From Dyella ginsengisoli LA-4 (lineage in GTDB: Bacteria > Pseudomonadota > Gammaproteobacteria > Xanthomonadales > Rhodanobacteraceae), in contig NZ_AMSF01000010.1 in NCBI RefSeq assembly GCF_000334915.1, forward strand, positions 62,001-126,000: a stretch of DNA of 64,000 nucleotides. Direction: 5' to 3'. Of this stretch, positions 1 to 64,000 are shown one piece after another. A program made the position numbers and the translations under genes. The notes below the pieces were generated by a model. That model made no database searches. It was not told the origin of the DNA and saw only the letters and a program-made list of their open reading frames with translations. The number at the start of each line of letters is the position of its first letter. Position 1 is the first letter of the stretch.

Positions 1-2
1 TC

Positions 3-1766
3 GCGATCGGCACCTATGGCGAGAACCCCTCGGCGCCTGCCGAGTGGGACGACTGGTACGGCAACCAGTTCACCGCGCGCGTGCTGCCCTACTACCGCCT
101 CCATCTGACCGGTGGTGGCTGGCCGGAGGGCTTCGCCAACTATGCGCCACTGGGCATCTTCAACATGAGCCTTCCGGCGCGCGAGGTGAAGACCGCCACG
201 GGGGTCGATCTGGTGCACGCCTCGACCGCATATACCTTCCCGACCGACAATGCCGCATACCTGATGCACTTCACCTGGCCGTCGCGCGGCTACATCGACG
301 ACCGTGACACCAATCGCTCGTCAGGCAGCCTTCCGGATCCGGGGACGGCGCAGCTGAGTGTGTTCCAGCAGGTCTACGGCGAGGCGGCCTACTGGGGGTC
401 GTCGCTGGCGCCGGTGCTTCTGCAGTATCTGGGCCAGGTATCCAGCGCCACGTCCGGCTACAGCCCCGCGGCACCATGGCTGGCTTTCCTGGAGAGTGCT
501 CCCGGCGGGGCGAAGGCATCGATCGACACGTTGCCCCTGTCGTACTTCGCCAGCGGCCTGAATGCGGTCTCGGCGCGCTCGGACTGGACCACCGCCGCGG
601 TCTGGATGTCTTTCCGCGCCGGTCCTTACGTCAACAATCCCGGCCAGGGCGAGGAATACTTCGACCAGGGCTCGCTTGCCCTGGTGCGGGGCGCCACGCC
701 GCTGCTGCTGAACGCGACCGGCTGGCTGGTGCACAGCCCCAACGGCAGTGCCGACGAAAGCCGCATCTACGACGACAACTACGGCAGTTTCGACGGCACG
801 CCCTACAAGGGGAATCGGCAGATCTACAACGTGTTCTACGTGCGCAGCATGAGCGGCTCGACCGTCCAAAGCGCCTACGGGCAAGGGGCCTACACGACCG
901 AAAGCGATGGCGTACGGACAGCGGTCAGCGCGTTCGAGGACGGCAGCGACTACGTCTATCTCCGCGCCACCCATCTGGAGGATATGTACCGCTCTTCGGG
1001 TGGCTCGCTCGGCAAGGGCGTCAGTGCGTGGTCGCGCGAGGTCACCTATCTGCGGCCCGGCCGCTTCGTCGTGCATGACCGCACGACCGCCAGCAGTGCA
1101 TCGCTGGACCAGTACATGGCCTGGCACTTCCCGGCCAGTCCCACGAGCAAGACCACCTCGTCCGGCGGCACCCGCTTCGATGTCACCTACAACGGCACCT
1201 ACGCTGGCGCGATGACCGTGGTGACGCCGGTCAATCCGGTCACCACCACCCTGGCGATGTATCCGGCCAGCAACCCGACCAAGGCGTGGCAGGTGCAGGT
1301 GCGGCCGGCGACCGCGGCGGCCAGCAACCAGTGGCTCACCGTATTCGATCTCTCCGGCACGGCTGCCGCGGTGGCGGCCGCGTCGCCGGTGACGATCAAC
1401 CAGGGCAGCATCGTCGGCGTGCGACTGGCGGGCACCGATGGCGTCAGCGTGGTGATCAACAACGCCGGCACCCCGGGGACGCCGATCAGCGGGACGATCG
1501 CCTACTTCGTACCGGCCGAATCCGCACACCATGTGGTCACCGGGCTGGCCCCGTATACCGGCTACAGCATCACGCCGGCTTCCCAGGGGGGAGGGCGCGT
1601 GGTGACCATCGCCCCGGGCGGCACGTTCACGAGCAGCGGCAAGGGGGTGCTGGATTTCTACGTGACCGGTGCCGGCGTCGTGCAGATGAACACGCCCGGC
1701 TACGTCAACCTGCCGATCAGCACGATCCCGGTCGGCAATCCGACGCCCTACACGCCGGGTGGCTGA
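3..1766 (+). CDS. Heparinase II/III-like protein, 5' truncated
   Basis: The reading frame is open to the left edge of the window, so the N-terminal part is missing; about 587 residues remain. The visible part has the motif GGWPEGFANY near the start, which resembles the end of the alpha/alpha-barrel of heparinase II/III-type polysaccharide lyases. It is followed by a long beta-strand-rich region (ARSDWTTAAVWMSFRAGPY, then repeated Gly/Ser/Thr-rich strands) like the C-terminal beta-sandwich of that family. Such enzymes cleave uronic-acid polysaccharides by beta-elimination in the periplasm or outside the cell. Its place beside an exopolysaccharide locus suggests a role in trimming or degrading that polymer. 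The active-site region is outside the window, so activity cannot be judged. The 3' end overlaps the convergent methyltransferase gene by 19 bases. Confidence 0.7.
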   Translation, partial: AIGTYGENPSAPAEWDDWYGNQFTARVLPYYRLHLTGGGWPEGFANYAPLGIFNMSLPAREVKTATGVDLVHASTAYTFPTDNAAYLMHFTWPSRGYIDDRDTNRSSGSLPDPGTAQLSVFQQVYGEAAYWGSSLAPVLLQYLGQVSSATSGYSPAAPWLAFLESAPGGAKASIDTLPLSYFASGLNAVSARSDWTTAAVWMSFRAGPYVNNPGQGEEYFDQGSLALVRGATPLLLNATGWLVHSPNGSADESRIYDDNYGSFDGTPYKGNRQIYNVFYVRSMSGSTVQSAYGQGAYTTESDGVRTAVSAFEDGSDYVYLRATHLEDMYRSSGGSLGKGVSAWSREVTYLRPGRFVVHDRTTASSASLDQYMAWHFPASPTSKTTSSGGTRFDVTYNGTYAGAMTVVTPVNPVTTTLAMYPASNPTKAWQVQVRPATAAASNQWLTVFDLSGTAAAVAAASPVTINQGSIVGVRLAGTDGVSVVINNAGTPGTPISGTIAYFVPAESAHHVVTGLAPYTGYSITPASQGGGRVVTIAPGGTFTSSGKGVLDFYVTGAGVVQMNTPGYVNLPISTIPVGNPTPYTPGG

Positions 1767-2671
1767 GCAGCCGACCCGGCGTGCATTCCGGGGGAACGGG
1801 CGATGGTGGCGGTCATCGCCAGCCAGCGCAGGCCGCCATCGGTGCATTCCCTGCGCTCCAGCAGCGTGAAACCGGACTGCGCCAGCAGTCGGGGGTAGTT
1901 GTGCGACAGCGACAGCTCATCGCCGTAAGGGCGTGAGTGGAAATCGCGCTCAAGGTCGTGATCGAGGGCGATCGGCTCGACCAGCATCAGGGCGGCCGGG
2001 GCGAGCGAGGCAATGTCCTGCAGGAGCGAGCGCATTGCGGACTCGGCGAAATACTCGAACACGCCGCCGTACGTCATGAAGATCATCCCGGGACGGGCAT
2101 GCCGCGGAATCCACTGGCAGGCGTCGCCGTGAGCGAACGTGAGGCGCGGGTCGCGATGGCGCGAGCGATTGATCCCGGTCTGCTCCGCCGACAGATCCAG
2201 ACCGATCAGCTCACGCAGCTGCGGGAGTGCCGAGCCGAGCTCGGCCAAGACCACGCCAGAACCGCAGCCGATCTCGCAGATCGAGCGCAACCCCGTGGCT
2301 TCCGTCAGTCGACCGAGCATGTCCGGAACGAAGCCATGCACGCGGTGGAACTCGTCCCGGCAGCGGGCTTCGGTCACCGCGTGGAACAGCACGGCCGATT
2401 CGCCTTCCCAATAGCGGCTGTGCTGCGGCATCAGGCGATCCATGCCCCCCGACGACCGATAGCGGGCCACCAGTCCTGCCAGCACCAGTCGCTCGATCCG
2501 GTTGCGGGGGGCTGCACCCGCTTCCAGCTTTCGTGCGATGTCCGGGCGCAGGATCGCCAGAAGGTAGCCGGCGGCCGCCTTGGCCAGCCGGCGCGGCCAC
2601 GAATCGTGGGTCTGCAGCGGGAAATCCCACGGCGAGGTGGGAGAGTCGCGCGCGCTCTTTTCATCCACCAA
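1748..2671 (-). CDS. Class I SAM-dependent methyltransferase
   Basis: About 307 residues. The SAM-binding motif I is clear (ICEIGCGSGVVLAELG), followed by an acidic motif (LIGLDLS) and a post-motif (FAHGDACQW), giving the usual Rossmann methyltransferase order. The acceptor substrate cannot be told; sugar or lipid O-methylation would fit the neighbouring polysaccharide genes but is inference. I chose the TTG at 2671 because a GGAGGG Shine-Dalgarno sequence lies 7 bases upstream; the GTG at 2668 is a close alternative. A longer frame reaches 2737 but its first residues look untranslated. It converges on and slightly overlaps the heparinase-like gene. Confidence 0.75.
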   Translation of the reverse strand: MVDEKSARDSPTSPWDFPLQTHDSWPRRLAKAAAGYLLAILRPDIARKLEAGAAPRNRIERLVLAGLVARYRSSGGMDRLMPQHSRYWEGESAVLFHAVTEARCRDEFHRVHGFVPDMLGRLTEATGLRSICEIGCGSGVVLAELGSALPQLRELIGLDLSAEQTGINRSRHRDPRLTFAHGDACQWIPRHARPGMIFMTYGGVFEYFAESAMRSLLQDIASLAPAALMLVEPIALDHDLERDFHSRPYGDELSLSHNYPRLLAQSGFTLLERRECTDGGLRWLAMTATIARSPGMHAGSAAQPPGV

Positions 2672-2789
2672 GGTACGACCCTCCGAAGAGCGATGCCGGC
2701 ACGGGGCCGGATGGGGCACGGGATGGCACGAACGCATCCCGGACCGGCTCGATGATCGTGCACGCCTGGCGCATGTGGATGACTCCGAG

Positions 2790-3416
2790 TCAGGGGGTGC
2801 TGGTGGACCTCACGGGAAGCGGGCGCAGCGGCGAGCTGTACCAGTCGACGACGCGGTCGTCCTTGAAGCGGACCCATGACGGGCCGTAGTCCCAGCGATC
2901 GCCGGCGTCGAGCTGCGGCTGACCGGCGAGGTCCAGCACCTGACGGCGCGTGGATCCGGCATCGATGAAGGACTCCACGGTCGCCCTGCCGTCTGCGCCA
3001 TCCCTCCTGGGGGATGGCGTGGACGGGGGCGGTGATGCCGCGGGCATGCCGGTTTCGGTCGGGGCGGGCCATGCGTGCCAGAGCAGCAGTCCGGCGGCGA
3101 CCAGGGTGACCAGCAGCAGGCCGTGTGCCCTTTTCCTTCCGCGCTTGCGAGGAGGTGTCGGCGCGGGTGCCGGGGTGGCGCGCATGGCGGGAGATCCCGG
3201 GAGGTGTCCGCGCGTGCGGTAAAACGCCATGGCAGCGGCGAACATGGCGGTCACCTGCTGGACCTCGGCCAGCTCCATTGCCGGGCGCTCGCGCTGGCGG
3301 TCCGGATGCCTGTCGGCGATATAGCGCCGGTAGGCCTGGCGCAGCTCGGCCTCGCTGCAGTCGGCATCGAGGCCGAGGCGCCCGTACATGGCAAGGAAAT
3401 TGTTGATCTGCGCCAT
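2790..3416 (-). CDS. J-domain protein with one membrane segment and a BamE/SmpA-like tail
   Basis: About 208 residues. Residues 1-60 form a J domain with an intact HPD tripeptide (ADRHPDRQRE), the element that stimulates DnaK ATPase. A Pro/Arg-rich linker and one hydrophobic segment (LLLVTLVAAGLLLW) follow, and the C-terminal ~65 residues have the pattern of SmpA/BamE-like lipoprotein domains (STRRQVLDLAGQPQ, then GDRWDYGPSWVRFKDDRVVDW). This implies a membrane-tethered co-chaperone with a cytoplasmic J domain and an outer domain across the membrane; the topology is inferred. The ATG at 3416 is preceded by GGAGA with 4-5 bases spacing, so the longer frame to 3491 was not used. It is divergent from the assembly-line operon. 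Confidence 0.65.
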   Translation of the reverse strand: MAQINNFLAMYGRLGLDADCSEAELRQAYRRYIADRHPDRQRERPAMELAEVQQVTAMFAAAMAFYRTRGHLPGSPAMRATPAPAPTPPRKRGRKRAHGLLLVTLVAAGLLLWHAWPAPTETGMPAASPPPSTPSPRRDGADGRATVESFIDAGSTRRQVLDLAGQPQLDAGDRWDYGPSWVRFKDDRVVDWYSSPLRPLPVRSTSTP

Positions 3417-3832
3417 CCGTCTCTCCGGGATCGCGGCGAGCCATGTGAAAGTCGCACCGACCGGACGATTCCGCTGTCCTGTCGCGTGCATGTCGCCTCA
3501 TTGAAGCGGCGACGTACTAGAATGCGAGCTGCAACACGGTTTTGTGTCGACTGCTAATGTAACGCCTCTTCACCTTAAAGGCGGTCAGTTTCAGGGGGAT
3601 TCGTGACGAGGGAAAGGTCGCCCACGCTGAGTGAGACGGCGGGGTGGGCGGTGCCGCTCGGCATCGGCCCCGGTCTCCCGCCATGTCGCTTCCGCCGGGC
3701 CGGAAGCGGCCGGGCCGATCGCTCCGGCACGGTGCCGGAGTGGATCGCTGCGCCGGCGGGCGACGCGGCCTCCTGCCACGGCCGCAGCGGTCGCCATCGG
3801 GCAGCCGTCGACGTATCCGTCGGCGTATCGGC
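3417..3832. other. Divergent intergenic region upstream of the NRPS/EPS operon
   Basis: About 416 bases separate the J-domain gene from the A-PCP gene. A TAGAAT hexamer at 3518-3523, of the -10 type seen before several genes here, could serve the plus strand, but I see no convincing -35 partner. The plus-strand frame that continues upstream of 3833 is extremely Arg-rich and looks untranslated, so this stretch is probably leader or regulatory DNA for the large operon. No hairpin terminator was seen. Confidence 0.3.
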
Positions 3833-5710
3833 ATGACCGCCGTCAACGACCACGCGCTGGATTTCCTCGACTGGGCCGACCGGTCCCCCGGTCGCGTTGC
3901 CCTGGCTGACGAGAGCCGGGCCCTCGACTACGCCGGGTTGCGCGTCAGGGTCATGACATTGGCGGCGCGGCTGGGCGCCATGGGGATTGGGCCGGGCGAT
4001 GTGGCCGGCGTGGCGTGCGACCGCTCTCTCGACAGCGTCGTGGCGATCCTCGCCGTGCTTGCCGCCGGCGCCGCCTACCTTCCGCTGGACCTGGGCTATC
4101 CCTCGACACGCCTGGCCCAGATGGTCGAAGACGCGCGCCCGCGGGCGATGCTGCTGCGGTCCTCGTCGGCGACGGCGGAACTGGCCGGCCTCGGCGTGGC
4201 GATGTTCGACATCGACGCGCCGGCGACGGTCGAGCCGCTGGCGGCACCGGTGACCGTCGATGCCTCGTGCGCCGCGTACGTGCTGTTCACCTCCGGCTCG
4301 ACCGGTCGTCCCAAGGGGGCCGTGCTGTCGCGGCGGGCGCTCGGCCACATGGTCGCCTGGCATCTGCGGCATCCGCGCCTGGCCGCGCCGGCGCGCACCC
4401 TGCAGTTCGCCACCCTGGGCTTCGACTCCTCGGTGCGGGACCTGTTCGCCACCTTCGCCACCGGCGGGACGCTGGTGCTCGCCGGCGAGGCCGACCGCCG
4501 CGATCCGTTCCGTCTGCTCGCGATGATGCGCGAGCAGCGCATCGAGCGGGCGTTCCTTCCCTACGTGGAGTTGCGCGCCATCGCCAATGCGCACGCTGGG
4601 GGCGGACCGCTGCCCGCCGCGCTGCGCGACCTGATGACCGGCGGCGAGGCACTGGCGATCACGCCAGCGATCCGCCGGCTGTTCGCCGAGCTGCCCGATG
4701 CGGTGCTGTACAACGAGTACGGCCCGACCGAGTCCTGCGTGTTCGTGACCAGCAAGCCGCTGTCGGGCGATTCCGCCGCCTGGCAGGATCGCCCGGACAT
4801 CGGCGATCCGCTGGATCACGTGCGCCTTTACGTGGCCGACGACGAGCTTCGGGTGCTGCCCGACGGAAGCGAAGGCGAACTGCTGATCGGCGGCGAAAGC
4901 CTCGCCGATGGCTACGTACACCGCCCCGACCTGACCGCCGAGCGCTTCGTGCGGGTTCGCACCGGTGGCGAGTGCGACGAGCGGGTCTACCGCAGCGGGG
5001 ATCGCGTGCGGCGGGAGGCGGATGGCCGCCTGGTATTTCTCGGGCGCGCGGACGACCAGGTGAAGATCGCCGGTTACCGGGTCGAGCTGGGCGAGGTCGA
5101 GGCCGCCCTGGCTGCGCATCCGCTGGTCGCCGAAGCGGCCGTGGTCGCGCCGGCCGGTGCCGAGGGGCGCCGACTGGTCGCCCACCTGGTCGCCAGGCCC
5201 GGGGCGCCGGTCGACTCCGAACTGCTCGACGTGCTGAAGCAGCACCTGGCCGAACGGCTTCCCGCCTTTGCGCGCCCGCAGCGACTGGTGCTCCACGACC
5301 GACTGCCGCTGACGCCCAATGGCAAGGCGGATAGACAGCGGCTGGAGGCGGAGTCCGTGGTGGCGCACGCACCCGCCGCGGCGACGCTGCCTGAGCATGC
5401 GACCGCGGAACAGCGCATCCTTGCCGCGTGGCGCGAGCTGCTCGAGCTCCCCTCGCTTCGAGCCGAGGACAACGTGTTCGACCACGGCGCCGATTCGCTG
5501 CGGGTGATGGCGGTGCTTCCGCGCCTGCAGGCGCTGGGCGTGGAGGGGTTGTCGGCCACGCGGGTCTACGAATTCCCGACCGCGCGGCAGCAGGCGCAGG
5601 CGCTGGCCGGTCATGCAGCCACCCAGCCGGCGCCATCACCGGTCAGGGGCGCCCAGCAGCGCGATGCCCTTGCGCGCTTGCGCGACCGTCACAGGAAGAC
5701 GAACGGATGA
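3833..5710 (+). CDS. NRPS loading protein: adenylation domain plus peptidyl carrier protein
   Basis: About 625 residues. The adenylation domain (about 10-500) has core A3 YVLFTSGSTGRPKG near residue 150, A5 NEYGPTE, A7 YRSGDRV, A8 GRADDQVKIAGYRVELGEVE and A10 PNGKADR. A carrier domain follows, with the phosphopantetheine Ser in HGADSLRVM at about residue 555. There is no condensation domain, so it would activate and load one acyl group and pass it to the next protein. Aligning by eye with GrsA gives the specificity residues D-S-R-F-M-G-E-V-F; the Asp that binds an alpha-amino group is present but the rest matches no code I know, so the substrate is open. The ATG at 3833 follows an Arg-rich frame that looks non-coding; the ribosome site is weak. 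Its stop overlaps the next start by 4 bases. Confidence 0.88.
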   Translation: MTAVNDHALDFLDWADRSPGRVALADESRALDYAGLRVRVMTLAARLGAMGIGPGDVAGVACDRSLDSVVAILAVLAAGAAYLPLDLGYPSTRLAQMVEDARPRAMLLRSSSATAELAGLGVAMFDIDAPATVEPLAAPVTVDASCAAYVLFTSGSTGRPKGAVLSRRALGHMVAWHLRHPRLAAPARTLQFATLGFDSSVRDLFATFATGGTLVLAGEADRRDPFRLLAMMREQRIERAFLPYVELRAIANAHAGGGPLPAALRDLMTGGEALAITPAIRRLFAELPDAVLYNEYGPTESCVFVTSKPLSGDSAAWQDRPDIGDPLDHVRLYVADDELRVLPDGSEGELLIGGESLADGYVHRPDLTAERFVRVRTGGECDERVYRSGDRVRREADGRLVFLGRADDQVKIAGYRVELGEVEAALAAHPLVAEAAVVAPAGAEGRRLVAHLVARPGAPVDSELLDVLKQHLAERLPAFARPQRLVLHDRLPLTPNGKADRQRLEAESVVAHAPAAATLPEHATAEQRILAAWRELLELPSLRAEDNVFDHGADSLRVMAVLPRLQALGVEGLSATRVYEFPTARQQAQALAGHAATQPAPSPVRGAQQRDALARLRDRHRKTNG

Positions 5711-8700
5711 ATGAGAAGGACGCCATCGACGGCATCGCCATCGTCGGCATGGCCGGGCGGTTTCCCGGCGCGGCCTCGGTGCGCGAGCTGTGGGACAACC
5801 TGCTCGCCGGCCGGGAGGGCATCACGCGCTTCGGGCCTGGCGAACTCTCGCCCGGGTTGCCGGCGGTACAGACCCGGCATCCGCGTTACGTGCCGGCGCG
5901 CGGCGTGCTGTCGGATGCCGATCGCTTCGACGCCGGGTTCTTCGGCATCGCTTCGCGCGAGGCGGTGCTGATCGATCCCCAGCAGCGGGTCTTCCTCGAG
6001 CTGGCCTGGAATGCACTGGAGGACGCCGGTATCGACCCGGCCCGTTTCCCGGGGAGCATCGGTGTCTATGCAGGCACCTCCAACAACACGTATCGGAAGC
6101 TGGTCGAATCGCGGACCGACCTGCTGGAGGCGGCCGGCGAATTCGCCGCGGCGATCGCCAGCGAAAAGGACTACGTGGCCACCCGCGTGGCACACCGCCT
6201 CGATCTCACCGGGCCCGCGCTGAGCATTCACTCCGCCTGTTCCACCTCGCTGGTGGCGGTGGCACAGGCCTGGTGGGCGCTGATGAGCTACCAGTGCGAT
6301 CTCGCGCTGGCCGGCGGGATAAACATCGTCGTGCCGCAGGAGTCGGGCTATGTCCCGGTGGACGGAGGCATCGAGTCGGAGGACGGGCATTGCCGGCCAT
6401 TCGACGCGGCGGCCACCGGCACGGTGTTCTCCTCCGGCGGCGGTGCCGTGGTGCTCAAGCGGCTGGCCGACGCGGTCGCCGACGGCGACACCATCTACGC
6501 GGTGATCCGCGGCGTGGGGGTCAACAACGACGGTGGCGACAAGGCCAGCTTCGGCGCGCCCAGCGTGCGCGGACAGGCCGCGGTGATCCGCCAGGCGCTC
6601 GACAGCGCGGGCGTCAGCGCCGCATCGATCGGTTACGTCGAAGGCCATGGCACCGCCACGCCGCTGGGGGATCCGATCGAGGTTGCCGCGCTCGACCGCG
6701 CTTTCGCCGAGGATGGTGCTGCGCCGGGGAGCTGCTGGCTCGGCTCGGTGAAGAGCAACTTCGGCCATCTCAATGCCGCCAGCGGCATCGCCGGACTGAT
6801 CAAGGCGGCGCTGGCGCTGCACCACGAGCGCATCCCGGCGACGCTGCATTACCGCACGCCGAATCCGCAGATCGATTTTTCCGCCAGCGCGTTCCGGGTG
6901 GCCGACCGCCAGATCGCCTGGCCCCGCGGCGGCGAGCCGCGGCGGGCCGGTGTCAGCTCCTTCGGTGTCGGCGGCACCAACGCCCACGTCATCCTGGAGG
7001 AGGCGCCACCGATGCCCGCATCGGGGCCGGGGCGCCGCCTGAACCTGTTGCCGCTCTCGGCTCGCGACGAGGCGGCGTTGCAGCGACGCGCGGAGCAACT
7101 CGCGGTGGCCTTGGCGGACGACGATGTTCCGGCGCTGCCGGACGTGGCCTGGACGCTGGCGATGGGCCGGCAGCCAATGGCCGCGCGCGGTTTCGTGGTT
7201 GCCGCCGATGTGCACCAGGCAAGCGAGCGCCTGCCCCGGATCGCCGCGCACGTCGCACCGGCGGAACCGCCATCGCTGGTGATGCTGTTCCCCGGCCAGG
7301 GAGCGCAACACGCAGGCATGGCAAGGGAACTGGCGGAGCACGAGCCGGTGTTCCGTCATGCATTCGAGCGTGGCTGCGCGCTCGCCAGCAGCTTGCTGGG
7401 TGAAGACCTGCGTGCGTTGATCCTGCCGGCAGCGGAGGGCGAGGACGAGGCCGCGCGACGGCTGGCCGAGACGCGATTCACCCAGCCGGCACTGTTCGTG
7501 GTCGAGTACGCGCTGGCCGAGTTGTGGGCGGCGTGGGGCCTGCATCCGGCGGTGATGATCGGCCACAGCATCGGCGAATACGTGGCTGCCTGCCGGGCCG
7601 GCGTGTTTTCGCTGGAGGACGCGTTGCGGCTGGTGGTCGCCCGCGGCGCGGCGATGTTCGCGCAGCCGCCGGGCGCGATGCTGGTGGTGCGGGAGGACGC
7701 CGACGCGCTGCGCGCTCGCCTGCCGCAGGGTGTGGAGATCGTCGGTTGCAATGCGCCGACACAGACCGTGCTCGGCGGCACCGACGCGGCCATCGAGGCG
7801 TTCGCCGCCACCCTGGCTGCCGAGGACGTCGCCTGCACCCGGCTGCGGGTCAGCCATGCCTTCCACAGCCACCTGATGGAGGGCGCCCTGCCGTTGTTCC
7901 GCCGGGCGTTCGATGGCGTCGCGCTGCACCCGCCGGAGCGGATCTTCTATTCCTGCGTCAGCGGCCAGCCGGTCACCGTGGAACAGGCGACCTCGATCGA
8001 CTACTGGTGCCGGCAGCTGCGCGCGCCGGTGCGTTTCGCCGATGCCGTGCGCCATGTGCTCGAACAGGGCCCCGCGTTGCTGCTGGAGGCCGGCCCGTCC
8101 CAGGCACTCAGCGGGTTGGTCCGCGGCATGCTCGACGGGCGCGGCAGGGTGGTGGCCAGCCTTGGGCCGGCCTCGCGCGCAGGCGACGCCCAGGAGCAGG
8201 TGCTGCGGGCGCTCGGTGAATGCTGGTGCGCCGGACTCGCCCCGGACTGGCCGGCCCTTCACGGCGAGGTGCCGCGGCGTCGCGTGTCGCTGCCCGGCTA
8301 CCCGTTCCACGGCAAGCGTTACTGGGTCGAGCCGGCGGCGACCGCGCCCGCCGCCATCGACATGACACCGGCGGCAGCGACCATGTCCGCGGCCTCGCCA
8401 TCCCCGGAGGAAACCGCAAGCATGCCGTCCGCCGCACCTTCCCCGAGTACCGTGCCACGACCGCTGCGGCTGGCTGTCGAACTGCGCGAGCTGTTCGGCA
8501 ACCTGGGCGGCGAGCCGCTGGATGCGCGGCACGATGCCGAGAGCTTCCTCGACCTCGGTTTCGACTCGCTGTCCCTGACCCAGGCCGCGCTCGCGGTCGA
8601 GCAGCGCTATGGCGTGAAGATCAAGTTCCGCCGCCTGATGGAGGACGTGGACAGCATCGGAAACCTGGCAGGGATGCTCGACGCCACCCTGCCGCCTGAC

Positions 8701-11700
8701 GCGCTGCCGGCGGCAGCCATCGCCGCGGCTCCGGTCCAGGGTCAGGGGGCAGGCGTGGCCGCGCCTTCCACACTGGCCCAGCTGATCCAGAACCAGATGG
8801 CATTGCTGCAGCAGCAGAGCGCCCTGCTGGCGAGCCTGTCCGGGCAGCCGCCGGGCGGTCAGGCTGGCGGATCGGTTCCGATCGCTGCACCGGCACTGCC
8901 GGCCGTGGCGGGCGACGAACTGGCCCCGGCCAACCTGAAGGAGCGCCCGTTCGGCGCGTCCGCGCGCATCACCACCGACCGCCATGGCGATTTCTCGCCG
9001 GCGCAGCGCGCCTGGCTGGCAACCTTCACCGAGGCGTACTGCCGGCGTACCCGGAGCTCGAAGGACTTCGCCCAGCAGCATCGCGCGCTGATGGCCGATC
9101 CCCGCGTGGTGACCGGCTTCAATCCGCAGTGGAAGGAACTGGTCTACCCGATCACCGTCGAGCGTTCCCTCGGCGCCCGGCTGTGGGACCTGGACGGCAA
9201 CGCCTACATCGACCTGCTCAACGGCTTCGGCGTGAACTTCCTCGGCTACCAGCCGGCGTTCGTCACCGCTGCGCTGCATGCGCAGGTCGATACCGGCGTC
9301 GAGATCGGTCCGCAGCACCCGCTGGCCGCCGAGGTGGCTCAGCTGATCAGCGACATGACCGGGATGGCCCGCGTCGGCTTCTGCAACACCGGCTCGGAAG
9401 CAGTGATGGGCGCCATGCGCGTGGCGCGCACGGTCACTGGCCGCAAGACCATCGTGGTGTTCCGCGACTCCTACCACGGCATCTTCGACGAGGTGATCGT
9501 GCGCGGTACCCGCACGCTGCGTTCGATCGCCGCGGCGCCGGGCATCCTCGCCAACGCGGTGGAGAACGTGCTGGTGCTGGACTACGGCACCGACGAGGCG
9601 CTGCGCATCATCGGCGAGCGTGGCCACGAACTGGCCGCAGTGCTGGTCGAACCGGTGCAGAGCAAACATCCGGAGCTGCAGCCGAAGGCGTTCCTGCAGT
9701 CGCTGCGCGGCCTGTGCGACCGGGCCGGCTGCGCGCTGATCTTCGACGAGATCATCACCGGCTTCCGCATGGCCCCGGGTGGCGCGCAGGAGGCGTTCGG
9801 CGTGCGCGCGGACCTGGCCACCTACGGCAAGATCATTGGCGGTGGCCTGCCGTTCGCCGCGATCGCCGGCAGCGCGAAATGGATGGATGCGCTGGATGGC
9901 GGCTTCTGGCAATTCGGCGACGACAGCTATCCGGGCGCAGGCGTGACCTATTTCGCGGGCACCTTCGTGCGGCATCCGCTGGCGCTGGCCGCGGCGAAGG
10001 CCGCGCTGCAGTGGATCCGGGAACAGGGGCCGCAGTTGCAGGCCTCGCTCAACGCGCGCACGCAGGACATGGTGGCGCGGCTCAATGCGCTCTTCGACGC
10101 GCGCCAGGCCCCGGTGACGGCCGTGGGTTACAGCTCGTTGTGGAAGCTGCGCGTCGATGACGGCCAGCCGTTCGCCAGCCTGCTGTGGTACCGGCTGCGC
10201 CATGCCGGACTGCATGTGTTCGAGCAGTTCAACTGCTTCCTCTCCGTGGCGCATGGAGATGCCGAGGTCGAGTGCATCGTCGCCGCCGTCACCGAGTCGG
10301 TGGACGACCTGCTGGGCGCCGGCATGCTGCTGCCGCGTCATGCCGCGGCCATGCCCGCGCCCGCGCCGGAGACCGATCGACTTCCGGCCAAGGTGCCGCT
10401 TACCGACGCGCAGCTCGGGCGCTGGCTGGGCATGCACTTCAGCGACGATATCGCGCCGGCCTTCAACGAATCGACGCAGCTCGGCTTCCGGGGTCCATTG
10501 GACGTCGATGTGCTGCGGCGCGCCTTCGACACGGTGGTGGCACGCCACGAAATCTTCTCGATGCGCTTTGCCGAGGACGGCAGCGGGCAGCTGTTCGAAC
10601 CGCCCGCCGCGGTGCGCCTTGAGTCGCTCGATCTCAGTGGTGGCGCCGATCGGCAGCAGCGGCTCGACGCCTTTGTCGCCGAGCAGTCGGCACGCCCGTT
10701 CGACCGCCTGCAGCCGCCCCTGCTGCGCGCCTGGCTGGTCAAGCTCGCCGACCAGGAGCACGCCCTGGTGATGGTGTCCCATCACATCGTGATGGACGGT
10801 TGGTCGCTCAGCGTGTTCCTGCGCGAGCTGGCCACGGGGTACAACGCCTTCCGCCAGGGCGCGGCGCCGGCGTGGCCGTCGGTGGATGCCTGGCGCCGGT
10901 TCGTGCTGGACGAACGCGCGCGCCGCGACGGCGCGGAAGGTCGCGAGTCGCTGGACTGGTGGCAGGCGCAGTACCGCACGCTGCCCGACCCGCTGGCGCT
11001 GCCGCTGGACCGTCCGCGCGGGCGCGATGGCGGCTTCCGCGGCGCGACTCTGGGCGGCCATCTGGACGGCGACGTGGCCAGGACCCTGCGTGAGGCGGCG
11101 CGGTCGCAGCGGGTCACCCTGTTCGCGCTGCTGCTCGGTGGCTTCTACGCGCTGCTGCAGCGTTTGTCCGGACAGGACGACCTGGTCTGCGGCATCCCCT
11201 TCGCCGGGCAGGCGGTGAGCCGTTACGGCCAGACGGTCGGCGATGCGGACAACACGTTGCCGCTGCGCATGGCGGTGGATCCGGACGAGTCGTTCGGCGC
11301 GCTGGTCAAGCGCGTGCAGGGCCGCCTGCTGGACGCCGGCGAGCACCAGGACGTCTCGATCGCCCGCATCGCGCAGGCGCTGAAGCTGCCGCGCGATACC
11401 GGACGCCTGCCGTTGGCGGAGGTGTTGTTCAACTTCAATCCGGCCGTGGCGGATACGCCGTGGGACGGCGTCGCGGTGACCCACGGGGACCTGCCCAAGC
11501 GCCACATGAACTGGGACATCGAGTTCCACTTCACCGAGCACGAAGGGCGGCTGGACTTCCTGTTCCACTACAACCCGGACCTGTTCGACGCGGCGACGAT
11601 CGAGCGCTGGAGCGGCTACCTGGGCGGGATCCTGCGCCAGGGCGCGGCGCGGCCGGAGCAGGCGATCGGCGACTTCGTGCTGATGGACGAGGCGGAGCGC

Positions 11701-13590
11701 CGCCTGGTGCTTGAAGGCTGGAACGATACCGACGCGCCGCTGGACCGGCGGCAGTCCCTGGTCGAGCTGGTCGGTGCGACCATGCGCGAGCATCCGTTCC
11801 GCACCGCGGTGAGCGGCAGCGGCATCTCGGTGGACTATGCCGGCCTCGATGCCGCCTCCCGTGCGCTGGCGCTGGCGCTGGGGCGGCGCGGCATCGGTCG
11901 CGGCGACTACGTCGGCGTATGCGTGCCGCGTACCGTGGACATGCTGGTGGCCGTGCTCGGCGTCCTGCGCAGCGGCGCCGCCTATGTGCCGCTGGATCCG
12001 GAGTTCCCGCCCGAGCGGCTGCGCTACATGGCGGACAAGGCCGCTGTCCGCTCCATCCTCTGCGGACCGGCCGGTGCCGTGCCGGAGGTGCTGCGCCAGG
12101 GGGCACAACTGCTGGAAGTGACGCAGTTGATGCGCGAACCGGACGACGGCGGCGAACTGCCGGCGGTCCACGGCGACGATCAGGCCTACGTGCTGTTCAC
12201 TTCCGGATCGACCGGCCAGCCCAAGGGCGTGCGCATCCTGCACCGGAACCTGGTGAACTTCCTGCGCTCGATGCAGCGCGATCCGGGGTTCGCCACCGAT
12301 GACGTGCTCTGCGCGGTGACCACGCTCTCGTTCGACATTGCCGGCCTGGAGATGTACCTGCCACTGATCTGCGGTGGCCAGGTGGTGGTGGCCACCGAGG
12401 CCGATCACCGCGACCCGCAGGCCTTGTGCGAGCTGATCGAGCGCAGCGGCTGCACCGTGCTGCAGACCACACCGTCGCTGCTCAAGCTGGTGGAGGAGAT
12501 CGGCTACGACAGCGTCTTCGCCGGGTTGCGTCTGCTGGTCGGCGGCGAGGCATTGCCGCTGGCGCTGGCTCGCTCGCTCGCCGCGCGTTGCCGTGGCATG
12601 TGGAATCTGTACGGTCCCACCGAGACCACGATCTGGTCCACCGTGGCACCGATCGACGCGGGGGTGGAGGTCGTGCCGCTTGGCCGGCCGATCGCCAACA
12701 CGCGCATCTACGTGCTCGACCGCCGTGGCCAGCCGGTGCCGCCCGGGGTGATCGGGGAGATCATGATCGCCGGCGACGGCGTGGCCGATGGCTACCTGGG
12801 AGAGCCCGCGCTGACCGCCCAGCGCTTCGTGCCCGAGTCGTTCCACGCCGGCGGCGGGCGCATGTACCGCACCGGCGACCTGGGTGCCTGGCGAGACGGC
12901 GTGCTGTATTTCCACGGCCGCGTCGACCATCAGATCAAGATCCGCGGCTTCCGCATCGAACCGGGCGACATCGAGGCGGTCGCCGGCGCCGATCCGTCGG
13001 TGCGCGAATGCGTGGTGGTGGCGCATCGCTTCGGGGAGAACGATCTGCGCCTGGTGCTCTATGCAGTGGTCGACGGTGATCGGCTGGAGGTGTCCGAGCG
13101 CCTGCGCGGCGCGCTGCGCGAGAAGCTGCCAGCCTACATGGTGCCGCAGATGGTGGAGGTGCTGGACCGGTTGCCGAAGACGGCCAACGGCAAGATCGAC
13201 CGAAAAGCCCTGCCGGCACCGGCGGCAGCGCCCGAGTCGCCATCGGTCGATGCCGCGCCGGCGGTGTTCGACGATCCCCGCCAGGCCTATCTGGCCTCGC
13301 TGTGGCGCGAACTGATCGGCGCACCGACCGTGCGGGCCAGCGACAACTTCTTCGATGTCGGCGGGCATTCGCTGCTGGCGGTGGCTTTCACCACGCGCGT
13401 GCAGCGCGAGACCGGGGTGCGCATCAACCTGCTCGACGTGGCGACCAGTACGCTGGCGGCGCTGGCCGCGGCACTGCCGGAGCCGGCCGAAGCGGCCGAG
13501 GCGTCCCCCGAAGCGCCGGACAGCTCGCTGCGTGCGCGGATGTCGCGCCTGTTCGGGCGCTCCAGAGACGGTGGGAAGCACGGTCGATGA
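5707..13590 (+). CDS. Hybrid PKS-NRPS: KS-AT-ACP-aminotransferase-C-A(Gly)-PCP
   Basis: A 2627-residue multidomain synthase. Domains in order: ketosynthase 7-435 with Cys178 (HSACSTS), His314 and His354; acyltransferase about 520-870 with GHSIGEY (Ser621) and HAFH at 717-720, a malonyl-CoA signature; carrier with Ser954 (LGFDSL); class III PLP aminotransferase about 1075-1535 with Lys1375 (TYGKIIGGG); condensation domain about 1560-2000 with HHIVMDG at 1692; adenylation domain about 2010-2500; carrier with Ser2555 (GGHSL). The embedded aminotransferase resembles that of mycosubtilin/iturin synthetases, where it turns a beta-keto thioester into a beta-amino one. The second adenylation domain reads D-I-L-Q-L-G-L-I-W, the textbook glycine code. 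There is no KR, DH, ER, thioesterase or reductase, so release must occur in trans. Start ATG overlaps the upstream stop (ATGA); the end overlaps the glycosyltransferase start the same way. Confidence 0.93.
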   Translation: MNEKDAIDGIAIVGMAGRFPGAASVRELWDNLLAGREGITRFGPGELSPGLPAVQTRHPRYVPARGVLSDADRFDAGFFGIASREAVLIDPQQRVFLELAWNALEDAGIDPARFPGSIGVYAGTSNNTYRKLVESRTDLLEAAGEFAAAIASEKDYVATRVAHRLDLTGPALSIHSACSTSLVAVAQAWWALMSYQCDLALAGGINIVVPQESGYVPVDGGIESEDGHCRPFDAAATGTVFSSGGGAVVLKRLADAVADGDTIYAVIRGVGVNNDGGDKASFGAPSVRGQAAVIRQALDSAGVSAASIGYVEGHGTATPLGDPIEVAALDRAFAEDGAAPGSCWLGSVKSNFGHLNAASGIAGLIKAALALHHERIPATLHYRTPNPQIDFSASAFRVADRQIAWPRGGEPRRAGVSSFGVGGTNAHVILEEAPPMPASGPGRRLNLLPLSARDEAALQRRAEQLAVALADDDVPALPDVAWTLAMGRQPMAARGFVVAADVHQASERLPRIAAHVAPAEPPSLVMLFPGQGAQHAGMARELAEHEPVFRHAFERGCALASSLLGEDLRALILPAAEGEDEAARRLAETRFTQPALFVVEYALAELWAAWGLHPAVMIGHSIGEYVAACRAGVFSLEDALRLVVARGAAMFAQPPGAMLVVREDADALRARLPQGVEIVGCNAPTQTVLGGTDAAIEAFAATLAAEDVACTRLRVSHAFHSHLMEGALPLFRRAFDGVALHPPERIFYSCVSGQPVTVEQATSIDYWCRQLRAPVRFADAVRHVLEQGPALLLEAGPSQALSGLVRGMLDGRGRVVASLGPASRAGDAQEQVLRALGECWCAGLAPDWPALHGEVPRRRVSLPGYPFHGKRYWVEPAATAPAAIDMTPAAATMSAASPSPEETASMPSAAPSPSTVPRPLRLAVELRELFGNLGGEPLDARHDAESFLDLGFDSLSLTQAALAVEQRYGVKIKFRRLMEDVDSIGNLAGMLDATLPPDALPAAAIAAAPVQGQGAGVAAPSTLAQLIQNQMALLQQQSALLASLSGQPPGGQAGGSVPIAAPALPAVAGDELAPANLKERPFGASARITTDRHGDFSPAQRAWLATFTEAYCRRTRSSKDFAQQHRALMADPRVVTGFNPQWKELVYPITVERSLGARLWDLDGNAYIDLLNGFGVNFLGYQPAFVTAALHAQVDTGVEIGPQHPLAAEVAQLISDMTGMARVGFCNTGSEAVMGAMRVARTVTGRKTIVVFRDSYHGIFDEVIVRGTRTLRSIAAAPGILANAVENVLVLDYGTDEALRIIGERGHELAAVLVEPVQSKHPELQPKAFLQSLRGLCDRAGCALIFDEIITGFRMAPGGAQEAFGVRADLATYGKIIGGGLPFAAIAGSAKWMDALDGGFWQFGDDSYPGAGVTYFAGTFVRHPLALAAAKAALQWIREQGPQLQASLNARTQDMVARLNALFDARQAPVTAVGYSSLWKLRVDDGQPFASLLWYRLRHAGLHVFEQFNCFLSVAHGDAEVECIVAAVTESVDDLLGAGMLLPRHAAAMPAPAPETDRLPAKVPLTDAQLGRWLGMHFSDDIAPAFNESTQLGFRGPLDVDVLRRAFDTVVARHEIFSMRFAEDGSGQLFEPPAAVRLESLDLSGGADRQQRLDAFVAEQSARPFDRLQPPLLRAWLVKLADQEHALVMVSHHIVMDGWSLSVFLRELATGYNAFRQGAAPAWPSVDAWRRFVLDERARRDGAEGRESLDWWQAQYRTLPDPLALPLDRPRGRDGGFRGATLGGHLDGDVARTLREAARSQRVTLFALLLGGFYALLQRLSGQDDLVCGIPFAGQAVSRYGQTVGDADNTLPLRMAVDPDESFGALVKRVQGRLLDAGEHQDVSIARIAQALKLPRDTGRLPLAEVLFNFNPAVADTPWDGVAVTHGDLPKRHMNWDIEFHFTEHEGRLDFLFHYNPDLFDAATIERWSGYLGGILRQGAARPEQAIGDFVLMDEAERRLVLEGWNDTDAPLDRRQSLVELVGATMREHPFRTAVSGSGISVDYAGLDAASRALALALGRRGIGRGDYVGVCVPRTVDMLVAVLGVLRSGAAYVPLDPEFPPERLRYMADKAAVRSILCGPAGAVPEVLRQGAQLLEVTQLMREPDDGGELPAVHGDDQAYVLFTSGSTGQPKGVRILHRNLVNFLRSMQRDPGFATDDVLCAVTTLSFDIAGLEMYLPLICGGQVVVATEADHRDPQALCELIERSGCTVLQTTPSLLKLVEEIGYDSVFAGLRLLVGGEALPLALARSLAARCRGMWNLYGPTETTIWSTVAPIDAGVEVVPLGRPIANTRIYVLDRRGQPVPPGVIGEIMIAGDGVADGYLGEPALTAQRFVPESFHAGGGRMYRTGDLGAWRDGVLYFHGRVDHQIKIRGFRIEPGDIEAVAGADPSVRECVVVAHRFGENDLRLVLYAVVDGDRLEVSERLRGALREKLPAYMVPQMVEVLDRLPKTANGKIDRKALPAPAAAPESPSVDAAPAVFDDPRQAYLASLWRELIGAPTVRASDNFFDVGGHSLLAVAFTTRVQRETGVRINLLDVATSTLAALAAALPEPAEAAEASPEAPDSSLRARMSRLFGRSRDGGKHGR

Positions 13591-14714
13591 CTTATCTGCA
13601 CGGGCTGTTCTGGCTATGTGCCCTGGCGCTGGGGCACACCTTCGTTGGCTACCCGGCCTGGGTGGTGGCGAAGGCACGCTGGGGCCCGCGCCCGGTGCGC
13701 CGCGGCGAGTGGACGCCGACGGTATCGATCGTCGTTGCCGTTCACAACGCCGGGGCACAGGCGGAGGCGCGGTTGGCCAATCTCGCCGCGCTGGACTATC
13801 CGCCGGGTCTGATCGACATCGTGGTGGTCTGCGATGGCTGCGAGGACGACTCGGCCGAGCGCTGCCGACGCTTCGGCGACGAGCGGGTGCGCGTGCTGGA
13901 GTTCGTCCGGCGACGCGGCAAGGCGGCGTGTCTCAACGACGCCATCGCGGCGGCCCGCGGCGAGGTGCTGCTGATGCTCGACGTGCGCCAGCGCCTGGAG
14001 CCCCAGGCGCTGCGCGAGCTGGTCGCCAACCTCGCCGATCCGGAGGTGGGTGTGGTCGGCGGCGAGCTGTGTTTCGAGGACCCGGAGACGGGCTTCGCGC
14101 GCAGCGTGGATGCCTACTGGCGTTACGAGACCCTGATCCGACGCAGCGAGAGCGCATCCGGCTCGATGATCGGAGTCAGCGGCGCCCTGTACGCGATGCG
14201 TCGCGAGGTGTTCCAGCCGCTGCCGGAGGGGACGGTACTGGACGACGTGCTGGTGCCCATGCGCGCGGCCCGTGCCGGCTGGCGCGTGGTGTTCGAGCCG
14301 CGCGCGCGCGCCTGGGATCGTCCGTCGGCCGAGCCGGTGCAGGAGAAGCGACGCAAGATCCGCACCCTGGCGGGCAATTTCCAGCTGGTGCAGCTGTCTC
14401 CCTGGCTGCTGCGGCCCGGGCGCAATCCGCTGTGGTTCCGCTTCGTCAGCCACAAGCTGCTGCGCCTGGCCGCGCCGTGGATGGTCCTGCTGCTGGGTCT
14501 GACCGCCGCCGTACTGGCCACGCGGCATGTGTGGTGCGCGCTGACCCTGGTGGCATTGCTTGCCGGAGTGGCCATGGTGCTGGCGTCGCGTCTGCTGCCG
14601 GTGCTGGGTCGCTGGTTGCCGGTGCGCCTGAGCGTGGCCTTCTTCTACATGAACGCGTACGCGGCACTGGCCCTGCTGACCTTCGCCCGCAACCGGCGCC
14701 TGCACCTATGGTGA
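13587..14714 (+). CDS. Membrane-associated family 2 glycosyltransferase
   Basis: About 375 residues. One N-terminal hydrophobic segment precedes a GT-A domain with TVSIVVAVHNAG, VVVCDGCEDDS and a DVR at the metal-binding position, then LDDVLVPMRA in place of the usual GED motif and EKRRKIRT near the acceptor helix. Several hydrophobic segments at the C-terminus (AAPWMVLLLGLTAAVLA and onward) anchor it in the inner membrane. Enzymes of this architecture add a sugar to a lipid-linked intermediate or polymerise it. The start ATG overlaps the synthase stop by 4 bases, which is why the longer frame from 13302 is not used. The coupling to the synthase is the strongest sign that both act in one pathway. 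Confidence 0.85.
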   Translation: MTYLHGLFWLCALALGHTFVGYPAWVVAKARWGPRPVRRGEWTPTVSIVVAVHNAGAQAEARLANLAALDYPPGLIDIVVVCDGCEDDSAERCRRFGDERVRVLEFVRRRGKAACLNDAIAAARGEVLLMLDVRQRLEPQALRELVANLADPEVGVVGGELCFEDPETGFARSVDAYWRYETLIRRSESASGSMIGVSGALYAMRREVFQPLPEGTVLDDVLVPMRAARAGWRVVFEPRARAWDRPSAEPVQEKRRKIRTLAGNFQLVQLSPWLLRPGRNPLWFRFVSHKLLRLAAPWMVLLLGLTAAVLATRHVWCALTLVALLAGVAMVLASRLLPVLGRWLPVRLSVAFFYMNAYAALALLTFARNRRLHLW

Positions 14715-15805
14715 GCGTCCGCAAGGTGATTCCCTGGCGCGGCGACCTGCGGGTACGGCTGGGCACGTGGTGCTACCGGACCGGGTTGCTGGGGCCGCTG
14801 CGCCAGGTGCGCGGCTGGCGGATCCGGGACCTGCGCATCCTCGCCTATCACCGTGTAATCACCTTGCCCGACCCGGAGCTTTTCGAGTTCGACCTCGAAG
14901 TTGTCAGTGCCTCGGCCGAGCGCTTTCGCGAGCAGATGCTGCTGCTCAGGCGCAAGTTCCACCCGATCTCGCTGGGTGAGGTGGTCAGGCGCATCGAGGC
15001 CGGTCAGCCGATGCCCCGCAATGCGGTGGCGGTGACGTTCGACGACGGTTACGACGACAACTACCGTGTCGCGTTCCCGATCCTGCGCGAGCTCGGTGTG
15101 CCGGCCACCTTCTTCGTTTCCACCGGACACGTCGACGACGGTCTGCCGTTTGCCTATGACTGGTTGGCACACATGGTGCTGAGCTCGACCGAGCCGCGCC
15201 TGCAACTGCCCGAGGTGGGTCTGGACGTGCGGCTGCCGGCGGGCCGGGACCTGCGGCGCAAACTGGTCGAGAACCTGCTCGACCGGCTGAAAAGTCTCGA
15301 CGATGCCGCGCAGGCCGCGTTGATCACCGGGCTGGAGAAGGCCTGGAACATGCCGCGCGACCGCGCCGTGGCGGATTGCCGCCCGATGGGCTGGTCGCAG
15401 CTGCGCGAGATGCACCAGGCCGGTTTCGAGATCGGGTCGCACGGCGTCACCCATCGCATGCTGGCCAAGCTGCCGCAGGGCGAGCTGGAGTGGGAGTTGT
15501 CCGAGTCGCATCGGGTGCTGGAGCGCGAGCTGGGCAGCGCCCCGAGCCTGTTGTCGTATCCCGTCGGCGGCGATCGCGCGTTCGACGCACGGGTGATCGA
15601 GGCGGCGCGCGCCGCAGGCTACCGGCTCGCCTGCAGCTACATCAGCGGTACCAATCCCGATCCCGCGGTGAACCGCTACGCCCTTTACCGGTTGCCGGTG
15701 GAGCGCCAGATGGGCCCAGGCTGGTTCGCCGCCATGGTTTCGCTTCCCGGCCTGATGGCTTACCCCACGGCCCGTCGTACCGGCGCTTCCGCCGGGGAGT
15801 CCTGA
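14708..15805 (+). CDS. Polysaccharide deacetylase (NodB homology)
   Basis: About 365 residues. The NodB metal-binding motif VTFDDGYDDNY lies at about 109-119 (Asp112/Asp113), the second motif appears as EIGSHGVTHRML, and the family's later motif as LLSYPVGG. The protein should remove N- or O-acetyl groups from a glycan, exposing amines when the sugar is a HexNAc. No signal peptide is obvious, so action on cytoplasmic lipid-linked sugars is possible. It overlaps the upstream glycosyltransferase by 7 bases (ATGGTGA) and the next start by 1 base. Deacetylases of this kind are standard members of exosortase-A-associated polysaccharide loci. Confidence 0.85.
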   Translation: MVSVRKVIPWRGDLRVRLGTWCYRTGLLGPLRQVRGWRIRDLRILAYHRVITLPDPELFEFDLEVVSASAERFREQMLLLRRKFHPISLGEVVRRIEAGQPMPRNAVAVTFDDGYDDNYRVAFPILRELGVPATFFVSTGHVDDGLPFAYDWLAHMVLSSTEPRLQLPEVGLDVRLPAGRDLRRKLVENLLDRLKSLDDAAQAALITGLEKAWNMPRDRAVADCRPMGWSQLREMHQAGFEIGSHGVTHRMLAKLPQGELEWELSESHRVLERELGSAPSLLSYPVGGDRAFDARVIEAARAAGYRLACSYISGTNPDPAVNRYALYRLPVERQMGPGWFAAMVSLPGLMAYPTARRTGASAGES

Positions 15806-17070
15806 TGTTTCCGCTGATCATCCTCTATCTCTCGCTGACCATTCTGCGCCCCCAGGACTACCTGCCTTCGCTGGCCGGATTCCCGCTGCTGCCGATCGTG
15901 CTGGCGATGGCGCTGCTGGCCTGGATGGCCTCGCGCTACAAGACGTTCGGGGCGCCGCATTTCGTGCTGTTGCCGGTGTTCATGCTGGCGTTGATGATGT
16001 CGGAGGTCGCCAACGGCTGGATCGGCGGGGCCATCGAGCAGCTCAGCGGCTTCGCGCCGGTGATCGTCGCCTTCGCGATTCTCGCGGCGGGGGTGAGTGC
16101 CAGCCAGAAGCGGGTGTCGGCCACGTTCGCGGTGTTCGCGCTCTGCTCATGCGTGCTGGCGCTGCACGGCGTGGAGCAGAAGCACCTGGGCGTGGGCTGG
16201 ACTGGCATGGGCCTGTCCGAGGACGGGCGCATCCAGTACGTGGGCATCTTCAACGACCCGAACGACCTCGGCCTGCTGTTCGTCACCGCGGTGCCGATGG
16301 CCGTGTACATGGCCGGCCGCTCGCGGTTCCTGATGCGGCTGGTGTGGCTGGCCGGCACCTGCCTGCTGCTCTATGGCGTCTACCTCACCAATTCGCGCGG
16401 CGCGATGCTGGCATTGCTGATGGAGGGCGGTGTCTACATCTGGATGCGGCGCGGCATGGTGGTGGCCGGCATGCTCGGTGGCATCGGGCTGGTGGCCATG
16501 CGCATGCTGTCCTCGCGCATGGACGAACTGGATGCCGGGGAAGAGTCTGCCGCCGGTCGCGTGGACGCCTGGTACGAAGGCCTGCACATGTTCACCTCCC
16601 ATCCGCTGTTCGGCGTGGGCGCGGGCAACTTCACCGACTACAACTACCTCACTGCGCACAACTCCTTCATCCTGGTGCTGGCCGAGACCGGCTTCTTCGG
16701 CTACGTCACCTGGCTGGCCCTGGTCGGCTACAGCTTCCTGATGCTGCGCCAGGTGCTGCGGCACCAGCCCTCGGAGGAGGTGCTGCACGAGCACGGGATC
16801 GACTGGCCCGCCGAAAAGACCATCGCGCGCACGCTGCTGCTGTCGCTGTGCGGCCTGTTCACCGCGGCATTCTTCCTCAGCCGCAGTTACACCGTGATCC
16901 TCTATCTCACCCTGGCCATCGTGGTGGGCGCCTATGTCGGCATCCGTCGCCGGGTCCCGGACCTGCCGCCGATGCGACTGGGCCGCTCGTGGTGGACCTG
17001 GGTTCCCGCGGCGATCGGCAGCATCGCGTTCTTCTTCGTCCTCGTCGCCGTCCTGTTGCATTCCGAATGA
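15805..17070 (+). CDS. O-antigen ligase/polymerase-like membrane protein
   Basis: About 421 residues with roughly ten or more hydrophobic segments. A large periplasmic loop contains GRVDAWYEGLHMFTSHPLFGVGAGNF followed by LTAHNSFILVLAETG, the Wzy/WaaL-type pattern with conserved Arg, Gly and His. The N-terminus starts directly in a membrane segment (MFPLIILYLSLTILRPQDY), as in the ligase-like proteins annotated in exosortase-A loci. It probably polymerises repeat units or transfers the glycan in the periplasm. The start ATG shares one base with the deacetylase stop; the end overlaps the flippase start by 4 bases. Confidence 0.8.
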   Translation: MFPLIILYLSLTILRPQDYLPSLAGFPLLPIVLAMALLAWMASRYKTFGAPHFVLLPVFMLALMMSEVANGWIGGAIEQLSGFAPVIVAFAILAAGVSASQKRVSATFAVFALCSCVLALHGVEQKHLGVGWTGMGLSEDGRIQYVGIFNDPNDLGLLFVTAVPMAVYMAGRSRFLMRLVWLAGTCLLLYGVYLTNSRGAMLALLMEGGVYIWMRRGMVVAGMLGGIGLVAMRMLSSRMDELDAGEESAAGRVDAWYEGLHMFTSHPLFGVGAGNFTDYNYLTAHNSFILVLAETGFFGYVTWLALVGYSFLMLRQVLRHQPSEEVLHEHGIDWPAEKTIARTLLLSLCGLFTAAFFLSRSYTVILYLTLAIVVGAYVGIRRRVPDLPPMRLGRSWWTWVPAAIGSIAFFFVLVAVLLHSE

Positions 17071-18629
17071 ACGACCGTCGCAATACCCTTCGCAACACCG
17101 CGTTCTCGTCGATCGGGATCTACGCCGAGTATTTCCTCGGCATGGTCGCGTCGATCGTGATCGCCCGGCACCTGGGGCCGGGTCATTACGGCGTGTACAG
17201 CATGTTCATCTGGTTCGCCGCGATCGGCATCGTGGTGACCAACTCGGGGATCACCACCGGCGTGATCAAGTTCATCTCCGAGTTCCGCGGCAACGGCAAC
17301 GAGGCGATGATCCGCCCGCTGCTGAGCTACATGCGCCGGGTGCAGGCCTGGCACATGGTGCTGGTGGTCGGCCTGGCCGGGGCGGGCCTGGCGCTGGCCG
17401 GGCATCGCTGGGCCAACACACCTGACCTGGCCGAGTTCCTGCTGCTCGCCGCCGCAGTGGCGATGCGTGCGCCTTACATGTTCAACATCGCCGTGGCGAA
17501 GGGCTTCGAAGCCTTCGACGCCACGGCGCGGGTATCGATGGTTGCCGCGCCGCTGAACCTCGCTCTGGTGGTCGGCGCGGTACTGCTGAAGGCGCCGATG
17601 TTCTGGTTCCTGGTGGTGTACGCCACTTCCAGTGCGATCTTCCTCGGCATTTCCTGGTGGCAGGCGCGGCGGCTGGTGGCCACGGTGCCGCCAGCAGCAC
17701 CGATGGCCAGTGAGCTGAACCAGCGCATCCGCCGCCATCTGCGCATCGTCTCGGTGACCATCGTGGTGGGCTTCCTGATCACCAGCGACGTGGAGATCGT
17801 CTTCCTCAATACCTTCGCCAGCTCGGCCGACGCCGGCTACTTCAAGGTCGCCTATCAGCTGGCGACCGGCATGATGCTGCTGGTGCCCGGAGTGTTCGCC
17901 GCAGTGCTGCTGCCGATGATGTCCAAGGCGCTCAGTCGCGGGCGCGACCAGGCCGCGCAGAAGTTCGTGGCGGTCACGACCTACCTGGTGATGCTGTGCG
18001 CACCGGTGGTGATCTTCGGCGTGTGCTTCGCTGCACCGATCATCCAGCTGCTCTATGGCAGCCGTTACGGTGCCGCCGCACCGGTGTTTGCCGTGGCGAT
18101 CCTGGCCAGCGCCATCGCCACCGCCAACCAGGGAGCGACGAGCCTGCTGGTGAGTGCGGACCGGCAGCAGACGATTCTCGTCATGGTGGTGGTGTTCGGT
18201 GTGATCAAACTCAGCCTGGACGCCCTGCTGATCCACCAGTTCGCATTGCGGGGCGCGATGGTGGCGATCCTGACCGAAGCGGTATCCAGCACCACCGCCT
18301 ACGTGCTGATCGGCCTGCGGGTGAGCGGTGCGCGTCTGGACGGCCGGCGCCTGGCCGCGGTGGCGCTGGCTGCGGCCGGTGCCGCCTTGGTCGCGCTGCC
18401 GGTGCTGCTGCTCCGGATGCCCGTGTTGCTGACCGTGCTGCTGGGAGGAGTGGTCGTGCTGGGAAGTTATGGGGTACTCACCCTGCTGCTGCCGTGCTGG
18501 AATCAGGGCGACATCGCGCAGCTGCAGGAATTGCACGCGCGCTTCGCGCGCAACTGGCCGCAGCCCCTGCACCGGCTGTTGCTGCGCGCCGGCGAGCGCG
18601 CCAGCGCGCGGGCGGAGCGGGCGGCATGA
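17067..18629 (+). CDS. Wzx-type polysaccharide flippase (MATE/MVF superfamily)
   Basis: About 520 residues with some 12-14 hydrophobic segments, opening NTAFSSIGIYAEYFLGMVASIVIARHLGPGHYGVYSMF, the typical first helices of RfbX/Wzx flippases. It would move undecaprenyl-linked repeat units from the cytoplasmic to the periplasmic face for the ligase/polymerase encoded just upstream. Overlaps of 4 bases on both sides place it firmly in the operon. A C-terminal basic and amphipathic tail (ARFARNWPQPLHRLLLRAGERASARAERAA) extends past the last helix. Confidence 0.85.
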   Translation: MNDRRNTLRNTAFSSIGIYAEYFLGMVASIVIARHLGPGHYGVYSMFIWFAAIGIVVTNSGITTGVIKFISEFRGNGNEAMIRPLLSYMRRVQAWHMVLVVGLAGAGLALAGHRWANTPDLAEFLLLAAAVAMRAPYMFNIAVAKGFEAFDATARVSMVAAPLNLALVVGAVLLKAPMFWFLVVYATSSAIFLGISWWQARRLVATVPPAAPMASELNQRIRRHLRIVSVTIVVGFLITSDVEIVFLNTFASSADAGYFKVAYQLATGMMLLVPGVFAAVLLPMMSKALSRGRDQAAQKFVAVTTYLVMLCAPVVIFGVCFAAPIIQLLYGSRYGAAAPVFAVAILASAIATANQGATSLLVSADRQQTILVMVVVFGVIKLSLDALLIHQFALRGAMVAILTEAVSSTTAYVLIGLRVSGARLDGRRLAAVALAAAGAALVALPVLLLRMPVLLTVLLGGVVVLGSYGVLTLLLPCWNQGDIAQLQELHARFARNWPQPLHRLLLRAGERASARAERAA

Positions 18630-20014
18630 GCGCCCCGGTGTTCGCGCGGATCTACGAGGCGGCCTTCCGCCACGTACTGTTCCCGGCCTACGAAAGCGGC
18701 CTGCGCCGCCGGCACACGCTGCGCTGGCTGGCCGACTACGAGCGCGACCAGTGGCTGTCGGCCGACGAGGTACAGGCGCTGCAGTGGCAGCGGCTGAAGG
18801 CCTTGCTGGAACATTGCTACCGCGAGGTGCCGTTCTATCGCGAGCGTTTCCGCGCGATCGGCGCGACGCCCGACGACATCCGCAGCCTCGCCGACTACGC
18901 GCGTCTGCCGCGACTGACCAAGGCCGACATCCGCGCACACTTCGCCGAGCTGCAGGCGCCATCGCTGGCCGGGCAGATGGTCTACAAGGCGACCGGCGGC
19001 TCCACCGGCGAGCCGCTGCGTTTCGGCTGCGATCGCGGCAGCAACGACCGCCGCACCGCGGTGATGTGGCGCGGCTACGGCTGGGCCGGTGCGCGCATGG
19101 GCCGGCGCACGCTGTATCTGTGGGGCGGTGCGGTGGGTCAGCCCAGTCGCTCCAAGCTGCTGAAGGACCGCCTCTACAACGCCGCGTTTGCGCGCCGGAT
19201 GGTCGACAGCTTCGGCATGAGCGAGGCGACCATGGCCGAATACGCCACGGCGATCGACCGCTACCGGCCGGAGATCATCGTCTCCTACGTCGGGCCGCTG
19301 GTGCGCCTGGCCGAGTGGATGCTCGCCACCGGGCGTCGCGTGCATGCGCCGGTGGCGATCCTCGGTGCAGCCGAGGCGCTGCACGGGTTCCAGCGCGAGC
19401 TGCTGGAGCGTGCGTTCGGCTGCCCGGCGTTCAACACCTACGGCTGTCGCGAGTTCATGCTGATCGCCGCCGAGTGCGAGCACCGCCACGGCCTGCACGT
19501 GAACGCCGACCACCTGCTGGTGGAGCTGGAGGCGATGCCCGGCGGGCACGGTCCGGCAGAGGTGGTGGTCACCGACCTGTTCAATTACGGCATGCCGTTC
19601 CTGCGCTATGCCAACGGCGACGCGGCCACGCCGTCCGAGCGCACCTGCGCCTGCGGGCGGGGCCTGCCGCTGGTGGAGCGTGTCGACGGTCGGGTGCTCG
19701 ATGCGATCCGAACGCCGGCCGGCCACGTGCTGCCGGGCGAATTCTTCCCGCACATGCTCAAGGACGTGCCGGGGGTGGAGCGCTTCCAGCTGGTGCAGCG
19801 CCAGCTGGATCGGCTCGACCTGTCGATCGTGCGCACCGACGGTTTCGACGAGGCCTCGCTGGCCTACATCCGTCGCGAGGTGGGCAAGAAGCTCGGCGAC
19901 AGCGTGTCGCTTCAGGTGCACTTCGTCGACGACATCCCGCTCACGCCCAGCGGCAAGCTGCGGGTGACCGTCTCCGAGCTGCCGCCGGACGCGCGTGCCA
20001 CGGGGGCGCCGTGA
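18626..20014 (+). CDS. PaaK/CapK-like adenylate-forming enzyme
   Basis: About 462 residues. The phosphate-binding loop of the phenylacetate-CoA-ligase branch is visible (YKATGGSTGEPLRF), as are a family-typical FNTYGCRE in the A5 position, TDLFNYGMPFLRYANGD and a C-terminal LTPSGKLR. A Cys pair (RTCACGRGLP) is characteristic of CapK-like proteins in polysaccharide clusters. It would adenylate a carboxylic acid and may transfer it to CoA, a carrier protein or a sugar. In this operon it is a candidate for feeding or off-loading the PKS-NRPS line, but nothing in the sequence gives its acid substrate. Start and stop overlap neighbours by 4 bases. Confidence 0.8.
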   Translation: MSAPVFARIYEAAFRHVLFPAYESGLRRRHTLRWLADYERDQWLSADEVQALQWQRLKALLEHCYREVPFYRERFRAIGATPDDIRSLADYARLPRLTKADIRAHFAELQAPSLAGQMVYKATGGSTGEPLRFGCDRGSNDRRTAVMWRGYGWAGARMGRRTLYLWGGAVGQPSRSKLLKDRLYNAAFARRMVDSFGMSEATMAEYATAIDRYRPEIIVSYVGPLVRLAEWMLATGRRVHAPVAILGAAEALHGFQRELLERAFGCPAFNTYGCREFMLIAAECEHRHGLHVNADHLLVELEAMPGGHGPAEVVVTDLFNYGMPFLRYANGDAATPSERTCACGRGLPLVERVDGRVLDAIRTPAGHVLPGEFFPHMLKDVPGVERFQLVQRQLDRLDLSIVRTDGFDEASLAYIRREVGKKLGDSVSLQVHFVDDIPLTPSGKLRVTVSELPPDARATGAP

Positions 20015-21126
20015 ACGTCACGCACGTGGTGGAAAACCTCAACCGCGGCGGGCTCGAGCGGATGGTGCTCGACCTGGTCGGCTTGCAGCAGCGTCAGGGC
20101 CTGACGCCCCAGGTCGTGTGCGTATTCGAGGCCGGCTCGCTGGCCGGGGAGCTCGATGCCCTCGGCGTACCGCTGCGGGTCTGCGGCAAACGCAGGGGGC
20201 CGGACCTGCGCGCGCTGTACCGCCTGCGCCGTGCCGTGCGCGATCATCGCACCGAAGTGCTGCACACCCACAACGCCGCCGCGCACTACCAGGCGGTGCT
20301 GGCGACGCTGGGGTTGCCCGGGCGTCGCCGCGTGATCAACACCCGGCACGGCATGGGAGCCGGCCCCAGCGCGTCGCGTCGCGATGCGCTGTATCGCGCC
20401 GCGATGGGGCACACCGACGCGGTGGTGACCGTCTGCGAGGCCGCCTGCCGCGACGCGGTGGCGCGTGGCCTGGTGCCCGAGTCGCGCGCGGTGGTGATCC
20501 CCAACGGGATCCGCGTCGAGCGCTTCGCCGCCGCCGGCGAAGCCGCCCGCATGGCGCTGAAGCAGGCCCTGGGCCTGGCGCCGACGACCCGCCTGATCGG
20601 TACGGTCGGCCGGCTGAACTGGGCCAAGGACCAGGACAGCCTGATCCGCGCCTTCGCCCGCGTGCATGCAACCCGACCCGATACGGCGCTGGTGCTGGTC
20701 GGCCAGGGCGAACTGCGTGACGACCTGGAAGACCGCGCCCGGCTGGAGGGCGTGGCATCGGCGGTGCATTTCCTCGGCGACCGCAATGACGTGGTGCAAC
20801 TGCTGCAGGGCTTCGATCTGTTCGCGCTGTCTTCGGTCAGCGAGGGCTATTCGATGGCGCTGCTGGAAGCGTCGGCCAGCGCGCTGCCCATCGTCGCCAC
20901 CGATGTGGGCGGCAATGCCGAGATCGTCCACCACGGGCACACCGGCATGCTGGTGCCGGCCGGCGCGCCGGAATCGCTGGCCGTGACGCTGGGCGCACTG
21001 CTGGATACACCGGACGTGGCGACCGCACTGGGTGACGCCGCGCGCGCCTGGGTGCTCGAGCATGGCTCGCTGGAGGCGATGGCAGAGCGCTACGCCAGCC
21101 TGTACGCGGGAGACGTTGCGGCATGA
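20011..21126 (+). CDS. Family 4 glycosyltransferase, XrtA-locus type
   Basis: About 371 residues, GT-B fold. The N-terminal domain has the acceptor-side loop NLNRGGLERMVLDL and the C-terminal domain has GTVGRLNWAKDQDSLIRAF and the E-x7-E donor motif region SSVSEGYSMALLEASASALPIVATDVGG. The opening THVVENLNRGGLE matches the group of sugar transferases named for exosortase/PEP-CTERM loci, as far as I recall that family. Start is GTG, overlapping the upstream TGA (GTGA). Confidence 0.83.
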   Translation: MNVTHVVENLNRGGLERMVLDLVGLQQRQGLTPQVVCVFEAGSLAGELDALGVPLRVCGKRRGPDLRALYRLRRAVRDHRTEVLHTHNAAAHYQAVLATLGLPGRRRVINTRHGMGAGPSASRRDALYRAAMGHTDAVVTVCEAACRDAVARGLVPESRAVVIPNGIRVERFAAAGEAARMALKQALGLAPTTRLIGTVGRLNWAKDQDSLIRAFARVHATRPDTALVLVGQGELRDDLEDRARLEGVASAVHFLGDRNDVVQLLQGFDLFALSSVSEGYSMALLEASASALPIVATDVGGNAEIVHHGHTGMLVPAGAPESLAVTLGALLDTPDVATALGDAARAWVLEHGSLEAMAERYASLYAGDVAA

Positions 21127-22307
21127 GCCTGCGCATCCTCGCCCTCACCAATCTGTTTCCGACCCGCTGGGATCCTCACCGCGGCGCCTTCAACCGCCAG
21201 CAGTTCGAGCGCCTGGGGCAGCGCCACGAGGTGGAGGTGATCACCGCGGTGCCGCTGCCGGAGCGTCTGCGTGGACGCGGCGCCGGCGAACCCCTGACGA
21301 TTGCCGGTCTGCGCCTGCGCACGTTCGTCTTCGTCTACCTGCCGCGCGTCGCCCGCTCGCTGCACGCGCTCTTCTGGGCCGCATCGCTGCTCGCGCAGCA
21401 GGGATGGCACCTGCTGCGCGGGCGCTACGACTGCGTACTGGCCAGCTGGGCCTATCCCGATGCCGCCGCCGCCGGCTGGCTGGCGCGGCGCATGGGCTGG
21501 CCCTACGTGGTCAAGGTGCACGGCAGCGACCTCAACGTGCAGGCGGAGGACCCGGCCCGGCGGCCGCAGATCCGCAGGGCGCTGGTGGGCGCGCGGGCCG
21601 TGGTGGCGGTGAGCCGGGCGCTGGCCGACAAGGCGGTGGCGCTCGGAGTCGAGCCGGCGCGGGTCCATGTGGTCTACAACGGCGTCGATCATGCGCGCTT
21701 CTCGCCAGGCTCGCGGCAGGAGGCGCGTCATCGTCTGGGCCTGTCCGAGCGCGCTCCGGTGCTGCTCTATGTCGGCAACCTCAAGCTGAGCAAGGGCTGC
21801 ATGGACCTGCTCGAGGCCTTTGCTCCGGTCGCGAAGGCGCAAGCAGCGGCCCAGCTCGTGTTCGTCGGTGCCGGCGAGTGCCGTGACGCGCTGCGCGCGC
21901 GTGCCGATGAACTCGGTCTCGGCGGTGCTGTCCGTCTGGTCGGGGCGACACCGCATGCCGATCTGCCGGACTGGTTCCGCGCCGCGACCCTGCTTTGCCT
22001 CCCCAGCCACAACGAGGGCGTGCCCAACGTGGTGCTGGAGGCCATGGCCTGCGGCATCCCCGTGGTGGCCACGCGCGTGGGCGGAATTCCCGAGGTGGTT
22101 CCGGACGAGGCCGGATTGCTGGTTCCGGTGCGTGATCGCGATGCGCTTGCCGAGGCGCTGGTCGAAGCCATTGCCCTTCCATGGGACACTGGATGCATCC
22201 TGGAACACGCCAGGCAGTTCAGTTGGGAACGGAATCTGCAATCGCTGTCGGACATTCTCGAGGCTGCGGCAGCCGACTCCCCTCTCCCTAATTCGCTTCC
22301 GACATGA
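21123..22307 (+). CDS. Family 4 glycosyltransferase
   Basis: About 394 residues, GT-B fold. The N-terminal domain begins RILALTNLFPTRWDPHRGAF, and the C-terminal domain has LLYVGNLKLSKGCMDLLEAF and PSHNEGVPNVVLEAMACGIPVVATRVGGIPEVV, the retaining family 4 donor site. It should add one sugar from a nucleotide donor during repeat-unit assembly at the cytoplasmic face. Four-base overlaps tie it to both neighbours. Confidence 0.85.
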   Translation: MSLRILALTNLFPTRWDPHRGAFNRQQFERLGQRHEVEVITAVPLPERLRGRGAGEPLTIAGLRLRTFVFVYLPRVARSLHALFWAASLLAQQGWHLLRGRYDCVLASWAYPDAAAAGWLARRMGWPYVVKVHGSDLNVQAEDPARRPQIRRALVGARAVVAVSRALADKAVALGVEPARVHVVYNGVDHARFSPGSRQEARHRLGLSERAPVLLYVGNLKLSKGCMDLLEAFAPVAKAQAAAQLVFVGAGECRDALRARADELGLGGAVRLVGATPHADLPDWFRAATLLCLPSHNEGVPNVVLEAMACGIPVVATRVGGIPEVVPDEAGLLVPVRDRDALAEALVEAIALPWDTGCILEHARQFSWERNLQSLSDILEAAAADSPLPNSLPT

Positions 22308-22951
22308 ACATCCGGCCCAAGAAACACCAGATTCTCGGTCTGCTGCCGCGCTCGATCGTGCAGACGCACGGCGACCGCGCCGGCACCGGCCGCTTCCTCA
22401 GCTTCGACGATGGTCCGCATCCCGAGCACACCCCGCGCCTGCTCGATCTGCTCGCGGCACATGGCGTGCGGGCGAGCTTTTTCGTGGTGGGCCGCCACGC
22501 CGAACAGTATCCGTCGATCGTCGAGCGGATCGTCCGGGACGGGCACCTGCTGGGCAACCATTCCTACAGCCATACCCGTTTCGCACACATGAGCACCGCG
22601 GACCAGGTCGCGGACCTGGAACGTGCCGACCGGCTGCTGGCGGCCTTCGACGGGCGGGCGCGGCACCGGATCCGCACGCCGCAGGGACACGTGACGCTGC
22701 CGCTGCTGCTGCATTTCGCCCGCAGCGGCCGCAGCCTGGCCTACTGGTGCTACGACAGCATGGACTACCACGATGACGATGCCGCCGTGGTCGTGAGGCG
22801 CCTGCAGACACAGCCTCCGCGCGCCGGCGACATCGTGCTGATGCACGACGACGGGGCTGCCGGCATGCACGCCCTGGCCGAGCTGTTGCCGGCGTGGTGC
22901 CGGGACGGATGGACCTTCCACGCCCTCGAACAGGATGCTGCATGCGAGTGA
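22304..22951 (+). CDS. Short polysaccharide deacetylase
   Basis: About 215 residues, only the NodB core. Visible motifs are LSFDDGPHPEHT (motif 1), GNHSYSHTRF (motif 2, HxxxH-like), RTPQGH in the position of the RxPyG motif, WCYDSMDYHDDD (motif 4) and IVLMHDDG (motif 5). Substitution of Ser for the usual Thr before FDDG is mild. All metal-binding residues appear present, so activity is likely. It is the second NodB-type enzyme in this operon, which suggests two deacetylation steps or two substrates. The 3' end overlaps the next glycosyltransferase by 10 bases. Confidence 0.83.
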   Translation: MNIRPKKHQILGLLPRSIVQTHGDRAGTGRFLSFDDGPHPEHTPRLLDLLAAHGVRASFFVVGRHAEQYPSIVERIVRDGHLLGNHSYSHTRFAHMSTADQVADLERADRLLAAFDGRARHRIRTPQGHVTLPLLLHFARSGRSLAYWCYDSMDYHDDDAAVVVRRLQTQPPRAGDIVLMHDDGAAGMHALAELLPAWCRDGWTFHALEQDAACE

Positions 22952-24114
22952 TCTACCACCACCGCACCCGCGGTCGCGACGTCGAGGGCGTGCATATCCG
23001 CGGCATCGTCGGCGCATTGCGCGGTCTCGGTCACGACGTCACCATCGTCTCGTTTCCCGGCGCGGATCCGGAACAGGCCCCGTCCGCGGGTGGCGGCGCT
23101 CCAAGGCGCAAGGGGCGGCTGGCCTCGCTGGTTACGCGGCTGCCCGGCGTGGTGTTCGAGCTGGCCGAGCTGGCCTACAACGCGGTCACCCTGGTGCGGA
23201 TGGGCCGCGTGCTGAAGCGCGTGCGGCCGGACATGGTCTACGAGCGCTACTCGCTGTTCCTGTTCGCCACCGTGTGGCTGGCACGCCGGCACGGCGTGCC
23301 GATCGTGCTGGAGATCAACGATTCGGCGCTGGTCGAGCGTGTGCGCCCCCTCTACATGAAGGGACTGGCGCGGCGGATCGAGCGCTGGTGCATGCGTCAT
23401 TGCACCGGGCTGGTGTTCATCTCCAGCTACTTCCGCGACCAGGCACAGGCAGCCTATGGCGACATCGCCCCCTGCGTGATTTCGCCGAATGCGGCCGACC
23501 TGGCGCATTTCGATCCGGCGCGTTTCGACCGCGAGGCACTGCGCCGCGAGCGCGGGCTGGAGGGCCGGGTGGTGTGCGGCTTCATCGGTTCGTTCGCCCG
23601 CTGGCACGGGGTGGACGGCTTCGTGCGCGCGATCGCCCCGCAACTGGCGCGGGCACCGGAGCTGACCCTGCTGCTGGTCGGCGACGGCGTCACCCTGCCG
23701 GAAGTGCGCGATCTGGTCGACCGTGAACGGCTCGGCCTGCAGGTGCGCCTGCCGGGCCGCGTGCCGCACCCGGACATCGCCAGCTGGGTTGCTTGCATGG
23801 ACTATGCCGTGTTGCCCGATTCCAACGAGTACGGCTCGCCGATGAAGCTGTTCGAGTTCATGGCGATGGGCGTGGCGGTGGTCGCGCCGGACTACGCGCC
23901 GGTGGCCGAGGTCACCGAGGATGGCCGCACCGGCTGGCTGTTTCCGCGACGCGATACGCCGGCGTGCATCGAGCGCCTGCTGGCACTGGCGCCACGCGAC
24001 GAGGAGCGCCGGCGCGTCGGTGCCGCGGCGCGTGAGTACATCGCGCGCGAGCGGCAGTGGCGCAACAACGCCGAGCAGCTGCTGGCACTGGCATTCGGAG
24101 GGAAGGGCGGATGA
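22942..24114 (+). CDS. Family 4 glycosyltransferase
   Basis: About 390 residues, GT-B fold. Key stretches are RVIYHHRTRGRDVEGVHI at the start, PDMVYERYSLFLFATVWLAR, the second-domain opening VCGFIGSFARWHGVDGFVRA, and the donor site PDSNEYGSPMKLFEFMAMGVAVVAPDYAPVAEVTEDG. The ATG at 22942 lies 10 bases inside the deacetylase gene; the frame upstream of it adds residues that overlap the deacetylase coding sequence and is not needed. Function is addition of a sugar to the growing repeat unit; the sugar is unknown. Confidence 0.83.
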   Translation: MRVIYHHRTRGRDVEGVHIRGIVGALRGLGHDVTIVSFPGADPEQAPSAGGGAPRRKGRLASLVTRLPGVVFELAELAYNAVTLVRMGRVLKRVRPDMVYERYSLFLFATVWLARRHGVPIVLEINDSALVERVRPLYMKGLARRIERWCMRHCTGLVFISSYFRDQAQAAYGDIAPCVISPNAADLAHFDPARFDREALRRERGLEGRVVCGFIGSFARWHGVDGFVRAIAPQLARAPELTLLLVGDGVTLPEVRDLVDRERLGLQVRLPGRVPHPDIASWVACMDYAVLPDSNEYGSPMKLFEFMAMGVAVVAPDYAPVAEVTEDGRTGWLFPRRDTPACIERLLALAPRDEERRRVGAAAREYIARERQWRNNAEQLLALAFGGKGG

Positions 24115-25271
24115 TGGTCGTGGCAATCGGCGTGCTGGTGGTGCTGGTCGGCGGCTTGCTCGCCCTGGCGAAGTTGCTGCGCGGGCGCAACATGCACATC
24201 TGGCTGGGCGGCTATCTGCGTCGCCGCGTCCCCAGGGTCGATGGGCCCGTGCACGTGATGTTCTGTTTCGTCGACCACTACGAGCCGGCCTGGGGCAAGG
24301 TCGATCTGGCCACCCAGCGCGCCCGCGTCGACCGCTGGTGCACCGACTACCGCGCGATGGCCTCGAAACACCGCGATGCCGACGGTCGCCATCCTCAGCA
24401 CAGCTTCTTCTACCCGGAGGAGGAGTACCTCCCCGAGCACCTGGACAAGCTGGCCGCGCTCTGCGCCGACGGCTTCGGCGAGATCGAGATCCACCTGCAC
24501 CACGATGACGACACGCCGGAGAACTTCCGTCGCACCATCGCCGGTTTCTGCCGGACGCTGCACGATCGCCACGGCGCGCTGAGCCGCGATCCGGCCACCG
24601 GGGAGCTCACCTTCGGCTTCATCCATGGCAACTGGAGCCTGGACAACTCGCGCGCCGACGGCCGCTGGTGCGGCCTCAACAACGAGCTGATCCTGCTGCG
24701 CGAACTGGGCTGCTACGCCGACTTCACCCTGCCGTCGGCGCCCAGCGACACGCAGACGCGCCTGAGCAACGCGATCTACTACGCGACCGACGACCCCGAA
24801 CGTCCGAAGTCGCACGACACCGGCGTGCCGGTGCGCGTGGGCGGCACGCCCAGCGGCGACCTGATGATCGTGCAGGGGCCGCTGGGACTGAACTGGGCCG
24901 AGCGGCGCAAGGGCATCGTTCCGCGCATCGAGAATGCGGACGTGCGGCGTGCCTGCCCGCCGACACGCGCCCGCGTCGACCTGTGGGTGCGTACCGGCAT
25001 CCATGTCGAGGGGCGACCGGAGTGGGTGTTCATCAAGGTGCACACGCACGGCACGCAGGAGCGCGACATGGACACCCTGCTGGGCCAGGCCATGCACGAC
25101 ATGCACAGCTATCTCGAGAGCGCCTACAACGACGGCAAGCGGCACGTGCTGCATTACGTGACCGCACGCGAGGCCTACAACATCATCAAGGCGGCCGAAG
25201 CGGGCAAGTCGGGCAATCCCAACGATTGGCGCGACTTCGTGCTGCCGCCGCCGCCGCATCGCGCCGGGTAA
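24111..25271 (+). CDS. Conserved membrane-anchored protein of unknown function in a polysaccharide locus
   Basis: About 386 residues. One N-terminal hydrophobic segment (VVAIGVLVVLVGGLLALAKLL) is followed by a soluble domain I cannot assign with confidence. It has clusters that could bind metal: MFCFVDHYEP, EIEIHLHHDDDT, GFIHGNWSLDNS and KVHTHGTQERDMDTLLG. The order of acidic and His motifs is reminiscent of a divergent NodB-type deacetylase, but the canonical FDDG is absent. The start is ATGATG with a GGAGGGAAGGG ribosome site; the first ATG overlaps the upstream stop. It is the last gene of the plus-strand operon and ends 12 bases from the convergent hydrolase gene, with no terminator hairpin seen between them. 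Confidence 0.6.
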   Translation: MMVVAIGVLVVLVGGLLALAKLLRGRNMHIWLGGYLRRRVPRVDGPVHVMFCFVDHYEPAWGKVDLATQRARVDRWCTDYRAMASKHRDADGRHPQHSFFYPEEEYLPEHLDKLAALCADGFGEIEIHLHHDDDTPENFRRTIAGFCRTLHDRHGALSRDPATGELTFGFIHGNWSLDNSRADGRWCGLNNELILLRELGCYADFTLPSAPSDTQTRLSNAIYYATDDPERPKSHDTGVPVRVGGTPSGDLMIVQGPLGLNWAERRKGIVPRIENADVRRACPPTRARVDLWVRTGIHVEGRPEWVFIKVHTHGTQERDMDTLLGQAMHDMHSYLESAYNDGKRHVLHYVTAREAYNIIKAAEAGKSGNPNDWRDFVLPPPPHRAG

Positions 25272-25283
25272 GCGGCCACGGGA

Positions 25284-26099
25284 TCAGAACGACTGCTGCA
25301 TCCAGTCGGCGATGGCTTCGCGCAACCGCGCACGGTCGCCCGCCAGGATGAAGGTGTGGTCGGCCTCCGGGAATGTCCGCACCTGCACGTTCGGATCCGC
25401 GGCAAGCGAGCCGAAACACTCGCCGAACTGCCGCGGGTGGTTGAAATAGCCCAGGGCGCCGCCGCTGTAGATGAAGCAGAGCTTGCGCTCCTGCCGCACC
25501 ATGTCGGTCAGCTCCGAGACCACCTGCTGCCTGGGCGGCCATTCCACGGCGAAGCCCGGCAGGTCCACATCGTCGCGCCGGCCGATGCGCCGCAGCCGCC
25601 GCCAGGCCGCCCGGGCCACCCTGCCGGGGTGGAGCAGTCGTGGCAGGTAGTGGCGCAGGTAGAAGCCGCGCGTCCGGTAGGCAAAGCCATCCATGAAGAC
25701 GGCCCCGGCCACACGCGGGTCGCTGTGCGCCACGTGGTGGGCGTTCTGCGCACCCGAGCACAGACCCATCAACACGAAGCGCGAGCAGCCGGCATGTTGC
25801 TGCAGCGCCGCCATGGCGTCCTGCACATCGGCCAGCACCTGGTCCTCGCGCGAGCCGGCGTCGGCGGTGCCACCGCTGTCGCCGATGGTGGAAAGATCGA
25901 ACCGGAGCGCCGCATATCCCTGACCGGCAAGCATGCGCGCCAGCTCCACCGTCATCCGGAAGGGTCCGATGCGATGCACCAGCCCGGCGTTGAGCAGGAT
26001 GACTCCCGGGCGGGGCGCGGCAGCGTCGCGGGAGTCCGGCGTGGAGAGCACCCCGATCAGGTGATCGTGTCGGCCGAAGCGGCAGGCCGCCTCCGTCAT
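25284..26099 (-). CDS. Alpha/beta-hydrolase-fold protein, exosortase-A hydrolase 1 type, Cys at nucleophile position
   Basis: About 271 residues of alpha/beta-hydrolase fold. The nucleophile elbow reads MGLCSGAQN, so Cys114 occupies the position normally held by Ser in GxSxG. A late EADHTF supplies the expected catalytic His (about 248). Cys-type nucleophiles occur in dienelactone hydrolases and in some assembly-line thioesterases, so this protein is a candidate trans-acting release or editing enzyme for the PKS-NRPS; that is inference. It pairs with the upstream hydrolase-like gene (ATGA overlap), a pairing known from exosortase-A-associated loci. It is the last gene of the minus-strand export operon. 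Confidence 0.75.
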   Translation of the reverse strand: MTEAACRFGRHDHLIGVLSTPDSRDAAAPRPGVILLNAGLVHRIGPFRMTVELARMLAGQGYAALRFDLSTIGDSGGTADAGSREDQVLADVQDAMAALQQHAGCSRFVLMGLCSGAQNAHHVAHSDPRVAGAVFMDGFAYRTRGFYLRHYLPRLLHPGRVARAAWRRLRRIGRRDDVDLPGFAVEWPPRQQVVSELTDMVRQERKLCFIYSGGALGYFNHPRQFGECFGSLAADPNVQVRTFPEADHTFILAGDRARLREAIADWMQQSF

Positions 26100-26848
26100 T
26101 GCAGCGTCTCCATATGGCGCTGCACGCGCGCGATCAGCTCGTGCGACTGGATGGCCACCTCGAGGCGGTCGAGGTCGTCCCAGCCGAGCGGCTCGTCCAG
26201 CGCCACGATGTTTCCGGCGCGAGGGAACGCGTCGGCCGAGTCGAGCAGCAACGCGTCGGGAGGAACGGACAGGTGCATGCCGGCCAGTTCGCCCCCGAGC
26301 TGCTCGCCATGCGGAAAGCCCAGCCACTGGCCGGCACCTTCCGCCGCAGTCCGCGGACGGACGAAGCGGCGGGTGTCTGCGAGCATCTCGGCATGCAACG
26401 CCTTGAGCTGCGCCCGATGCGCGGGGCCATCGAGGATCGGGTCGCACAGCATCAGCGCATCGAACGGCTGGCGGGCATGCGCCTGCAGCGCGATGCTGCC
26501 GCCGAGGCGGGCCCCGAAGGCGAGCAGCCGACGGCAGCGGGTGCGTTGGCGCAATTCCCCGATTGCGTTCAGGGCGTCCTCGACGCAGCGCGCGAGCGTG
26601 GTCTGGTCGGCATCGCCGCAGGAGTCGCCGCTGCCGTAGTAGTCGAAGCGCAGCACGGCCAGTCCCCGCCGCACGAACATGTGCGCGAGCTGGCGGTACA
26701 GGCGATGGCTGCGAATCAGGTCCTGCCCCAGCGGCGGGCAGAGCAGGACCCCTGTGCTGGGCGGGTAAGCCGGTTCGGCCATGATGCCGAACAGCGATCC
26801 TTGCGGCCCGAAGTAACCGGGTATCTCCTTGAGGAGCTCGCCACTCAT
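26096..26848 (-). CDS. Alpha/beta-hydrolase-fold protein, exosortase-A hydrolase 2 type, Arg at nucleophile position
   Basis: About 250 residues. Strand/loop pattern of an alpha/beta hydrolase is clear (LLCPPLGQDLIRSHRLYRQLA, LRFDYYGSGDS), but the elbow reads AFGARLGGS, placing Arg114 where the catalytic Ser should be. A simple Ser-type hydrolase mechanism is therefore unlikely; it may be a non-catalytic partner of the downstream Cys-type protein or bind a ligand. I recall a similar Arg in this family from other exosortase-A loci, so it may be a family trait and not decay. Start ATG overlaps the barrel gene stop by 4 bases, and its own stop overlaps the next start by 4. Confidence 0.75.
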   Translation of the reverse strand: MSGELLKEIPGYFGPQGSLFGIMAEPAYPPSTGVLLCPPLGQDLIRSHRLYRQLAHMFVRRGLAVLRFDYYGSGDSCGDADQTTLARCVEDALNAIGELRQRTRCRRLLAFGARLGGSIALQAHARQPFDALMLCDPILDGPAHRAQLKALHAEMLADTRRFVRPRTAAEGAGQWLGFPHGEQLGGELAGMHLSVPPDALLLDSADAFPRAGNIVALDEPLGWDDLDRLEVAIQSHELIARVQRHMETLQ

Positions 26849-28158
26849 CGCCGGAAGATCACCCCGACATAGATGCGGTTCTCGTGGAAGCTCTGGCCGG
26901 CGGCGTCGCTGTGCCGCTGCTGGTGCAGGAAGGAAACGCGCCACGACCAGTGCACCGTGCGCTGATCGGTGAGTGCGACCTCGTAGCTGAGTGTGCGGTC
27001 CAGGCGATTGAGGGTGTCGTAGCGCAGCCGCTCACCGTTGACATAGGCCGACAGCAGCAGCGTGGGACGGAACTTGTAGTCCAGGCCGACGTTGGCGCCC
27101 TTGCCGACCTGATCGTAGGTCGTGTCGTTCACATAGCTCAGCTTGCGATAGTAGGGAGCGAGCGAGAACGTCAGGCGGTCCGAGCGCCAGGCATAGGCGA
27201 GCTCGCCACGGCGCTCCAGATAGACCTGCGGCCCCACGACGGTCTGCCCGGTCACGATGCCGCCGCGCCCCTCGACCGGCGAGGTGAGGTCCGGCTCGAG
27301 CATGCTCTGCGCTGCATCGGTGTATTGCCGCGCCAGGTTCACGCTCAGCGAGTTGGTCTCGCTGGGGTGCCAGGTACCGGTGGCGCTCAGCATCGAGCCG
27401 GAATACGAGCGGGGCGAGCCCTGGTCGAACTGAAGGTGCGTCCAGCCGGCCGACACGTCCAGCTCGGTATGGGCGGAGCTGCCCTGGTAGCGGCCGAAGA
27501 ACTGGTCGCGTCGGTAATCCGATCCCGGCAGCGCCGAGGTGTAGTGGACCTTCTGGGTCTCGGCGTTCAGCGATCCCACGTCGCTGTGGCTGAAGTCGTG
27601 GATCAGCCGGGCGGCGAACTGGCCGCGCTGCGAGTCGAACTGCTTGGTCTTCTGCGCCCGGCTGTCGATGTAGCGGGCATCCACCTGGCCGCGCCAGGTC
27701 GACGCGAGATCGAAGCGCAGGGTCGGCCCCAGGCTGAGCACGTTGGTCTGCTGGAGGTTGGTCGGCGAATTGCTGACCGTCGAGTCGACCGGCTGCACCG
27801 CGGCGTAATCCTCCACCACGAAATCCAGGCGCTGCGGCGAGATCGACCAGTTGGCCTGGCCGGAGAGCTGGGTCTGGGTCTGGTTGCTGAAACGCGAACC
27901 GAGGTAGTCCCGGTATTCGATGCTGCCGAGGACATGGGCCTGCAGGTCCTCGCCCTGCTGGTCGAAGCGGAAGGTGGCCCCCGGAATCAGCGTGCTCTGG
28001 CTGATCGGGTCGGTTGCGCTCAGCGTAATGTTGTCGCTGTGCTCGATGCCGGTGTACAGGGTGTAATCCAGTTGTCCGGCCCGAGCTCCGGCGCAGGCGA
28101 ACAGGCTGGTGATCGTGGCGGCGAGGATGCGCCGTGAGCAGCGATGATGTGCGGACAT
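26845..28158 (-). CDS. Outer-membrane beta-barrel protein of the exopolysaccharide export system
   Basis: About 437 residues. A signal peptide ends near ACAGARAG (about residue 26). The mature protein consists of alternating beta-strand segments rich in Tyr, Gln, Ser and Arg (YTLYTGIEHSDNITLS, HVLGSIEYRDYLGSRF, GWTHLQFDQGSPRSYSGSM) ending in IYVGVIFRR, as expected of an 18-ish-strand barrel. Proteins of this kind are regular members of XrtA-type polysaccharide loci and are thought to form or assist the outer-membrane exit. The ATG at 28158 has GGAAGGGG 7 bases upstream, so the longer frame to 28215 is rejected. Confidence 0.78.
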   Translation of the reverse strand: MSAHHRCSRRILAATITSLFACAGARAGQLDYTLYTGIEHSDNITLSATDPISQSTLIPGATFRFDQQGEDLQAHVLGSIEYRDYLGSRFSNQTQTQLSGQANWSISPQRLDFVVEDYAAVQPVDSTVSNSPTNLQQTNVLSLGPTLRFDLASTWRGQVDARYIDSRAQKTKQFDSQRGQFAARLIHDFSHSDVGSLNAETQKVHYTSALPGSDYRRDQFFGRYQGSSAHTELDVSAGWTHLQFDQGSPRSYSGSMLSATGTWHPSETNSLSVNLARQYTDAAQSMLEPDLTSPVEGRGGIVTGQTVVGPQVYLERRGELAYAWRSDRLTFSLAPYYRKLSYVNDTTYDQVGKGANVGLDYKFRPTLLLSAYVNGERLRYDTLNRLDRTLSYEVALTDQRTVHWSWRVSFLHQQRHSDAAGQSFHENRIYVGVIFRR

Positions 28159-28313
28159 AGTCTTACCCCTTCCGGGCCAGGATGCGGGGATGCGCGTGCT
28201 TCTCCCACCGGGCATGCCGATGGAAAACAGCTCACCTGCTCCCCTGTTTTGGGCCGCGCCGCCCTTGCGGACGTCGCGCGGGTATCACGCGAAAACCTTG
28301 GCCAGTCGTCCTC

Positions 28314-29090
28314 TCAGGGAGCCTGGTTGAAGATCACGCCCGCCAGCTTGGACCGGTCGAACCTGCTGGCGGCCTGCATGATCGCTGCGGGTGTGTCCTT
28401 GCCGTAGCCGGCCACGAGCACGACGAAGTCCGCCAGTTCGGCCAGGATGCGGGCATCCGGCGACCCCTTCACGGCAGGGCCGTCGAGGAAAATGTAGCGG
28501 TCGTTGTAGCGGCTCCGCAGCGAATCCACCATCGCCCGCATGCGGAACGAGGAAAAGTACTCGCCGACATTCTCGCGCGCAGTGCCGGCGGGAATCAGCC
28601 GCACGTGGCGCAGCACGGTCGGATAGATCACCGACTGGATTCCGCGCGAGGGATGGTCGAGGAAGTCGATCAGGCCGCCGTTGTCGGTATCCACGCCGAG
28701 CACGCGGTGCTGCTCGGGATAGCGCAGGTTGCAGTCGATCAGCAGGCTGGTCTTGGACTGGTCGAACGCAAAGGCCGCAGCCAGGTTGCGCGCCACGAAG
28801 CTTGCGCCGCAGCCGGGGCTCACGGCCACCACCAGGGTGATGAAGTTCTGGTCGTTGGCCAGTTCCAGGAGCCGGGTACGGATCTCGCGGAAGACGTCGG
28901 CCTGGCTGCGCGAGGACTGCTCGGCGTGGATCAGCCGCCGCTGCTCGAGCTGGGACGGCACCAGTGCGCGCGTCTCCTCCATGAGTGCGATCGACTGGCT
29001 GTCGCTCTTGCGAGGAAGCTGGTCGCCGGGTCCGGTGTTGGAGCCGACTGGCAGCTGGCCTTCCCCGGTATGGTCGTCGCGCATGTTCAT
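28314..29090 (-). CDS. CpsD/CapB-like tyrosine-kinase homologue with degenerate P-loop
   Basis: About 258 residues. The fold matches BY-kinase/ParA-type proteins of polysaccharide loci: VFREIRTRLL before the nucleotide site, Walker A region AVSPGCGASFVARNLA (91-97), Walker A' SLLIDCNLRYP (115-125) and a late FLDGPAV in the Walker B position. The invariant Walker A Lys is replaced by Ala96, and there is no Tyr cluster at the C-terminus. ATP hydrolysis or autophosphorylation is therefore doubtful, although it could still bind nucleotide or regulate the chain-length protein encoded immediately upstream. ATG at 29090 has GAGGG 4-5 bases upstream and overlaps the upstream stop (ATGA). Confidence 0.75.
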   Translation of the reverse strand: MNMRDDHTGEGQLPVGSNTGPGDQLPRKSDSQSIALMEETRALVPSQLEQRRLIHAEQSSRSQADVFREIRTRLLELANDQNFITLVVAVSPGCGASFVARNLAAAFAFDQSKTSLLIDCNLRYPEQHRVLGVDTDNGGLIDFLDHPSRGIQSVIYPTVLRHVRLIPAGTARENVGEYFSSFRMRAMVDSLRSRYNDRYIFLDGPAVKGSPDARILAELADFVVLVAGYGKDTPAAIMQAASRFDRSKLAGVIFNQAP

Positions 29091-30637
29091 GCTGCAGCCC
29101 TCAGGTTGATCCATACCGAAACGAGGTAGGCCAGCACGATGGCGAAGGCGACCGCTCCCAGCAGGACGAACTGCATCTGCTGGCGACGACGGTCCTGCGG
29201 CGCCTGGTAGTACGGAATGGTCGCCAGCATGGGCAGCCCGGTGAGCTGCTCGAGCTGTTCGGCCGAGCGGACGCGGGGATCGAACCGTACCAGCAGGAAC
29301 AGCAGTCCGAGCGGTACGCCGATGGCCATCACGATGCCGACCAGGGCGAAATGGATGAAGCGCAGTCCGGATGGCGCCAGCGGCAGCGTGGCGGGGTCCT
29401 GCACGATGAAGTTCAGTCCCTGCTGGGTGGCGTCCAGGTTCATCGAGACGCGCGCGTTCTCGCGGCGCTTGAGCAGATCCTGGTAGACGTCGCGGTTGAC
29501 GTCGTAATCGCGGGTCAGCTCGGCGACCACGTTCTCCGAGCCGGCCACGCGCTTGGCGCGCTCGAGCTCGTCGTTGAGCATCGCCTGGCTGGCGCTCAAG
29601 CGCGCGGCGGTGGCGGCGATGTCTCCGCGCAGCGCGGCGAGCTGGCTCTTCAGTTGCTGGTACAGCGGGTTGAACTGCGCGTTGCCGTCGATCGCCACCG
29701 GTGTGCCGGCGAGCTTGGCGGCCTGCCGCTTGGCGTCTTCGGCCTGGATCTGTCGTTTGATGTCGTCCATCTGGTGGCGGGTCCGCACCACGTCCGGATA
29801 TTCGTTGGTGTAGTTGAGCAGCAGCTTGTCCAATTTCGCCTGCAGGTCGGCCAGTTGGGCGCGGTAGACGCCGTCGGTGGTCTGCACGGCGGTCACTTCG
29901 GATTCGCCCGAGAGCTGGGACATCAGCGACGCTTCCTGCGAGCGCTTCTGCATCAGGTCGAGCTTGGCCGTCTCCACCTGGGTGCGCAGCTCGCTGATGC
30001 GCGAATTGATGTTGGCGTCGCTGCCGGGTCGCGCGTCGACGTTGTTCTCGCGATAGCGCTTGAGGTTCTCCTCGGCGGCCGTCAGTTTCTGCCGGTAGGC
30101 CTCGACCTGGCTGTCGATGAACTTGTACGCGTCCCGGCTCTCACGCTGTTTGGACGCAAGGCTCTCGCTGATGAACAGCTTGCTGAAGTCGCGGGTGACC
30201 TCGAACGCGCGCTTCGGATCGGAATCGTGATAGCTGATGGTGATCAGGTTGCCGTGGCTCAGATTGACCACGGTGCGGGCCTTGATGCCGTCGATGATGC
30301 GGTCGATCTCGGCCGGGGAGGGCTTGTCCTGGAGCAGGCCGGCGTCGGCGAGCACCTGGTTCATCACCGGGCGACTGAAGATCACGTCACGTGCGATGTT
30401 GGCGCGGTTCTTGGTGCCCGTCGGCGAGGCGGCGCCCTCCATCAGCGGCGTGATGATGCTGCTCTCCTGCGCGAGGATCGTGGTGCTCGCGTCGTAGCGC
30501 TTCGGCCATGCCAGACCCAGTGCGAGCGCGCCGAGCGCGATCACTACGAAGATCAGGATCATCGTGCCCAGCCGGCGCCTTGCTTCGGTCAACAGCACCG
30601 GTAGCAAGGACTGCAGGCTCGGTTGTTCGTCCTTCAT
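29087..30637 (-). CDS. Polysaccharide chain-length determinant (Wzz/PCP family, XrtA type)
   Basis: About 516 residues. An N-terminal membrane segment (MILIFVVIALGALALGLAW, about 26-44) is followed by a periplasmic Wzz domain, a long coiled-coil region (about 160-400) and two C-terminal hydrophobic segments, the first with the Pro/Gly-rich approach PLAPSGLRFIHFALVGIVMAIGVPLG. There is no cytoplasmic kinase domain fused; a separate kinase-like gene follows with a 4-base overlap. It would set chain length and couple polymerisation to export. Start ATG at 30637 has GGGGGAG 8 bases upstream. Confidence 0.87.
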   Translation of the reverse strand: MKDEQPSLQSLLPVLLTEARRRLGTMILIFVVIALGALALGLAWPKRYDASTTILAQESSIITPLMEGAASPTGTKNRANIARDVIFSRPVMNQVLADAGLLQDKPSPAEIDRIIDGIKARTVVNLSHGNLITISYHDSDPKRAFEVTRDFSKLFISESLASKQRESRDAYKFIDSQVEAYRQKLTAAEENLKRYRENNVDARPGSDANINSRISELRTQVETAKLDLMQKRSQEASLMSQLSGESEVTAVQTTDGVYRAQLADLQAKLDKLLLNYTNEYPDVVRTRHQMDDIKRQIQAEDAKRQAAKLAGTPVAIDGNAQFNPLYQQLKSQLAALRGDIAATAARLSASQAMLNDELERAKRVAGSENVVAELTRDYDVNRDVYQDLLKRRENARVSMNLDATQQGLNFIVQDPATLPLAPSGLRFIHFALVGIVMAIGVPLGLLFLLVRFDPRVRSAEQLEQLTGLPMLATIPYYQAPQDRRRQQMQFVLLGAVAFAIVLAYLVSVWINLRAAA

Positions 30638-30669
30638 GAGTACCGCTCCCCCTGTCGGGCTTTCCTGGT

Positions 30670-31290
30670 TCAGAACGACCGCTGCGGCACGGTGATGACA
30701 TCGCCCGGCTGGACCGGATAGTTGGTGCCCAGCTTGCCGTCCTGAAGGATTTGACCCAGTTGCACCGCGTAGGACGAGGTGGTGGACTTGGTCTTGCGAT
30801 AGAGCTCGGTCCGGTCCGGTGCCGCGAACTCGGTGATGCCGCCTGCGGCCAACACCGCATCGAGCACCGTCATGCCCTGGTGGTAGGGAATCGAGACCGG
30901 ATTGCGCACCGCGCCGGTCACACGTACCCGCAGCAGATACTCGTGGCTGCGCAGCTCGGTGACGATGACCGCCACCTGCGGGTCGCGGATGAAACTCTTC
31001 AGGCGCTCCTTGATGTCGGCCGACACCTGGTCCGGCGTCTTGCCGCCCGCCACCACGTCTCCGATCAGCGGCACCGTGATGCGGCCGTCCGGGCGGACCG
31101 GCACCTTCACGCTGAGGTCGGGATTGTTCCAGACCGAGACTTCGAGCAGGTCGTCGACGCCGATGTGATACTGCGTCATCGCCTGCGCGTCGGGATTGAA
31201 CACGGGTGCGTCGGTCGAACCCTGGGTGGTCGCACACGCAGCGAGCACGAGGGTGAAGAGCACTGCGAGTAGAGCCTGATAGATCTTCAT
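30670..31290 (-). CDS. Polysaccharide export lipoprotein (Wza family)
   Basis: About 206 residues. Signal peptide with lipobox (LVLAACATT, Cys about 19), then a polysaccharide-export domain (YHIGVDDLLEVSVWNNPDLS, PVRPDGRITVPLIGDVVAGGKT) and a SLBB-like domain (VTGAVRNPVSIPYHQGMTVLDAVLAAGG) ending in VQPGDVITVPQRSF. It would form the outer-membrane/periplasmic export channel. It is much shorter than E. coli Wza, as usual in XrtA-type loci, where a separate barrel protein is encoded nearby. First gene of the minus-strand operon; the ribosome site is weak. Confidence 0.87.
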   Translation of the reverse strand: MKIYQALLAVLFTLVLAACATTQGSTDAPVFNPDAQAMTQYHIGVDDLLEVSVWNNPDLSVKVPVRPDGRITVPLIGDVVAGGKTPDQVSADIKERLKSFIRDPQVAVIVTELRSHEYLLRVRVTGAVRNPVSIPYHQGMTVLDAVLAAGGITEFAAPDRTELYRKTKSTTSSYAVQLGQILQDGKLGTNYPVQPGDVITVPQRSF

Positions 31291-31419
31291 AAATGTGAAC
31301 CAGTTCCATTGACTCGTTGTTAACCGGATATTAGCAGCCAATTGTTTCCGGGAGCCATGCCGGGCTGTCGGGAGCGCAGATCGGTCCCCGGCCCCAAGCG
31401 ACCGGTTTTCGGCGACCAT

Positions 31420-32430
31420 ATGCCGATGCCAATCGCGATTTCGCCCTCTGCCGCCCCCTGGCGCGTCTGTGTTGCCCCGATGATGGACTGGACCGACCGG
31501 CATTGCCGGTATTTCCACCGTCTGCTGTCGCCCCACGCCCGGCTCTACACGGAAATGGTCACCAGCGCGGCGCTGGTGCGCGGCGGGCAGCTCCGGCTGC
31601 TCGAGCACAGCCAGCAGGAACACCCCGTGGCGCTGCAGCTGGGCGGAAGCGAGCCGGAAGAGCTGGCGCAGGCCGCGGTGTTCGGCGCCCAGGCCGGCTA
31701 CGACGAGATCAACCTCAACGTCGGCTGCCCCTCGGATCGCGTCCAGTCCGGTCGGTTTGGCGCCTGCCTGATGCTGGACCCGGGGCTGGTGGGGCAGTGC
31801 GTCCGGGCCATGCGGGATGCCGTGCAGGCCGCAGGCTCAAGCGTTCCGGTCACCGTCAAATGCCGCATCGGGGTGGACGATCAGGATGCTTATGCCGACC
31901 TGCAGCGCTTCACCGAGGCGATGGTCGAGGCCGGCGTGCAGGTCCTTGTCGTGCATGCCCGCAAGGCCTGGCTGCAGGGGCTGAGCCCGAAGGAGAACCG
32001 CGAGATCCCGCCGCTGGATTACGACCGGGTGTACCGCCTCAGGCACGAGTTCGCCGGCCTCACCGTGGTGATCAACGGCGGCATCACCACGGTGCCCCAG
32101 GTGCGCCAGCACCTGCAGTCCGTCGATGGCGTGATGCTGGGACGGGCGGCCTATCACGATCCTTTCCTGCTGGCGGAACTGGAGGCCGCTCTGTACGGCG
32201 AACCGCTGCCGACCCGCGAGGGGGTACTGAACCACCTGCGGCCCTATGTGGAGGCCGAGCTGGCTCGCGGAACGGCGCTCAAGCACATCACCCGGCACCT
32301 GCTGGGCCTCTATCAGGGCCAGCCGGGCGCGCGGGCTTTCCGCCGGGTACTGAGCGAGGGGGCCCATCGACCGGGGGCGGGCTGGAGTCTGCTGGAACAG
32401 GCCATGGATCCGGTACGCGCCGCGGCATGA
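31420..32430 (+). CDS. dusA: tRNA-dihydrouridine(20/20a) synthase
   Basis: About 336 residues. FMN-dependent reductase that makes dihydrouridine at positions 20/20a of tRNA. The opening CVAPMMDWTDRHCRYFHRLLS is the DusA form of the family motif, the catalytic Cys is in NLNVGCPSDRV, and FMN-binding stretches VTVKCRIGVDD, VHARKAWLQGLSPKENR and VINGGITT follow. Two in-frame ATGs (31420 and 31426) are possible; neither has a clear ribosome site. It is divergent from the export operon, with 129 bases between the starts. Confidence 0.92.
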   Translation: MPMPIAISPSAAPWRVCVAPMMDWTDRHCRYFHRLLSPHARLYTEMVTSAALVRGGQLRLLEHSQQEHPVALQLGGSEPEELAQAAVFGAQAGYDEINLNVGCPSDRVQSGRFGACLMLDPGLVGQCVRAMRDAVQAAGSSVPVTVKCRIGVDDQDAYADLQRFTEAMVEAGVQVLVVHARKAWLQGLSPKENREIPPLDYDRVYRLRHEFAGLTVVINGGITTVPQVRQHLQSVDGVMLGRAAYHDPFLLAELEAALYGEPLPTREGVLNHLRPYVEAELARGTALKHITRHLLGLYQGQPGARAFRRVLSEGAHRPGAGWSLLEQAMDPVRAAA

Positions 32431-32519
32431 CAGGGGGTGTCGTTCGGGCCACTATTCAGGCCGCGGCCCTTAACCTCGGGCGCTCCTCGGATTCCCCGTC
32501 GAGGCCGGATCACGAACGT

Positions 32520-32843
32520 ATGACACCCAAGACGCTTATCCTGACGCGCCTGCTGGTCGTGCCGCTGTTGCTGGCGGCCGCCGGTCCCTGCCTGGCCAAG
32601 CAGGACACGAATCTCACATTGGACCAGGCGGTGGAGCAGGTGCAGCACGATACGGGGGGCAAGGTGCTGTCGGCCGATCGCCGGGAGTTCGGGCGCAGGA
32701 CCGAGTACCGCATCAAGGTACTCACGCCCGGCGGTTACGTCCGCACCGTCACGGTGCCCTCCGAATCGGACCGGCGCCCGGCGCCGGCCCAGTCAACCAA
32801 GAATCCGGCCGGAAACGGTCGGGGCAACAAGGAGAAACACTGA
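32520..32843 (+). CDS. Small PepSY-domain protein
   Basis: About 107 residues. Signal peptide (LLVVPLLLAAAGPCLA) followed by a PepSY-like unit: LTLDQAVEQVQHDTGGKVLSADRR then TEYRIKVLTPGGYVRTVTV. A basic low-complexity tail follows. PepSY proteins are thought to modulate periplasmic proteases or sensor kinases. The stop overlaps the start of the response-regulator gene (TGATG), so it forms an operon with the two-component pair and may tune the sensor. Confidence 0.8.
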   Translation: MTPKTLILTRLLVVPLLLAAAGPCLAKQDTNLTLDQAVEQVQHDTGGKVLSADRREFGRRTEYRIKVLTPGGYVRTVTVPSESDRRPAPAQSTKNPAGNGRGNKEKH

Positions 32844-33535
32844 TGCGCATCCTTTTGGTGGAGGACGAGGCTCCGCTGCGTGAGACGCTTGCCGCGCGCC
32901 TGAAGCGCGACGGGTTCGCCGTGGACACCGCCCAGGATGGCGAAGAGGGCATGTATCTGGGTCGTGAGGTGCCGTTCGACCTGGCCATCATCGATCTCGG
33001 CCTGCCCAAGATGTCCGGCATGGACCTGATCAAGTCGCTGCGCGAGGCCGGCCAGCGCTATCCGATCCTCATCCTCACCGCCCGCGGCGGCTGGCAGGAC
33101 AAGGTGGAAGGGCTCAAGCACGGTGCCGACGACTACCTGGTCAAGCCGTTCCACGTCGAGGAGCTGCTCGCACGCATCAACGCCCTCGTGCGCCGCGCCA
33201 GCGGCTGGTCCAAGCCGGTGCTCGCCTGCGGCCCGATCAAGCTCGACACCACCGCGCAGACGGTTTCGGTCGAGGGCAAGGTGGTCGACCTCACCAGCTA
33301 CGAGTACAAGGTGCTCGAATATCTGATGCTGCACGCCGGCGAACTGGTCTCCAAGGCCGACCTGACCGAGCACATCTACCAGCAGGATTTCGACCGCGAT
33401 TCCAACGTGCTCGAGGTGTTCATCGGCCGCCTGCGCCGCAAGCTCGACCCCGAGAGCACCATCAAGCCCATCGAGACCGTGCGTGGACGCGGATACCGCT
33501 TTGCCATCCCCCGCAGCGACGGCGACGAGGACTGA
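32843..33535 (+). CDS. phoP: OmpR/PhoP-family response regulator
   Basis: About 230 residues. Receiver domain with the acidic pair EDE (8-10), phosphoacceptor Asp51 in IIDLGLP, Thr in LILTAR and Lys in YLVKPF, then a winged-helix DNA-binding domain ending in NVLEVFIGRLRRKLDPES and ETVRGRGYRF. The downstream kinase is PhoQ-like, and the sequence is closest to PhoP among the OmpR regulators I can recall, so the name is used with that caution. It probably controls envelope or Mg-related genes. Confidence 0.85.
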   Translation: MRILLVEDEAPLRETLAARLKRDGFAVDTAQDGEEGMYLGREVPFDLAIIDLGLPKMSGMDLIKSLREAGQRYPILILTARGGWQDKVEGLKHGADDYLVKPFHVEELLARINALVRRASGWSKPVLACGPIKLDTTAQTVSVEGKVVDLTSYEYKVLEYLMLHAGELVSKADLTEHIYQQDFDRDSNVLEVFIGRLRRKLDPESTIKPIETVRGRGYRFAIPRSDGDED

Positions 33536-34916
33536 GCCGGCGTCCACGCGTCGCCCGCTGTCGCTGGCGGCGCGTGCGGCGATGGCGACCGGTCTGGCGC
33601 TGGCCGGGTTTCTCGGCATCATCGGCGTCACCCTGTCGCAGGCCAAGTACCAGACCGCGTTGAGCGGGCTGCGCGACCGGCTGGAAAACGACGTGCTGGC
33701 CTATCTGGCGCTGATCGACGTGGGCCGCAACGGGCGGCTGCTGATGCCGTATTCCTCGCCGGATCCGAGCTTCTCCCGGCCCGGTTCCGGGCTGTATGCG
33801 GTGGCCACCGGCGAGAACGGCTTCCACTGGGAATCGTCTTCGGCGATCGGCCGGGACTTCGGCTTCCTGTCACCGCTGAAGCCGGGCGAGACGCGCTTCG
33901 TCGGACCGATCGATACCCGCATGGGCCGGCTGTACTACTACAGCTACGGCGTGGTGTTCGAGTCGCAGGACGACCGGAAGGTGCCGCTGACTTTCACCGT
34001 CGCCCAGACCGAGGACCAGTTCAAGGGCGAGAACGCGACCTACCGCCGCTCGCTGATCGTCTATCTCTCGACCCTCGGGGTGATGCTCATCGTGCTGCAG
34101 ATGCTGCTGCTGCGCTGGAGCCTCACGCCGCTGCGCAAGGTGGCGGCGGACATGAGCCGGGTCGAGCGCGGCAAGAGCGATTCGCTCGATAGCCAGTACC
34201 CGCTCGAGCTGACCGGACTCACCGAGCGCATCAACGGTTTCATCGAGAGCGAGCGCGAACAGCGCACGCGTTACCGCAACACCCTGGCCGACCTGGCCCA
34301 CAGCCTGAAGACGCCGCTGGCGGTGATCCGCTCCCGGCTGGAGTCCTCCAGCGAGGCGCCCCAGTTGGCCCACGACGTGCTGGACCAGGTTCGCCGCATG
34401 GACGAGCTGGTCGCCTACCAGCTGGCGCGCGCGGCCACCACCGGGCGCCAGCCGTTCGCCACGGCGATCCCGCTCGGCGGGCATGCCGAAGACCTGGTGC
34501 AGAGCCTGGAAAAGGTCTACGCGGCGAAGAACGTCCTGTGCGAGTTCGAGATCGAGGAGGGCGTCGCCTTCTACGGCGAACAGGGCGACCTGCTCGAGCT
34601 GATGGGCAACCTGCTGGAGAACGCCTTCAAGTGGTCGCGCCATCGCGTGCTGCTGATGGCGAGTGCACGCACCCAGCCGGGCAAGCAGCGACCGGGGCTG
34701 ATGCTCAGCGTCGAGGATGACGGCCCTGGCATCGAGCCGGACCAGATCGAGCGGATCCTGCAGCGTGGTGTGCGCGGCGACGAGCGGGTCCAGGGCCATG
34801 GCATCGGCCTGTCCATCGTGCAGGACATCGTCAGGGCCTATCGGGGCGAGCTGGTCGTGGACCGTTCGCCGGAACTGGGCGGTGCGCGATTCAGCGTGGA
34901 ACTGCCGCCGGGCTGA
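33483..34916 (+). CDS. phoQ: PhoQ-like sensor histidine kinase
   Basis: About 477 residues if the GTG at 33483 is used. First membrane segment AAMATGLALAGFLGIIGVTL, a periplasmic sensor of about 130 residues, second membrane segment LIVYLSTLGVMLIVLQMLLL, HAMP, the H-box DLAHSLKTPLAVIRSRLE and an ATPase domain with NLLENAFKWSRH (N box), VEDDGPGIEP (G1) and GHGIGLSIVQDIV (G2). HSLKTPLAV is the PhoQ form of the H-box. The start is uncertain: the frame overlaps the regulator gene by 53 bases and no ribosome site is visible; an internal start nearer the first helix is possible. Confidence 0.83.
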   Translation: MDADTALPSPAATATRTEPASTRRPLSLAARAAMATGLALAGFLGIIGVTLSQAKYQTALSGLRDRLENDVLAYLALIDVGRNGRLLMPYSSPDPSFSRPGSGLYAVATGENGFHWESSSAIGRDFGFLSPLKPGETRFVGPIDTRMGRLYYYSYGVVFESQDDRKVPLTFTVAQTEDQFKGENATYRRSLIVYLSTLGVMLIVLQMLLLRWSLTPLRKVAADMSRVERGKSDSLDSQYPLELTGLTERINGFIESEREQRTRYRNTLADLAHSLKTPLAVIRSRLESSSEAPQLAHDVLDQVRRMDELVAYQLARAATTGRQPFATAIPLGGHAEDLVQSLEKVYAAKNVLCEFEIEEGVAFYGEQGDLLELMGNLLENAFKWSRHRVLLMASARTQPGKQRPGLMLSVEDDGPGIEPDQIERILQRGVRGDERVQGHGIGLSIVQDIVRAYRGELVVDRSPELGGARFSVELPPG

Positions 34917-34931
34917 CCGGCGAAGCCGCGA

Positions 34932-35279
34932 TTACTGGATCGAGCCGGGCAGCAGCGACTGCCAGCCCGGGCTGGCGTGGTGCGGTGCAGCCTGGCGCGC
35001 GCTGCCGCTGACGGGCAGGTTGCCGGACGGATCGCTGTCCGCGTCGCTCGAGCTGCTGGCCGGAGCGCTGGCGCTGGTGTGCTGGGGCAGGCTGGTGACG
35101 TCGCCGCCGCCGGATGCGGATGCGCCGTTGACCAGGGTCCGCGAAGACGTGCTGTCGGAGCTGGACTGCTGTCCGCCGCCATCGAGACCGCCGAGATCCG
35201 ACGACGCCGCAGACGCGAGCGCAGGCAGCGACAAGGCCGCCGCGAGGGCACTTCCGACGATCCAGCGCGGTGCGTTCAT
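34932..35279 (-). CDS. Small secreted Ser/Gly-rich protein of unknown function
   Basis: About 115 residues. A clear signal peptide (WIVGSALAAALSLPALASA, cleavage near residue 24) precedes a low-complexity mature part rich in Ser, Gly, Asp and Pro, without Cys. I do not recognise a family. The ATG at 35279 has an AAGGGG sequence upstream. It converges on the PhoQ-like gene with 15 bases between stops and ends upstream of birA. The codon pattern is consistent with a real gene, but the low complexity keeps confidence moderate. Confidence 0.55.
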   Translation of the reverse strand: MNAPRWIVGSALAAALSLPALASAASSDLGGLDGGGQQSSSDSTSSRTLVNGASASGGGDVTSLPQHTSASAPASSSSDADSDPSGNLPVSGSARQAAPHHASPGWQSLLPGSIQ

Positions 35280-35474
35280 GACGACTCAACCCCTTGATTC
35301 GCATGATCCAGATCGCCGAGGGTGACAGAAAGCCCGACCTGCCGCCAGTGTCGCGCCCGGGGCGGCGGGGCGCGCCGCATGGGGCTGCCCGAAACCTCGG
35401 GATAGAATCGGCCGCCATGCATGCCATCCCGACTCCCCTCGGCGCGTTCGCGCCGATCACGCTCCCGTCCTCCG

Positions 35475-36449
35475 ATGCAAGCGCCTGAACTGCTCGCCGC
35501 GCTGGCCGGCGGCCACCCCGTGTCCGGTGCACGGCTCGCCGAGGCCGCCGGGGTGACCCGCGCCGCGATCTGGAAACAGGTCGAGGCCTTGCGCGCCCGT
35601 GGCGTTCCGGTCGAATCCCACGGCAGCGCCGGCTACTGCCTGCCGTGGCCGGTGGAACTGCTCGACGCCGACCGCATCGCGGCGATGCTGCCGCCGTCCG
35701 TGCGCCACCGGCTCGGCGCGCTGGAGGTGTTCTGGGAGCTGGATTCGACGTCCAGCGAGCTGCAGCGCCGCGGTGCGGCGACACCCGACCTCAGCATCGT
35801 GCTGGCGGAAACCCAGACGGCGGGTCGCGGCCGGCGCGGGCGCACCTGGCTGTCGCCGCCGGGGCTCAATCTGTATCTGTCGTGCCTGAAGCGTTTCGAG
35901 TCCGGAATGGCCGGGCTGGGCGGTCTCTCGCTGGCGGTGGGGGTGATCGTGATGCGTGCGCTCGATGCGCTCGGGGTGCGCGGCGCCGGGCTGAAATGGC
36001 CGAACGACGTGCTGGCCGGTGCCGGCAAGCTGGCCGGCATCCTGGTCGAGGTCAGCGGCGAGTACCAGGGCCCCTGCGCGGCTGTGATCGGCATTGGCCT
36101 GAATCTGCGGCTGACCTCCGCGCTGCGCGACCAGGCCGGTCAGCCGGTGGCTGACCTGGCCGGGCTGTGCAGCGGCGAGCCGCCCTCGCGCATCCGCACG
36201 GCAGCGGCCCTGATCGAGGCCCTGGCCGCAGGCCTGGAGGCCTTCGAGCGGGATGGCTTCGCCGCCTTCGTCGACGACTATGCCCGCCACGATCTGCTGC
36301 GCGACCAGCCGTTGGCGCTCAGTGGGGCACAGGGCGATCTGCGCGGTACCGGTGCAGGCATCGATGCGCGCGGCGCGCTGTGCCTGCGACTGGACGATGG
36401 CCGCATGCAGCGGATCGACAGCGCCGAAGTCACGGTGCGCCGCGCATGA
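35475..36449 (+). CDS. birA: Bifunctional biotin ligase / biotin-operon repressor
   Basis: About 324 residues. N-terminal winged-helix (SGARLAEAAGVTRAAIWKQVEALRARG) followed by the biotin-protein-ligase domain with ETQTAGRGRRGRTW, LKWPNDVLAGAGKLAGILVE and IGIGLNL. It attaches biotin to acetyl-CoA carboxylase and, given the helix-turn-helix, can repress biotin genes. ATG at 35475 was chosen because the frame upstream reads through non-coding DNA. Its stop overlaps coaX by 4 bases. Confidence 0.93.
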   Translation: MQAPELLAALAGGHPVSGARLAEAAGVTRAAIWKQVEALRARGVPVESHGSAGYCLPWPVELLDADRIAAMLPPSVRHRLGALEVFWELDSTSSELQRRGAATPDLSIVLAETQTAGRGRRGRTWLSPPGLNLYLSCLKRFESGMAGLGGLSLAVGVIVMRALDALGVRGAGLKWPNDVLAGAGKLAGILVEVSGEYQGPCAAVIGIGLNLRLTSALRDQAGQPVADLAGLCSGEPPSRIRTAAALIEALAAGLEAFERDGFAAFVDDYARHDLLRDQPLALSGAQGDLRGTGAGIDARGALCLRLDDGRMQRIDSAEVTVRRA

Positions 36450-37204
36450 GGCTGCTGCTCGATCTGGGCAATACCCGGCTCAAGTGGTGGGCGCTGGACG
36501 CGGGCCGGCGGCTCGGCGAGGGCGCGGTCGCCTGGACCGGGTCGGTCGCCGAGCATCTGGCTGCCGAATGGGCTGGCCTGCCGGAGCCGGAAGCAGTGTT
36601 CGGGGCGTCCGTGGTCGACAGCGAACGCGAGCAGCTGGTCGACGCGCAGGTTCGTCGGCGCGGTGGAGCGGCGACCGTCTGGGTGCGCAGTCCGGCCGAA
36701 GCCTGCGGCGTGCGCAGTGCCTACGCCGACCCCTCGCGCCTGGGCGTGGACCGTTTCCTGGCCATGGTCGCGGCGCATGCCGATGGTCGCTCGCCCTGCG
36801 TGCTGGTCGGTGTCGGCACCGCGCTCACCCTGGATGCCCTGGGCGGCGATGGCCGCCACCTCGGCGGGCTGATCGCGCCGGGGCCACAGCTGATGCAGCA
36901 CTCCCTGCTCGGCGCCACCGTGCAGGTGCGGCCCGAGCGCCCGGGTGAAGTCGCCGTGCTGGCCGACAACACCGCCGATGCGGTCGCTTCCGGTTGCTGG
37001 GGCGCCTGCGCGGCACTGGTCGAGCGTTTCGTGGCGCAGGTCGAGCCGATGCTCGGGAGCGGCTCGACGCTGCTTTTCGGCGGCGGCGACGCGCCTCTGC
37101 TCCGCGAACTTGTCGCCCGACCCGGTGAGCTGGTCGTCGATGGCGTGTTGCGTGGCCTGGCAGTGTGGAGCGGTACCGCGCTGCCACCCGCCGCGGACGA
37201 CTAG
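36446..37204 (+). CDS. coaX: Type III pantothenate kinase
   Basis: About 252 residues. ASKHA-fold kinase: phosphate-1 motif LLDLGNTRLKWW at the N-terminus, DPSRLGVDRFLAMVAA and the phosphate-2 motif VGVGTALTLDALGGDGRHLGGLIAPG. It phosphorylates pantothenate in the first step of CoA synthesis and does not need the type I P-loop. The start overlaps birA (ATGA), a common birA-coaX arrangement in gamma- and betaproteobacteria. Confidence 0.92.
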   Translation: MRLLLDLGNTRLKWWALDAGRRLGEGAVAWTGSVAEHLAAEWAGLPEPEAVFGASVVDSEREQLVDAQVRRRGGAATVWVRSPAEACGVRSAYADPSRLGVDRFLAMVAAHADGRSPCVLVGVGTALTLDALGGDGRHLGGLIAPGPQLMQHSLLGATVQVRPERPGEVAVLADNTADAVASGCWGACAALVERFVAQVEPMLGSGSTLLFGGGDAPLLRELVARPGELVVDGVLRGLAVWSGTALPPAADD

Positions 37205-37235
37205 AATCCACCGCAGTACCGGAAGAGAGCTCTGG

Positions 37236-37973
37236 ATGTTCCTGCGTCTCCTGTTCGTTCTGCTGATCGCACTCAATATCGCCGTGGGCGCCTGGCTGGT
37301 GCTCGGGCAGGACGATGTGACCGTGCCTAGCGCCGCTGACCCGGGCGTGCCCGTGCTGCACCTGCTGACCGAGCGGCCAGACCTGTCTGCCGCCGGCCCC
37401 GCGCAGGGTGCCAGCGCTCCCGCCGATCCTTCCGCAGCGGATGCCGTCGCGATCGCTGCCTCTTCGCCGGCGCCCGGCCGATCGACGCCCCTGCCGGTCG
37501 GCGGCTCCACCGCGGCAAGCTACCAGTGCCTGGCGCTGGGGCCGTTCCCCAGCCTGCAGTCCCTGCGCAGCGCGCGCGAACGACTGGCGCCGGAGTTGGC
37601 GCGCAGCCAGTCGCGCCAGGAGCAGTCGCAGCAGTCGCGTGGCTGGTGGGTCTACCTGCCGGCGCAGGCCAGCCGCGCCCAGGCGCTCGCCGTGGCGCAG
37701 CGGCTGGCCGATGCGCACTTCAGCGACTACTTCGTGGTCAGCTCCGGCGACCAGCCCAACACGATCTCGCTCGGCCTGTTCAAGGACCCGGCCAATGCGC
37801 GCAAGCGCCGCGAAGACCTGGTGGCGGCCGGCTTCCCTGCGCAGATGACCGAGCGGGTCGAGACCGTGCCCGAGTACTGGCTCGACGTCGTCGTGCCGGA
37901 TGCCAATTCGGCGACCTGGCGCCAGCGCGTGCGCGAACTGGCCATCGGTTCGCACAGTACGGGTTGCTTCTGA
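37236..37973 (+). CDS. Membrane-anchored SPOR-domain protein
   Basis: About 245 residues. One N-terminal membrane segment (LLFVLLIALNIAVGAWLVL), an Ala/Pro-rich linker, then a C-terminal SPOR domain (CLALGPFPSLQSLRSARERL and SLGLFKDPANARKRREDLVAAGFPAQM). SPOR domains bind denuded peptidoglycan at division sites. It follows coaX by 31 bases and a TAGAAT hexamer at 37202-37207 could provide its own promoter. The gene ends 42 bases before the tRNA. Confidence 0.82.
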   Translation: MFLRLLFVLLIALNIAVGAWLVLGQDDVTVPSAADPGVPVLHLLTERPDLSAAGPAQGASAPADPSAADAVAIAASSPAPGRSTPLPVGGSTAASYQCLALGPFPSLQSLRSARERLAPELARSQSRQEQSQQSRGWWVYLPAQASRAQALAVAQRLADAHFSDYFVVSSGDQPNTISLGLFKDPANARKRREDLVAAGFPAQMTERVETVPEYWLDVVVPDANSATWRQRVRELAIGSHSTGCF

Positions 37974-37999
37974 GCCGGTGCGCCGCGGACGTCGCCTGC

Positions 38000-38005
38000 T
38001 AGAAT
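38000..38005 (+). promoter_or_regulatory. Candidate -10 element for tRNA-Thr
   Basis: TAGAAT lies 10 bases before the mature tRNA 5' end. The same hexamer precedes birA, the SPOR gene and rocF. No convincing -35 hexamer was seen at 16-18 bases upstream, so this is tentative. Confidence 0.4.
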
Positions 38006-38015
38006 GAACGCTCAT

Positions 38016-38091
38016 GCCGGTATAGCTCAGTTGGTAGAGCAACTGATTTGTAATCAGTAGGTCGCGGGTTCGATTCCTGCTGCCGGCACCA
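38016..38091 (+). tRNA. tRNA-Thr (anticodon TGT)
   Basis: Seventy-six bases that fold as a cloverleaf: acceptor stem GCCGGTA/TGCCGGC with discriminator A and encoded CCA, D-loop AGCTCAGTTGGTAGAGC, anticodon stem-loop CTGATTTGTAATCAG with TGT, and T-arm GCGGGTTCGATTCCTGC. The last 45 bases form most of the attachment repeat of the integrated element that follows; the repeat leaves the tRNA intact. Confidence 0.97.
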
Positions 38092-38092
38092 G
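38047..38092. repeat. attL: 46-bp direct repeat within the tRNA-Thr 3' end
   Basis: The 46 bases from the anticodon loop to one base past CCA are identical to 51288-51333. The bases just outside the repeat differ (A versus G before, T versus G after). This is the signature of site-specific integration into a tRNA gene, giving an element of about 13.3 kb. Confidence 0.95.
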
Positions 38093-38102
38093 TGAAATCA
38101 AG

Positions 38103-38127
38103 GGCTTGCCGTCGTGCAAGCCTTTTT
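38103..38127 (+). terminator. Rho-independent terminator after tRNA-Thr
   Basis: Stem GGCTTGC/GCAAGCC with a 6-base loop followed by TTTTT. It lies just inside the element, so the element brought its own terminator for the tRNA; the probable original one is at 51345-51366. Confidence 0.8.
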
Positions 38128-38181
38128 CTTTTCCGGTGAGGCAACACCTAGGCAACGGCCGACACGGCTCGCAACCAAAAA

Positions 38182-38208
38182 AAAAGCCCGCCGATGTGGC
38201 GGGCTTTT
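38182..38208. terminator. Bidirectional hairpin terminator
   Basis: Perfect stem AAAAGCCCGCC/GGCGGGCTTTT with loop GATGT, A-tract on one side and T-tract on the other. It would stop minus-strand transcription from the small genes 38232-38881. Confidence 0.8.
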
Positions 38209-38231
38209 CAAGCTAAAGGGGACGGACTCGT

Positions 38232-38393
38232 TTACGCAGCGAGATCTTGCTCGCCGCGGGTGCTCAGGCACTCAGAAAGAATCGCGTCGATCTTGTCGAA
38301 CTCGGCCATCACCTGAGACGCCATCTTCATGAACCGATGATGGCTCAGGCTGGCCGTGCTGTTTTCACGGATGGGCGACAGTTCAGATTTCAT
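38232..38393 (-). CDS. Small unknown protein at the left end of the element
   Basis: Fifty-three residues, starting MKSELSPIRENSTASLSHHR with a later helix-forming segment MKMASQVMAEFDKIDAILSECL. The ATG at 38393 has GGGAG 7 bases upstream, which favours it over the longer frame from 38582. No family recognised. It lies just downstream of the 129-residue gene on the same strand and just before a strong terminator, so the two probably form a transcription unit. Confidence 0.55.
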   Translation of the reverse strand: MKSELSPIRENSTASLSHHRFMKMASQVMAEFDKIDAILSECLSTRGEQDLAA

Positions 38394-38471
38394 GGCTTGC
38401 TCCCTGGGGGTAGACCCTTCACAAGTAACGGCTGAAGTGAGCTCCTCTTGAGCTCGAACCGCAGTCCGGTA

Positions 38472-38487
38472 ACACACACACACACAC
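38472..38487. repeat. (AC)8 dinucleotide run
   Basis: Eight AC units between the two small minus-strand genes, close to the end of the upstream one. Such runs can vary in length by slippage; here it is outside coding sequence as annotated. Confidence 0.7.
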
Positions 38488-38491
38488 TTCT

Positions 38492-38881
38492 TTAGATGCT
38501 GCCGCTGAGGATAAGGTTCAACTCGGCGATACAGCGGTCGTACTCTTCCTTGTCCTGCTTTACCACGGCAATAAACGTACATTGCAGCGTGCCAATTGCA
38601 CGTGAACAGTTCAGCAGCGCGTTCGCCGCGCTATGTGTCAGCCCTTCCGCAGTTGCCATCAGCTTCAGCAACGCGTCTGCGTGACCAATGGCGGACAAAA
38701 GCTCCTCGATAGAGGGGTGCGTCTTCGCCCTGAACTGAACAATATCCAGCTGCTCGTCGGTTTCCAAAACGTGGTTCACGTAACCGATAGCCCGCTGCCA
38801 AAGATCCAAGCACACATCCTCCTTAGCCCGATGGTCATCGGTGGAGGCAAAGGGAACGTCAAAAACGATTGCTTGGCTCAT
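38492..38881 (-). CDS. Unknown helical protein, possible satellite cargo
   Basis: About 129 residues, acidic and mostly helical by composition (LLSAIGHADALLKLMATAEGLTHSAANALLNCSRAIGTL), with three Cys and no membrane segment. I recognise no family. A good promoter (38914-38941) stands 26-30 bases upstream, while the Shine-Dalgarno site is poor. Base composition is clearly less GC-rich than the surrounding chromosome, which fits recent acquisition. Position beside attL, with a terminator and its own promoter, is where satellites carry accessory genes such as defence or interference factors; that role is inference only. Confidence 0.6.
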   Translation of the reverse strand: MSQAIVFDVPFASTDDHRAKEDVCLDLWQRAIGYVNHVLETDEQLDIVQFRAKTHPSIEELLSAIGHADALLKLMATAEGLTHSAANALLNCSRAIGTLQCTFIAVVKQDKEEYDRCIAELNLILSGSI

Positions 38882-38913
38882 GTAAAAGCGCTATCCGTGC
38901 GGGCAGGCCCAAC

Positions 38914-38941
38914 ATTGTAGCTTTTTTGTGAAGGGCTGCAA
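38914..38941 (-). promoter_or_regulatory. Sigma-70-type promoter for the 129-residue gene
   Basis: On the minus strand: -35 TTGCAG (38941-38936), 16-base spacer, -10 TACAAT (38919-38914). It points at the ATG at 38881, with a predicted short leader of about 26 bases. Confidence 0.6.
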
Positions 38942-38990
38942 CGACTAGCACTTTTACTTGCTTTCCAGCCACGGAACCAAGGTATCAAAG

Positions 38991-39032
38991 CCGACACTAC
39001 CATCCCCTCTGCAGAGGGGATGGTAGTGTCGG
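38991..39032. repeat. Perfect 42-bp palindrome
   Basis: Two 20-base arms (left arm begins CCGACACTACCATCC) meet at a central GC with no mismatch, so all 42 bases are self-complementary. There is no T-tract, so it is not a standard terminator. It could be a dimeric or multimeric protein-binding site, a cruciform or hairpin origin, or a strong RNA hairpin. Confidence 0.9.
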
Positions 39033-39296
39033 TGAAGTGAAATGTACAACTCATTGATAAACAAGACTTTCTCTGACGCTTTGTAATCCCTGGATACGTC
39101 GGAGCCCGCCTACGGGGATCAGAGGAATCCCCCGGTACCGGTTGGGGTGACCTGGCGGCAAGATTGCCTAGCCCCGCACGTCAGGCCCAAACCGACCAAG
39201 CTGCCAGGCGTAAGCCAGCCGGCACGGAACGTCCAGGCGGAACCGATGCGCGGGGCTCTCCCCTTGGGTTAGCTCACCGCCCCCTTTGAGCACCAG

Positions 39297-39320
39297 CGGC
39301 GCCCGTGTGGCGCCGTTTTT
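39297..39320 (+). terminator. Rho-independent terminator, plus strand
   Basis: Stem CGGCGCC/GGCGCCG with loop CGTGT, followed by TTTTT at 39316-39320. Only the plus-strand side has a T-tract. It would end a plus-strand transcript that starts somewhere in the preceding non-coding stretch. Confidence 0.7.
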
Positions 39321-39369
39321 CTGCGTGTGGGGGAGGAGTAGGCTCACGAGGTCGGGGGAGTTCGGTGCG

Positions 39370-39603
39370 ATGGACAGCCAACAGAAGAAAGACGAATGGG
39401 CCACCGCGGCAGGGCTCGCGGCATACGTCGGCGTCTGCGCGCTGGCGTGGGGCGCTTGGAAATTAACCGAGCGCTGGGGCTGGGGTGTTCCCTACGAACT
39501 GTTGGCCGTTCCCGCCGTATTGGGCGGTTTGGTGGTCCATCCAGTAGCCATGTGGTTTGACGACTTCAGAGCCGCAAAACGTCGAGACACCACCGATAGC
39601 TAA
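39370..39603 (+). CDS. Small protein with two membrane segments
   Basis: About 77 residues. Two hydrophobic segments (AGLAAYVGVCALAWGAW and LLAVPAVLGGLVVHPVAMWF) flank a short loop; the ends are charged (DSQQKKDEW; DDFRAAKRRD). ATG at 39370 has GGGGGAG 9 bases upstream. It could be a holin-like or superinfection-exclusion-type membrane protein of the element, but nothing in the sequence decides this. Its end overlaps the end of the convergent 80-residue gene by 38 bases. Confidence 0.55.
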   Translation: MDSQQKKDEWATAAGLAAYVGVCALAWGAWKLTERWGWGVPYELLAVPAVLGGLVVHPVAMWFDDFRAAKRRDTTDS

Positions 39604-39808
39604 ACGGCCGCACCGTGGTGGTGTCCTGCAGCCACTCCTGTGCGTCCAGTTCGCGCGCCATGGGCTTGGCCTCGGGATGGCGGGCGCGGCGCTTCTCCAT
39701 CGCCTCGACATCCTTGTAAGCCTGCAGCACCACCGCTGCGACGATGCGCCGGGCGGTCGATGGCTCCAGCCCGATGGGCTCTAGCCCCTTGGCTGACAGC
39801 AGCGTCAT
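39566..39808 (-). CDS. Small unknown phage-type protein
   Basis: Eighty residues, charged and helical (RRIVAAVVLQAYKDVEAMEKRRARHPEAKPMARELDAQEWL). It begins 3 bases after the stop of the 859-residue protein and has no separate ribosome site, so translation is probably coupled. It is the last gene of the late-type operon. No family recognised. Confidence 0.5.
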   Translation of the reverse strand: MTLLSAKGLEPIGLEPSTARRIVAAVVLQAYKDVEAMEKRRARHPEAKPMARELDAQEWLQDTTTVRPFSYRWCLDVLRL

Positions 39809-39811
39809 CGT

Positions 39812-42391
39812 TCAGCGCGCCGGCTGGCCAACAGCCGCCCCGAGGTCTGGTGCACGGTCGGGGGTCATTTCGCCCGGCTGCCACCAGCTGCTTTGCCCGC
39901 GCCGCATCATCCGCTGGCGGGTGCGTTCGTTGTAACCCGGGGACAGCTTCTCCATCTGCTGCTGGTAGATCATGTGGTTGAACGCGGCTTTCGCGTACCA
40001 CAGGCGCGAGAACGGGGCCGCGTAGTTGCGGGCGAACTTGAGCAGGCGCGCCCCGTACTGGCCGGGCTTGGTGCTGCTCTCGCCGCTGGCCTCGTGCTCG
40101 GTGTCGCCGTAAAGGTGGATCAGGTCATCCAGGAACGTGGCGCCCGGGCCGGCCAGCTTCACCAGGCCGTTATTGCGGTGCTCGGTGCTGTCGCCGAACA
40201 GGAAGTCACCGTACATGCCGAACCCGCCCGAGGCGATGGCCACCTTCGCGGCGCCTTTCCTGGTGAGCAGGTTGTCGGGGTCTTGGCCCAGTGCGATCGA
40301 CTTCAGCGTCAGCGCGAGCGCGCCCAGACTCGCCTGCATTGCCACCAGGCGGGCGCGGTAGCTCCAGGCGCTGCGCCAGTCGTTCAGACCGCCCGGCACA
40401 TCGATCATGTGTGTGCGGAACATGCCCAGCGGCGTCTGCTTCAGGAACAGCAGCCACCGCGCAACCTGGCCCATGATCGTGCCGCCGTTCTCCGGCGTGA
40501 TGTGCAACGTGAGGTTGTCGCGCACCGAGTTGCCGGAGCCGCCGCGCGCGCCGATGTGCGATTCCGCAAGCGTCACCGCCAGCAGGTGCTGCGCGGCCTC
40601 CGTGCGTAGCCGGCGGATGTCCTGCGCGATCTGCTCGGGCGTCGCCTTCGCACCCATGCGCGCCTCGGCGATCGGGCGAAGCTTGTCGTCCGGGATGCTG
40701 TAGATCGCGTCCGGCGTCAGCATGGTGTGGTCGCCACTGGGACCGCGGTCCAGTTCGGCCTGCTGCCAGGTGGCGAAGTGGTCAGCGGTGACGCCGCGGC
40801 CCGTCAAATAGGCCTGGTCCTTCGGATCCAGGGCGGCGAAGTCCGCGCGGCGGGTGTGCTCGCCCAGCAGGTCCATCAGGCTGGCCGAGATCGCGTGGAT
40901 CTGCCCGCGGTCCCACATGCGCAGCAGCGACAGCACATGCACGCCGTGATTCAAGAAGCGGGTGAACTGGTTTGATAGCTCGCCGGCGCCGAATCGGTGG
41001 GTGCCGTCCTGCAGGGTCTGCGCGGTGATGCCCAGCCGGCGGATGTAGGCGAGATTCTCGGCGGACGGCTTCATGCCCTCGGCCATGTTGCCGACGATCG
41101 CGCGCCGGGTAAGTCCGAGCTCGCGGCCGTAGGCGATCGCCATGCCGACGTCAGGGATGGCGGCCAGCGTCGAGCCGCCCAGCAAGGTCGAGCCGACGAT
41201 GCCGCGCACCGTGTTGGACACCTGCGCCCACAGGGGCAGGGCGCCAGGGCTGCCCGGGTTTCGCAGCGCCTGATACTCGGCCAGCGTCCGGCGCTTGAGG
41301 TTGTCCAGCTGCTTGATCTGCCCTTCGGTCAGGCCGCTGGACACATCGGCCGCAAATGCGCGGTTGACCAGTTGCGGCACGAACCGGTCTGCATCGCGAC
41401 CGAACGCCCGCGCGGTCGCGATATCGCGGGCCATGCCGTGAAAATGGTGGTCCAGCAGCGACAGCACATTGCTCGCGCTGCCGAATTCCTCGGCCATGCG
41501 AATTTCCGCTTCCGCATCCTTGAACTTCAGTTGTCGCGGCGTGTTTCGCGATGCGCCCACGCTGCTGCCGTAGCCGGCGCCCATGCCCTCGCCGCGCTTG
41601 TTGGCGCCGTTCGTGCCCAGCGTCTCGGCGGCCTCGGTGACGAACCGGCGCAGCTGGTCGGGCGTCATCGGCGAGCCGTCGCGGTTGATGTAGTCGCCCG
41701 GGTTGATTTCCTCGAGGGCGCGCTTGATGAAATGGGCGCGATCGGCGCCGATCTTTTCCCACGCCCACGCGCGGGGCATGTAATCGTCCAGGTGGTGGAT
41801 CGGGATGCCGACGTCATTGGCGGCCACGCGGGCGCGCTCCACGACGTCGCGCACCTGCTTGCCCAAGGCGTTGATGTCCGGGTTGCCGGAGTCCTTGCCG
41901 AAGATGGCCAGCAGGATGGCGCGCTGCTCGGCCGGGTTCTGGATCAGGCCGAAGAATCGACCCTTGAGCGCGCCGCCGTCGAGCTCGCGCGTAAAGTCCT
42001 GGTAGACGCCGCGGATTTTCTGCTCGAGCGGGATATCGCCGCCGCGGAAGTTGCCGGCCAGGGTGAGGCGCTGGCGCAGCGCGGCCAGCTGGCCCTGCAG
42101 ACCCGGCTTGAACGAATCCACCTTCTTCAGCTCCCGCGCGCGTGTCTGCATTTCCTGCACCGCCCGCGAGCGCGCGGCCGTCACGTCGTCCAGATGGCGC
42201 GAGCGCGCGAGCTTGGCTGCCGCGGTGTATCGCTCGTCGCGGCCCATCGCGCGCCACGCGGCCGGATCCTGCCGGGCCAGCGTCTGCATCGACGACAGCA
42301 TGCGTTCCTCGATGCCGTCGATTTCCGCCTGGGAAAGCTGGCGGCCGGCCGCCGCGGAAAGTGCCTGGATGCATTGGGCGAGCATGGTCAA
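39812..42391 (-). CDS. Large phage ejection / polyvalent-type protein
   Basis: About 859 residues. Mostly helical, with a Gly/Ala-rich hydrophobic centre (VRGIVGSTLLGGSTLAAIPDVGMAIAYG) and a C-terminal signature FSRLWYAKAAFNHMIYQQQ followed by SSWWQPGEMTPDRAPDL. That ending resembles large internal-virion or polyvalent proteins of podovirus-like phages, which are packaged and injected with the DNA; the assignment rests on general pattern memory and not on a search. The ATG overlaps the stop of the 433-residue gene, so the two are a unit. Presence in an element without capsid genes is unusual. Confidence 0.6.
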   Translation of the reverse strand: MTMLAQCIQALSAAAGRQLSQAEIDGIEERMLSSMQTLARQDPAAWRAMGRDERYTAAAKLARSRHLDDVTAARSRAVQEMQTRARELKKVDSFKPGLQGQLAALRQRLTLAGNFRGGDIPLEQKIRGVYQDFTRELDGGALKGRFFGLIQNPAEQRAILLAIFGKDSGNPDINALGKQVRDVVERARVAANDVGIPIHHLDDYMPRAWAWEKIGADRAHFIKRALEEINPGDYINRDGSPMTPDQLRRFVTEAAETLGTNGANKRGEGMGAGYGSSVGASRNTPRQLKFKDAEAEIRMAEEFGSASNVLSLLDHHFHGMARDIATARAFGRDADRFVPQLVNRAFAADVSSGLTEGQIKQLDNLKRRTLAEYQALRNPGSPGALPLWAQVSNTVRGIVGSTLLGGSTLAAIPDVGMAIAYGRELGLTRRAIVGNMAEGMKPSAENLAYIRRLGITAQTLQDGTHRFGAGELSNQFTRFLNHGVHVLSLLRMWDRGQIHAISASLMDLLGEHTRRADFAALDPKDQAYLTGRGVTADHFATWQQAELDRGPSGDHTMLTPDAIYSIPDDKLRPIAEARMGAKATPEQIAQDIRRLRTEAAQHLLAVTLAESHIGARGGSGNSVRDNLTLHITPENGGTIMGQVARWLLFLKQTPLGMFRTHMIDVPGGLNDWRSAWSYRARLVAMQASLGALALTLKSIALGQDPDNLLTRKGAAKVAIASGGFGMYGDFLFGDSTEHRNNGLVKLAGPGATFLDDLIHLYGDTEHEASGESSTKPGQYGARLLKFARNYAAPFSRLWYAKAAFNHMIYQQQMEKLSPGYNERTRQRMMRRGQSSWWQPGEMTPDRAPDLGAAVGQPAR

Positions 42392-43689
42392 ACTCCGTGA
42401 TGGATGGCGCAGGCGGCCGCGACTTCGTAGAGGGGCGCGAACTTCGACGCCTCGGCTTGCTGCTGCTGCAGCTCGTCGGCCAGCTGCGCGAAGGTGACTT
42501 CGCGGCCGTCGTCGGTGGTGGTGCGTTCGTCGCCGAAGTTGGCCACCAAGTGGGCCAACTGGTGGGTGTAGACGTCGCCCGCGTCGGCGCCCGCAGCTGC
42601 CGGCGTGAACGGTTCGGGCGGCAGTTCCACGCGCGGCACGTTGGCGGCTGCCTCGGCGTAGCCGGGCACGTCTTCCAGCGCGGCTTCGTGGATGGCTGGC
42701 GCGAAATCCTGCGCCGGATCCGGGATAGAGTGGTCGACGATTTCCTGCGCGTGCTCGGGCGGCACGTCGGGGAGCTCGCCATTGGCCAGGCTGTGGATTG
42801 CGTCGGCCATGGTGGACGCGTGCAGCGTCGCAGTCACCGGGTCCGTCGGAATGCCGGGCGCGCTGCGGTTGAAATGGTCCTCGGCGCTGACGGCCAGGGC
42901 CGCGTCGACGTCGGCCGGGTTGGTCGTGCGCGAGCTGTCCGGGTGGGTGAAGTGCCCCATCGCACCGAACGCTCCGCCGAGGATGGCGTCGGCAGCCATC
43001 GCCTCGCCGTCGAAAATCCGGTACTGCTTGGCCTGCTCGGGAAAGCCGTCGGCCTCCAGCGCTGCGGCCGTCAGCCCGCGCTGTGTGGCGCCCAGCGCCA
43101 GGTTGGTCGCGCTGCCGCCTAGGATGCTGGTCAGCGCCGTCTTGCCGAACTTCATCGGCACCAGCGCGCCGGCTGCCGAGAACAGGCCAGTCAGCGCAGC
43201 TTGGTCTGCCGACGCGCCGGGGCTCAGGCCCTGCTTCAGGCCCTCCTTGTACGACGCATGCGCCTCGGTCGTGCCCAGCAGCGCGGCCGCGCCCCAGGGG
43301 CCGGCGATGGTCGCGCCTGCCGCGCCGATGGTGATGCCCTCGGCGGTTTGGTTCGCGATCCGGCCCACGCTGCCCGTGATGCGCGGGTCTTGGCCGGTGG
43401 CGCCCCAGTCGGCCACTATCTTGGTTGCCGCTTCCAGCTTGGCGCGACGCTCGGGCGTAAACGCGTCCATCGCCAAGCCGCCGAACGGCACCGAGTGCAG
43501 CAGATAGTTGCCGGCATCCGTCTGCCAGGCGTCGAGTGACAGGTCGCTGAGCTTGGCCAGGCCGCCGGCGATGCCCTTGGGAATGGCGGCGGCCACGCCA
43601 TCGAGTGCGCTCGCCGCCGGAATGTCCGTCGTGCCGGGCATGTTGGCGATGCGGTAATCGTCGTCGTATCCGGGATTGAGAAAGCCCAT
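42388..43689 (-). CDS. Gly/Ala-rich phage ejection-type protein
   Basis: About 433 residues. The N-terminus is MGFLNPGYDDDYRIANMPGT, followed by a long region of small residues with potential membrane-inserting helices (GITIGAAGATIAGPWGAAALLG, GLFSAAGALVPMKFGKTALTSILGGSATNLALG) and an acidic Pro-rich C-terminal part. The composition resembles virion-internal proteins that pass into the host envelope during DNA entry. The gene is upstream of and overlaps the 859-residue gene by 4 bases. The upstream sequence is A/T-rich with only a weak ribosome site. Confidence 0.55.
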   Translation of the reverse strand: MGFLNPGYDDDYRIANMPGTTDIPAASALDGVAAAIPKGIAGGLAKLSDLSLDAWQTDAGNYLLHSVPFGGLAMDAFTPERRAKLEAATKIVADWGATGQDPRITGSVGRIANQTAEGITIGAAGATIAGPWGAAALLGTTEAHASYKEGLKQGLSPGASADQAALTGLFSAAGALVPMKFGKTALTSILGGSATNLALGATQRGLTAAALEADGFPEQAKQYRIFDGEAMAADAILGGAFGAMGHFTHPDSSRTTNPADVDAALAVSAEDHFNRSAPGIPTDPVTATLHASTMADAIHSLANGELPDVPPEHAQEIVDHSIPDPAQDFAPAIHEAALEDVPGYAEAAANVPRVELPPEPFTPAAAGADAGDVYTHQLAHLVANFGDERTTTDDGREVTFAQLADELQQQQAEASKFAPLYEVAAACAIHHGV

Positions 43690-43859
43690 TGTTTTTGCCT
43701 ATTAAAAAAAATTTGCGGTGTTCGTTCGCTACATGGCCCCGGGTGGAACATGCGCGCCACGGTTTGGGGGTGCCCCCACCCGGCGCTCCCCCTTCAGGCG
43801 AAAAAGGGGACCCGCAGCCAGGTCGGCCAGCGCGGCGCGGTCAGGATTTTTCGGGAAGG

Positions 43860-44393
43860 TCACGGCTTCTCCTTCCAGCGATCGGACGGCGGAAATTCCC
43901 GCGCAGTTGATTCGTTATCAATTGAGCCGGTGCCTGCAGAGTGAGGCAGGGCAACGAATTCGCCTTCGATGTCGGCAGTTGGGTCGCAGATGGGTCGCAG
44001 CGTGGCGCGTGCTCGCGCAGCGGCCAGGGCCTCGGCGACGTCGGCGCGTTCGACGGTAATGTCGAGCTTGTCCCGCAGCAGGCCGGCGAGCTTGGCGCGT
44101 AGCTCGATCGCCTTCACATAGGCGTTCGGCTGCTTGGTCTCGATGGCGAAAGCGATAGCCTGGTCTAGCTCGGCCATGCATCGCTGCCCGTTGTAGTCGG
44201 TCGCCTCGCAAAGCTTCTCCGCCGCCTTGTCCAGCTCGGCGCGGACTAGCTTGTTGTCGTGCAGGAGGGCGTGCGCAATGTGCTTCGCAGAGTGCTCGCT
44301 GTAGCCGGCTTGGATCGCTGCCTGCGTGCCTGACATGCCGGACTGATACGCGGCGACGAACGCGCGTTGTTTCGGTGTGAGCTGCCGCGGCAC
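43860..44393 (-). CDS. Small terminase subunit-like protein (TerS)
   Basis: About 177 residues. The N-terminus LTPKQRAFVAAYQSGMSGTQAAIQAGYSEHSAKHIAHALL is the helix-turn-helix DNA-binding domain of the terminase small subunit family, followed by a helical oligomerisation region. TerS recognises the packaging site and recruits the large subunit. No large-subunit gene is present in the element, so it would have to work with a helper phage's TerL, as satellite TerS proteins do. It starts directly after the stop of the upstream gene. Confidence 0.75.
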   Translation of the reverse strand: MPRQLTPKQRAFVAAYQSGMSGTQAAIQAGYSEHSAKHIAHALLHDNKLVRAELDKAAEKLCEATDYNGQRCMAELDQAIAFAIETKQPNAYVKAIELRAKLAGLLRDKLDITVERADVAEALAAARARATLRPICDPTADIEGEFVALPHSAGTGSIDNESTAREFPPSDRWKEKP

Positions 44394-45014
44394 TTACTGG
44401 CCCCGACGCGCCGCGCGGCTGGCTCGGGCTCGCGCCCGGTTCGCCAGGTAGTGAATCAGCGCGGGATCGTTGCCCATGCCCGACTGCTCCAGCCAGTCGC
44501 GCACGGCCGGGTTGCGGGCCGCGGCGGCGGCGACTTCCTGCTGTGCAAGTCGGATCGTCTCGGCGCCGTGCTCGGGATCCGTCCGGGTGAGCTGTTCCCG
44601 CACGCGCTCGGCGGCGGCCGCGTTCGCTTCCGGTGTCGGCGGATTCACCACCGCGCGATTCCACTGCGCCGACAGGTAGCGCCCGAACTCCGGTGGCACC
44701 TGCTCGGCGGCCAGCAGGGCGCGCGCGGCGAGCTCCTGCGTGTGGCTGTGCTCAACGCCCGGCGGCGCACGGTCGAAGCTGTAGCGGCCGGGGTGGGCCG
44801 ACTCGTCGAAAAAGGCACCGTCCAAGAGGTCGGCATCGCGGTCGGCCGGGGTGACTTCGCGCTGCGGGGCGTCGTTGCTGGGCTGGGTCGGCGCGGTGGT
44901 GTCGCCGGCGGCCTCGGTCTGCACCACGTCCGGGCGCAGGTTGAACGCACCGGGGGCGATCATCGGCCGCGCGCTGGCGGTCACGCTGTCCGGCTGCTGG
45001 ACTTCCTCAGTCAT
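44394..45014 (-). CDS. Acidic phage-type protein, possible scaffold
   Basis: About 206 residues. The N-terminal half is acidic and Pro-rich; the C-terminal half is helical and ends NPAVRDWLEQSGMGNDPALIHYLANRARARASRAARRGQ. The pattern 'GNDP.LI..LA' with a basic tail occurs in scaffold-like proteins of podoviruses, so a scaffold or capsid-interacting role is possible. It overlaps the upstream coiled-coil gene by 8 bases and abuts terS. Confidence 0.5.
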   Translation of the reverse strand: MTEEVQQPDSVTASARPMIAPGAFNLRPDVVQTEAAGDTTAPTQPSNDAPQREVTPADRDADLLDGAFFDESAHPGRYSFDRAPPGVEHSHTQELAARALLAAEQVPPEFGRYLSAQWNRAVVNPPTPEANAAAAERVREQLTRTDPEHGAETIRLAQQEVAAAAARNPAVRDWLEQSGMGNDPALIHYLANRARARASRAARRGQ

Positions 45015-45651
45015 GGGACGCCCCCAGGTCGGCCGCTTTCCAGCGCTTCAACAGGTCGGGCGTCGTGGCCAGCTTGTCGGCCAGGGGCTGGATCTCGTGC
45101 CGCGGCTGCAGGGCGCTTCCGAACGGCAGCCCCTGGCGCACCATTTCGACGCGTACCAGCTGCTCCACCACGTGGCCGCGAAGCAGTGCCGCGTCCATGT
45201 CCGGCACGTCGGGCAGGGCGCGCAACATGGTGTTGCTTTGCTCCACGAGCTCGGCGTAATCCTTGGCCAGGGCCTCGGCGTGGCGCTGGATCGACTCAGC
45301 CAGCGCGGCGCGCCTCACTGCCGCTCGGTGGGCCTCGTCGTATGCCTTCGCCCGGGCGTCGCGCTGCTGCGCCGCCTGCGCGTTGCCGTGGCGGGCGCGG
45401 ACGGCTTCCAGGGCGTCGCGGGCGTTGCGTTCGTTCGTCTCCGCGGCGGACAGCTTGGCGCGGGCATCGGCCAGCTTCGGGAGGTTGGCGGCATCTTCCG
45501 CCACGACATTGGCCAGGGTGTCGGCGTACTCGGCCCGGGCGCGGTCCAGCGCCGCCACCGCGTCGTTGTGCTGCTGCGCCACGCGGTCGACGGCGGCCGC
45601 GGCCTTGTCGACGGGAGAGGTGGCGGCGGTTTTCTGGAACAGGGAGGGCAT
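45007..45651 (-). CDS. Coiled-coil protein of the element
   Basis: About 214 residues; residues 15-140 are a long Ala/Glu/Arg-rich coiled coil (VDRVAQQHNDAVAALDRARAEY...), followed by a short globular end. No enzymatic motif and no family recognised. First gene of the leftward late-type operon; a TATAAT hexamer on the minus strand at 45755-45750 could be its -10 element. Confidence 0.5.
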   Translation of the reverse strand: MPSLFQKTAATSPVDKAAAAVDRVAQQHNDAVAALDRARAEYADTLANVVAEDAANLPKLADARAKLSAAETNERNARDALEAVRARHGNAQAAQQRDARAKAYDEAHRAAVRRAALAESIQRHAEALAKDYAELVEQSNTMLRALPDVPDMDAALLRGHVVEQLVRVEMVRQGLPFGSALQPRHEIQPLADKLATTPDLLKRWKAADLGASHD

Positions 45652-46036
45652 CCGATGGGCTCCGAATCAGGGCGAAATGGTCGACAGTGTTGCCCGGTGT
45701 TGCATATTGGTGCGTCCTGTTCTGTGGGCAGAAGTCGGTAAGTACTTGTATTATAAGGCATTGAGCGTCCATGCGCCACGGATTTCGCTGGGCGTGGACT
45801 ACCCTCTGCAAGAGAGTAGGTCATGTGATTGCGGGTCGCGATCGGCGCCCGGCCAGGCTCGCGCGCGCACGCGCGAGGGCGTCGGTTGAAGCTGGCATGT
45901 GCGGGGTGTTGATAGACCGCCAACAAGTCACCCGCGTTGACTGAAAATCATCACAAATCAGGCACTTGCAATGTCAACGGGCTCGGGTCCACTGTCCCTG
46001 CCGCCGGATCGGCCGGCACCACTGGAGGGCACACCC
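45652..46036. other. Divergent regulatory region of the element
   Basis: 385 bases between the leftward late-type operon and the rightward small regulators. It holds a minus-strand TATAAT at 45755-45750 with no good -35 and a plus-strand TTGACT near 45938 with no good -10. Short direct motifs (GTTGC, CGCGCG) occur but no clear operator. This is the likely switch region of the element. Confidence 0.3.
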
Positions 46037-46210
46037 ATGCAACTCGTTACCCAACTCGCGAACGGCTCGGTGATCGACTTCGAATTCGACACGGTGGACC
46101 AGTGGGAGAGGGCCGTGGAGGCGGCCAAGCGGCTGCCCATCCCCAAGACCACGCGGGAGATCTTCGACTACTGGTGCACCGTCGAATCCGCGTCCCGGGG
46201 CATCGCGTGA
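46037..46210 (+). CDS. Small acidic protein, likely regulator
   Basis: Fifty-seven residues (MQLVTQLANGSVIDFEFDTV...TTREIFDYWCTVESASRGIA). The ATG at 46037 has a very good GGAGGG site 7 bases upstream, so the longer frame from 45971 is not used. Its stop overlaps the next gene's GTG by 4 bases (GTGA). No family recognised; position suggests a role in controlling replication or excision. Confidence 0.6.
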   Translation: MQLVTQLANGSVIDFEFDTVDQWERAVEAAKRLPIPKTTREIFDYWCTVESASRGIA

Positions 46211-46401
46211 GCCAGGCGCCCAACATCACGCCAGGGGAACTGTCGGCGCGCTGGGCCGGCGCGGTGTCGGTCAAGACGCTGGCCAACTGGCGGAACAAGC
46301 GGATAGGTCCACCGTTCCGGAAGTTCGGTCGCCAGGTGCTGTATCCGGTCGATCTGCTCGAGCAGTGGGAGCGCGAACGAACAGTGGCGACCAGGGGCTA
46401 G
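46207..46401 (+). CDS. AlpA/excisionase-like helix-turn-helix protein
   Basis: Sixty-four residues: LSARWAGAVSVKTLANWRNKRIGPPFRKFGRQVLYPVDLLEQWERER is a typical MerR/AlpA-type winged helix that reads 'HTH then R-x-V-x-Y-p-x-x-L'. It could be the excisionase or activator of the element. GTG start overlaps the upstream stop. It runs directly up to the iteron cluster. Confidence 0.75.
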   Translation: MSQAPNITPGELSARWAGAVSVKTLANWRNKRIGPPFRKFGRQVLYPVDLLEQWERERTVATRG

Positions 46402-46408
46402 ACCTACC

Positions 46409-46627
46409 TGCGGAAGTGAGCCGCCCCCCTAAGGGTGGCGGCACTTCCTTTCCGCACCTGGCGGATAGGGAAAAACACTTCCGCAGCGCACTTCCGCACT
46501 TCCGCAACACCGTTCAAGCCCTTGTGCTGCAACGCTTCCCGCGTTCTGGCCGATGCGTGGCGCATTTCCGCGCCACTTCCGCAGGTCGAAAAAATCGCAC
46601 TTCCGCGGAAGTGACCGCACTTCCGCA
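46409..46627. repeat. Iteron cluster CACTTCCGCA, candidate replication origin
   Basis: About eight copies of a 9-10-base unit CACTTCCGC(A) in 220 bases: inverted at 46409-46418; direct at 46476-46485, 46489-46498, 46497-46506, 46574-46583, 46598-46606 and 46618-46627; inverted again at 46605-46613, making a palindrome 46598-46613. A split copy (CACTTCC-TTTCCGCAC) lies at 46442-46456. The cluster is immediately 3' of the primase-helicase gene, the place where satellite islands keep their origin. Confidence 0.8.
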
Positions 46628-46636
46628 CTTTTCGGG

Positions 46637-48613
46637 TCATGAAGCACCGGTGAGGCGGTACGCGGTCACCCCCTTTTTTGTCACCGTTGCGACCAGCTTT
46701 TCCCCCACCAGCCAGTCGCGGGCGTCGGTGAAATTCTTGCGCCGCCCGTCCTTCGCCTTGCGCGCCGCCTTGGGGTCATCCTCGTCCGGCAGCGGGGTCG
46801 CTTCGAAATAGGCGTTCTGCCATTCCGTGACGCTGCACGTCGCCACGTCGCCCACCTCGGCGAACGTGTTCGCGAGCAAGGAGGAAAGGGCGCCGTAAAC
46901 GTTCCTTCGCAGAGGCGTCCATTTGCGCGACGAGGTGCCGGGGGAGAGTTCGGCCTTCTGAAGGTCGACGACGACGCAGGACGAATCACGCTCGAGCGGG
47001 TCCGCGTCCGGGTCGTGCGCGTGGGTCGGGCCGAGGTCGATCGTCGCCAGGCGGAAGGAGAAGCGCGCGCCGTCCTCGCCGTCCTTGACCTTCGTTGCTC
47101 GCAGGTAGCGTGTCGAGTTGTCGACACCAGCACGCGAGATCTCCAGCTCGGCGTCCGCTGCGCCGAGCAGGGAAGAATGCCCGCGGGCGCCTGCGCTGCT
47201 GTCCTTGCCGGAGTGATGCACGAACACGCACAGACAGTTGAGGCTCGACGCAATCAGTCCCGCGCACCGGATCGCCTTGCCCATGTCCTCGCTGGCGTTC
47301 TCGTTGCCGCCGGGCATCGCCCGGTTCAACGTGTCCACCACCACCAGCGATACGGGGTCGCCGGTCTTGATGTCCGCCACCAAGTCCTTGGCATCCTGGG
47401 CGCGCTCGGCGAGCAGATCGACGCCCTGCCGCTCGATGATATCCAGGCCCGAAAGGTGGGACGCCTGCAGCTCGTGGTGCTGCAAATACGCCTCCACGCG
47501 AGCCCTCATCGCGCCCTCAAGGCCGACGTACACGACACGCCCGCGGCGGACACGCTGGCCCGCCCACGCGATGCCCCGGGCGATGGCGGCGGCCAGGTCG
47601 AGCATCAGGAAGCTTTTGCCGCTGCCTGGGGCTCCGTACACGACACCCAAGCCACGCGCCGGCAGAAGACCACGCACCAGCCACGCCGGGCGCGGCTGGC
47701 TCAGAAGATCCGAAACGGTGGCGACCTTGTAGCGGGATTTCCGCGGCTCGACTTCCACCGCTTCGAACTGAGCTTCGGGCGCATCCGCGCCTTGGGGGTT
47801 CTGTCCGTTCAGGTATGCGCTGGCGATGGTCTGCTGCAACTCGTCGGCGTCGAGCATCGGCTCGCACGGCCAGTGCTCGAGCATCAGCGCAAGGCACTCG
47901 TCGGGATCGCACCCGAGATCCTTCACCCGCGCCGCTGCAGCGAACGCGGCGTGATTGCGGCCGCCCTCAGTGACGGTATCCAAGGCGGTCAGATACTCCA
48001 CGGCTCGGACGCGTGCGCGCTCGGGATCGATGCCGGGCAACGCCGCCCGGGTGCCACGCTCCCCAGGCTTCGCCCATGGATGCGGCAACAACGCCTCCAG
48101 CCAGGCCGGGCAGTCCGCGGGCCGTTGGGCTTCGGCCACGGTGTATGTGCCGCCCTCGACCTCTGAACCTGGCCCCACGACATAGCCGCCCACGCCGCGG
48201 ACGTCGATCCCCGGCGCCAGCACGCCGGCGTTGCTGCCGGTCGCGCGCGAGGCGTGGAAATAGAGGTGCAGGCCGCCGGATGGGGTGCGGATCGTGAAGG
48301 TGTCCGGCAGGCCGCCGTGCGGTGCGGCTAGCGCACGCAGCGCTGCAGGGCCATCCTTGCCACCCTTCGTGTCCAGGTCGAGCACCACCATGTGCCGGGT
48401 GAGGCTGCCCACGATGCGCTCGCCGGCATAGACGCCGATGTTGTGGCTGTCATCGGCGAACCACTCGCGCACGGTGTCCGCGTTGTTGGTCGCGACGTCG
48501 GGCCACCGTTTGGCCGCTGGCTGCTTGCTGCGGGGCCGGCAGCGGAAGACCCGAAAGCCTTCGGCGGCGAGCTCGTTCGCGAAGCTGGCGCGGGTACTCG
48601 TCGCGGCGCTCAA
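46637..48613 (-). CDS. Primase-polymerase / RepA-like helicase fusion
   Basis: About 658 residues. N-terminal bifunctional primase-polymerase domain (1-200) with FRCRPRSKQPAAKRWPDVAT, the acidic MVVLDLDTKGG (about 75-85) and TPSGGLHLYF (110-119). A RecA-like ATPase follows with Walker A GAPGSGKS at 327-334, Walker B LVVVDTLNRA (about 423-432) and FVHHSGKD. A C-terminal winged-helix-like part could bind DNA. The combination fits replication initiation on the adjacent iterons. Its start overlaps the upstream gene by 4 bases. Confidence 0.87.
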   Translation of the reverse strand: MSAATSTRASFANELAAEGFRVFRCRPRSKQPAAKRWPDVATNNADTVREWFADDSHNIGVYAGERIVGSLTRHMVVLDLDTKGGKDGPAALRALAAPHGGLPDTFTIRTPSGGLHLYFHASRATGSNAGVLAPGIDVRGVGGYVVGPGSEVEGGTYTVAEAQRPADCPAWLEALLPHPWAKPGERGTRAALPGIDPERARVRAVEYLTALDTVTEGGRNHAAFAAAARVKDLGCDPDECLALMLEHWPCEPMLDADELQQTIASAYLNGQNPQGADAPEAQFEAVEVEPRKSRYKVATVSDLLSQPRPAWLVRGLLPARGLGVVYGAPGSGKSFLMLDLAAAIARGIAWAGQRVRRGRVVYVGLEGAMRARVEAYLQHHELQASHLSGLDIIERQGVDLLAERAQDAKDLVADIKTGDPVSLVVVDTLNRAMPGGNENASEDMGKAIRCAGLIASSLNCLCVFVHHSGKDSSAGARGHSSLLGAADAELEISRAGVDNSTRYLRATKVKDGEDGARFSFRLATIDLGPTHAHDPDADPLERDSSCVVVDLQKAELSPGTSSRKWTPLRRNVYGALSSLLANTFAEVGDVATCSVTEWQNAYFEATPLPDEDDPKAARKAKDGRRKNFTDARDWLVGEKLVATVTKKGVTAYRLTGAS

Positions 48614-49116
48614 GCGGACACCTCCGCCGGCTCGGCGTAGACCGCCGCCAGGATGAAGTCATCCCGGCCGATGGGCTGGCAACGGCGTACGTCGGTACTC
48701 GGGGCGTCGAGCATGAGCTCGGTGCTGTGCAGCGTCGCCAGCGATTCCTTGCTGATGCGACCGCCCTTGCTCACCTGGGCCACCAGCTTGTGCATGTCGC
48801 CCCACGCGGCGCGCAGCTCGTCGGCGGTGTAGCCGATCAGCTCGCTGCCGGGCCCGCCTTGCACTGCGACCAGGAATCGCAGCAGCGCGCCGTCCGTCTG
48901 CATGTCCACCTGGAAGTGGCGTTGACCAGGCAGCGGGGCGTCCAGGTTCTTGGGGGCGTCGTGGTCGTGACGCGACAGCACCGAGATTTCCACGCCGTCG
49001 TCGTCGTCGCCGCCGTTGATGTGCAGGTTGATCAGGTTGACCAGCTCGGTCAGTACGTCGGTGTCGCGGATGTCCACCCACACGCGCACGGGGATGCGGT
49101 AGATGATCGGCTTCAT
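48610..49116 (-). CDS. Conserved small protein of the replication module, unknown
   Basis: About 168 residues. It begins MKPIIYRIPVRVWVDIRDTDVLTELVNLI and has two-layer alternating strands and helices without catalytic motifs I recognise. Four-base overlaps join it to alpA upstream and to the primase downstream, so it probably serves replication or its control. The longer frame to 49419 runs through alpA and is rejected. Confidence 0.6.
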   Translation of the reverse strand: MKPIIYRIPVRVWVDIRDTDVLTELVNLINLHINGGDDDDGVEISVLSRHDHDAPKNLDAPLPGQRHFQVDMQTDGALLRFLVAVQGGPGSELIGYTADELRAAWGDMHKLVAQVSKGGRISKESLATLHSTELMLDAPSTDVRRCQPIGRDDFILAAVYAEPAEVSA

Positions 49117-49352
49117 TCGGCACCACCTTCTGCGGTGCGAGCGGCTGCGAGACGGGCCAGGTACTGATCCAGTTCGCTGGCAAGCCAGCCGATCGTGCCC
49201 TTGCCGAGGCGAACACGCCGCGGGAACAGCCCGGCCTTTTCGAGCCGGCGGAGGTGAACATCGGTGAAGCGGACGCCCCAGTGCGGCTTCAGCTCGGAGC
49301 GGCTGACGATGCGATCGTGCGGGATGGAGTCTTGCGAGGGGGTGTTGTTCAT
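49113..49352 (-). CDS. alpA: AlpA-like transcriptional regulator
   Basis: About 79 residues: RIVSRSELKPHWGVRFTDVHLRRLEKAGLFPRRVRLGKGTIGWLASELDQYLARLAAAR is the AlpA/MerR-type helix-turn-helix with the family ending 'F-P-x-x-v-x-l-G-x-x-x-x-W-x-x-x-E-i-x-x-W'. In satellites and cryptic prophages AlpA activates excision and replication genes. An inverted repeat overlaps its ribosome-site region, a possible autoregulatory operator. Confidence 0.82.
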   Translation of the reverse strand: MNNTPSQDSIPHDRIVSRSELKPHWGVRFTDVHLRRLEKAGLFPRRVRLGKGTIGWLASELDQYLARLAAARTAEGGAE

Positions 49353-49717
49353 TTGGCACCTTTAGGAACGGGTGCCGGTCTTGTCGCGCGGGGATGGATC
49401 GCCCAGACAGACCGGCCAATGGTTGGCGGTTTGCCTGGGCGTCGACGCTTGGACTTATCGGGCGGTGCCTCTGCAGCTCTGACGCTTTAGTCAGACCCGG
49501 GTCCTTTCATCGCCGCCTACAGGGGTGGAACGCTTCAAGCTGCAGGGACGAAACAGACCGTACTGACGGGAACATGGATGCACAAGCACAATCTGCGCTC
49601 GCGTGGTTTCGCCATTGATGCAATATCAATTGCCCCGACTTCCCTCGGTGCTCGGCTGTCGCGGCTTCCCAGCTATCCGCCTGCGCTGGGTCGCAAGCTG
49701 GGTCGCACAGCCTCCGT
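49353..49717. other. Intergenic region between integrase end and alpA
   Basis: 365 bases. It contains the inverted repeat at 49355-49376 and no supported gene; plus-strand frames here look like chance. It presumably holds the promoter for the alpA-primase operon, but I could not pick a clear -35/-10 pair. Confidence 0.35.
49355..49376. promoter_or_regulatory. Inverted repeat over the alpA leader
   Basis: GGCACC and GGTGCC arms separated by 10 bases, starting 3 bases before the alpA ATG. On the minus strand the arm covers the AAAGG ribosome-site region, so a bound protein or an RNA hairpin here could limit alpA translation or transcription. Confidence 0.4.
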
Positions 49718-51136
49718 TTACTTTTCCCCCTCGAGGATCTCGCCCAGCGCGCGGTCCAGCGCTTCCAGCGCCTGCCGCTTCTCCGGGAGGTACAGCTCCG
49801 GGTTGTTCCGGTAGTGCTTGCCGGTGACGCCCGCGACGCCGTGGCTTTGCAGCCGGTCCGACTGTTCCTCGGGGATGCCTTCGGCCTGCATCAGTTGCGT
49901 GCAGGTGCGCCGCAGGTCGCGCGGGGTGAATACAGCGATCTTGGTTCCGTCGATCAACGCATGTTCGGATTTGCGCCACTTGCGCACCGCGCTCGCCGGC
50001 GACGCGATGTCGATGTGCCGGTCTGGACTGGTCGACCACGGCCAGGGGCGGCTGCCGCTCTGCGCGCGCACGCGCTCGAGAATCTCGGCCATGCGATCGG
50101 TCATCGGGACCAGGTGCACGCGCGGCTGGCCGCCGCGGCCTTTGCGATCGATCAGCGACACCACGCGCTTGTCCGTGTCGTAGGATGCCCAGGGCTCGCG
50201 CGCGAGCTGGTGCGTACGCTGGCCGCCGCTGGCGATGGTGAACCGCAACAGGTCGGCCATCACCGGCCCCACGCCCGAAACCTGGTCGATCGTCAGCCAG
50301 AACTGCCGCAACTCGGCGCGGGATAGCGCGCGCTCCCCGGGTGTCGACTTTGACTCCCGGGGGATGGAGGCCACCGGGTTGTGCTTGATGCCGTAGGTAC
50401 GCGGCACGGTGCGTGCGACAGAGTTCTCGGATTGGATGCCGTAGACGAATGCCGCCCGCAGGAATGACTGCACCTTCGCAGCGGCGCCCTGTGCGCCGTT
50501 CTTGGATACGCGGCCCTTGCTGCCTCGGCCGGTGGATGGCCGCGCGGTGCCCTCGTGATAGATGGGGTGAAGCAAGGCGACGACGTGCGCCGGCTCCACA
50601 TCCTGCGCCTTCATCGCCAGCAGGGGCGGGGCCTGTCGCTTGAGCGTGTCCACCAGGCGTGACCACTCGGCCGCCTGCCGCTGCGCCACCGGGGCGCGGT
50701 TCTCGCTGCCGGCCTTGCGCCACGCGATGTAGTCGCACAGCAGGTCCTCCAGCGATCCGCGTTCGCTCTTGACTGTCTGCAGGTGTTTGGCGACCGCGCG
50801 CTCGCTCACCGGATCGTGCCCGGCATGAATGAGCGCGAGCACGCGGTTTGCTTCCTCGCGCGCGTGCGCCAGCGACAGCGCCTCGAGGCCGGTCGGGAAG
50901 CCTGCCCGCTGCTTGGCGTCGTAGGGGGCTGAAGCACCCTTCACGTAGCGCCCCAGGCGGATGCGGCGCACGCCGACATCGGGGATGCGCTTCACCAACA
51001 CCCAGGTCATCGCGCCGCCAGGAGACACGCGCAGCGCGAGCCCGCGCACCGCGGCATCGGGGATGTCCATTTGCTTGTCGCTCGGCCGGATGGCGTCGAG
51101 CTGCTTCTGTGTGAGGCTGATTCGCACTGTAGGCAT
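49718..51136 (-). CDS. Tyrosine-recombinase integrase
   Basis: About 472 residues, with an N-terminal DUF4102-like arm-binding domain (RGLALRVSPGGAMTWVLVKRI, IRLGRYVKGASAPYDAKQR), a core-binding domain and a catalytic domain. Catalytic stretches: ASGGQRTHQLAR (first Arg), TPRDLRRTCTQLM (second Arg; the usual HxLR His position is Arg here) and LQSHGVAGVTGKHYRN (His and nucleophile Tyr). ATG at 51136 was chosen because the family begins MPTVRISLT; upstream residues are leader. The gene stands next to attR, as integrases usually do. Confidence 0.92.
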   Translation of the reverse strand: MPTVRISLTQKQLDAIRPSDKQMDIPDAAVRGLALRVSPGGAMTWVLVKRIPDVGVRRIRLGRYVKGASAPYDAKQRAGFPTGLEALSLAHAREEANRVLALIHAGHDPVSERAVAKHLQTVKSERGSLEDLLCDYIAWRKAGSENRAPVAQRQAAEWSRLVDTLKRQAPPLLAMKAQDVEPAHVVALLHPIYHEGTARPSTGRGSKGRVSKNGAQGAAAKVQSFLRAAFVYGIQSENSVARTVPRTYGIKHNPVASIPRESKSTPGERALSRAELRQFWLTIDQVSGVGPVMADLLRFTIASGGQRTHQLAREPWASYDTDKRVVSLIDRKGRGGQPRVHLVPMTDRMAEILERVRAQSGSRPWPWSTSPDRHIDIASPASAVRKWRKSEHALIDGTKIAVFTPRDLRRTCTQLMQAEGIPEEQSDRLQSHGVAGVTGKHYRNNPELYLPEKRQALEALDRALGEILEGEK

Positions 51137-51287
51137 AAGGCAACACCAGGCAACAAAAGGGCGCGTCAGTGGGTGGTCTGCCGCGTTCCCCCATGTTACC
51201 CCGTGTGCGGCACAAATGGCTCCATAGCTGGATTTGCAGCCGATCATGGTGGAACATCGAGCACCACCAAAGAACGCAAACAACGCG

Positions 51288-51333
51288 TTTGTAATCAGTA
51301 GGTCGCGGGTTCGATTCCTGCTGCCGGCACCAG
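51288..51333. repeat. attR: 46-bp copy of the tRNA-Thr 3' end
   Basis: Identical to 38047-38092. Only the 3' part of a tRNA is present, so this is an attachment-site remnant and not a functional tRNA. Confidence 0.95.
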
Positions 51334-51344
51334 GTCATCCGTTG

Positions 51345-51366
51345 AAGGCCGCGCTTGCGTGGCCTT
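51345..51366 (+). terminator. Probable original terminator of tRNA-Thr
   Basis: Stem AAGGCCGC/GTGGCCTT (one G-T pair) with loop GCTTGC and a T-containing tail (TTTCCGTTTT). It lies 12 bases beyond attR, at the same spacing as the element-borne terminator beyond attL. Confidence 0.6.
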
Positions 51367-51398
51367 TCCGTTTTCGGGCGTGCGGAGCCGCCTGCCGT

Positions 51399-54299
51399 TT
51401 AGCCCGCGTCGGATCGCGACTCGGCAGGATGCTGACCGGATGTACGCGGGGCAGGGTCCTGGCCGGCCTTCCTGGCCGGCCGCTTCGTCGGATGCAGCGC
51501 GGCCGCCGAGCCCTCGCTGCGGTGCCCGAGCAGTTCGCCCAACGGCACCGGGCGCGCCACGCCGTGCCCCTGCACGTAGTCCACGCCCATCTCGCGGAGC
51601 AGATCGCGAGTCGTATCGTTCTCGACGAACTCGGCAATCGTCCGCAGACCGAAGATCTTGCCGATCTGGTTGATCGAGTCGACCATGGCGCGGTCGGCCC
51701 GGTCCGAGCGCATCTGGCGCACGAAGGCGCCGTCGATCTTCAGGTAGTCCAGCGGCAGATGCTTGAGATATCCGAAGGACGCCATGCCGGAGCCGAAGTC
51801 GTCCAGCGCGAAGCGGAATCCGCGTGCACGCAGGAGTCCGATGAATTTCTGCGCCTTGTAGATCTCCGAGATCACGGCAGTTTCGGTGACCTCGAAGCAG
51901 ATGCGCCCAGGAGACACCTGCTGTTCCGCGGCCATGGCCAGGATGTTTTCGGCAAAGCGCAGATCGCCGAGGCTGGCACCAGACAGGTTGATCGCGCAGG
52001 TGTGCACGTTCTCCATGCCGATCCGTCGCAAGGCGCCGAAGGTGGCGCAGACCACCCAGCGATCCACCGCCTGGATGAGTCCGTAGCGCTCGGCGGCGGG
52101 CAGGAACACCGAGGGCGGAATCAGCCGGCCGCCGGGTTCGCGCATGCGCAACAGCACTTCGAAGTGCAGCGGGGCGCCGGCGGCCGGTGCGGCAGGCTCG
52201 ATCCGCTGCGCGTACAGACAGAAAAGGTCCTGATCCAGTGCCTCGCGAACGCGGGCAGTCCACTGCACCATGCCGCGCCGGCGGCTCAGGTCGGCGTCGG
52301 TTGAGCGGTAGATCTGGATACGGTCGCGTCCTTTTTCCTTGGCGAGATAGCAGGCCGCGTCGGCCGCGCGGATGATGGCGGACAGGTCCTCGAAATCCGT
52401 GCCGATACCGACCAGTCCGATGCTCACGCCAACCGAGAAGGCGCGGCCATCGGCGTAGAAGCGGAAGCGCGATACCTGTTCGCGCAGCGCCTCGGCGACG
52501 CGCGCGGCATGTCGGAGCGTGCAGTCGTGAAGCAGTACGCCGAACTCGTCGCCGCCGAGCCGGGCCAGCGTATCGCCGTTGCGCAGGCTGCCCGGCATCA
52601 GGCAGGAAAGCTGGCGCAGCAACTCGTCGCCGGCCACGTGCCCGCAGGTGTCGTTGACGATCTTGAACTGGTCCAGGTCGAGAAACATCAGGGCATGGGG
52701 TACCCCGGTGCGACGGACCTGCTCCAGCGCCGCGCCCACGCGGTGTTCGAACTCGCTGCGGTTGATCAGGCCGGTCAGCGGGTCGTGCGTCGCCTGGTAG
52801 GTGATCTGTGCAGCGCTGGCCCGTTCCTGCCGCGCGTCGCGCAGCACCAGCACCGCGCCCCGGGTGCTGCCGTCCTGGCCCAGGATCAGCGAAGACGAGG
52901 CGTCAGCGGGAACCTCGCTGCCGTCGGGAAGCAGCAGTGCAGCACGGGCGGTCAGCGTCACCGGGTGCACTTCGGCCAGGGCCAGTGCGACCGGGTTGTC
53001 CAGTTCCTGCCGCGAGGCCTCGTCGATGAAGCGGCAGAGCGACGTCGCAGGTGCGCCATGCACGGATTCCCCGCTGGTCTGCAGCAGCGCTTCGGCACTC
53101 GGGTTCATGTAATCCACCCGCCCCTGGGCGTCGGTGGTGATCACCGCCTCGCGGATCGACTGCAGGGTCACGAGGGCCCGCGCCTTCTGTTCGAACAACT
53201 GCTGCTCGGCCAGTCGCTGCTCGGTGATGTCCCGCATCGCGCCGGCCAGGCGGGTGCGCCGGCCATGTTCGTCGCGCATGGCCCCGCCCTGCAGGCGGAT
53301 CCAGCGGGTTTCGCCGTGCGCCGACAGCAGGCGATAGTCGCACTCGTGCCCATCGTCGTCGCCGTCATCGGCGTTCACGCGGTGCGCGAACAGCGGACGG
53401 TCGACGGGGTGGAGCAGCTCCAGCATCCGTGCCAGTGGCACCAGCTCGGGCCAGTCAGGGTAGCCGAGTGCCGCCATGAAGCCCGGTGAGAGATGCACGG
53501 CCGCCCGGTCGACGTCGATGTCCCAGATCCCATGCCTGCTGGCCGCAATGGCGAGTTTCTGCCGTGCCTCGCTGAATTCGAGCGAAGCTGCCATCCGTCG
53601 CTCGCTGGCAACGGTACCGCGTGCCCGGGCCAGTCCCGCCCCGGTCAGCAGGGCGGCGCACATCAGCGTCACCAGCTGCAGCAGGGCCTCGGCCTGGCGC
53701 GACGCCTCGCCGAGTGCGGCGGAGAACTGCTTCTCCAGTGGAGTAGTGGCGCGATCGATGGCGCGAACCCTTTCCAGCGCCAGCACGGCGCGCGCCTGCC
53801 CGCCATGCTCGACCCGCTCGCGGATCTCCGCCGCTACCCGCATCAGGTCGAGGATCCGGGCGTCCGCATCGCGCCAGATGGCGATGGCACGCGCGACCGG
53901 GCCGTAGCCATGGAAATAGCGATAGAGCCGGATCATCCGCGGGAAATCGCCGGGATGATTGCCGCCCTGGGCGAAACCTTGCCCGACGACGCCGAGGTCC
54001 GGTGCCGGCTTGTCCAGTTCCATCCGTGCGGCGTGGTCGCCGAGCGGGACCGCGATCGCCTGCAGGTATCCCGCATAGTGCCGGGCATCGCCGGTGCGGA
54101 CGTACAGCTCCAGCTGCCGCACTGCTTCCTTCTGTCCCTTGGTCCACAGGCTCTCGCCGCCGACGTATGCGCGCGCGGCCGAGAGCGTGTCCATGCTGAA
54201 AAAGGACAGCAGGACGAGGAATGTGATGATCGACAGGAAGGGCCAGGTGATGGCGAGGACCCCTTTCGCGACCGTCCTGGCCGATGGGTGGGTGGACAT
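51399..54299 (-). CDS. Membrane-bound PAS-PAS-GGDEF-EAL protein
   Basis: About 966 residues. Two membrane segments (about 12-35 and 205-225) enclose a periplasmic helical sensor; two PAS domains follow (the first near 230-365 ending AMRDITEQR, the second about 375-500). The GGDEF domain has an intact LGGDEFGVLL, so cyclic-di-GMP synthesis is possible. The EAL domain reads FEVLLRM in the signature position, retaining the Glu, and has INLSGAS, FEVTETAV, DDFGSG and LKIDGAFV, so phosphodiesterase activity is also possible. The net activity cannot be told. A role in controlling exopolysaccharide is plausible but not shown. The 3' end reaches close to the element's right border. Confidence 0.88.
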   Translation of the reverse strand: MSTHPSARTVAKGVLAITWPFLSIITFLVLLSFFSMDTLSAARAYVGGESLWTKGQKEAVRQLELYVRTGDARHYAGYLQAIAVPLGDHAARMELDKPAPDLGVVGQGFAQGGNHPGDFPRMIRLYRYFHGYGPVARAIAIWRDADARILDLMRVAAEIRERVEHGGQARAVLALERVRAIDRATTPLEKQFSAALGEASRQAEALLQLVTLMCAALLTGAGLARARGTVASERRMAASLEFSEARQKLAIAASRHGIWDIDVDRAAVHLSPGFMAALGYPDWPELVPLARMLELLHPVDRPLFAHRVNADDGDDDGHECDYRLLSAHGETRWIRLQGGAMRDEHGRRTRLAGAMRDITEQRLAEQQLFEQKARALVTLQSIREAVITTDAQGRVDYMNPSAEALLQTSGESVHGAPATSLCRFIDEASRQELDNPVALALAEVHPVTLTARAALLLPDGSEVPADASSSLILGQDGSTRGAVLVLRDARQERASAAQITYQATHDPLTGLINRSEFEHRVGAALEQVRRTGVPHALMFLDLDQFKIVNDTCGHVAGDELLRQLSCLMPGSLRNGDTLARLGGDEFGVLLHDCTLRHAARVAEALREQVSRFRFYADGRAFSVGVSIGLVGIGTDFEDLSAIIRAADAACYLAKEKGRDRIQIYRSTDADLSRRRGMVQWTARVREALDQDLFCLYAQRIEPAAPAAGAPLHFEVLLRMREPGGRLIPPSVFLPAAERYGLIQAVDRWVVCATFGALRRIGMENVHTCAINLSGASLGDLRFAENILAMAAEQQVSPGRICFEVTETAVISEIYKAQKFIGLLRARGFRFALDDFGSGMASFGYLKHLPLDYLKIDGAFVRQMRSDRADRAMVDSINQIGKIFGLRTIAEFVENDTTRDLLREMGVDYVQGHGVARPVPLGELLGHRSEGSAAALHPTKRPARKAGQDPAPRTSGQHPAESRSDAG

Positions 54300-54627
54300 G
54301 CGGACTCCGGGAGCTTCACGACCTCCAAGGGGATTTCAGATGGTCCGGATACCTGCCCCAGCCGGGCGGGGCGGCCTCGCCGGGGCCGGATCCGGGCCAT
54401 GTCACGCTTTCGGCATCGGCATGGCGTCACTTGAGTCGCCGGGGCCGGCCCCGGCGCGATGCGCCTGAAAGCCCGCCCGACGCGGGTTAGAATGGGCGTT
54501 CAACCACGCCGGGCGTGCCTCGCACGTCCGGTACGGCGGGGCGGCGGCTCCCCGCTTTCACCGCGCAACGGCGCAACGTCCGCGCTTCCGGCAGACGGGG
54601 GCGGACGCTCCGATACGACGAGGCATC
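54300..54627. other. Divergent intergenic region, GGDEF-EAL gene and rocF
   Basis: 328 bases. The supported content is the rocF promoter at 54465-54493; the remaining GC-rich sequence, including the leader from about 54500 to 54627, has short inverted repeats (CGGGGCCGGCCCCGG) but no gene. Confidence 0.4.
54465..54493 (+). promoter_or_regulatory. Sigma-70-type promoter for rocF
   Basis: -35 CTGAAA (54465-54470), 17-base spacer, -10 TAGAAT (54488-54493). The start codon at 54628 implies a leader of about 125 bases. Confidence 0.6.
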
Positions 54628-55542
54628 ATGAGCAAGCAGAGCATTTCCCTGATTGGCGTTCCCACCGATATCGGCGCGGGTCATCGTGGCGCGTCGATGG
54701 GACCGGAGGCTTTGCGCGTGGCCCGTTTGGGCGAGAAGCTGACCAAGCGCGGGCTGCAGGTGCACGACCGAGGCAACCTGGCCGGTCCGCTCAATCCGTG
54801 GCAGCCGCCGACGGATGGCTACCGCCACCTGGCCGAGGTCGCCGCCTGGAACCAGGCGGTGTTCACCGCGGTGCAGGCCGAGCTCGCGGCCGGGCACCTG
54901 CCGATCATGCTCGGCGGCGACCACTGCCTGGCGATCGGTTCGATCGCCGCGGTCGCCGGCCATTGCCGCGCGCAGGGCAAGTCGCTGCGCGTGCTCTGGC
55001 TGGACGCGCATTCGGATTTCAACACCGCACTGGCCACGCCCTCGGGCAACATCCACGGCATGCCGGTGGCCTGCCTGTGCGGCAACGGCCCGAAGGAACT
55101 GGTGCAGATCGGCGGCCACGTGCCGGCGACCACGCCGGACGTATTCCGGCAGATCGGCATCCGCTCGGTGGACGATATCGAGAAGCAGCTGATCCGCGAC
55201 GCCCAGGTGCAGGTGTTCGACATGCGCCACATCGACGAGAACGGCATGAAGCGCACGATGGAGCTGGCGCTGGCCGGCATGGACGCGGACACCCACCTGC
55301 ACGTGAGCTTCGATGTGGATTTCCTCGACCCGACCATCGCGCCGGGCGTGGGCACCACGGTGCGCGGCGGCCCGAACTACCGCGAGGCGCAGCTGTGCAT
55401 GGAGATGATCGCCGACACCGGCCGCCTGGGTTCGCTCGACATCGTCGAGCTCAACCCGGCCTACGACAAGCGCAACCAGACCGCCAAGCTGGCGGTGGAC
55501 CTGGTCGAATCGCTGTTCGGCAAGTCCACCCTGATCCACTGA
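54628..55542 (+). CDS. rocF: Arginase
   Basis: About 304 residues. Binuclear manganese ureohydrolase converting arginine to ornithine and urea. Metal-binding motifs are intact: GGDHCLAIGS, WLDAHSDFNT and SFDVDFLDP. Length and the start MSKQSISLIGVPTDIGAGHRGASMGPEALR fit arginase better than agmatinase. trpS follows 16 bases downstream and could be cotranscribed. Confidence 0.93.
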   Translation: MSKQSISLIGVPTDIGAGHRGASMGPEALRVARLGEKLTKRGLQVHDRGNLAGPLNPWQPPTDGYRHLAEVAAWNQAVFTAVQAELAAGHLPIMLGGDHCLAIGSIAAVAGHCRAQGKSLRVLWLDAHSDFNTALATPSGNIHGMPVACLCGNGPKELVQIGGHVPATTPDVFRQIGIRSVDDIEKQLIRDAQVQVFDMRHIDENGMKRTMELALAGMDADTHLHVSFDVDFLDPTIAPGVGTTVRGGPNYREAQLCMEMIADTGRLGSLDIVELNPAYDKRNQTAKLAVDLVESLFGKSTLIH

Positions 55543-55558
55543 GCGGCAGCGCGCATCC

Positions 55559-56923
55559 ATGCAGACCCGAGTCCTTACCGGCATCACCACCACCGGCACG
55601 CCGCACCTGGGCAACTACGTCGGCGCGATCCGCCCGGCGATCGCCGCCAGCCGCCGCGACGAGGTAGACGCGTTCTACTTCATGGCCGACTACCACGCGC
55701 TGATCAAGAGCGACGACCCGGCGCGGATCGAGCGCTCGCGGCTGGAGATCGCCGCGACGTGGCTGGCCGCGGGACTGGACCCGGAACGCGTCACCTTCTA
55801 CCGGCAGTCGGACATCCCGGAGATCCCGGAGCTGACCTGGTTCCTCACCTGCGTAACCGCCAAGGGCCTGCTCAACCGCGCGCACGCCTACAAGGCGGCG
55901 GTGGACAAGAACCTCGCCGAGGGCGAGGACGCCGACGCGGGCATCACCGCCGGCCTGTACATGTACCCGGTGCTGATGGCCGCGGACATCCTCGCCTTCA
56001 ACGCGCACCAGGTGCCGGTGGGGCGCGACCAGATCCAGCACATCGAGATGGCGCGCGATATCGCGCAGCGCTTCAACCACATCTATGGCCGCGACTTCTT
56101 CGTGCTGCCGGAGGCGCTGATCGAGGACCAGGTGGCGACGCTGCCCGGCCTGGACGGCCGCAAGATGTCCAAGAGCTACGACAACACCATTCCGCTGTTC
56201 GCCGCGGGAGCGAAGGGCATGCGCGAGGCGATCATGCGCATCGTTACCGACTCGCGGATGCCGGGCGAGCCGAAGGATCCGGAAAGCTCGGCGCTGTTCA
56301 CCATCTTCCGCGCTTTCGCCAGCGAGACCGAAAGCCAGGCGTTCCGCACTGCGCTGGAAGAGGGCATCGGCTGGGGCGAGGCCAAGCAGGTGCTGTTCGA
56401 GCGCATCGAGGCCGATGTCGCGCCGATGCGGGCGCGCTACGACGAGCTGATGGCGAAGCCGGCGCAGATCGAGGCGGCATTGCAGGAGGGCGCGCGCAAG
56501 GCGCGGGCCATCGCCCGGCCGCTGGTGGCCGAGTTGCGTGATGCGATCGGTCTGCGTTCGGGCGCGATGGTGCCTGCCGCCACGCCTGCTGCCGCACCGG
56601 CGGCCCGGGCGGACAAGCCGCCGCGCTTCGCCAGTTTCCGCGATGGCGACGGCCGCTTCCGCTTCCGCCTGTTCTCCGGCGACGGCGAGGAACTGTTGCT
56701 GTCGCAGCCGTTCGACGACCCGAAGGCGGCCGGTGTGGTGCAGAAGCGCCTGCGGTCGCTGGGCGGAGCCGCCGCGGTGGTGCAGACCTCCGCGGCCGGC
56801 ACGATGCTGGAACTGGACGGCGTCGCCGTGGCCCAGTTGCAGCTCGGCGCCGGTGAAGCGGCGGCCGACGAGGCGCTGGTGCGTCTGCGCCAGGCGCTGG
56901 ACCAGCTGGCTGCACAGGACTGA
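55559..56923 (+). CDS. trpS: Tryptophanyl-tRNA synthetase with C-terminal YegP-like extension
   Basis: About 454 residues against 330-350 for the usual bacterial enzyme. The class I signatures are present: GTPHLGNY at 13-20 (HIGH) and GRKMSKSYDN near 200 (KMSKS). After about residue 350 an Ala/Pro linker leads into an extra ~100-residue domain, RFASFRDGDGRFRFRLFSGDGEELLLSQPFDDPKAAGVVQKRL, which resembles the small DUF1508/YegP fold. The extension is in the same frame with no sign of a frameshift. Its role is unknown. Confidence 0.92.
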   Translation: MQTRVLTGITTTGTPHLGNYVGAIRPAIAASRRDEVDAFYFMADYHALIKSDDPARIERSRLEIAATWLAAGLDPERVTFYRQSDIPEIPELTWFLTCVTAKGLLNRAHAYKAAVDKNLAEGEDADAGITAGLYMYPVLMAADILAFNAHQVPVGRDQIQHIEMARDIAQRFNHIYGRDFFVLPEALIEDQVATLPGLDGRKMSKSYDNTIPLFAAGAKGMREAIMRIVTDSRMPGEPKDPESSALFTIFRAFASETESQAFRTALEEGIGWGEAKQVLFERIEADVAPMRARYDELMAKPAQIEAALQEGARKARAIARPLVAELRDAIGLRSGAMVPAATPAAAPAARADKPPRFASFRDGDGRFRFRLFSGDGEELLLSQPFDDPKAAGVVQKRLRSLGGAAAVVQTSAAGTMLELDGVAVAQLQLGAGEAAADEALVRLRQALDQLAAQD

Positions 56924-56930
56924 TCTCCCC

Positions 56931-57254
56931 ATGCGCTACCTCGCCCTGCTGCTGCTCGCGCCCTGGCTCGCCGTACTCGGCTGGGCCTATTTCGCCTACC
57001 CGAAAAGCCTGCCGCGTACCGTGGGGCGGCGTGCGTTCGACCTGACCGCGCTGCTCGCGGCCGCGGTCGCCACGGTCGGTGCGGCCGTGCTCGGCTACGA
57101 GGCGGTTGAACTGCCCCACGTCGACCAGTTCGGCCGGGCCAGCGGAGCGATCTGGCAGCAGGTGTTGCCGGCGCTGTACGGCTACGGCGCCTGCGTGGCG
57201 GTCCTGCTGCTGGCGCTGGGACTGCGCTGGCTGGTGTGGGGGCGGCGTCGCTGA
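56931..57254 (+). CDS. Small membrane protein, three hydrophobic segments
   Basis: About 107 residues: hydrophobic segments at about 3-22, 38-56 and 83-102, with a basic C-terminus (WGRRR). It follows trpS by 7 bases. No family recognised with confidence. The ATG at 56931 is the first reasonable start after the trpS stop. Confidence 0.65.
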   Translation: MRYLALLLLAPWLAVLGWAYFAYPKSLPRTVGRRAFDLTALLAAAVATVGAAVLGYEAVELPHVDQFGRASGAIWQQVLPALYGYGACVAVLLLALGLRWLVWGRRR

Positions 57255-57386
57255 CGCACGCAAACGGTGCCGGCTGCGGCATGATCGGCTGCATCGGGCT
57301 GGCCCGTTCCGGAGAGTCCCCTTGTCGTCCCTCGCTTTCACCATCGTCGCCCGCCGTATCGCCGGCCGCCGTCGGAGCGTGACGCG

Positions 57387-58616
57387 GTGAACGGGTGGGT
57401 CGGCCTGGCGGTGGCGCTCGGCATCGGCCTGCTGATGGGCGCCGAGCGTGAGCGCCGCAAGGGCGTGGGCACCCAACGGGCGGTGGCCGGCATCCGCACC
57501 TTCGCGGTGGTGGCCGTGCTGGGCGCGGTATGCGCCAGCGTGGACCTGCGCCTGCTGGTCGCGGCGCTGCTCGCGCTCACCGGGCTGCTGGCGGTCGCCT
57601 ATGCGCGCGACCGCAGCGAGGATCCCGGGCTGACCACGGAAACCGCACTGATCGCCTGCCTGGTGCTGGGCGGCATGGCGGTGGAACACCCGGCGCTGGC
57701 TGCCGCCACCGGCGTGGCGGTCACCGGGCTGTTGGCATCGCGCGACTGGCTGCACCGTTTCGTCAGCGGTGTGCTGACCACTGCCGAACTCAACAATCTG
57801 CTGGTGCTCGCTGCCGCCACCCTGATGGTGCTGCCGCTGATTCCGGATCGCGCGATGGGGCCGTTCGGCGCGATCCAGCCGCACACGATCTGGATCATCG
57901 TGATCCTGGTGATGGCGATCGGTGCCGCGGCACACGTGCTGCTGCGCTGGCTGGGCAGCGGTCTCGCGCTGCCGCTGGCAGGTCTGCTGTCAGGCTTCGT
58001 CTCCAGTGCCGCCACCATCGGCGTGATGGGAGCACGCGCCCGCAGCCTGCCGGACCAGCGGCCGCGCGCGGTTGCCGCCGCCGTGTTGTCCACCGTGGCG
58101 ACCTTCATCCAGATGTCGGTGATCCTGGCGGTGGCGGATGTGCATGTGCTGCAGCGGCTGGCCGTCCCGTTGCTCGCTGGCGGCCTGGCGGCCGCGCTGG
58201 TGGCCGTCATCGTCCTCTGGCGGACCCGTCATGCCGACGATGGCCGGGCGATCGAGGCCGGGGCCGCGGCCTTCAGCCTGAAGGGTGCGCTGATCCTCGG
58301 TGCGACCATCGCCGCGGTGCAACTGGTGGCCGCAGCGCTGCGCGCATGGCTGGGCGATGGAGGGCTGCTGCTCACCGCGGCGGTCGCCGGGCTGGCCGAT
58401 ACCCACGCTCCGGCTGCAAGCTTCGCCACGCTGTCTGCCCAGGGCAGCATCGCACCGGCGCAGGCGGTGGCACCGATCGTCGTGGCGCTGACCACCAACA
58501 CCGTCTCCAAGGCCGTGATCGCCGCCGCCGCCGGCGGCCGGACGTTCGCCCGCCCGGTGATCGCTGGCCTCGCGGTGGTGCTGCTGGCGACCTGGGCCGG
58601 TTTGCTGCTCGCCTGA
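57387..58616 (+). CDS. MgtC/SapB-DUF4010 membrane protein
   Basis: About 409 residues with roughly 11-12 membrane segments. The N-terminal MgtC/SapB part has LAVALGIGLLMGAERERRKG and AGIRTFAVVAVLGAV; the C-terminal DUF4010 part has FIQMSVILAVADVHV and ADTHAPAASFATLSAQG. Proteins of this fusion are putative transport or envelope-stress proteins without a settled substrate. The start is GTG (MNGWVGLAVA). Confidence 0.82.
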   Translation: MNGWVGLAVALGIGLLMGAERERRKGVGTQRAVAGIRTFAVVAVLGAVCASVDLRLLVAALLALTGLLAVAYARDRSEDPGLTTETALIACLVLGGMAVEHPALAAATGVAVTGLLASRDWLHRFVSGVLTTAELNNLLVLAAATLMVLPLIPDRAMGPFGAIQPHTIWIIVILVMAIGAAAHVLLRWLGSGLALPLAGLLSGFVSSAATIGVMGARARSLPDQRPRAVAAAVLSTVATFIQMSVILAVADVHVLQRLAVPLLAGGLAAALVAVIVLWRTRHADDGRAIEAGAAAFSLKGALILGATIAAVQLVAAALRAWLGDGGLLLTAAVAGLADTHAPAASFATLSAQGSIAPAQAVAPIVVALTTNTVSKAVIAAAAGGRTFARPVIAGLAVVLLATWAGLLLA

Positions 58617-58708
58617 TCGCGGTCAGGTGCTTGCGGCGCTGCGCCCCATCGAACTCCGTGCGCGCGGCCGCTAACGTGGGCGGCTGATCGAACGCGGTAT
58701 TCCCCCTC

Positions 58709-59113
58709 ATGACCGACAGTTACGACGACCTGCAGGCGAGCTACGGGCGCTGCCTGCGCAAGGGCCACTTCATCGAGCGCTTCTACACGCTGTTCATGGG
58801 CAGCCACCCGGACATTCCGCCGCTGTTCGCGAACACCGATTTCAGCAAGCAGAACATGGCGCTGCGGCGAGGCATCAGCTCGGCGATCGTGCACGCGGCC
58901 GGCAGCCGGCTGGCCGAACGGACGATGGCAGGGATGGCCGACGTACACGGCTCGCGCGGCCGCGCGCCGGTGCCGCCGGCGCTCTATCCATACTGGGTCG
59001 ACAGCCTGATCGCCGCAGTGGCGGAGTTCGATCCGGAGTACACGCCCCAGCTTGGCCAGCGCTGGCGCCAGGCGATGGACGCCACCACGGCGTTCTTTGT
59101 CAGCCGCTACTGA
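58709..59113 (+). CDS. Single-domain globin
   Basis: About 134 residues. Globin-type helices are visible: FIERFYTLFMGSHPDIPPLF, NMALRRGISSAIVHAAG, ADVHGSRGRAPVPPALYPYWVDSLIAAVAEFDPEYT and QRWRQAMDATTAFFVSRY. Candidate haem ligand is the His in MADVHGSRG. It probably binds oxygen or NO, or acts as a sensor. Independent gene with a 92-base upstream gap. Confidence 0.75.
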   Translation: MTDSYDDLQASYGRCLRKGHFIERFYTLFMGSHPDIPPLFANTDFSKQNMALRRGISSAIVHAAGSRLAERTMAGMADVHGSRGRAPVPPALYPYWVDSLIAAVAEFDPEYTPQLGQRWRQAMDATTAFFVSRY

Positions 59114-59173
59114 GCGGCATTCCGGCGGACGACGGGCTCGGCGCCCGTCGCCCGTCGTGCGAACATCGCGGTC

Positions 59174-59698
59174 ATGACCGCGCTTCGCTATCTCCAGGGC
59201 TACCCCGACCACCTGCAGGACCAGGTGCGCACGGCGCTGGCCGCCGGCCGGCTCGGCCGCTGGCTGGCCGAACGCTATCCCGAGCGCCACGACGTGCAGA
59301 GCGACAAGGCGCTGTACGCCTACACCATGGCGCTCAAGCAGTCCCATCTGCGCAACGCGCCGGGCATCGACAAGGTGCTCTACGACGCCAAGCTCGACGT
59401 GGTGAAGAACGCGCTCGGCCTGCACACCGCGATCTCGCGCGTGCACGGCGGCCGGCTGAAGGCGAAGAAGGAGATCCGCGTCGCCTCGGTGTTTCGCCAG
59501 GCACCGGCCGCGTTCCTTGAAACCATCGTGGTGCACGAGCTGGCGCACCTGAAGGAGCTGGACCACAACAAGGCGTTCTACCAGCTGTGCGAACACATGC
59601 TGCCGGACTACCACCAGCGCGAGTTCGACCTGCGCGTGTACCTCACCTGGCGCGACCTGGCGCCGCCGGTCGATGCCACCGGCGAAGAAAAGGAATGA
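59174..59698 (+). CDS. YgjP/WLM-type metallopeptidase
   Basis: About 174 residues. The zinc motif VVHELAHLKELDHNKAFYQL (HExxH with a downstream H) is the YgjP form of the M48-like group. Usual family length is 160-240. Physiological substrate is not known. Its stop overlaps or abuts the next gene. Confidence 0.82.
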   Translation: MTALRYLQGYPDHLQDQVRTALAAGRLGRWLAERYPERHDVQSDKALYAYTMALKQSHLRNAPGIDKVLYDAKLDVVKNALGLHTAISRVHGGRLKAKKEIRVASVFRQAPAAFLETIVVHELAHLKELDHNKAFYQLCEHMLPDYHQREFDLRVYLTWRDLAPPVDATGEEKE

Positions 59699-59700
59699 CG

Positions 59701-60339
59701 ATGGATGACGCGGCCCTGCAGGGCACCCTGCGCCGATTGTTCGAACGCCACGGGGTGGAACTGGAGCCGGACGAGGACGGCTGGCTGCTCACCGACGGCG
59801 ACTTTCCCGCGATCCGTGCGCACTGGCGTCCCGGCACGGGCGCGGACCCCGGCCGGCTTGACGTCGATGTGGTGGTGGACGAGGAGCGCTGCCTGGAAGA
59901 CAGCTTTGCCGGCGCCGACGCACGCGAAGCGCTGGCGGCGTTCGAGCAGTCGAGTTTCCACCTGCTGCTGGCCGCTTGCTGGTATCTCACCGACGACCGG
60001 CGCATGCGCATCGCCGCATGGGACATCGGCGTGCGCACCTGGGACGTGTTCGTCGGGCCGCTGGTGATGCGGCCGCCCGCCAGCGAGCCGTTGCCCACGC
60101 CGGCCGACGCCGCGCTGGCCCTGCAGCAGGCGGTGGCTCAGCTCCCGCTGGCCCCGCAACTGCACTGGATCCACCTGTTGCATCGCCGAACGGGCGACGG
60201 CGCCGTGACCCGCGAGGCGCTGCTCGACGGGGAGCCGTGGCCCGCCGGCACGGCGATGCTGGAGGCCGGCGCGTGGCCGGAACTGTCGCCGGACACCGCG
60301 GCGCGGCAACTGGTGCTGCTGGACGTGCGCGACTACTGA
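59701..60339 (+). CDS. Conserved soluble protein of unknown function (DUF6348-like)
   Basis: About 212 residues. It has no membrane segment or catalytic motif. The central segment LDVDVVVDEERCLEDSFAG and AFEQSSFHLLLAACWYL looks like the family annotated DUF6348, an assignment from memory. The ATG at 59701 is favoured because AAGGA lies 6-8 bases upstream; an ATG at 59695 would put the site too close. Confidence 0.65.
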   Translation: MDDAALQGTLRRLFERHGVELEPDEDGWLLTDGDFPAIRAHWRPGTGADPGRLDVDVVVDEERCLEDSFAGADAREALAAFEQSSFHLLLAACWYLTDDRRMRIAAWDIGVRTWDVFVGPLVMRPPASEPLPTPADAALALQQAVAQLPLAPQLHWIHLLHRRTGDGAVTREALLDGEPWPAGTAMLEAGAWPELSPDTAARQLVLLDVRDY

Positions 60340-60352
60340 ACACGCCTAGCTG

Positions 60353-60433
60353 GTAGGAGCCCGCTCGCGGGCGATGCTCCTGCTCCTGATGCACGTCGAG
60401 GCCGAAGAGCATCGCCCGCGAGCGGGCTCCTAC
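60353..60433. repeat. Long inverted repeat, REP/BIME-like
   Basis: Left arm 60353-60378 (GTAGGAGCCCGCTCGCGGGC...) and right arm 60408-60433 are perfect 26-base inverted copies around a 29-base spacer. GTAGGAGC-x-CGC cores are the common extragenic palindromes of pseudomonads and xanthomonads. As RNA it would make a strong hairpin after the DUF6348-like gene. Confidence 0.85.
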
Positions 60434-60453
60434 GGATAGACGGGCAGCCCAAA

Positions 60454-60487
60454 AAAAGCCCGGGAGGCTCGCGCCTTCCGGGCTTTT
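60454..60487. terminator. Bidirectional terminator
   Basis: Fourteen-base stem (AAAAGCCCGG arm, one mismatch) with loop CTCGCG, A-tract left and T-tract right. It serves both the plus-strand gene ending at 60339 and the minus-strand dehydrogenase operon ending at 60508. Confidence 0.8.
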
Positions 60488-60507
60488 CATTTCACTGGCC
60501 GGCTGAA

Positions 60508-61857
60508 TCAGTTCGGCAGCGCCATATCGTCCAGCAGCGCCTTGAGGAAGCGCGCGGCTTCGCCGCCGGTGGCGGCGCGATGGTCGAAGGTGAGGCTGAT
60601 CGGCATGCGGCGGTGCACTTCGATGCCGCCGATCACCGCCACCACGTCGTGGCTGAGCTTGCCCGCGCCAATGATCGCCACGGTCGGCGGCACCACCACC
60701 GGGGTGGCGTAGCGGCCGGCGAACATGCCGAAGTTCGACAGGCTGATGGTGTAGCCGGACAGCTCGGTCGACGGGATCGAGCGGTCTTCCACCTGGGTGC
60801 GCAGACGCTTGATCGCCGCGCGCACGCCGGTGCCGTCGAGCATGTCGGCGTTGCGCAGGGCCGGCACGAACAGGCCGTCGTCGGTATCCACGGCGATGCC
60901 GATGTCCACGTGCGGATGCAGGGTGCGGGTCAGGTTCTTGCCGTCGAACCAGGCGTTCAGCGCCGGCACCGCCTTGCAGGCGGCGACGATCGCGCGCACC
61001 AGGCGGGCGGTGATGTCCTGCTTGCCGATCCAGGCGTGCAGGTCGGCGTCGTCGACCAGGGTGGTCGGCACCACGTTGGCGTGGGCCTCGGCCATCACCC
61101 GCGCCATGTTCCGGCGCACGCCCTTGAGCTGCTCCGGCTGGCCGCTGGCGGTCTGCGAGGGCGGGGCGGTACGCACCGGCTTGCCGGCCAGCGAGACCGC
61201 GGTGCGCGAGGGCGCCGGGCCCGGCTCGGGCAGCTGCGGGGCCAGGTGGCGACCGGCCGACTCCGGCACGGCACGCGCCGGTGCGGCGCCGAGCGGGGCG
61301 CTGCCGTCGGCGGCGGCCTGCTTGACGTCCTGAAGGGTGACCACGCCGCCGGCGCCGCTGGGGCGCACGCGGGTCAGGTCGACCTTGAGCTTCTTCGCCA
61401 GCGCGCGCACGGCCGGCACCGCCTTCACGCCGCCGACGTCGGCGGCCTGCTCGACGTGCACGGTGTTGCCGCTGACCATGGCGCCGACCACGGTGCCCTC
61501 GTCCTCGCGGTCCGCGGTGGCGGCCGGGGCGGGAGCCGGCGCGGGGGCGGCTTTCTTCGCCGGCGCGTGGTGGTGGCCGGTCGGCTCGGCCTCGGCGCGC
61601 TGCTTGGCGTTCGGGTCGGGCTCGAAGTCGGCCAGCGCAGCGCCGGTCTCGATGATGTCGCCGGCGGCGCCGTGCAGTTTGGCTACCTTGCCGGTGTACG
61701 GCGAGGGCACGTCGACCACCGCCTTGGCGGTCTCCATCGACACCAGCGGGGCGTCGAGCTTGACGGTGTCGCCTTCCTTCACGTGCCACTCGACGATGGT
61801 GGCGTCGGGCAGGCCTTCGCCGAGGTCGGGCAGGTGGAATGTCTTGATGTCAGCCAT
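60508..61857 (-). CDS. 2-oxoacid dehydrogenase E2 (dihydrolipoyl acyltransferase)
   Basis: About 449 residues. One lipoyl domain (1-80) with the lipoylated Lys45 in METAKAVVDV, an Ala/Pro linker, a peripheral-subunit-binding domain (about 140-180, VRALAKKLKVDLTRVRPSG), a second linker and the catalytic core ending SLTFDHRAATGGEAARF (His about 426). The HRxxDG motif reads HRAATGG. It carries acyl groups from E1 to CoA. Whether the complex uses pyruvate or branched-chain 2-oxoacids cannot be settled by sequence reading; the alpha/beta-type E1 genes upstream allow either. Confidence 0.9.
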   Translation of the reverse strand: MADIKTFHLPDLGEGLPDATIVEWHVKEGDTVKLDAPLVSMETAKAVVDVPSPYTGKVAKLHGAAGDIIETGAALADFEPDPNAKQRAEAEPTGHHHAPAKKAAPAPAPAPAATADREDEGTVVGAMVSGNTVHVEQAADVGGVKAVPAVRALAKKLKVDLTRVRPSGAGGVVTLQDVKQAAADGSAPLGAAPARAVPESAGRHLAPQLPEPGPAPSRTAVSLAGKPVRTAPPSQTASGQPEQLKGVRRNMARVMAEAHANVVPTTLVDDADLHAWIGKQDITARLVRAIVAACKAVPALNAWFDGKNLTRTLHPHVDIGIAVDTDDGLFVPALRNADMLDGTGVRAAIKRLRTQVEDRSIPSTELSGYTISLSNFGMFAGRYATPVVVPPTVAIIGAGKLSHDVVAVIGGIEVHRRMPISLTFDHRAATGGEAARFLKALLDDMALPN

Positions 61858-61879
61858 GGGGGTTCGATCCGTTGAGGGG

Positions 61880-62860
61880 TTAGCTGGCAGCCAGCGTGCG
61901 CAGGGCGGCGTCGACGATGCGCGCGGTGCTCGGCATCTGCTTCATTTCCAGGCGGTACAGCGGCGTGTGGATGTCGTAGCCGGTGACGCGCTCGACCGGG
62001 GCGAGCAGCTCGTACAGGCACTCCTCGGCCACGCGCGCGGCGATCTCGGCGCCGAAGCCGGCGGTCTTCGGGGCCTCGTGCACGATCACGCAGCGGCCGG
62101 TCTTGCTGACCGACTCGGCGATGGTGTCGAAGTCCAGCGGGGTCAGCGTGGCGACGTCGATCACCTCGGCGCTGATGCCCTGTTCGGCCAGCTCATCGGC
62201 GGCCTCCAGGCATTCCTTTACCGGCGCTCCCCAGGTCACCAGGGTCACGTCGGTGCCGTCGCGCAGCACGAAGCACACGTCCAGCGGCAGCGCCTCGCCG
62301 TCGTCCGGCACCTCTTCCTTGTACTGGCGGTAGATGCGCTTGGGCTCGAAGAACATCACCGGATCCGGATCGCGGATCGCCGCCAGCAGCAGGCCGTAGG
62401 CGCGCGCCGGGGAGGAGGGCATCACCACGCGCAGGCCGGGGATGTTGGTGAACAGGTGCTCGTTCGCCTCGGAGTGGTGCTCGGGGGCATGGATGCCGCC
62501 GCCCCAGGGGGCGCGGAACACGGCCGGCACGGTCAGGCGGCCGCGGGTGCGGTTGCGCATGCGTGCGGCGTGGCAGGCGATCTGCTCCATCATCGGGTAG
62601 ATGAAGCCCTCGAACTGCGCCTCGGCGACCGGCTTCATGCCCTGCACCGCCATGCCGACGGTGACGCCGGCGATGGTGGTCTCGTCCAGCGGCGTGTCGA
62701 GCACGCGCAGCTCGCCGAACTTCTGCTGCAGGCCCTGGGTGGCGCGGAACACGCCGCCGTTGACGCCGACGTCCTCGCCCAGCACCACGACCGAGTCGTC
62801 GTGGGCCATCTCGTAGGCGAGCGCCTGCGTGACTGCTTCGATAAGGGTGATCTGTGCCAT
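61880..62860 (-). CDS. 2-oxoacid dehydrogenase E1 beta subunit
   Basis: About 326 residues. Transketolase-like pyrimidine domain (ITLIEAVTQALAYEMAHDDSVVVLGEDVGVNGG) and C-terminal domain (DGTDVTLVTWGAPVKECLEAADEL). With E1 alpha it decarboxylates a 2-oxoacid and acylates the lipoyl domain of E2. It begins 3 bases after the E1 alpha stop and ends 22 bases before E2. Confidence 0.92.
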   Translation of the reverse strand: MAQITLIEAVTQALAYEMAHDDSVVVLGEDVGVNGGVFRATQGLQQKFGELRVLDTPLDETTIAGVTVGMAVQGMKPVAEAQFEGFIYPMMEQIACHAARMRNRTRGRLTVPAVFRAPWGGGIHAPEHHSEANEHLFTNIPGLRVVMPSSPARAYGLLLAAIRDPDPVMFFEPKRIYRQYKEEVPDDGEALPLDVCFVLRDGTDVTLVTWGAPVKECLEAADELAEQGISAEVIDVATLTPLDFDTIAESVSKTGRCVIVHEAPKTAGFGAEIAARVAEECLYELLAPVERVTGYDIHTPLYRLEMKQMPSTARIVDAALRTLAAS

Positions 62861-62863
62861 GAC

Positions 62864-63949
62864 TTAGTGCGCCTTGTTTTCGAGCGAGAGCGCGAATTCG
62901 CGCTGCTTTTCCAGGTCGGCCGGGATTTCGGCGTAGGTGTAGTCGAACATCGCCGTGATCGGCTGGGTCTTGGTCTCGAGGTAGGCGTTGACCTCGTTGT
63001 CCATCCAGTCGTCACACTCGGCCTTCCAGGCTTCTTCCTTGGCGTCGTCCCACACGCCCTTGGCCACCAGCCAGTTGCGCAGGCGCTTCATCGGCTCCTT
63101 TGCCCAGCCTTCCTTCACTTCTTCCTCGCCGCGGTAGCGACGGGCGTCGTCGGCGGTGGTGTGGTCGCCGAGGCGGTAGGTGACCGCTTCGATCACGCTG
63201 CCGCCCTGGCCGTTGCGGGCGCGCTCGAGCGCGTCTTCCATCGCCTTGCGCACCGCGATGATGTCGTTGCCGTCGACCTGGATGCAGTACAGGCCCGCAG
63301 CGATGCCCTTCTGCGCCAGGGTCGGCGCGCCGGACTGGATCTTGCGCGGCACCGAGATCGCCCACTGGTTGTTGACGATCACCGCGACCATCGGCAGGTT
63401 CTGCGCGCCGGCGATGTTGATCGCCCCGTAGAAGTCGCCCTTGGACGAGCCGCCGTCGCCGATGGTGCACACCGCCACGCGCTTCTCGCCGCGGATCTTG
63501 AACGCCAGTGCGGAGCCGGCCGCATGCAGGCACTGCGTGGCGATCGGCACCGACCAGGCGAAATCGTGGCGGGCCGGCTCGTTCTGGTAGTCGTTGCCGC
63601 GCTCGTCGCCGCCCCAGTACATGTAGACCTCGCGCGGCTGCACGCCGCGGTACAGCTGCGCGCCGTATTCGCGGTAGCTCGGTGCGTAGACGTCTTCCGG
63701 CTTCATCGCCGAACCGATGCCGACATGCGCGGCCTCGTGGCCCAGGCAGCTGGCGTAGGTGCCGAGCTTGCCGGTGCGCTGGAGCGCGATCGACTTGGCG
63801 TCGAACACGCGGGTCGACATCATCAGCTTGTACAGCTTGACCATGTACTCGAGGTCCTGCGTGAATGCAGGGAGGTCGTCACGCACCTCCTTGCCCTCGG
63901 CATCGAGGTACTGCAGGTATTCGATCTCAAACTTGGCGGCAATCGACAC
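62864..63949 (-). CDS. 2-oxoacid dehydrogenase E1 alpha subunit (thiamine diphosphate-binding)
   Basis: About 361 residues. The ThDP motif is GDGGSSKGDFYGAINIAGAQ...NN, with the phosphorylation-loop-like RLGDHTTADDARRYR. The start is GTG at 63949, with GGAG 6 bases upstream. First gene of the operon; the 51 bases beyond it to the window edge hold only the leader. Confidence 0.92.
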   Translation of the reverse strand: MSIAAKFEIEYLQYLDAEGKEVRDDLPAFTQDLEYMVKLYKLMMSTRVFDAKSIALQRTGKLGTYASCLGHEAAHVGIGSAMKPEDVYAPSYREYGAQLYRGVQPREVYMYWGGDERGNDYQNEPARHDFAWSVPIATQCLHAAGSALAFKIRGEKRVAVCTIGDGGSSKGDFYGAINIAGAQNLPMVAVIVNNQWAISVPRKIQSGAPTLAQKGIAAGLYCIQVDGNDIIAVRKAMEDALERARNGQGGSVIEAVTYRLGDHTTADDARRYRGEEEVKEGWAKEPMKRLRNWLVAKGVWDDAKEEAWKAECDDWMDNEVNAYLETKTQPITAMFDYTYAEIPADLEKQREFALSLENKAH

Positions 63950-64000
63950 GAGTCGCTCCGAAGGTGGGAAAAGGGGAGGCGCAAAGGCCGCTGGGGGTGC

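Follow-up and report, generated by a model that had tools for sequence, protein, structure and literature searches.

Genes for a predicted peptide-like assembly line within an extracellular polysaccharide locus of Dyella ginsengisoli LA-4

The Locus and its Genes

Between 3833 and 25271 of the window, by which we mean the whole analysed stretch of 64,000 nucleotides from Dyella ginsengisoli LA-4, lie twelve plus-strand genes whose order and strand are as given by an earlier reading made from the letters only (hereafter, the sequence-only reading): an A-PCP gene opens the series and glycan genes come later. A minus-strand export operon, ending with the pair HYD2-HYD1, stands beside them. The features are as follows.

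3..1766, plus: 3′ portion of a family-less 788-aa protein whose gene lies after the initiating sugar transferase and before the synthase operon; of uncertain membership
3833..5710, plus: A-PCP starter (loading) gene, 625 aa (Pfam AMP-binding, AMP-binding_C, PP-binding)
5707..13590, plus: KS-AT-ACP-AMT-C-A-PCP synthase, 2627 aa (Pfam, motifs, codes)
13587..14714, plus: GT2 glycosyltransferase (Pfam, NCBIfam)
14708..15805, plus: polysaccharide deacetylase DAC1 (Pfam PF01522)
15805..17070, plus: Wzy/O-antigen-ligase family membrane protein (Pfam PF04932)
17067..18629, plus: Wzx-type flippase (Pfam PF13440/PF01943)
18626..20014, plus: PaaK/CapK-like AMP-forming ligase (NCBIfam below cut-offs; PDB PaaK matches; no Pfam family)
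20011..21126, plus: GT4 glycosyltransferase, TIGR03088-like (NCBIfam, below cut-off)
21123..22307, plus: GT4 glycosyltransferase (NCBIfam, below cut-offs)
22304..22951, plus: polysaccharide deacetylase DAC2, NodB/PdaB-like (Pfam PF01522, NCBIfam)
22942..24114, plus: GT4 glycosyltransferase, TIGR04063-like (NCBIfam, below cut-off)
24111..25271, plus: UNK, one N-terminal hydrophobic stretch, used as glycan-operon marker (no Pfam/NCBIfam family)
25284..26099, minus: HYD1 alpha/beta hydrolase, C114-D137-H248, candidate free-standing thioesterase/acyltransferase
26096..26848, minus: HYD2 alpha/beta hydrolase, Arg114 at the nucleophile place, HYD1 partner
26845..28158, minus: EpsL-like outer-membrane beta-barrel (profile matches)
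28314..29090, minus: XrtA-type tyrosine autokinase (TIGR03018, below cut-off)
29087..30598, minus: XrtA-system polysaccharide chain-length determinant (TIGR03007, above cut-off)
30670..31263, minus: XrtA-system polysaccharide export protein (TIGR03027, above cut-off)

The eleven junctions of the twelve genes are overlaps of 4, 4, 7, 1, 4, 4, 4, 4, 4, 10 and 4 bases, with gene starts picked by codon usage and the letters at the junctions read. The sequence-only reading spoke of a translational fusion; overlapping stops and starts would fit coupled translation, but the synthase and glycan parts are not one protein. The twelve genes stand as an operon, and the whole unit extends beyond them: it begins roughly 6 kb before the start of the window and reaches to 31263. 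A scan of 5600-25300 gave 0 sigma-70-like and 8 terminator-like sites, the expected numbers being 1.1 and 6.3; the scan says little, because it also drew a blank in 3300-4000, the stretch in which one would look for the operon promoter. Can the arrangement be chance adjacency or an assembly artefact? The genome is a draft of 99 contigs, but the same junction stands in a single-contig genome (G066) and 13 further regions, which makes such an explanation extremely improbable. Among the 21 relatives' regions read, GT2 follows the last synthase gene in 14, with a 4-base overlap or a 19-47-base gap. Judged from its sequence, the locus is a polysaccharide locus into which genes for a peptide-like natural-product assembly line are built.

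The Synthase

Pfam bears out the domains first ascribed to the two leading genes, namely A and PCP in gene 1 and KS-AT-ACP-AMT-C-A-PCP in gene 2. The latter holds two PP-binding stretches (Pfam) and, as checked by eye, its active-site motifs, and the closest PDB relative of its AMT domain is mycosubtilin synthase subunit A (E 2.6e-117). Neither a thioesterase nor a reductase domain was found by Pfam in this 2627-aa protein, and no KR, DH or ER was reported. The second A domain has the code DILQLGLIWK, which we take to be glycine-like. The code of gene 1, D-S-R-F-M-G-E-V-F-K from the alignment, was matched to no amino acid by code comparison; it is also found in an extra NRPS of G149, the two A domains being 69% identical over 387 residues. 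Starter codes of most relatives read, the window's own code aside, are proline-like or valine-like by the usual A-domain specificities. When the window is compared with G064 of the same genus, the synthase genes diverge in their 5′ half, against 90-97% likeness among the operon's glycan genes; it appears that a side group can be exchanged within a genus via the front of the synthase.

Helper Genes in Other Transcription Units

Two sets of putative helper genes, which were not part of the first reading, are placed in other glycan transcription units, so that synthase, phosphopantetheinyl transferase (PPTase) and HYD pair belong to three different units. Upstream of the window, a PPTase gene lies just before the initiating sugar transferase, with nucleotide-sugar genes on its other side, and this transferase passes the TIGR03013 cut-off (XrtA-type, polyprenyl-phosphate). 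The PPTase is directly before the initiating transferase in 14 of the 15 genomes that have synthase, UNK and this stretch, and in none of three synthase-less ones. This count left out stretches without an initiating transferase, among them L259 (G120) and L262 (G021), and those in which it is cut at its start (L021, L025, L027 and L053), while G066, G064 and G100 are represented by another stretch. No PPTase was seen by the initiating transferase of G103, nor in four synthase genomes with another glycan gene set, two of which have short upstream DNA.

The HYD genes overlap by 4 bases at the end of the export operon. HYD1 resembles hydr1_PEP (TIGR03100, 92.5 bits against a cut-off of 168.45) and HYD2 resembles hydr2_PEP (TIGR03101, 61.1 bits against 202.75), both being related to but outside the models' cut-offs. 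Cys, Asp and His of HYD1 are each present in 26 of 26 aligned rows, and Arg stands at the nucleophile place of HYD2 in 24 of 24; as G224 occurs twice in each set, these are 25 and 23 distinct genes, and proteins of 200 aa or fewer, including cut HYD1 frames of G161 and G063, were dropped before alignment. In the predicted structure of HYD1 (pLDDT 87), strands 108-113, 130-136 and 238-243 place C114 after strand 5, D137 after strand 6 and H248 after the last strand; an acid after strand 6 is, we presume, a mark of NRPS/PKS thioesterases. No signal peptide was seen by eye in HYD1 or HYD2.

Distribution in the Family

A search across genomes for the synthase beside glycan genes, as had been proposed, reveals that the case is not a one-off. 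The synthase is found in 104 of 233 family genomes and UNK in 94; 82 have both, 22 only the synthase, 12 only UNK and 117 neither (Fisher p 7e-29, n=233), where the units are species of shared ancestry and not independent events. The two lie within 45 kb on one contig in 74 of the 82 and on different contigs in the other eight, and the by-genus tally for the UNK tie is 14 of 26. HYD1 accompanies the synthase in 96 of 104 genomes and occurs in 4 of 129 synthase-less ones; among UNK genomes it is found in 82 of 82 with the synthase and in 4 of 12 without, these four being drafts, one of them with an NRPS gene at a contig edge. G164 retains the glycan operon and shows short A/PCP-like matches immediately ahead of GT2, while synthase and HYD1 are missing genome-wide and the PPTase is missing at its place. 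Synthase and polysaccharide genes are genuinely tied to each other, and the tie is conserved across relatives.

UNK itself is at most a candidate deacetylase. It gives a weak AF2 model (mean pLDDT 59.7), and the best Foldseek match of this poor model, to a chitin deacetylase, has E 4e-3 and TM 0.36, with none at E 0.001 or below. It had been suggested that the acyl group is placed on amines exposed by the deacetylases. However, the first deacetylase is kept without the synthase in G019, G021, G025 and G033, and the second in G019, G025, G033, G164 and G177 (G021 has a short called frame only). Because the deacetylases stay where the synthase is absent, nothing ties them to it, and the suggestion is not supported.

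Relation to Exosortase-A Loci

Is this an exosortase-A-type locus, as was first supposed? In its likeness, yes: export protein (TIGR03027), chain-length determinant (TIGR03007) and initiating transferase (TIGR03013) are above cut-offs, and the HYD2-HYD1 pair is common to the window and to exosortase-A-type ligase/decarboxylase loci. However, the genome itself has no match to exosortase (PF09721), which rules out an exosortase-dependent system. Full-length exosortase was found in 20 of 233 family genomes, none of them with the synthase, and weak or partial matches in 16 further genomes, seven with the synthase.

In all 20 exosortase-type loci read, hydrolase 1 has Cys and hydrolase 2 has Arg; 19 of the 20 have no KS match, and these have Asn where HYD1 here has Asp. 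In place of the single ligase of exosortase-A loci stands a multimodular PKS-NRPS, whose two A domains score 194.7 and 210.7 bits against TIGR03098 (cut-off 592.35; these two proteins). The synthase had been thought to replace or elaborate the ligase/decarboxylase module with its carrier and hydrolases. The hydrolases are not replaced, as relatives of both stand at 25284-26848. These partners are common to the synthase and to that module, but strict replacement is not supported. The PLP decarboxylase (TIGR03099) is above cut-off in 6 of 233 genomes, five of them with the synthase; own-genome matches listed reach at most 219.6 bits against a cut-off of 478.45. Because synthase and decarboxylase stand in one locus in G018, G020 and G023, simple replacement is rejected as a general rule.

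What do the hydrolases do? In the accessible part of the open-access literature, no description was found of the function of exosortase-type hydrolases 1 and 2. HYD1 may do no more than type II editing, as a thioesterase that frees carriers when they stall, while another enzyme releases the product; this would be compatible with either a glycan-bound or a free product. Its size and free-standing nature and its absence from 8 of the 104 synthase genomes suit such a role, but pairs of the same kind stand beside ligase/decarboxylase modules without a multi-step line, HYD2 is kept though it has no nucleophile, and no further release domain is present in the line. We regard the editing role as improbable.

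Synthase Loci in Other Taxa

Two Xenophilus species and an Aquabacterium MAG have a synthase together with HYD2-HYD1 and a PPTase-like gene, and no glycan genes appear in the 20-40 kb read downstream; thus, the synthase set need not be part of a polysaccharide locus. No export gene turned up within 35 kb of the related AMT synthases of Pedobacter, Winogradskyella, Nostoc and others, and the loci of Bacteroidota and cyanobacteria, among the matches listed, have no HYD match either. HYD2-HYD1 stands behind the synthase (flank up to 10 kb) in 11 of 54 named loci among the matches listed; these 54 come from at least 80 loci listed, 26 at 38% identity or lower being left out. Of 22 named genomes tested, only 6 have an export gene within 35 kb of the synthase, and two of these belong to the home family; we claim no general exopolysaccharide tie for far taxa.

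Because of such standalone loci, it has to be considered that the product is a free secreted small molecule, for instance a biofilm-phase antibiotic, a signal or a metal binder, which shares an operon for co-expression only and is released by HYD1 through hydrolysis or cyclisation. The synthase has the same domains as ordinary natural-product lines, and the accessible text on Luteibacter mycovicinus reports a PKS/NRPS cluster as a secondary-metabolite cluster (PMC11165876). In the home family, however, synthase, PPTase and HYD pair are spread over the three glycan units, the tie persists across genera, and none of the proteins of the operon was recognised (Pfam/NCBIfam) as a dedicated transporter or as conferring resistance. 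HYD1 stays with the export operon even where that operon lies far from the synthase: at 465 kb in G103 and 399 kb in G123, it still closes the run EXPORT-CHLEN-TYRK-EPSL-HYD2-HYD1. A free small molecule is unlikely, though a serious candidate.

Proposed Mechanism

The helper enzymes are scattered among polysaccharide genes, and therefore the product is probably a polysaccharide with an unusual peptide-like side group. We suppose, with a probability of roughly 0.6 for the whole model, that an exopolysaccharide repeat unit receives an acyl group from the assembly line, transferred by HYD1 while the unit is lipid-linked. The PPTase would arm the carriers, A-PCP would load an amino acid, KS-AT would extend it by one malonyl unit, and AMT would replace the beta-ketone by a beta-amine; glycine would then be added by the second module, and the resulting beta,gamma-diamino acyl-glycyl thioester would carry free amines. 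Because no thioesterase domain was found in the synthase, HYD1 is the candidate acceptor of the acyl chain: its Cys114 may take the chain and pass it, in the cytosol, to the lipid-linked unit at one of its hydroxyls or amines, and HYD2 would be its partner without catalysing the reaction. A transferase specific for the acceptor was not identified. Finally, Wzx would flip the decorated unit, the Wzy-like protein would join units, and the XrtA-type exporter would secrete the polymer.

The acyl-peptide may instead be a terminal cap, a primer or a lipid or cell-surface anchor of the glycan. The same gene evidence fits this, with the rkpA/wcbR PKS genes of capsule loci as precedent in the accessible text (PMC3908369), but an XrtA-type polyprenyl-phosphate initiating transferase is encoded at the locus itself, and a short, polar product is predicted. 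We hold a cap or anchor to be very improbable beside a repeat-unit substituent.

More tentatively, and with rather less than even confidence, we suggest a class of exopolysaccharides bearing assembly-line peptide-polyketide groups, which a two-protein transferase, HYD1 with its Cys nucleophile and the nucleophile-less HYD2, would move onto lipid-linked glycans. A minimal form of the same machine might be seen in the ligase, decarboxylase, carrier and two hydrolases associated with exosortase A, and close relatives might change their surface chemistry by swapping the front half of the synthase while the glycan operon stays constant. If true, natural-product and polysaccharide annotation would be joined at a locus where the former would see a secondary-metabolite cluster and the latter would overlook the synthase. 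The two hydrolases of exosortase-type loci would gain a testable role, cationic beta-amino acid groups would be expected on polysaccharides of the 82 sampled synthase+UNK species, and A-domain codes would predict the decoration species by species.

Comparison with Known Systems

McyE has the domain order KS-AT-ACP-AMT-C-A-PCP, and synthases of the McyE and mycosubtilin types use a fatty or aryl starter. The present synthase, with the same order, intact motifs and an AMT domain nearest to mycosubtilin synthase, differs from McyE and the mycosubtilin/iturin types in its amino-acid starter, its lack of a thioesterase and its site in a glycan operon.

PKS genes among polysaccharide genes have precedents. 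RkpA and WcbR are encoded by type I PKS genes inside capsular polysaccharide biosynthesis and export clusters, according to the accessible text (PMC3908369). The present locus shares with them a PKS in a polysaccharide cluster, and is unlike them in its NRPS modules, aminotransferase domain and amino-acid building blocks. Moreover, RkpA and WcbR are fatty-acid-type mono-modular PKSs with reductive domains, which have no reported counterpart here. Type-1 PKS clusters of Acetobacteraceae have an aminotransferase, glycosyltransferases and capsular proteins alongside; their PKS is a single KS-AT-DH-ER-KR-PP module described as iterative, and the accessible PKS section proposes no polysaccharide link (PMC8776678). 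Both there and here a PKS lies near glycosyltransferase or capsular genes, but a single iterative module there stands against a hybrid line here.

Layout of the Locus

The source genome is a 4.55-Mb draft in 99 contigs with a completeness of 100%. The sequence-only reading had described twelve plus-strand genes in which a PKS-NRPS assembly line, here called the synthase, is run together with a glycan operon. This observation was right, the junctions at 3833-25271 being overlaps of 4, 4, 7, 1, 4, 4, 4, 4, 4, 10 and 4 bases, and it was even understated: the locus extends to a minus-strand export operon and to genes upstream of the window, as follows.

3833-25271, plus strand, twelve-gene operon:
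gene 1, plus strand, A-PCP (domain search)
gene 2, plus strand, KS-AT-ACP-AMT-C-A-PCP (domain search)
genes 3-12, plus strand, in order: GT2, deacetylase, Wzy/ligase-family protein, flippase, PaaK-like ligase, GT4, GT4, deacetylase, GT4, and UNK, a marker without known family
25284-31263, minus strand: HYD1, HYD2, EpsL-like barrel, tyrosine kinase, XrtA-type chain-length protein, XrtA-type export protein
Upstream of the window in the source genome:
TviB-type UDP-GlcNAc dehydrogenase (above cut-off)
TviC-like epimerase (below cut-off)
4'-phosphopantetheinyl transferase (PPTase)
XrtA-type initiating sugar transferase, PF02397 (sole PF02397 match found genome-wide)

HYD1 and HYD2 are alpha/beta hydrolases related to the exosortase A-associated hydrolases 1 and 2 (TIGR03100 and TIGR03101). 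On the minus strand, 4-base overlaps join HYD1 to HYD2, HYD2 to the EpsL-like gene, and the kinase to the chain-length gene. Because the TviB-type dehydrogenase and TviC-like epimerase genes lie upstream, N-acetyl-hexosaminuronic acid is probably a component of the glycan. A second PPTase-superfamily match lies elsewhere in the source genome, and exosortase gave no match in it.

Between a 788-aa family-less gene and the synthase lie minus-strand genes for a methyltransferase-domain protein (1748-2668) and a small DnaJ-domain protein (2790-3416); a DnaJ-type relative is found near the synthase again in a number of relatives. Further along, 38016-51127 holds a prophage- or satellite-like element with primase/helicase, virion-structural-protein-like and unknown genes, flanked by tRNA-Thr (38016-38091) on one side and a minus-strand integrase gene (49718-51127) on the other.

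Spread of the Synthase and its Glycan Operon

With the AMT stretch as query, full-strength synthase matches have at least 383 bits, the next among the matches listed having 272 bits. Such matches occur in 104 of the 233 family genomes, and weaker aminotransferase matches occur in most others (229/233 in total at E up to 1e-30). UNK is found in 94 of the 233. Both are present in 82 genomes, the synthase only in 22, UNK only in 12, and neither in 117 (Fisher p 7e-29). In 74 of the 82 they share a contig less than 45 kb apart (median 16.9 kb), and in eight they are on different contigs. In 14 of the 21 regions read from relatives, the gene directly after the end of the synthase is GT2; the two overlap by 4 bases in four regions and are separated by 19-47 bases in ten. 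In four genomes (G028, G215, G224, G231) it is HYD2 and then HYD1 that directly follow the synthase, not GT2, and G028 and G224 have another glycan gene set with XrtA-type export genes within about 40 kb.

UNK is 58-98% identical across the 93 other genomes and has many invariant His, Asp and Glu residues; modelling gives a weak hint of a deacetylase-like barrel. A formyltransferase-like gene, possibly for further decoration of the glycan, follows UNK in some relatives (9133-9921 of L054, a stretch of G100, on which the Pfam assignment is based, and at 31935 in the G149 region).

Genomes having UNK without a full-strength synthase, twelve in number, serve as a natural control. Three (G024, G043, G047) were left out and G030 was read on another contig, while the stretch of G133 opens inside the glycan operon and G060 has an NRPS gene at a contig edge. 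In the other six the operon is present and the synthase is absent from the stretch, and therefore the glycan genes persist without it. The operon starts with the first deacetylase in G019, G021, G025 and G033, and with GT2 in G164 and G177. Immediately ahead of GT2, G164 has short matches to an A-domain end and to a PCP (best E 1.8e-6 among queries), as if the synthase had been lost by deletion. On the opposite strand nearby, G019, G021 and G025 encode three proteins: one of 82 aa, one resembling AMP ligases, and a third. The corresponding G023 proteins match families of carrier proteins, ligases and NAD synthases. This module occupies 9419-12194 of the G023 stretch L186, with look-alikes in G018, G019, G021 and G025.

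The Hydrolase Pair and the PPTase

At E up to 1e-15, HYD1 is present in 100 of the 233 family genomes; these comprise 96 of the 104 synthase genomes and 4 of the other 129 (p 4e-50). It was not found in the remaining eight synthase genomes, in any of the 117 with neither synthase nor UNK, or in any of the 20 with full-length exosortase. Among UNK genomes, it accompanies the synthase in 82 of 82 and occurs in 4 of 12 without (G043, G047, G060, G133, all drafts). In 14 of the 96, no more than 9 kb separates it from the synthase. In 64 it lies further along the shared contig, at most 45 kb away in 60 and at 76, 88, 399 and 465 kb in G088, G106, G123 and G103, respectively; in the other 18 it is on a different contig. 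In all six further stretches, from G088, G106, G123, G103, G173 and G074, HYD1 is last in a run of export protein, chain-length protein, tyrosine kinase, EpsL-like barrel and HYD2. From the positions read, the pair therefore has two placements, behind the synthase or closing the polysaccharide export operon, and we take this as the strongest link between synthase and polysaccharide, the operon itself aside.

The PPTase distribution is much the same. Among 15 synthase and UNK genomes with a complete initiating transferase and DNA before it, the PPTase directly precedes that gene in 14, the exception being G103. It is not there in three synthase-less genomes (G019, G025, G164), nor in G028, G215, G224 and G231, whose synthase goes with the other glycan set and two of which have less than 2 kb of upstream DNA. 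The interpretation gains a putative mechanism, as read from gene positions, in which a pair of helpers and a PPTase are spread over the glycan operons.

How, then, should the synthase product be regarded? A free small molecule is a less likely product, yet there is evidence on its side. In Xenophilus azovorans, X. aerolatus and an Aquabacterium MAG, the synthase is accompanied by HYD2, HYD1 and a PPTase-like gene, with no glycan genes in the 20-40 kb read downstream. Neither HYD nor export genes turned up in 40 kb of the Lautropia synthase locus, and the synthase loci of Bacteroidota and cyanobacteria gave no HYD match. Of 22 named genomes from inside and outside the family, six have a polysaccharide export gene on the synthase contig within 35 kb, and two of these belong to the family. 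The module can therefore live alone, which keeps a free product in play. We nevertheless prefer, at a probability of roughly 0.6, that the assembly line makes an acyl group placed on the polysaccharide repeat unit. The sequence-only reading pointed in this direction; its strict replacement of the exosortase-associated module did not hold, and a role of the deacetylases in exposing amines found no support.

Predicted Product and Probable Starter Exchange

The KS, AT (malonyl type), carrier, AMT lysine and condensation histidine motifs of gene 2 are intact by eye. The second A code is glycine-like in the window and many relatives. The first A code in the 21 relatives' regions is proline-like in ten, valine-like in nine and threonine-like in one, and it has no assignment in G066, as in the window. 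Amino acid, malonyl, transamination and glycine, in this order, would give a beta,gamma-diamino acyl glycine. Many relatives have a further module. In several relatives, the final A domain of the second NRPS protein appears degenerate, its codes being unreadable (e.g., 12569-18976 of L053, from G100), which suggests that the last module may be silent.

Two cupin-like genes precede the synthase in the proline-type loci of G064 and G028 (Pfam Cupin_8 for G064), and a Cupin_8 gene is also found in valine-type G100. Between the window and G064, identity is 48% for the first A, 72 for KS, 63 for AT, 57 for ACP, 85 for AMT, 79 for C and 89 for the second A, and 90-97% from GT2 to UNK. In G064 the starter is fused and proline-type, and two Cupin_8 genes precede it. 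In the window and G066 the starter is encoded by a gene of its own and carries a different code, and neither locus has a Cupin_8 gene in the interval from the lyase-like gene to the synthase. Within the genus, the front part of the synthase appears to have been exchanged under a constant glycan operon.

Comparison with Known Systems

Within the class, 27 of the 274 genomes have TIGR03101 matches at E up to 1e-20 (16 above cut-off), and 20 of these loci were taken. As in HYD1 and HYD2, hydrolase 1 has Cys and hydrolase 2 has Arg in 20/20: Cys114, Asp137 and His248 are invariant in 26 HYD1 rows (25 distinct genes), and Arg stands at the nucleophile place in 24 HYD2 rows (23 distinct). The two types differ at the place of Asp137: in the 19 loci with no KS match it is Asn, whereas the synthase-linked L237 has Asp there. 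In the predicted HYD1 model (mean pLDDT 87, pTM 0.85), Cys114, Asp137 and His248 follow strands 108-113, 130-136 and 238-243, respectively; its Foldseek neighbours are esterases and monoglyceride lipases, with the thioesterase DcsB at rank 19. A decarboxylase (51-63% identical) lies within the stretch in 12 of the 19 KS-less loci; of the others, three have only a ligase-like match and four have neither. Since the hydrolase pair is shared by both locus types, one kind of pair would serve two kinds of carrier-protein module.

L237 (G444:C24), from a genome outside the family, has a synthase whose AMT is 55% identical, with HYD2 and then HYD1 behind it; its hydrolase-2 match falls in a 1320-aa open frame and may be fused to the NRPS. 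In L228 (G501:C2), hydrolases 2 and 1 form a natural fusion in one open frame of 621 aa, which supports their working as a pair.

Among the literature matches listed, chiefly open-access, no locus combining PKS/NRPS with exosortase, PEP-CTERM or polysaccharide is described. A PKS/NRPS cluster of Luteibacter mycovicinus was reported as one for a secondary metabolite (PMC11165876), and the word polysaccharide is absent from the main text of that paper. Capsule loci with PKS genes are already known, such as rkpA/wcbR (PMC3908369), and PKS clusters of Acetobacteraceae include capsular genes (PMC8776678).
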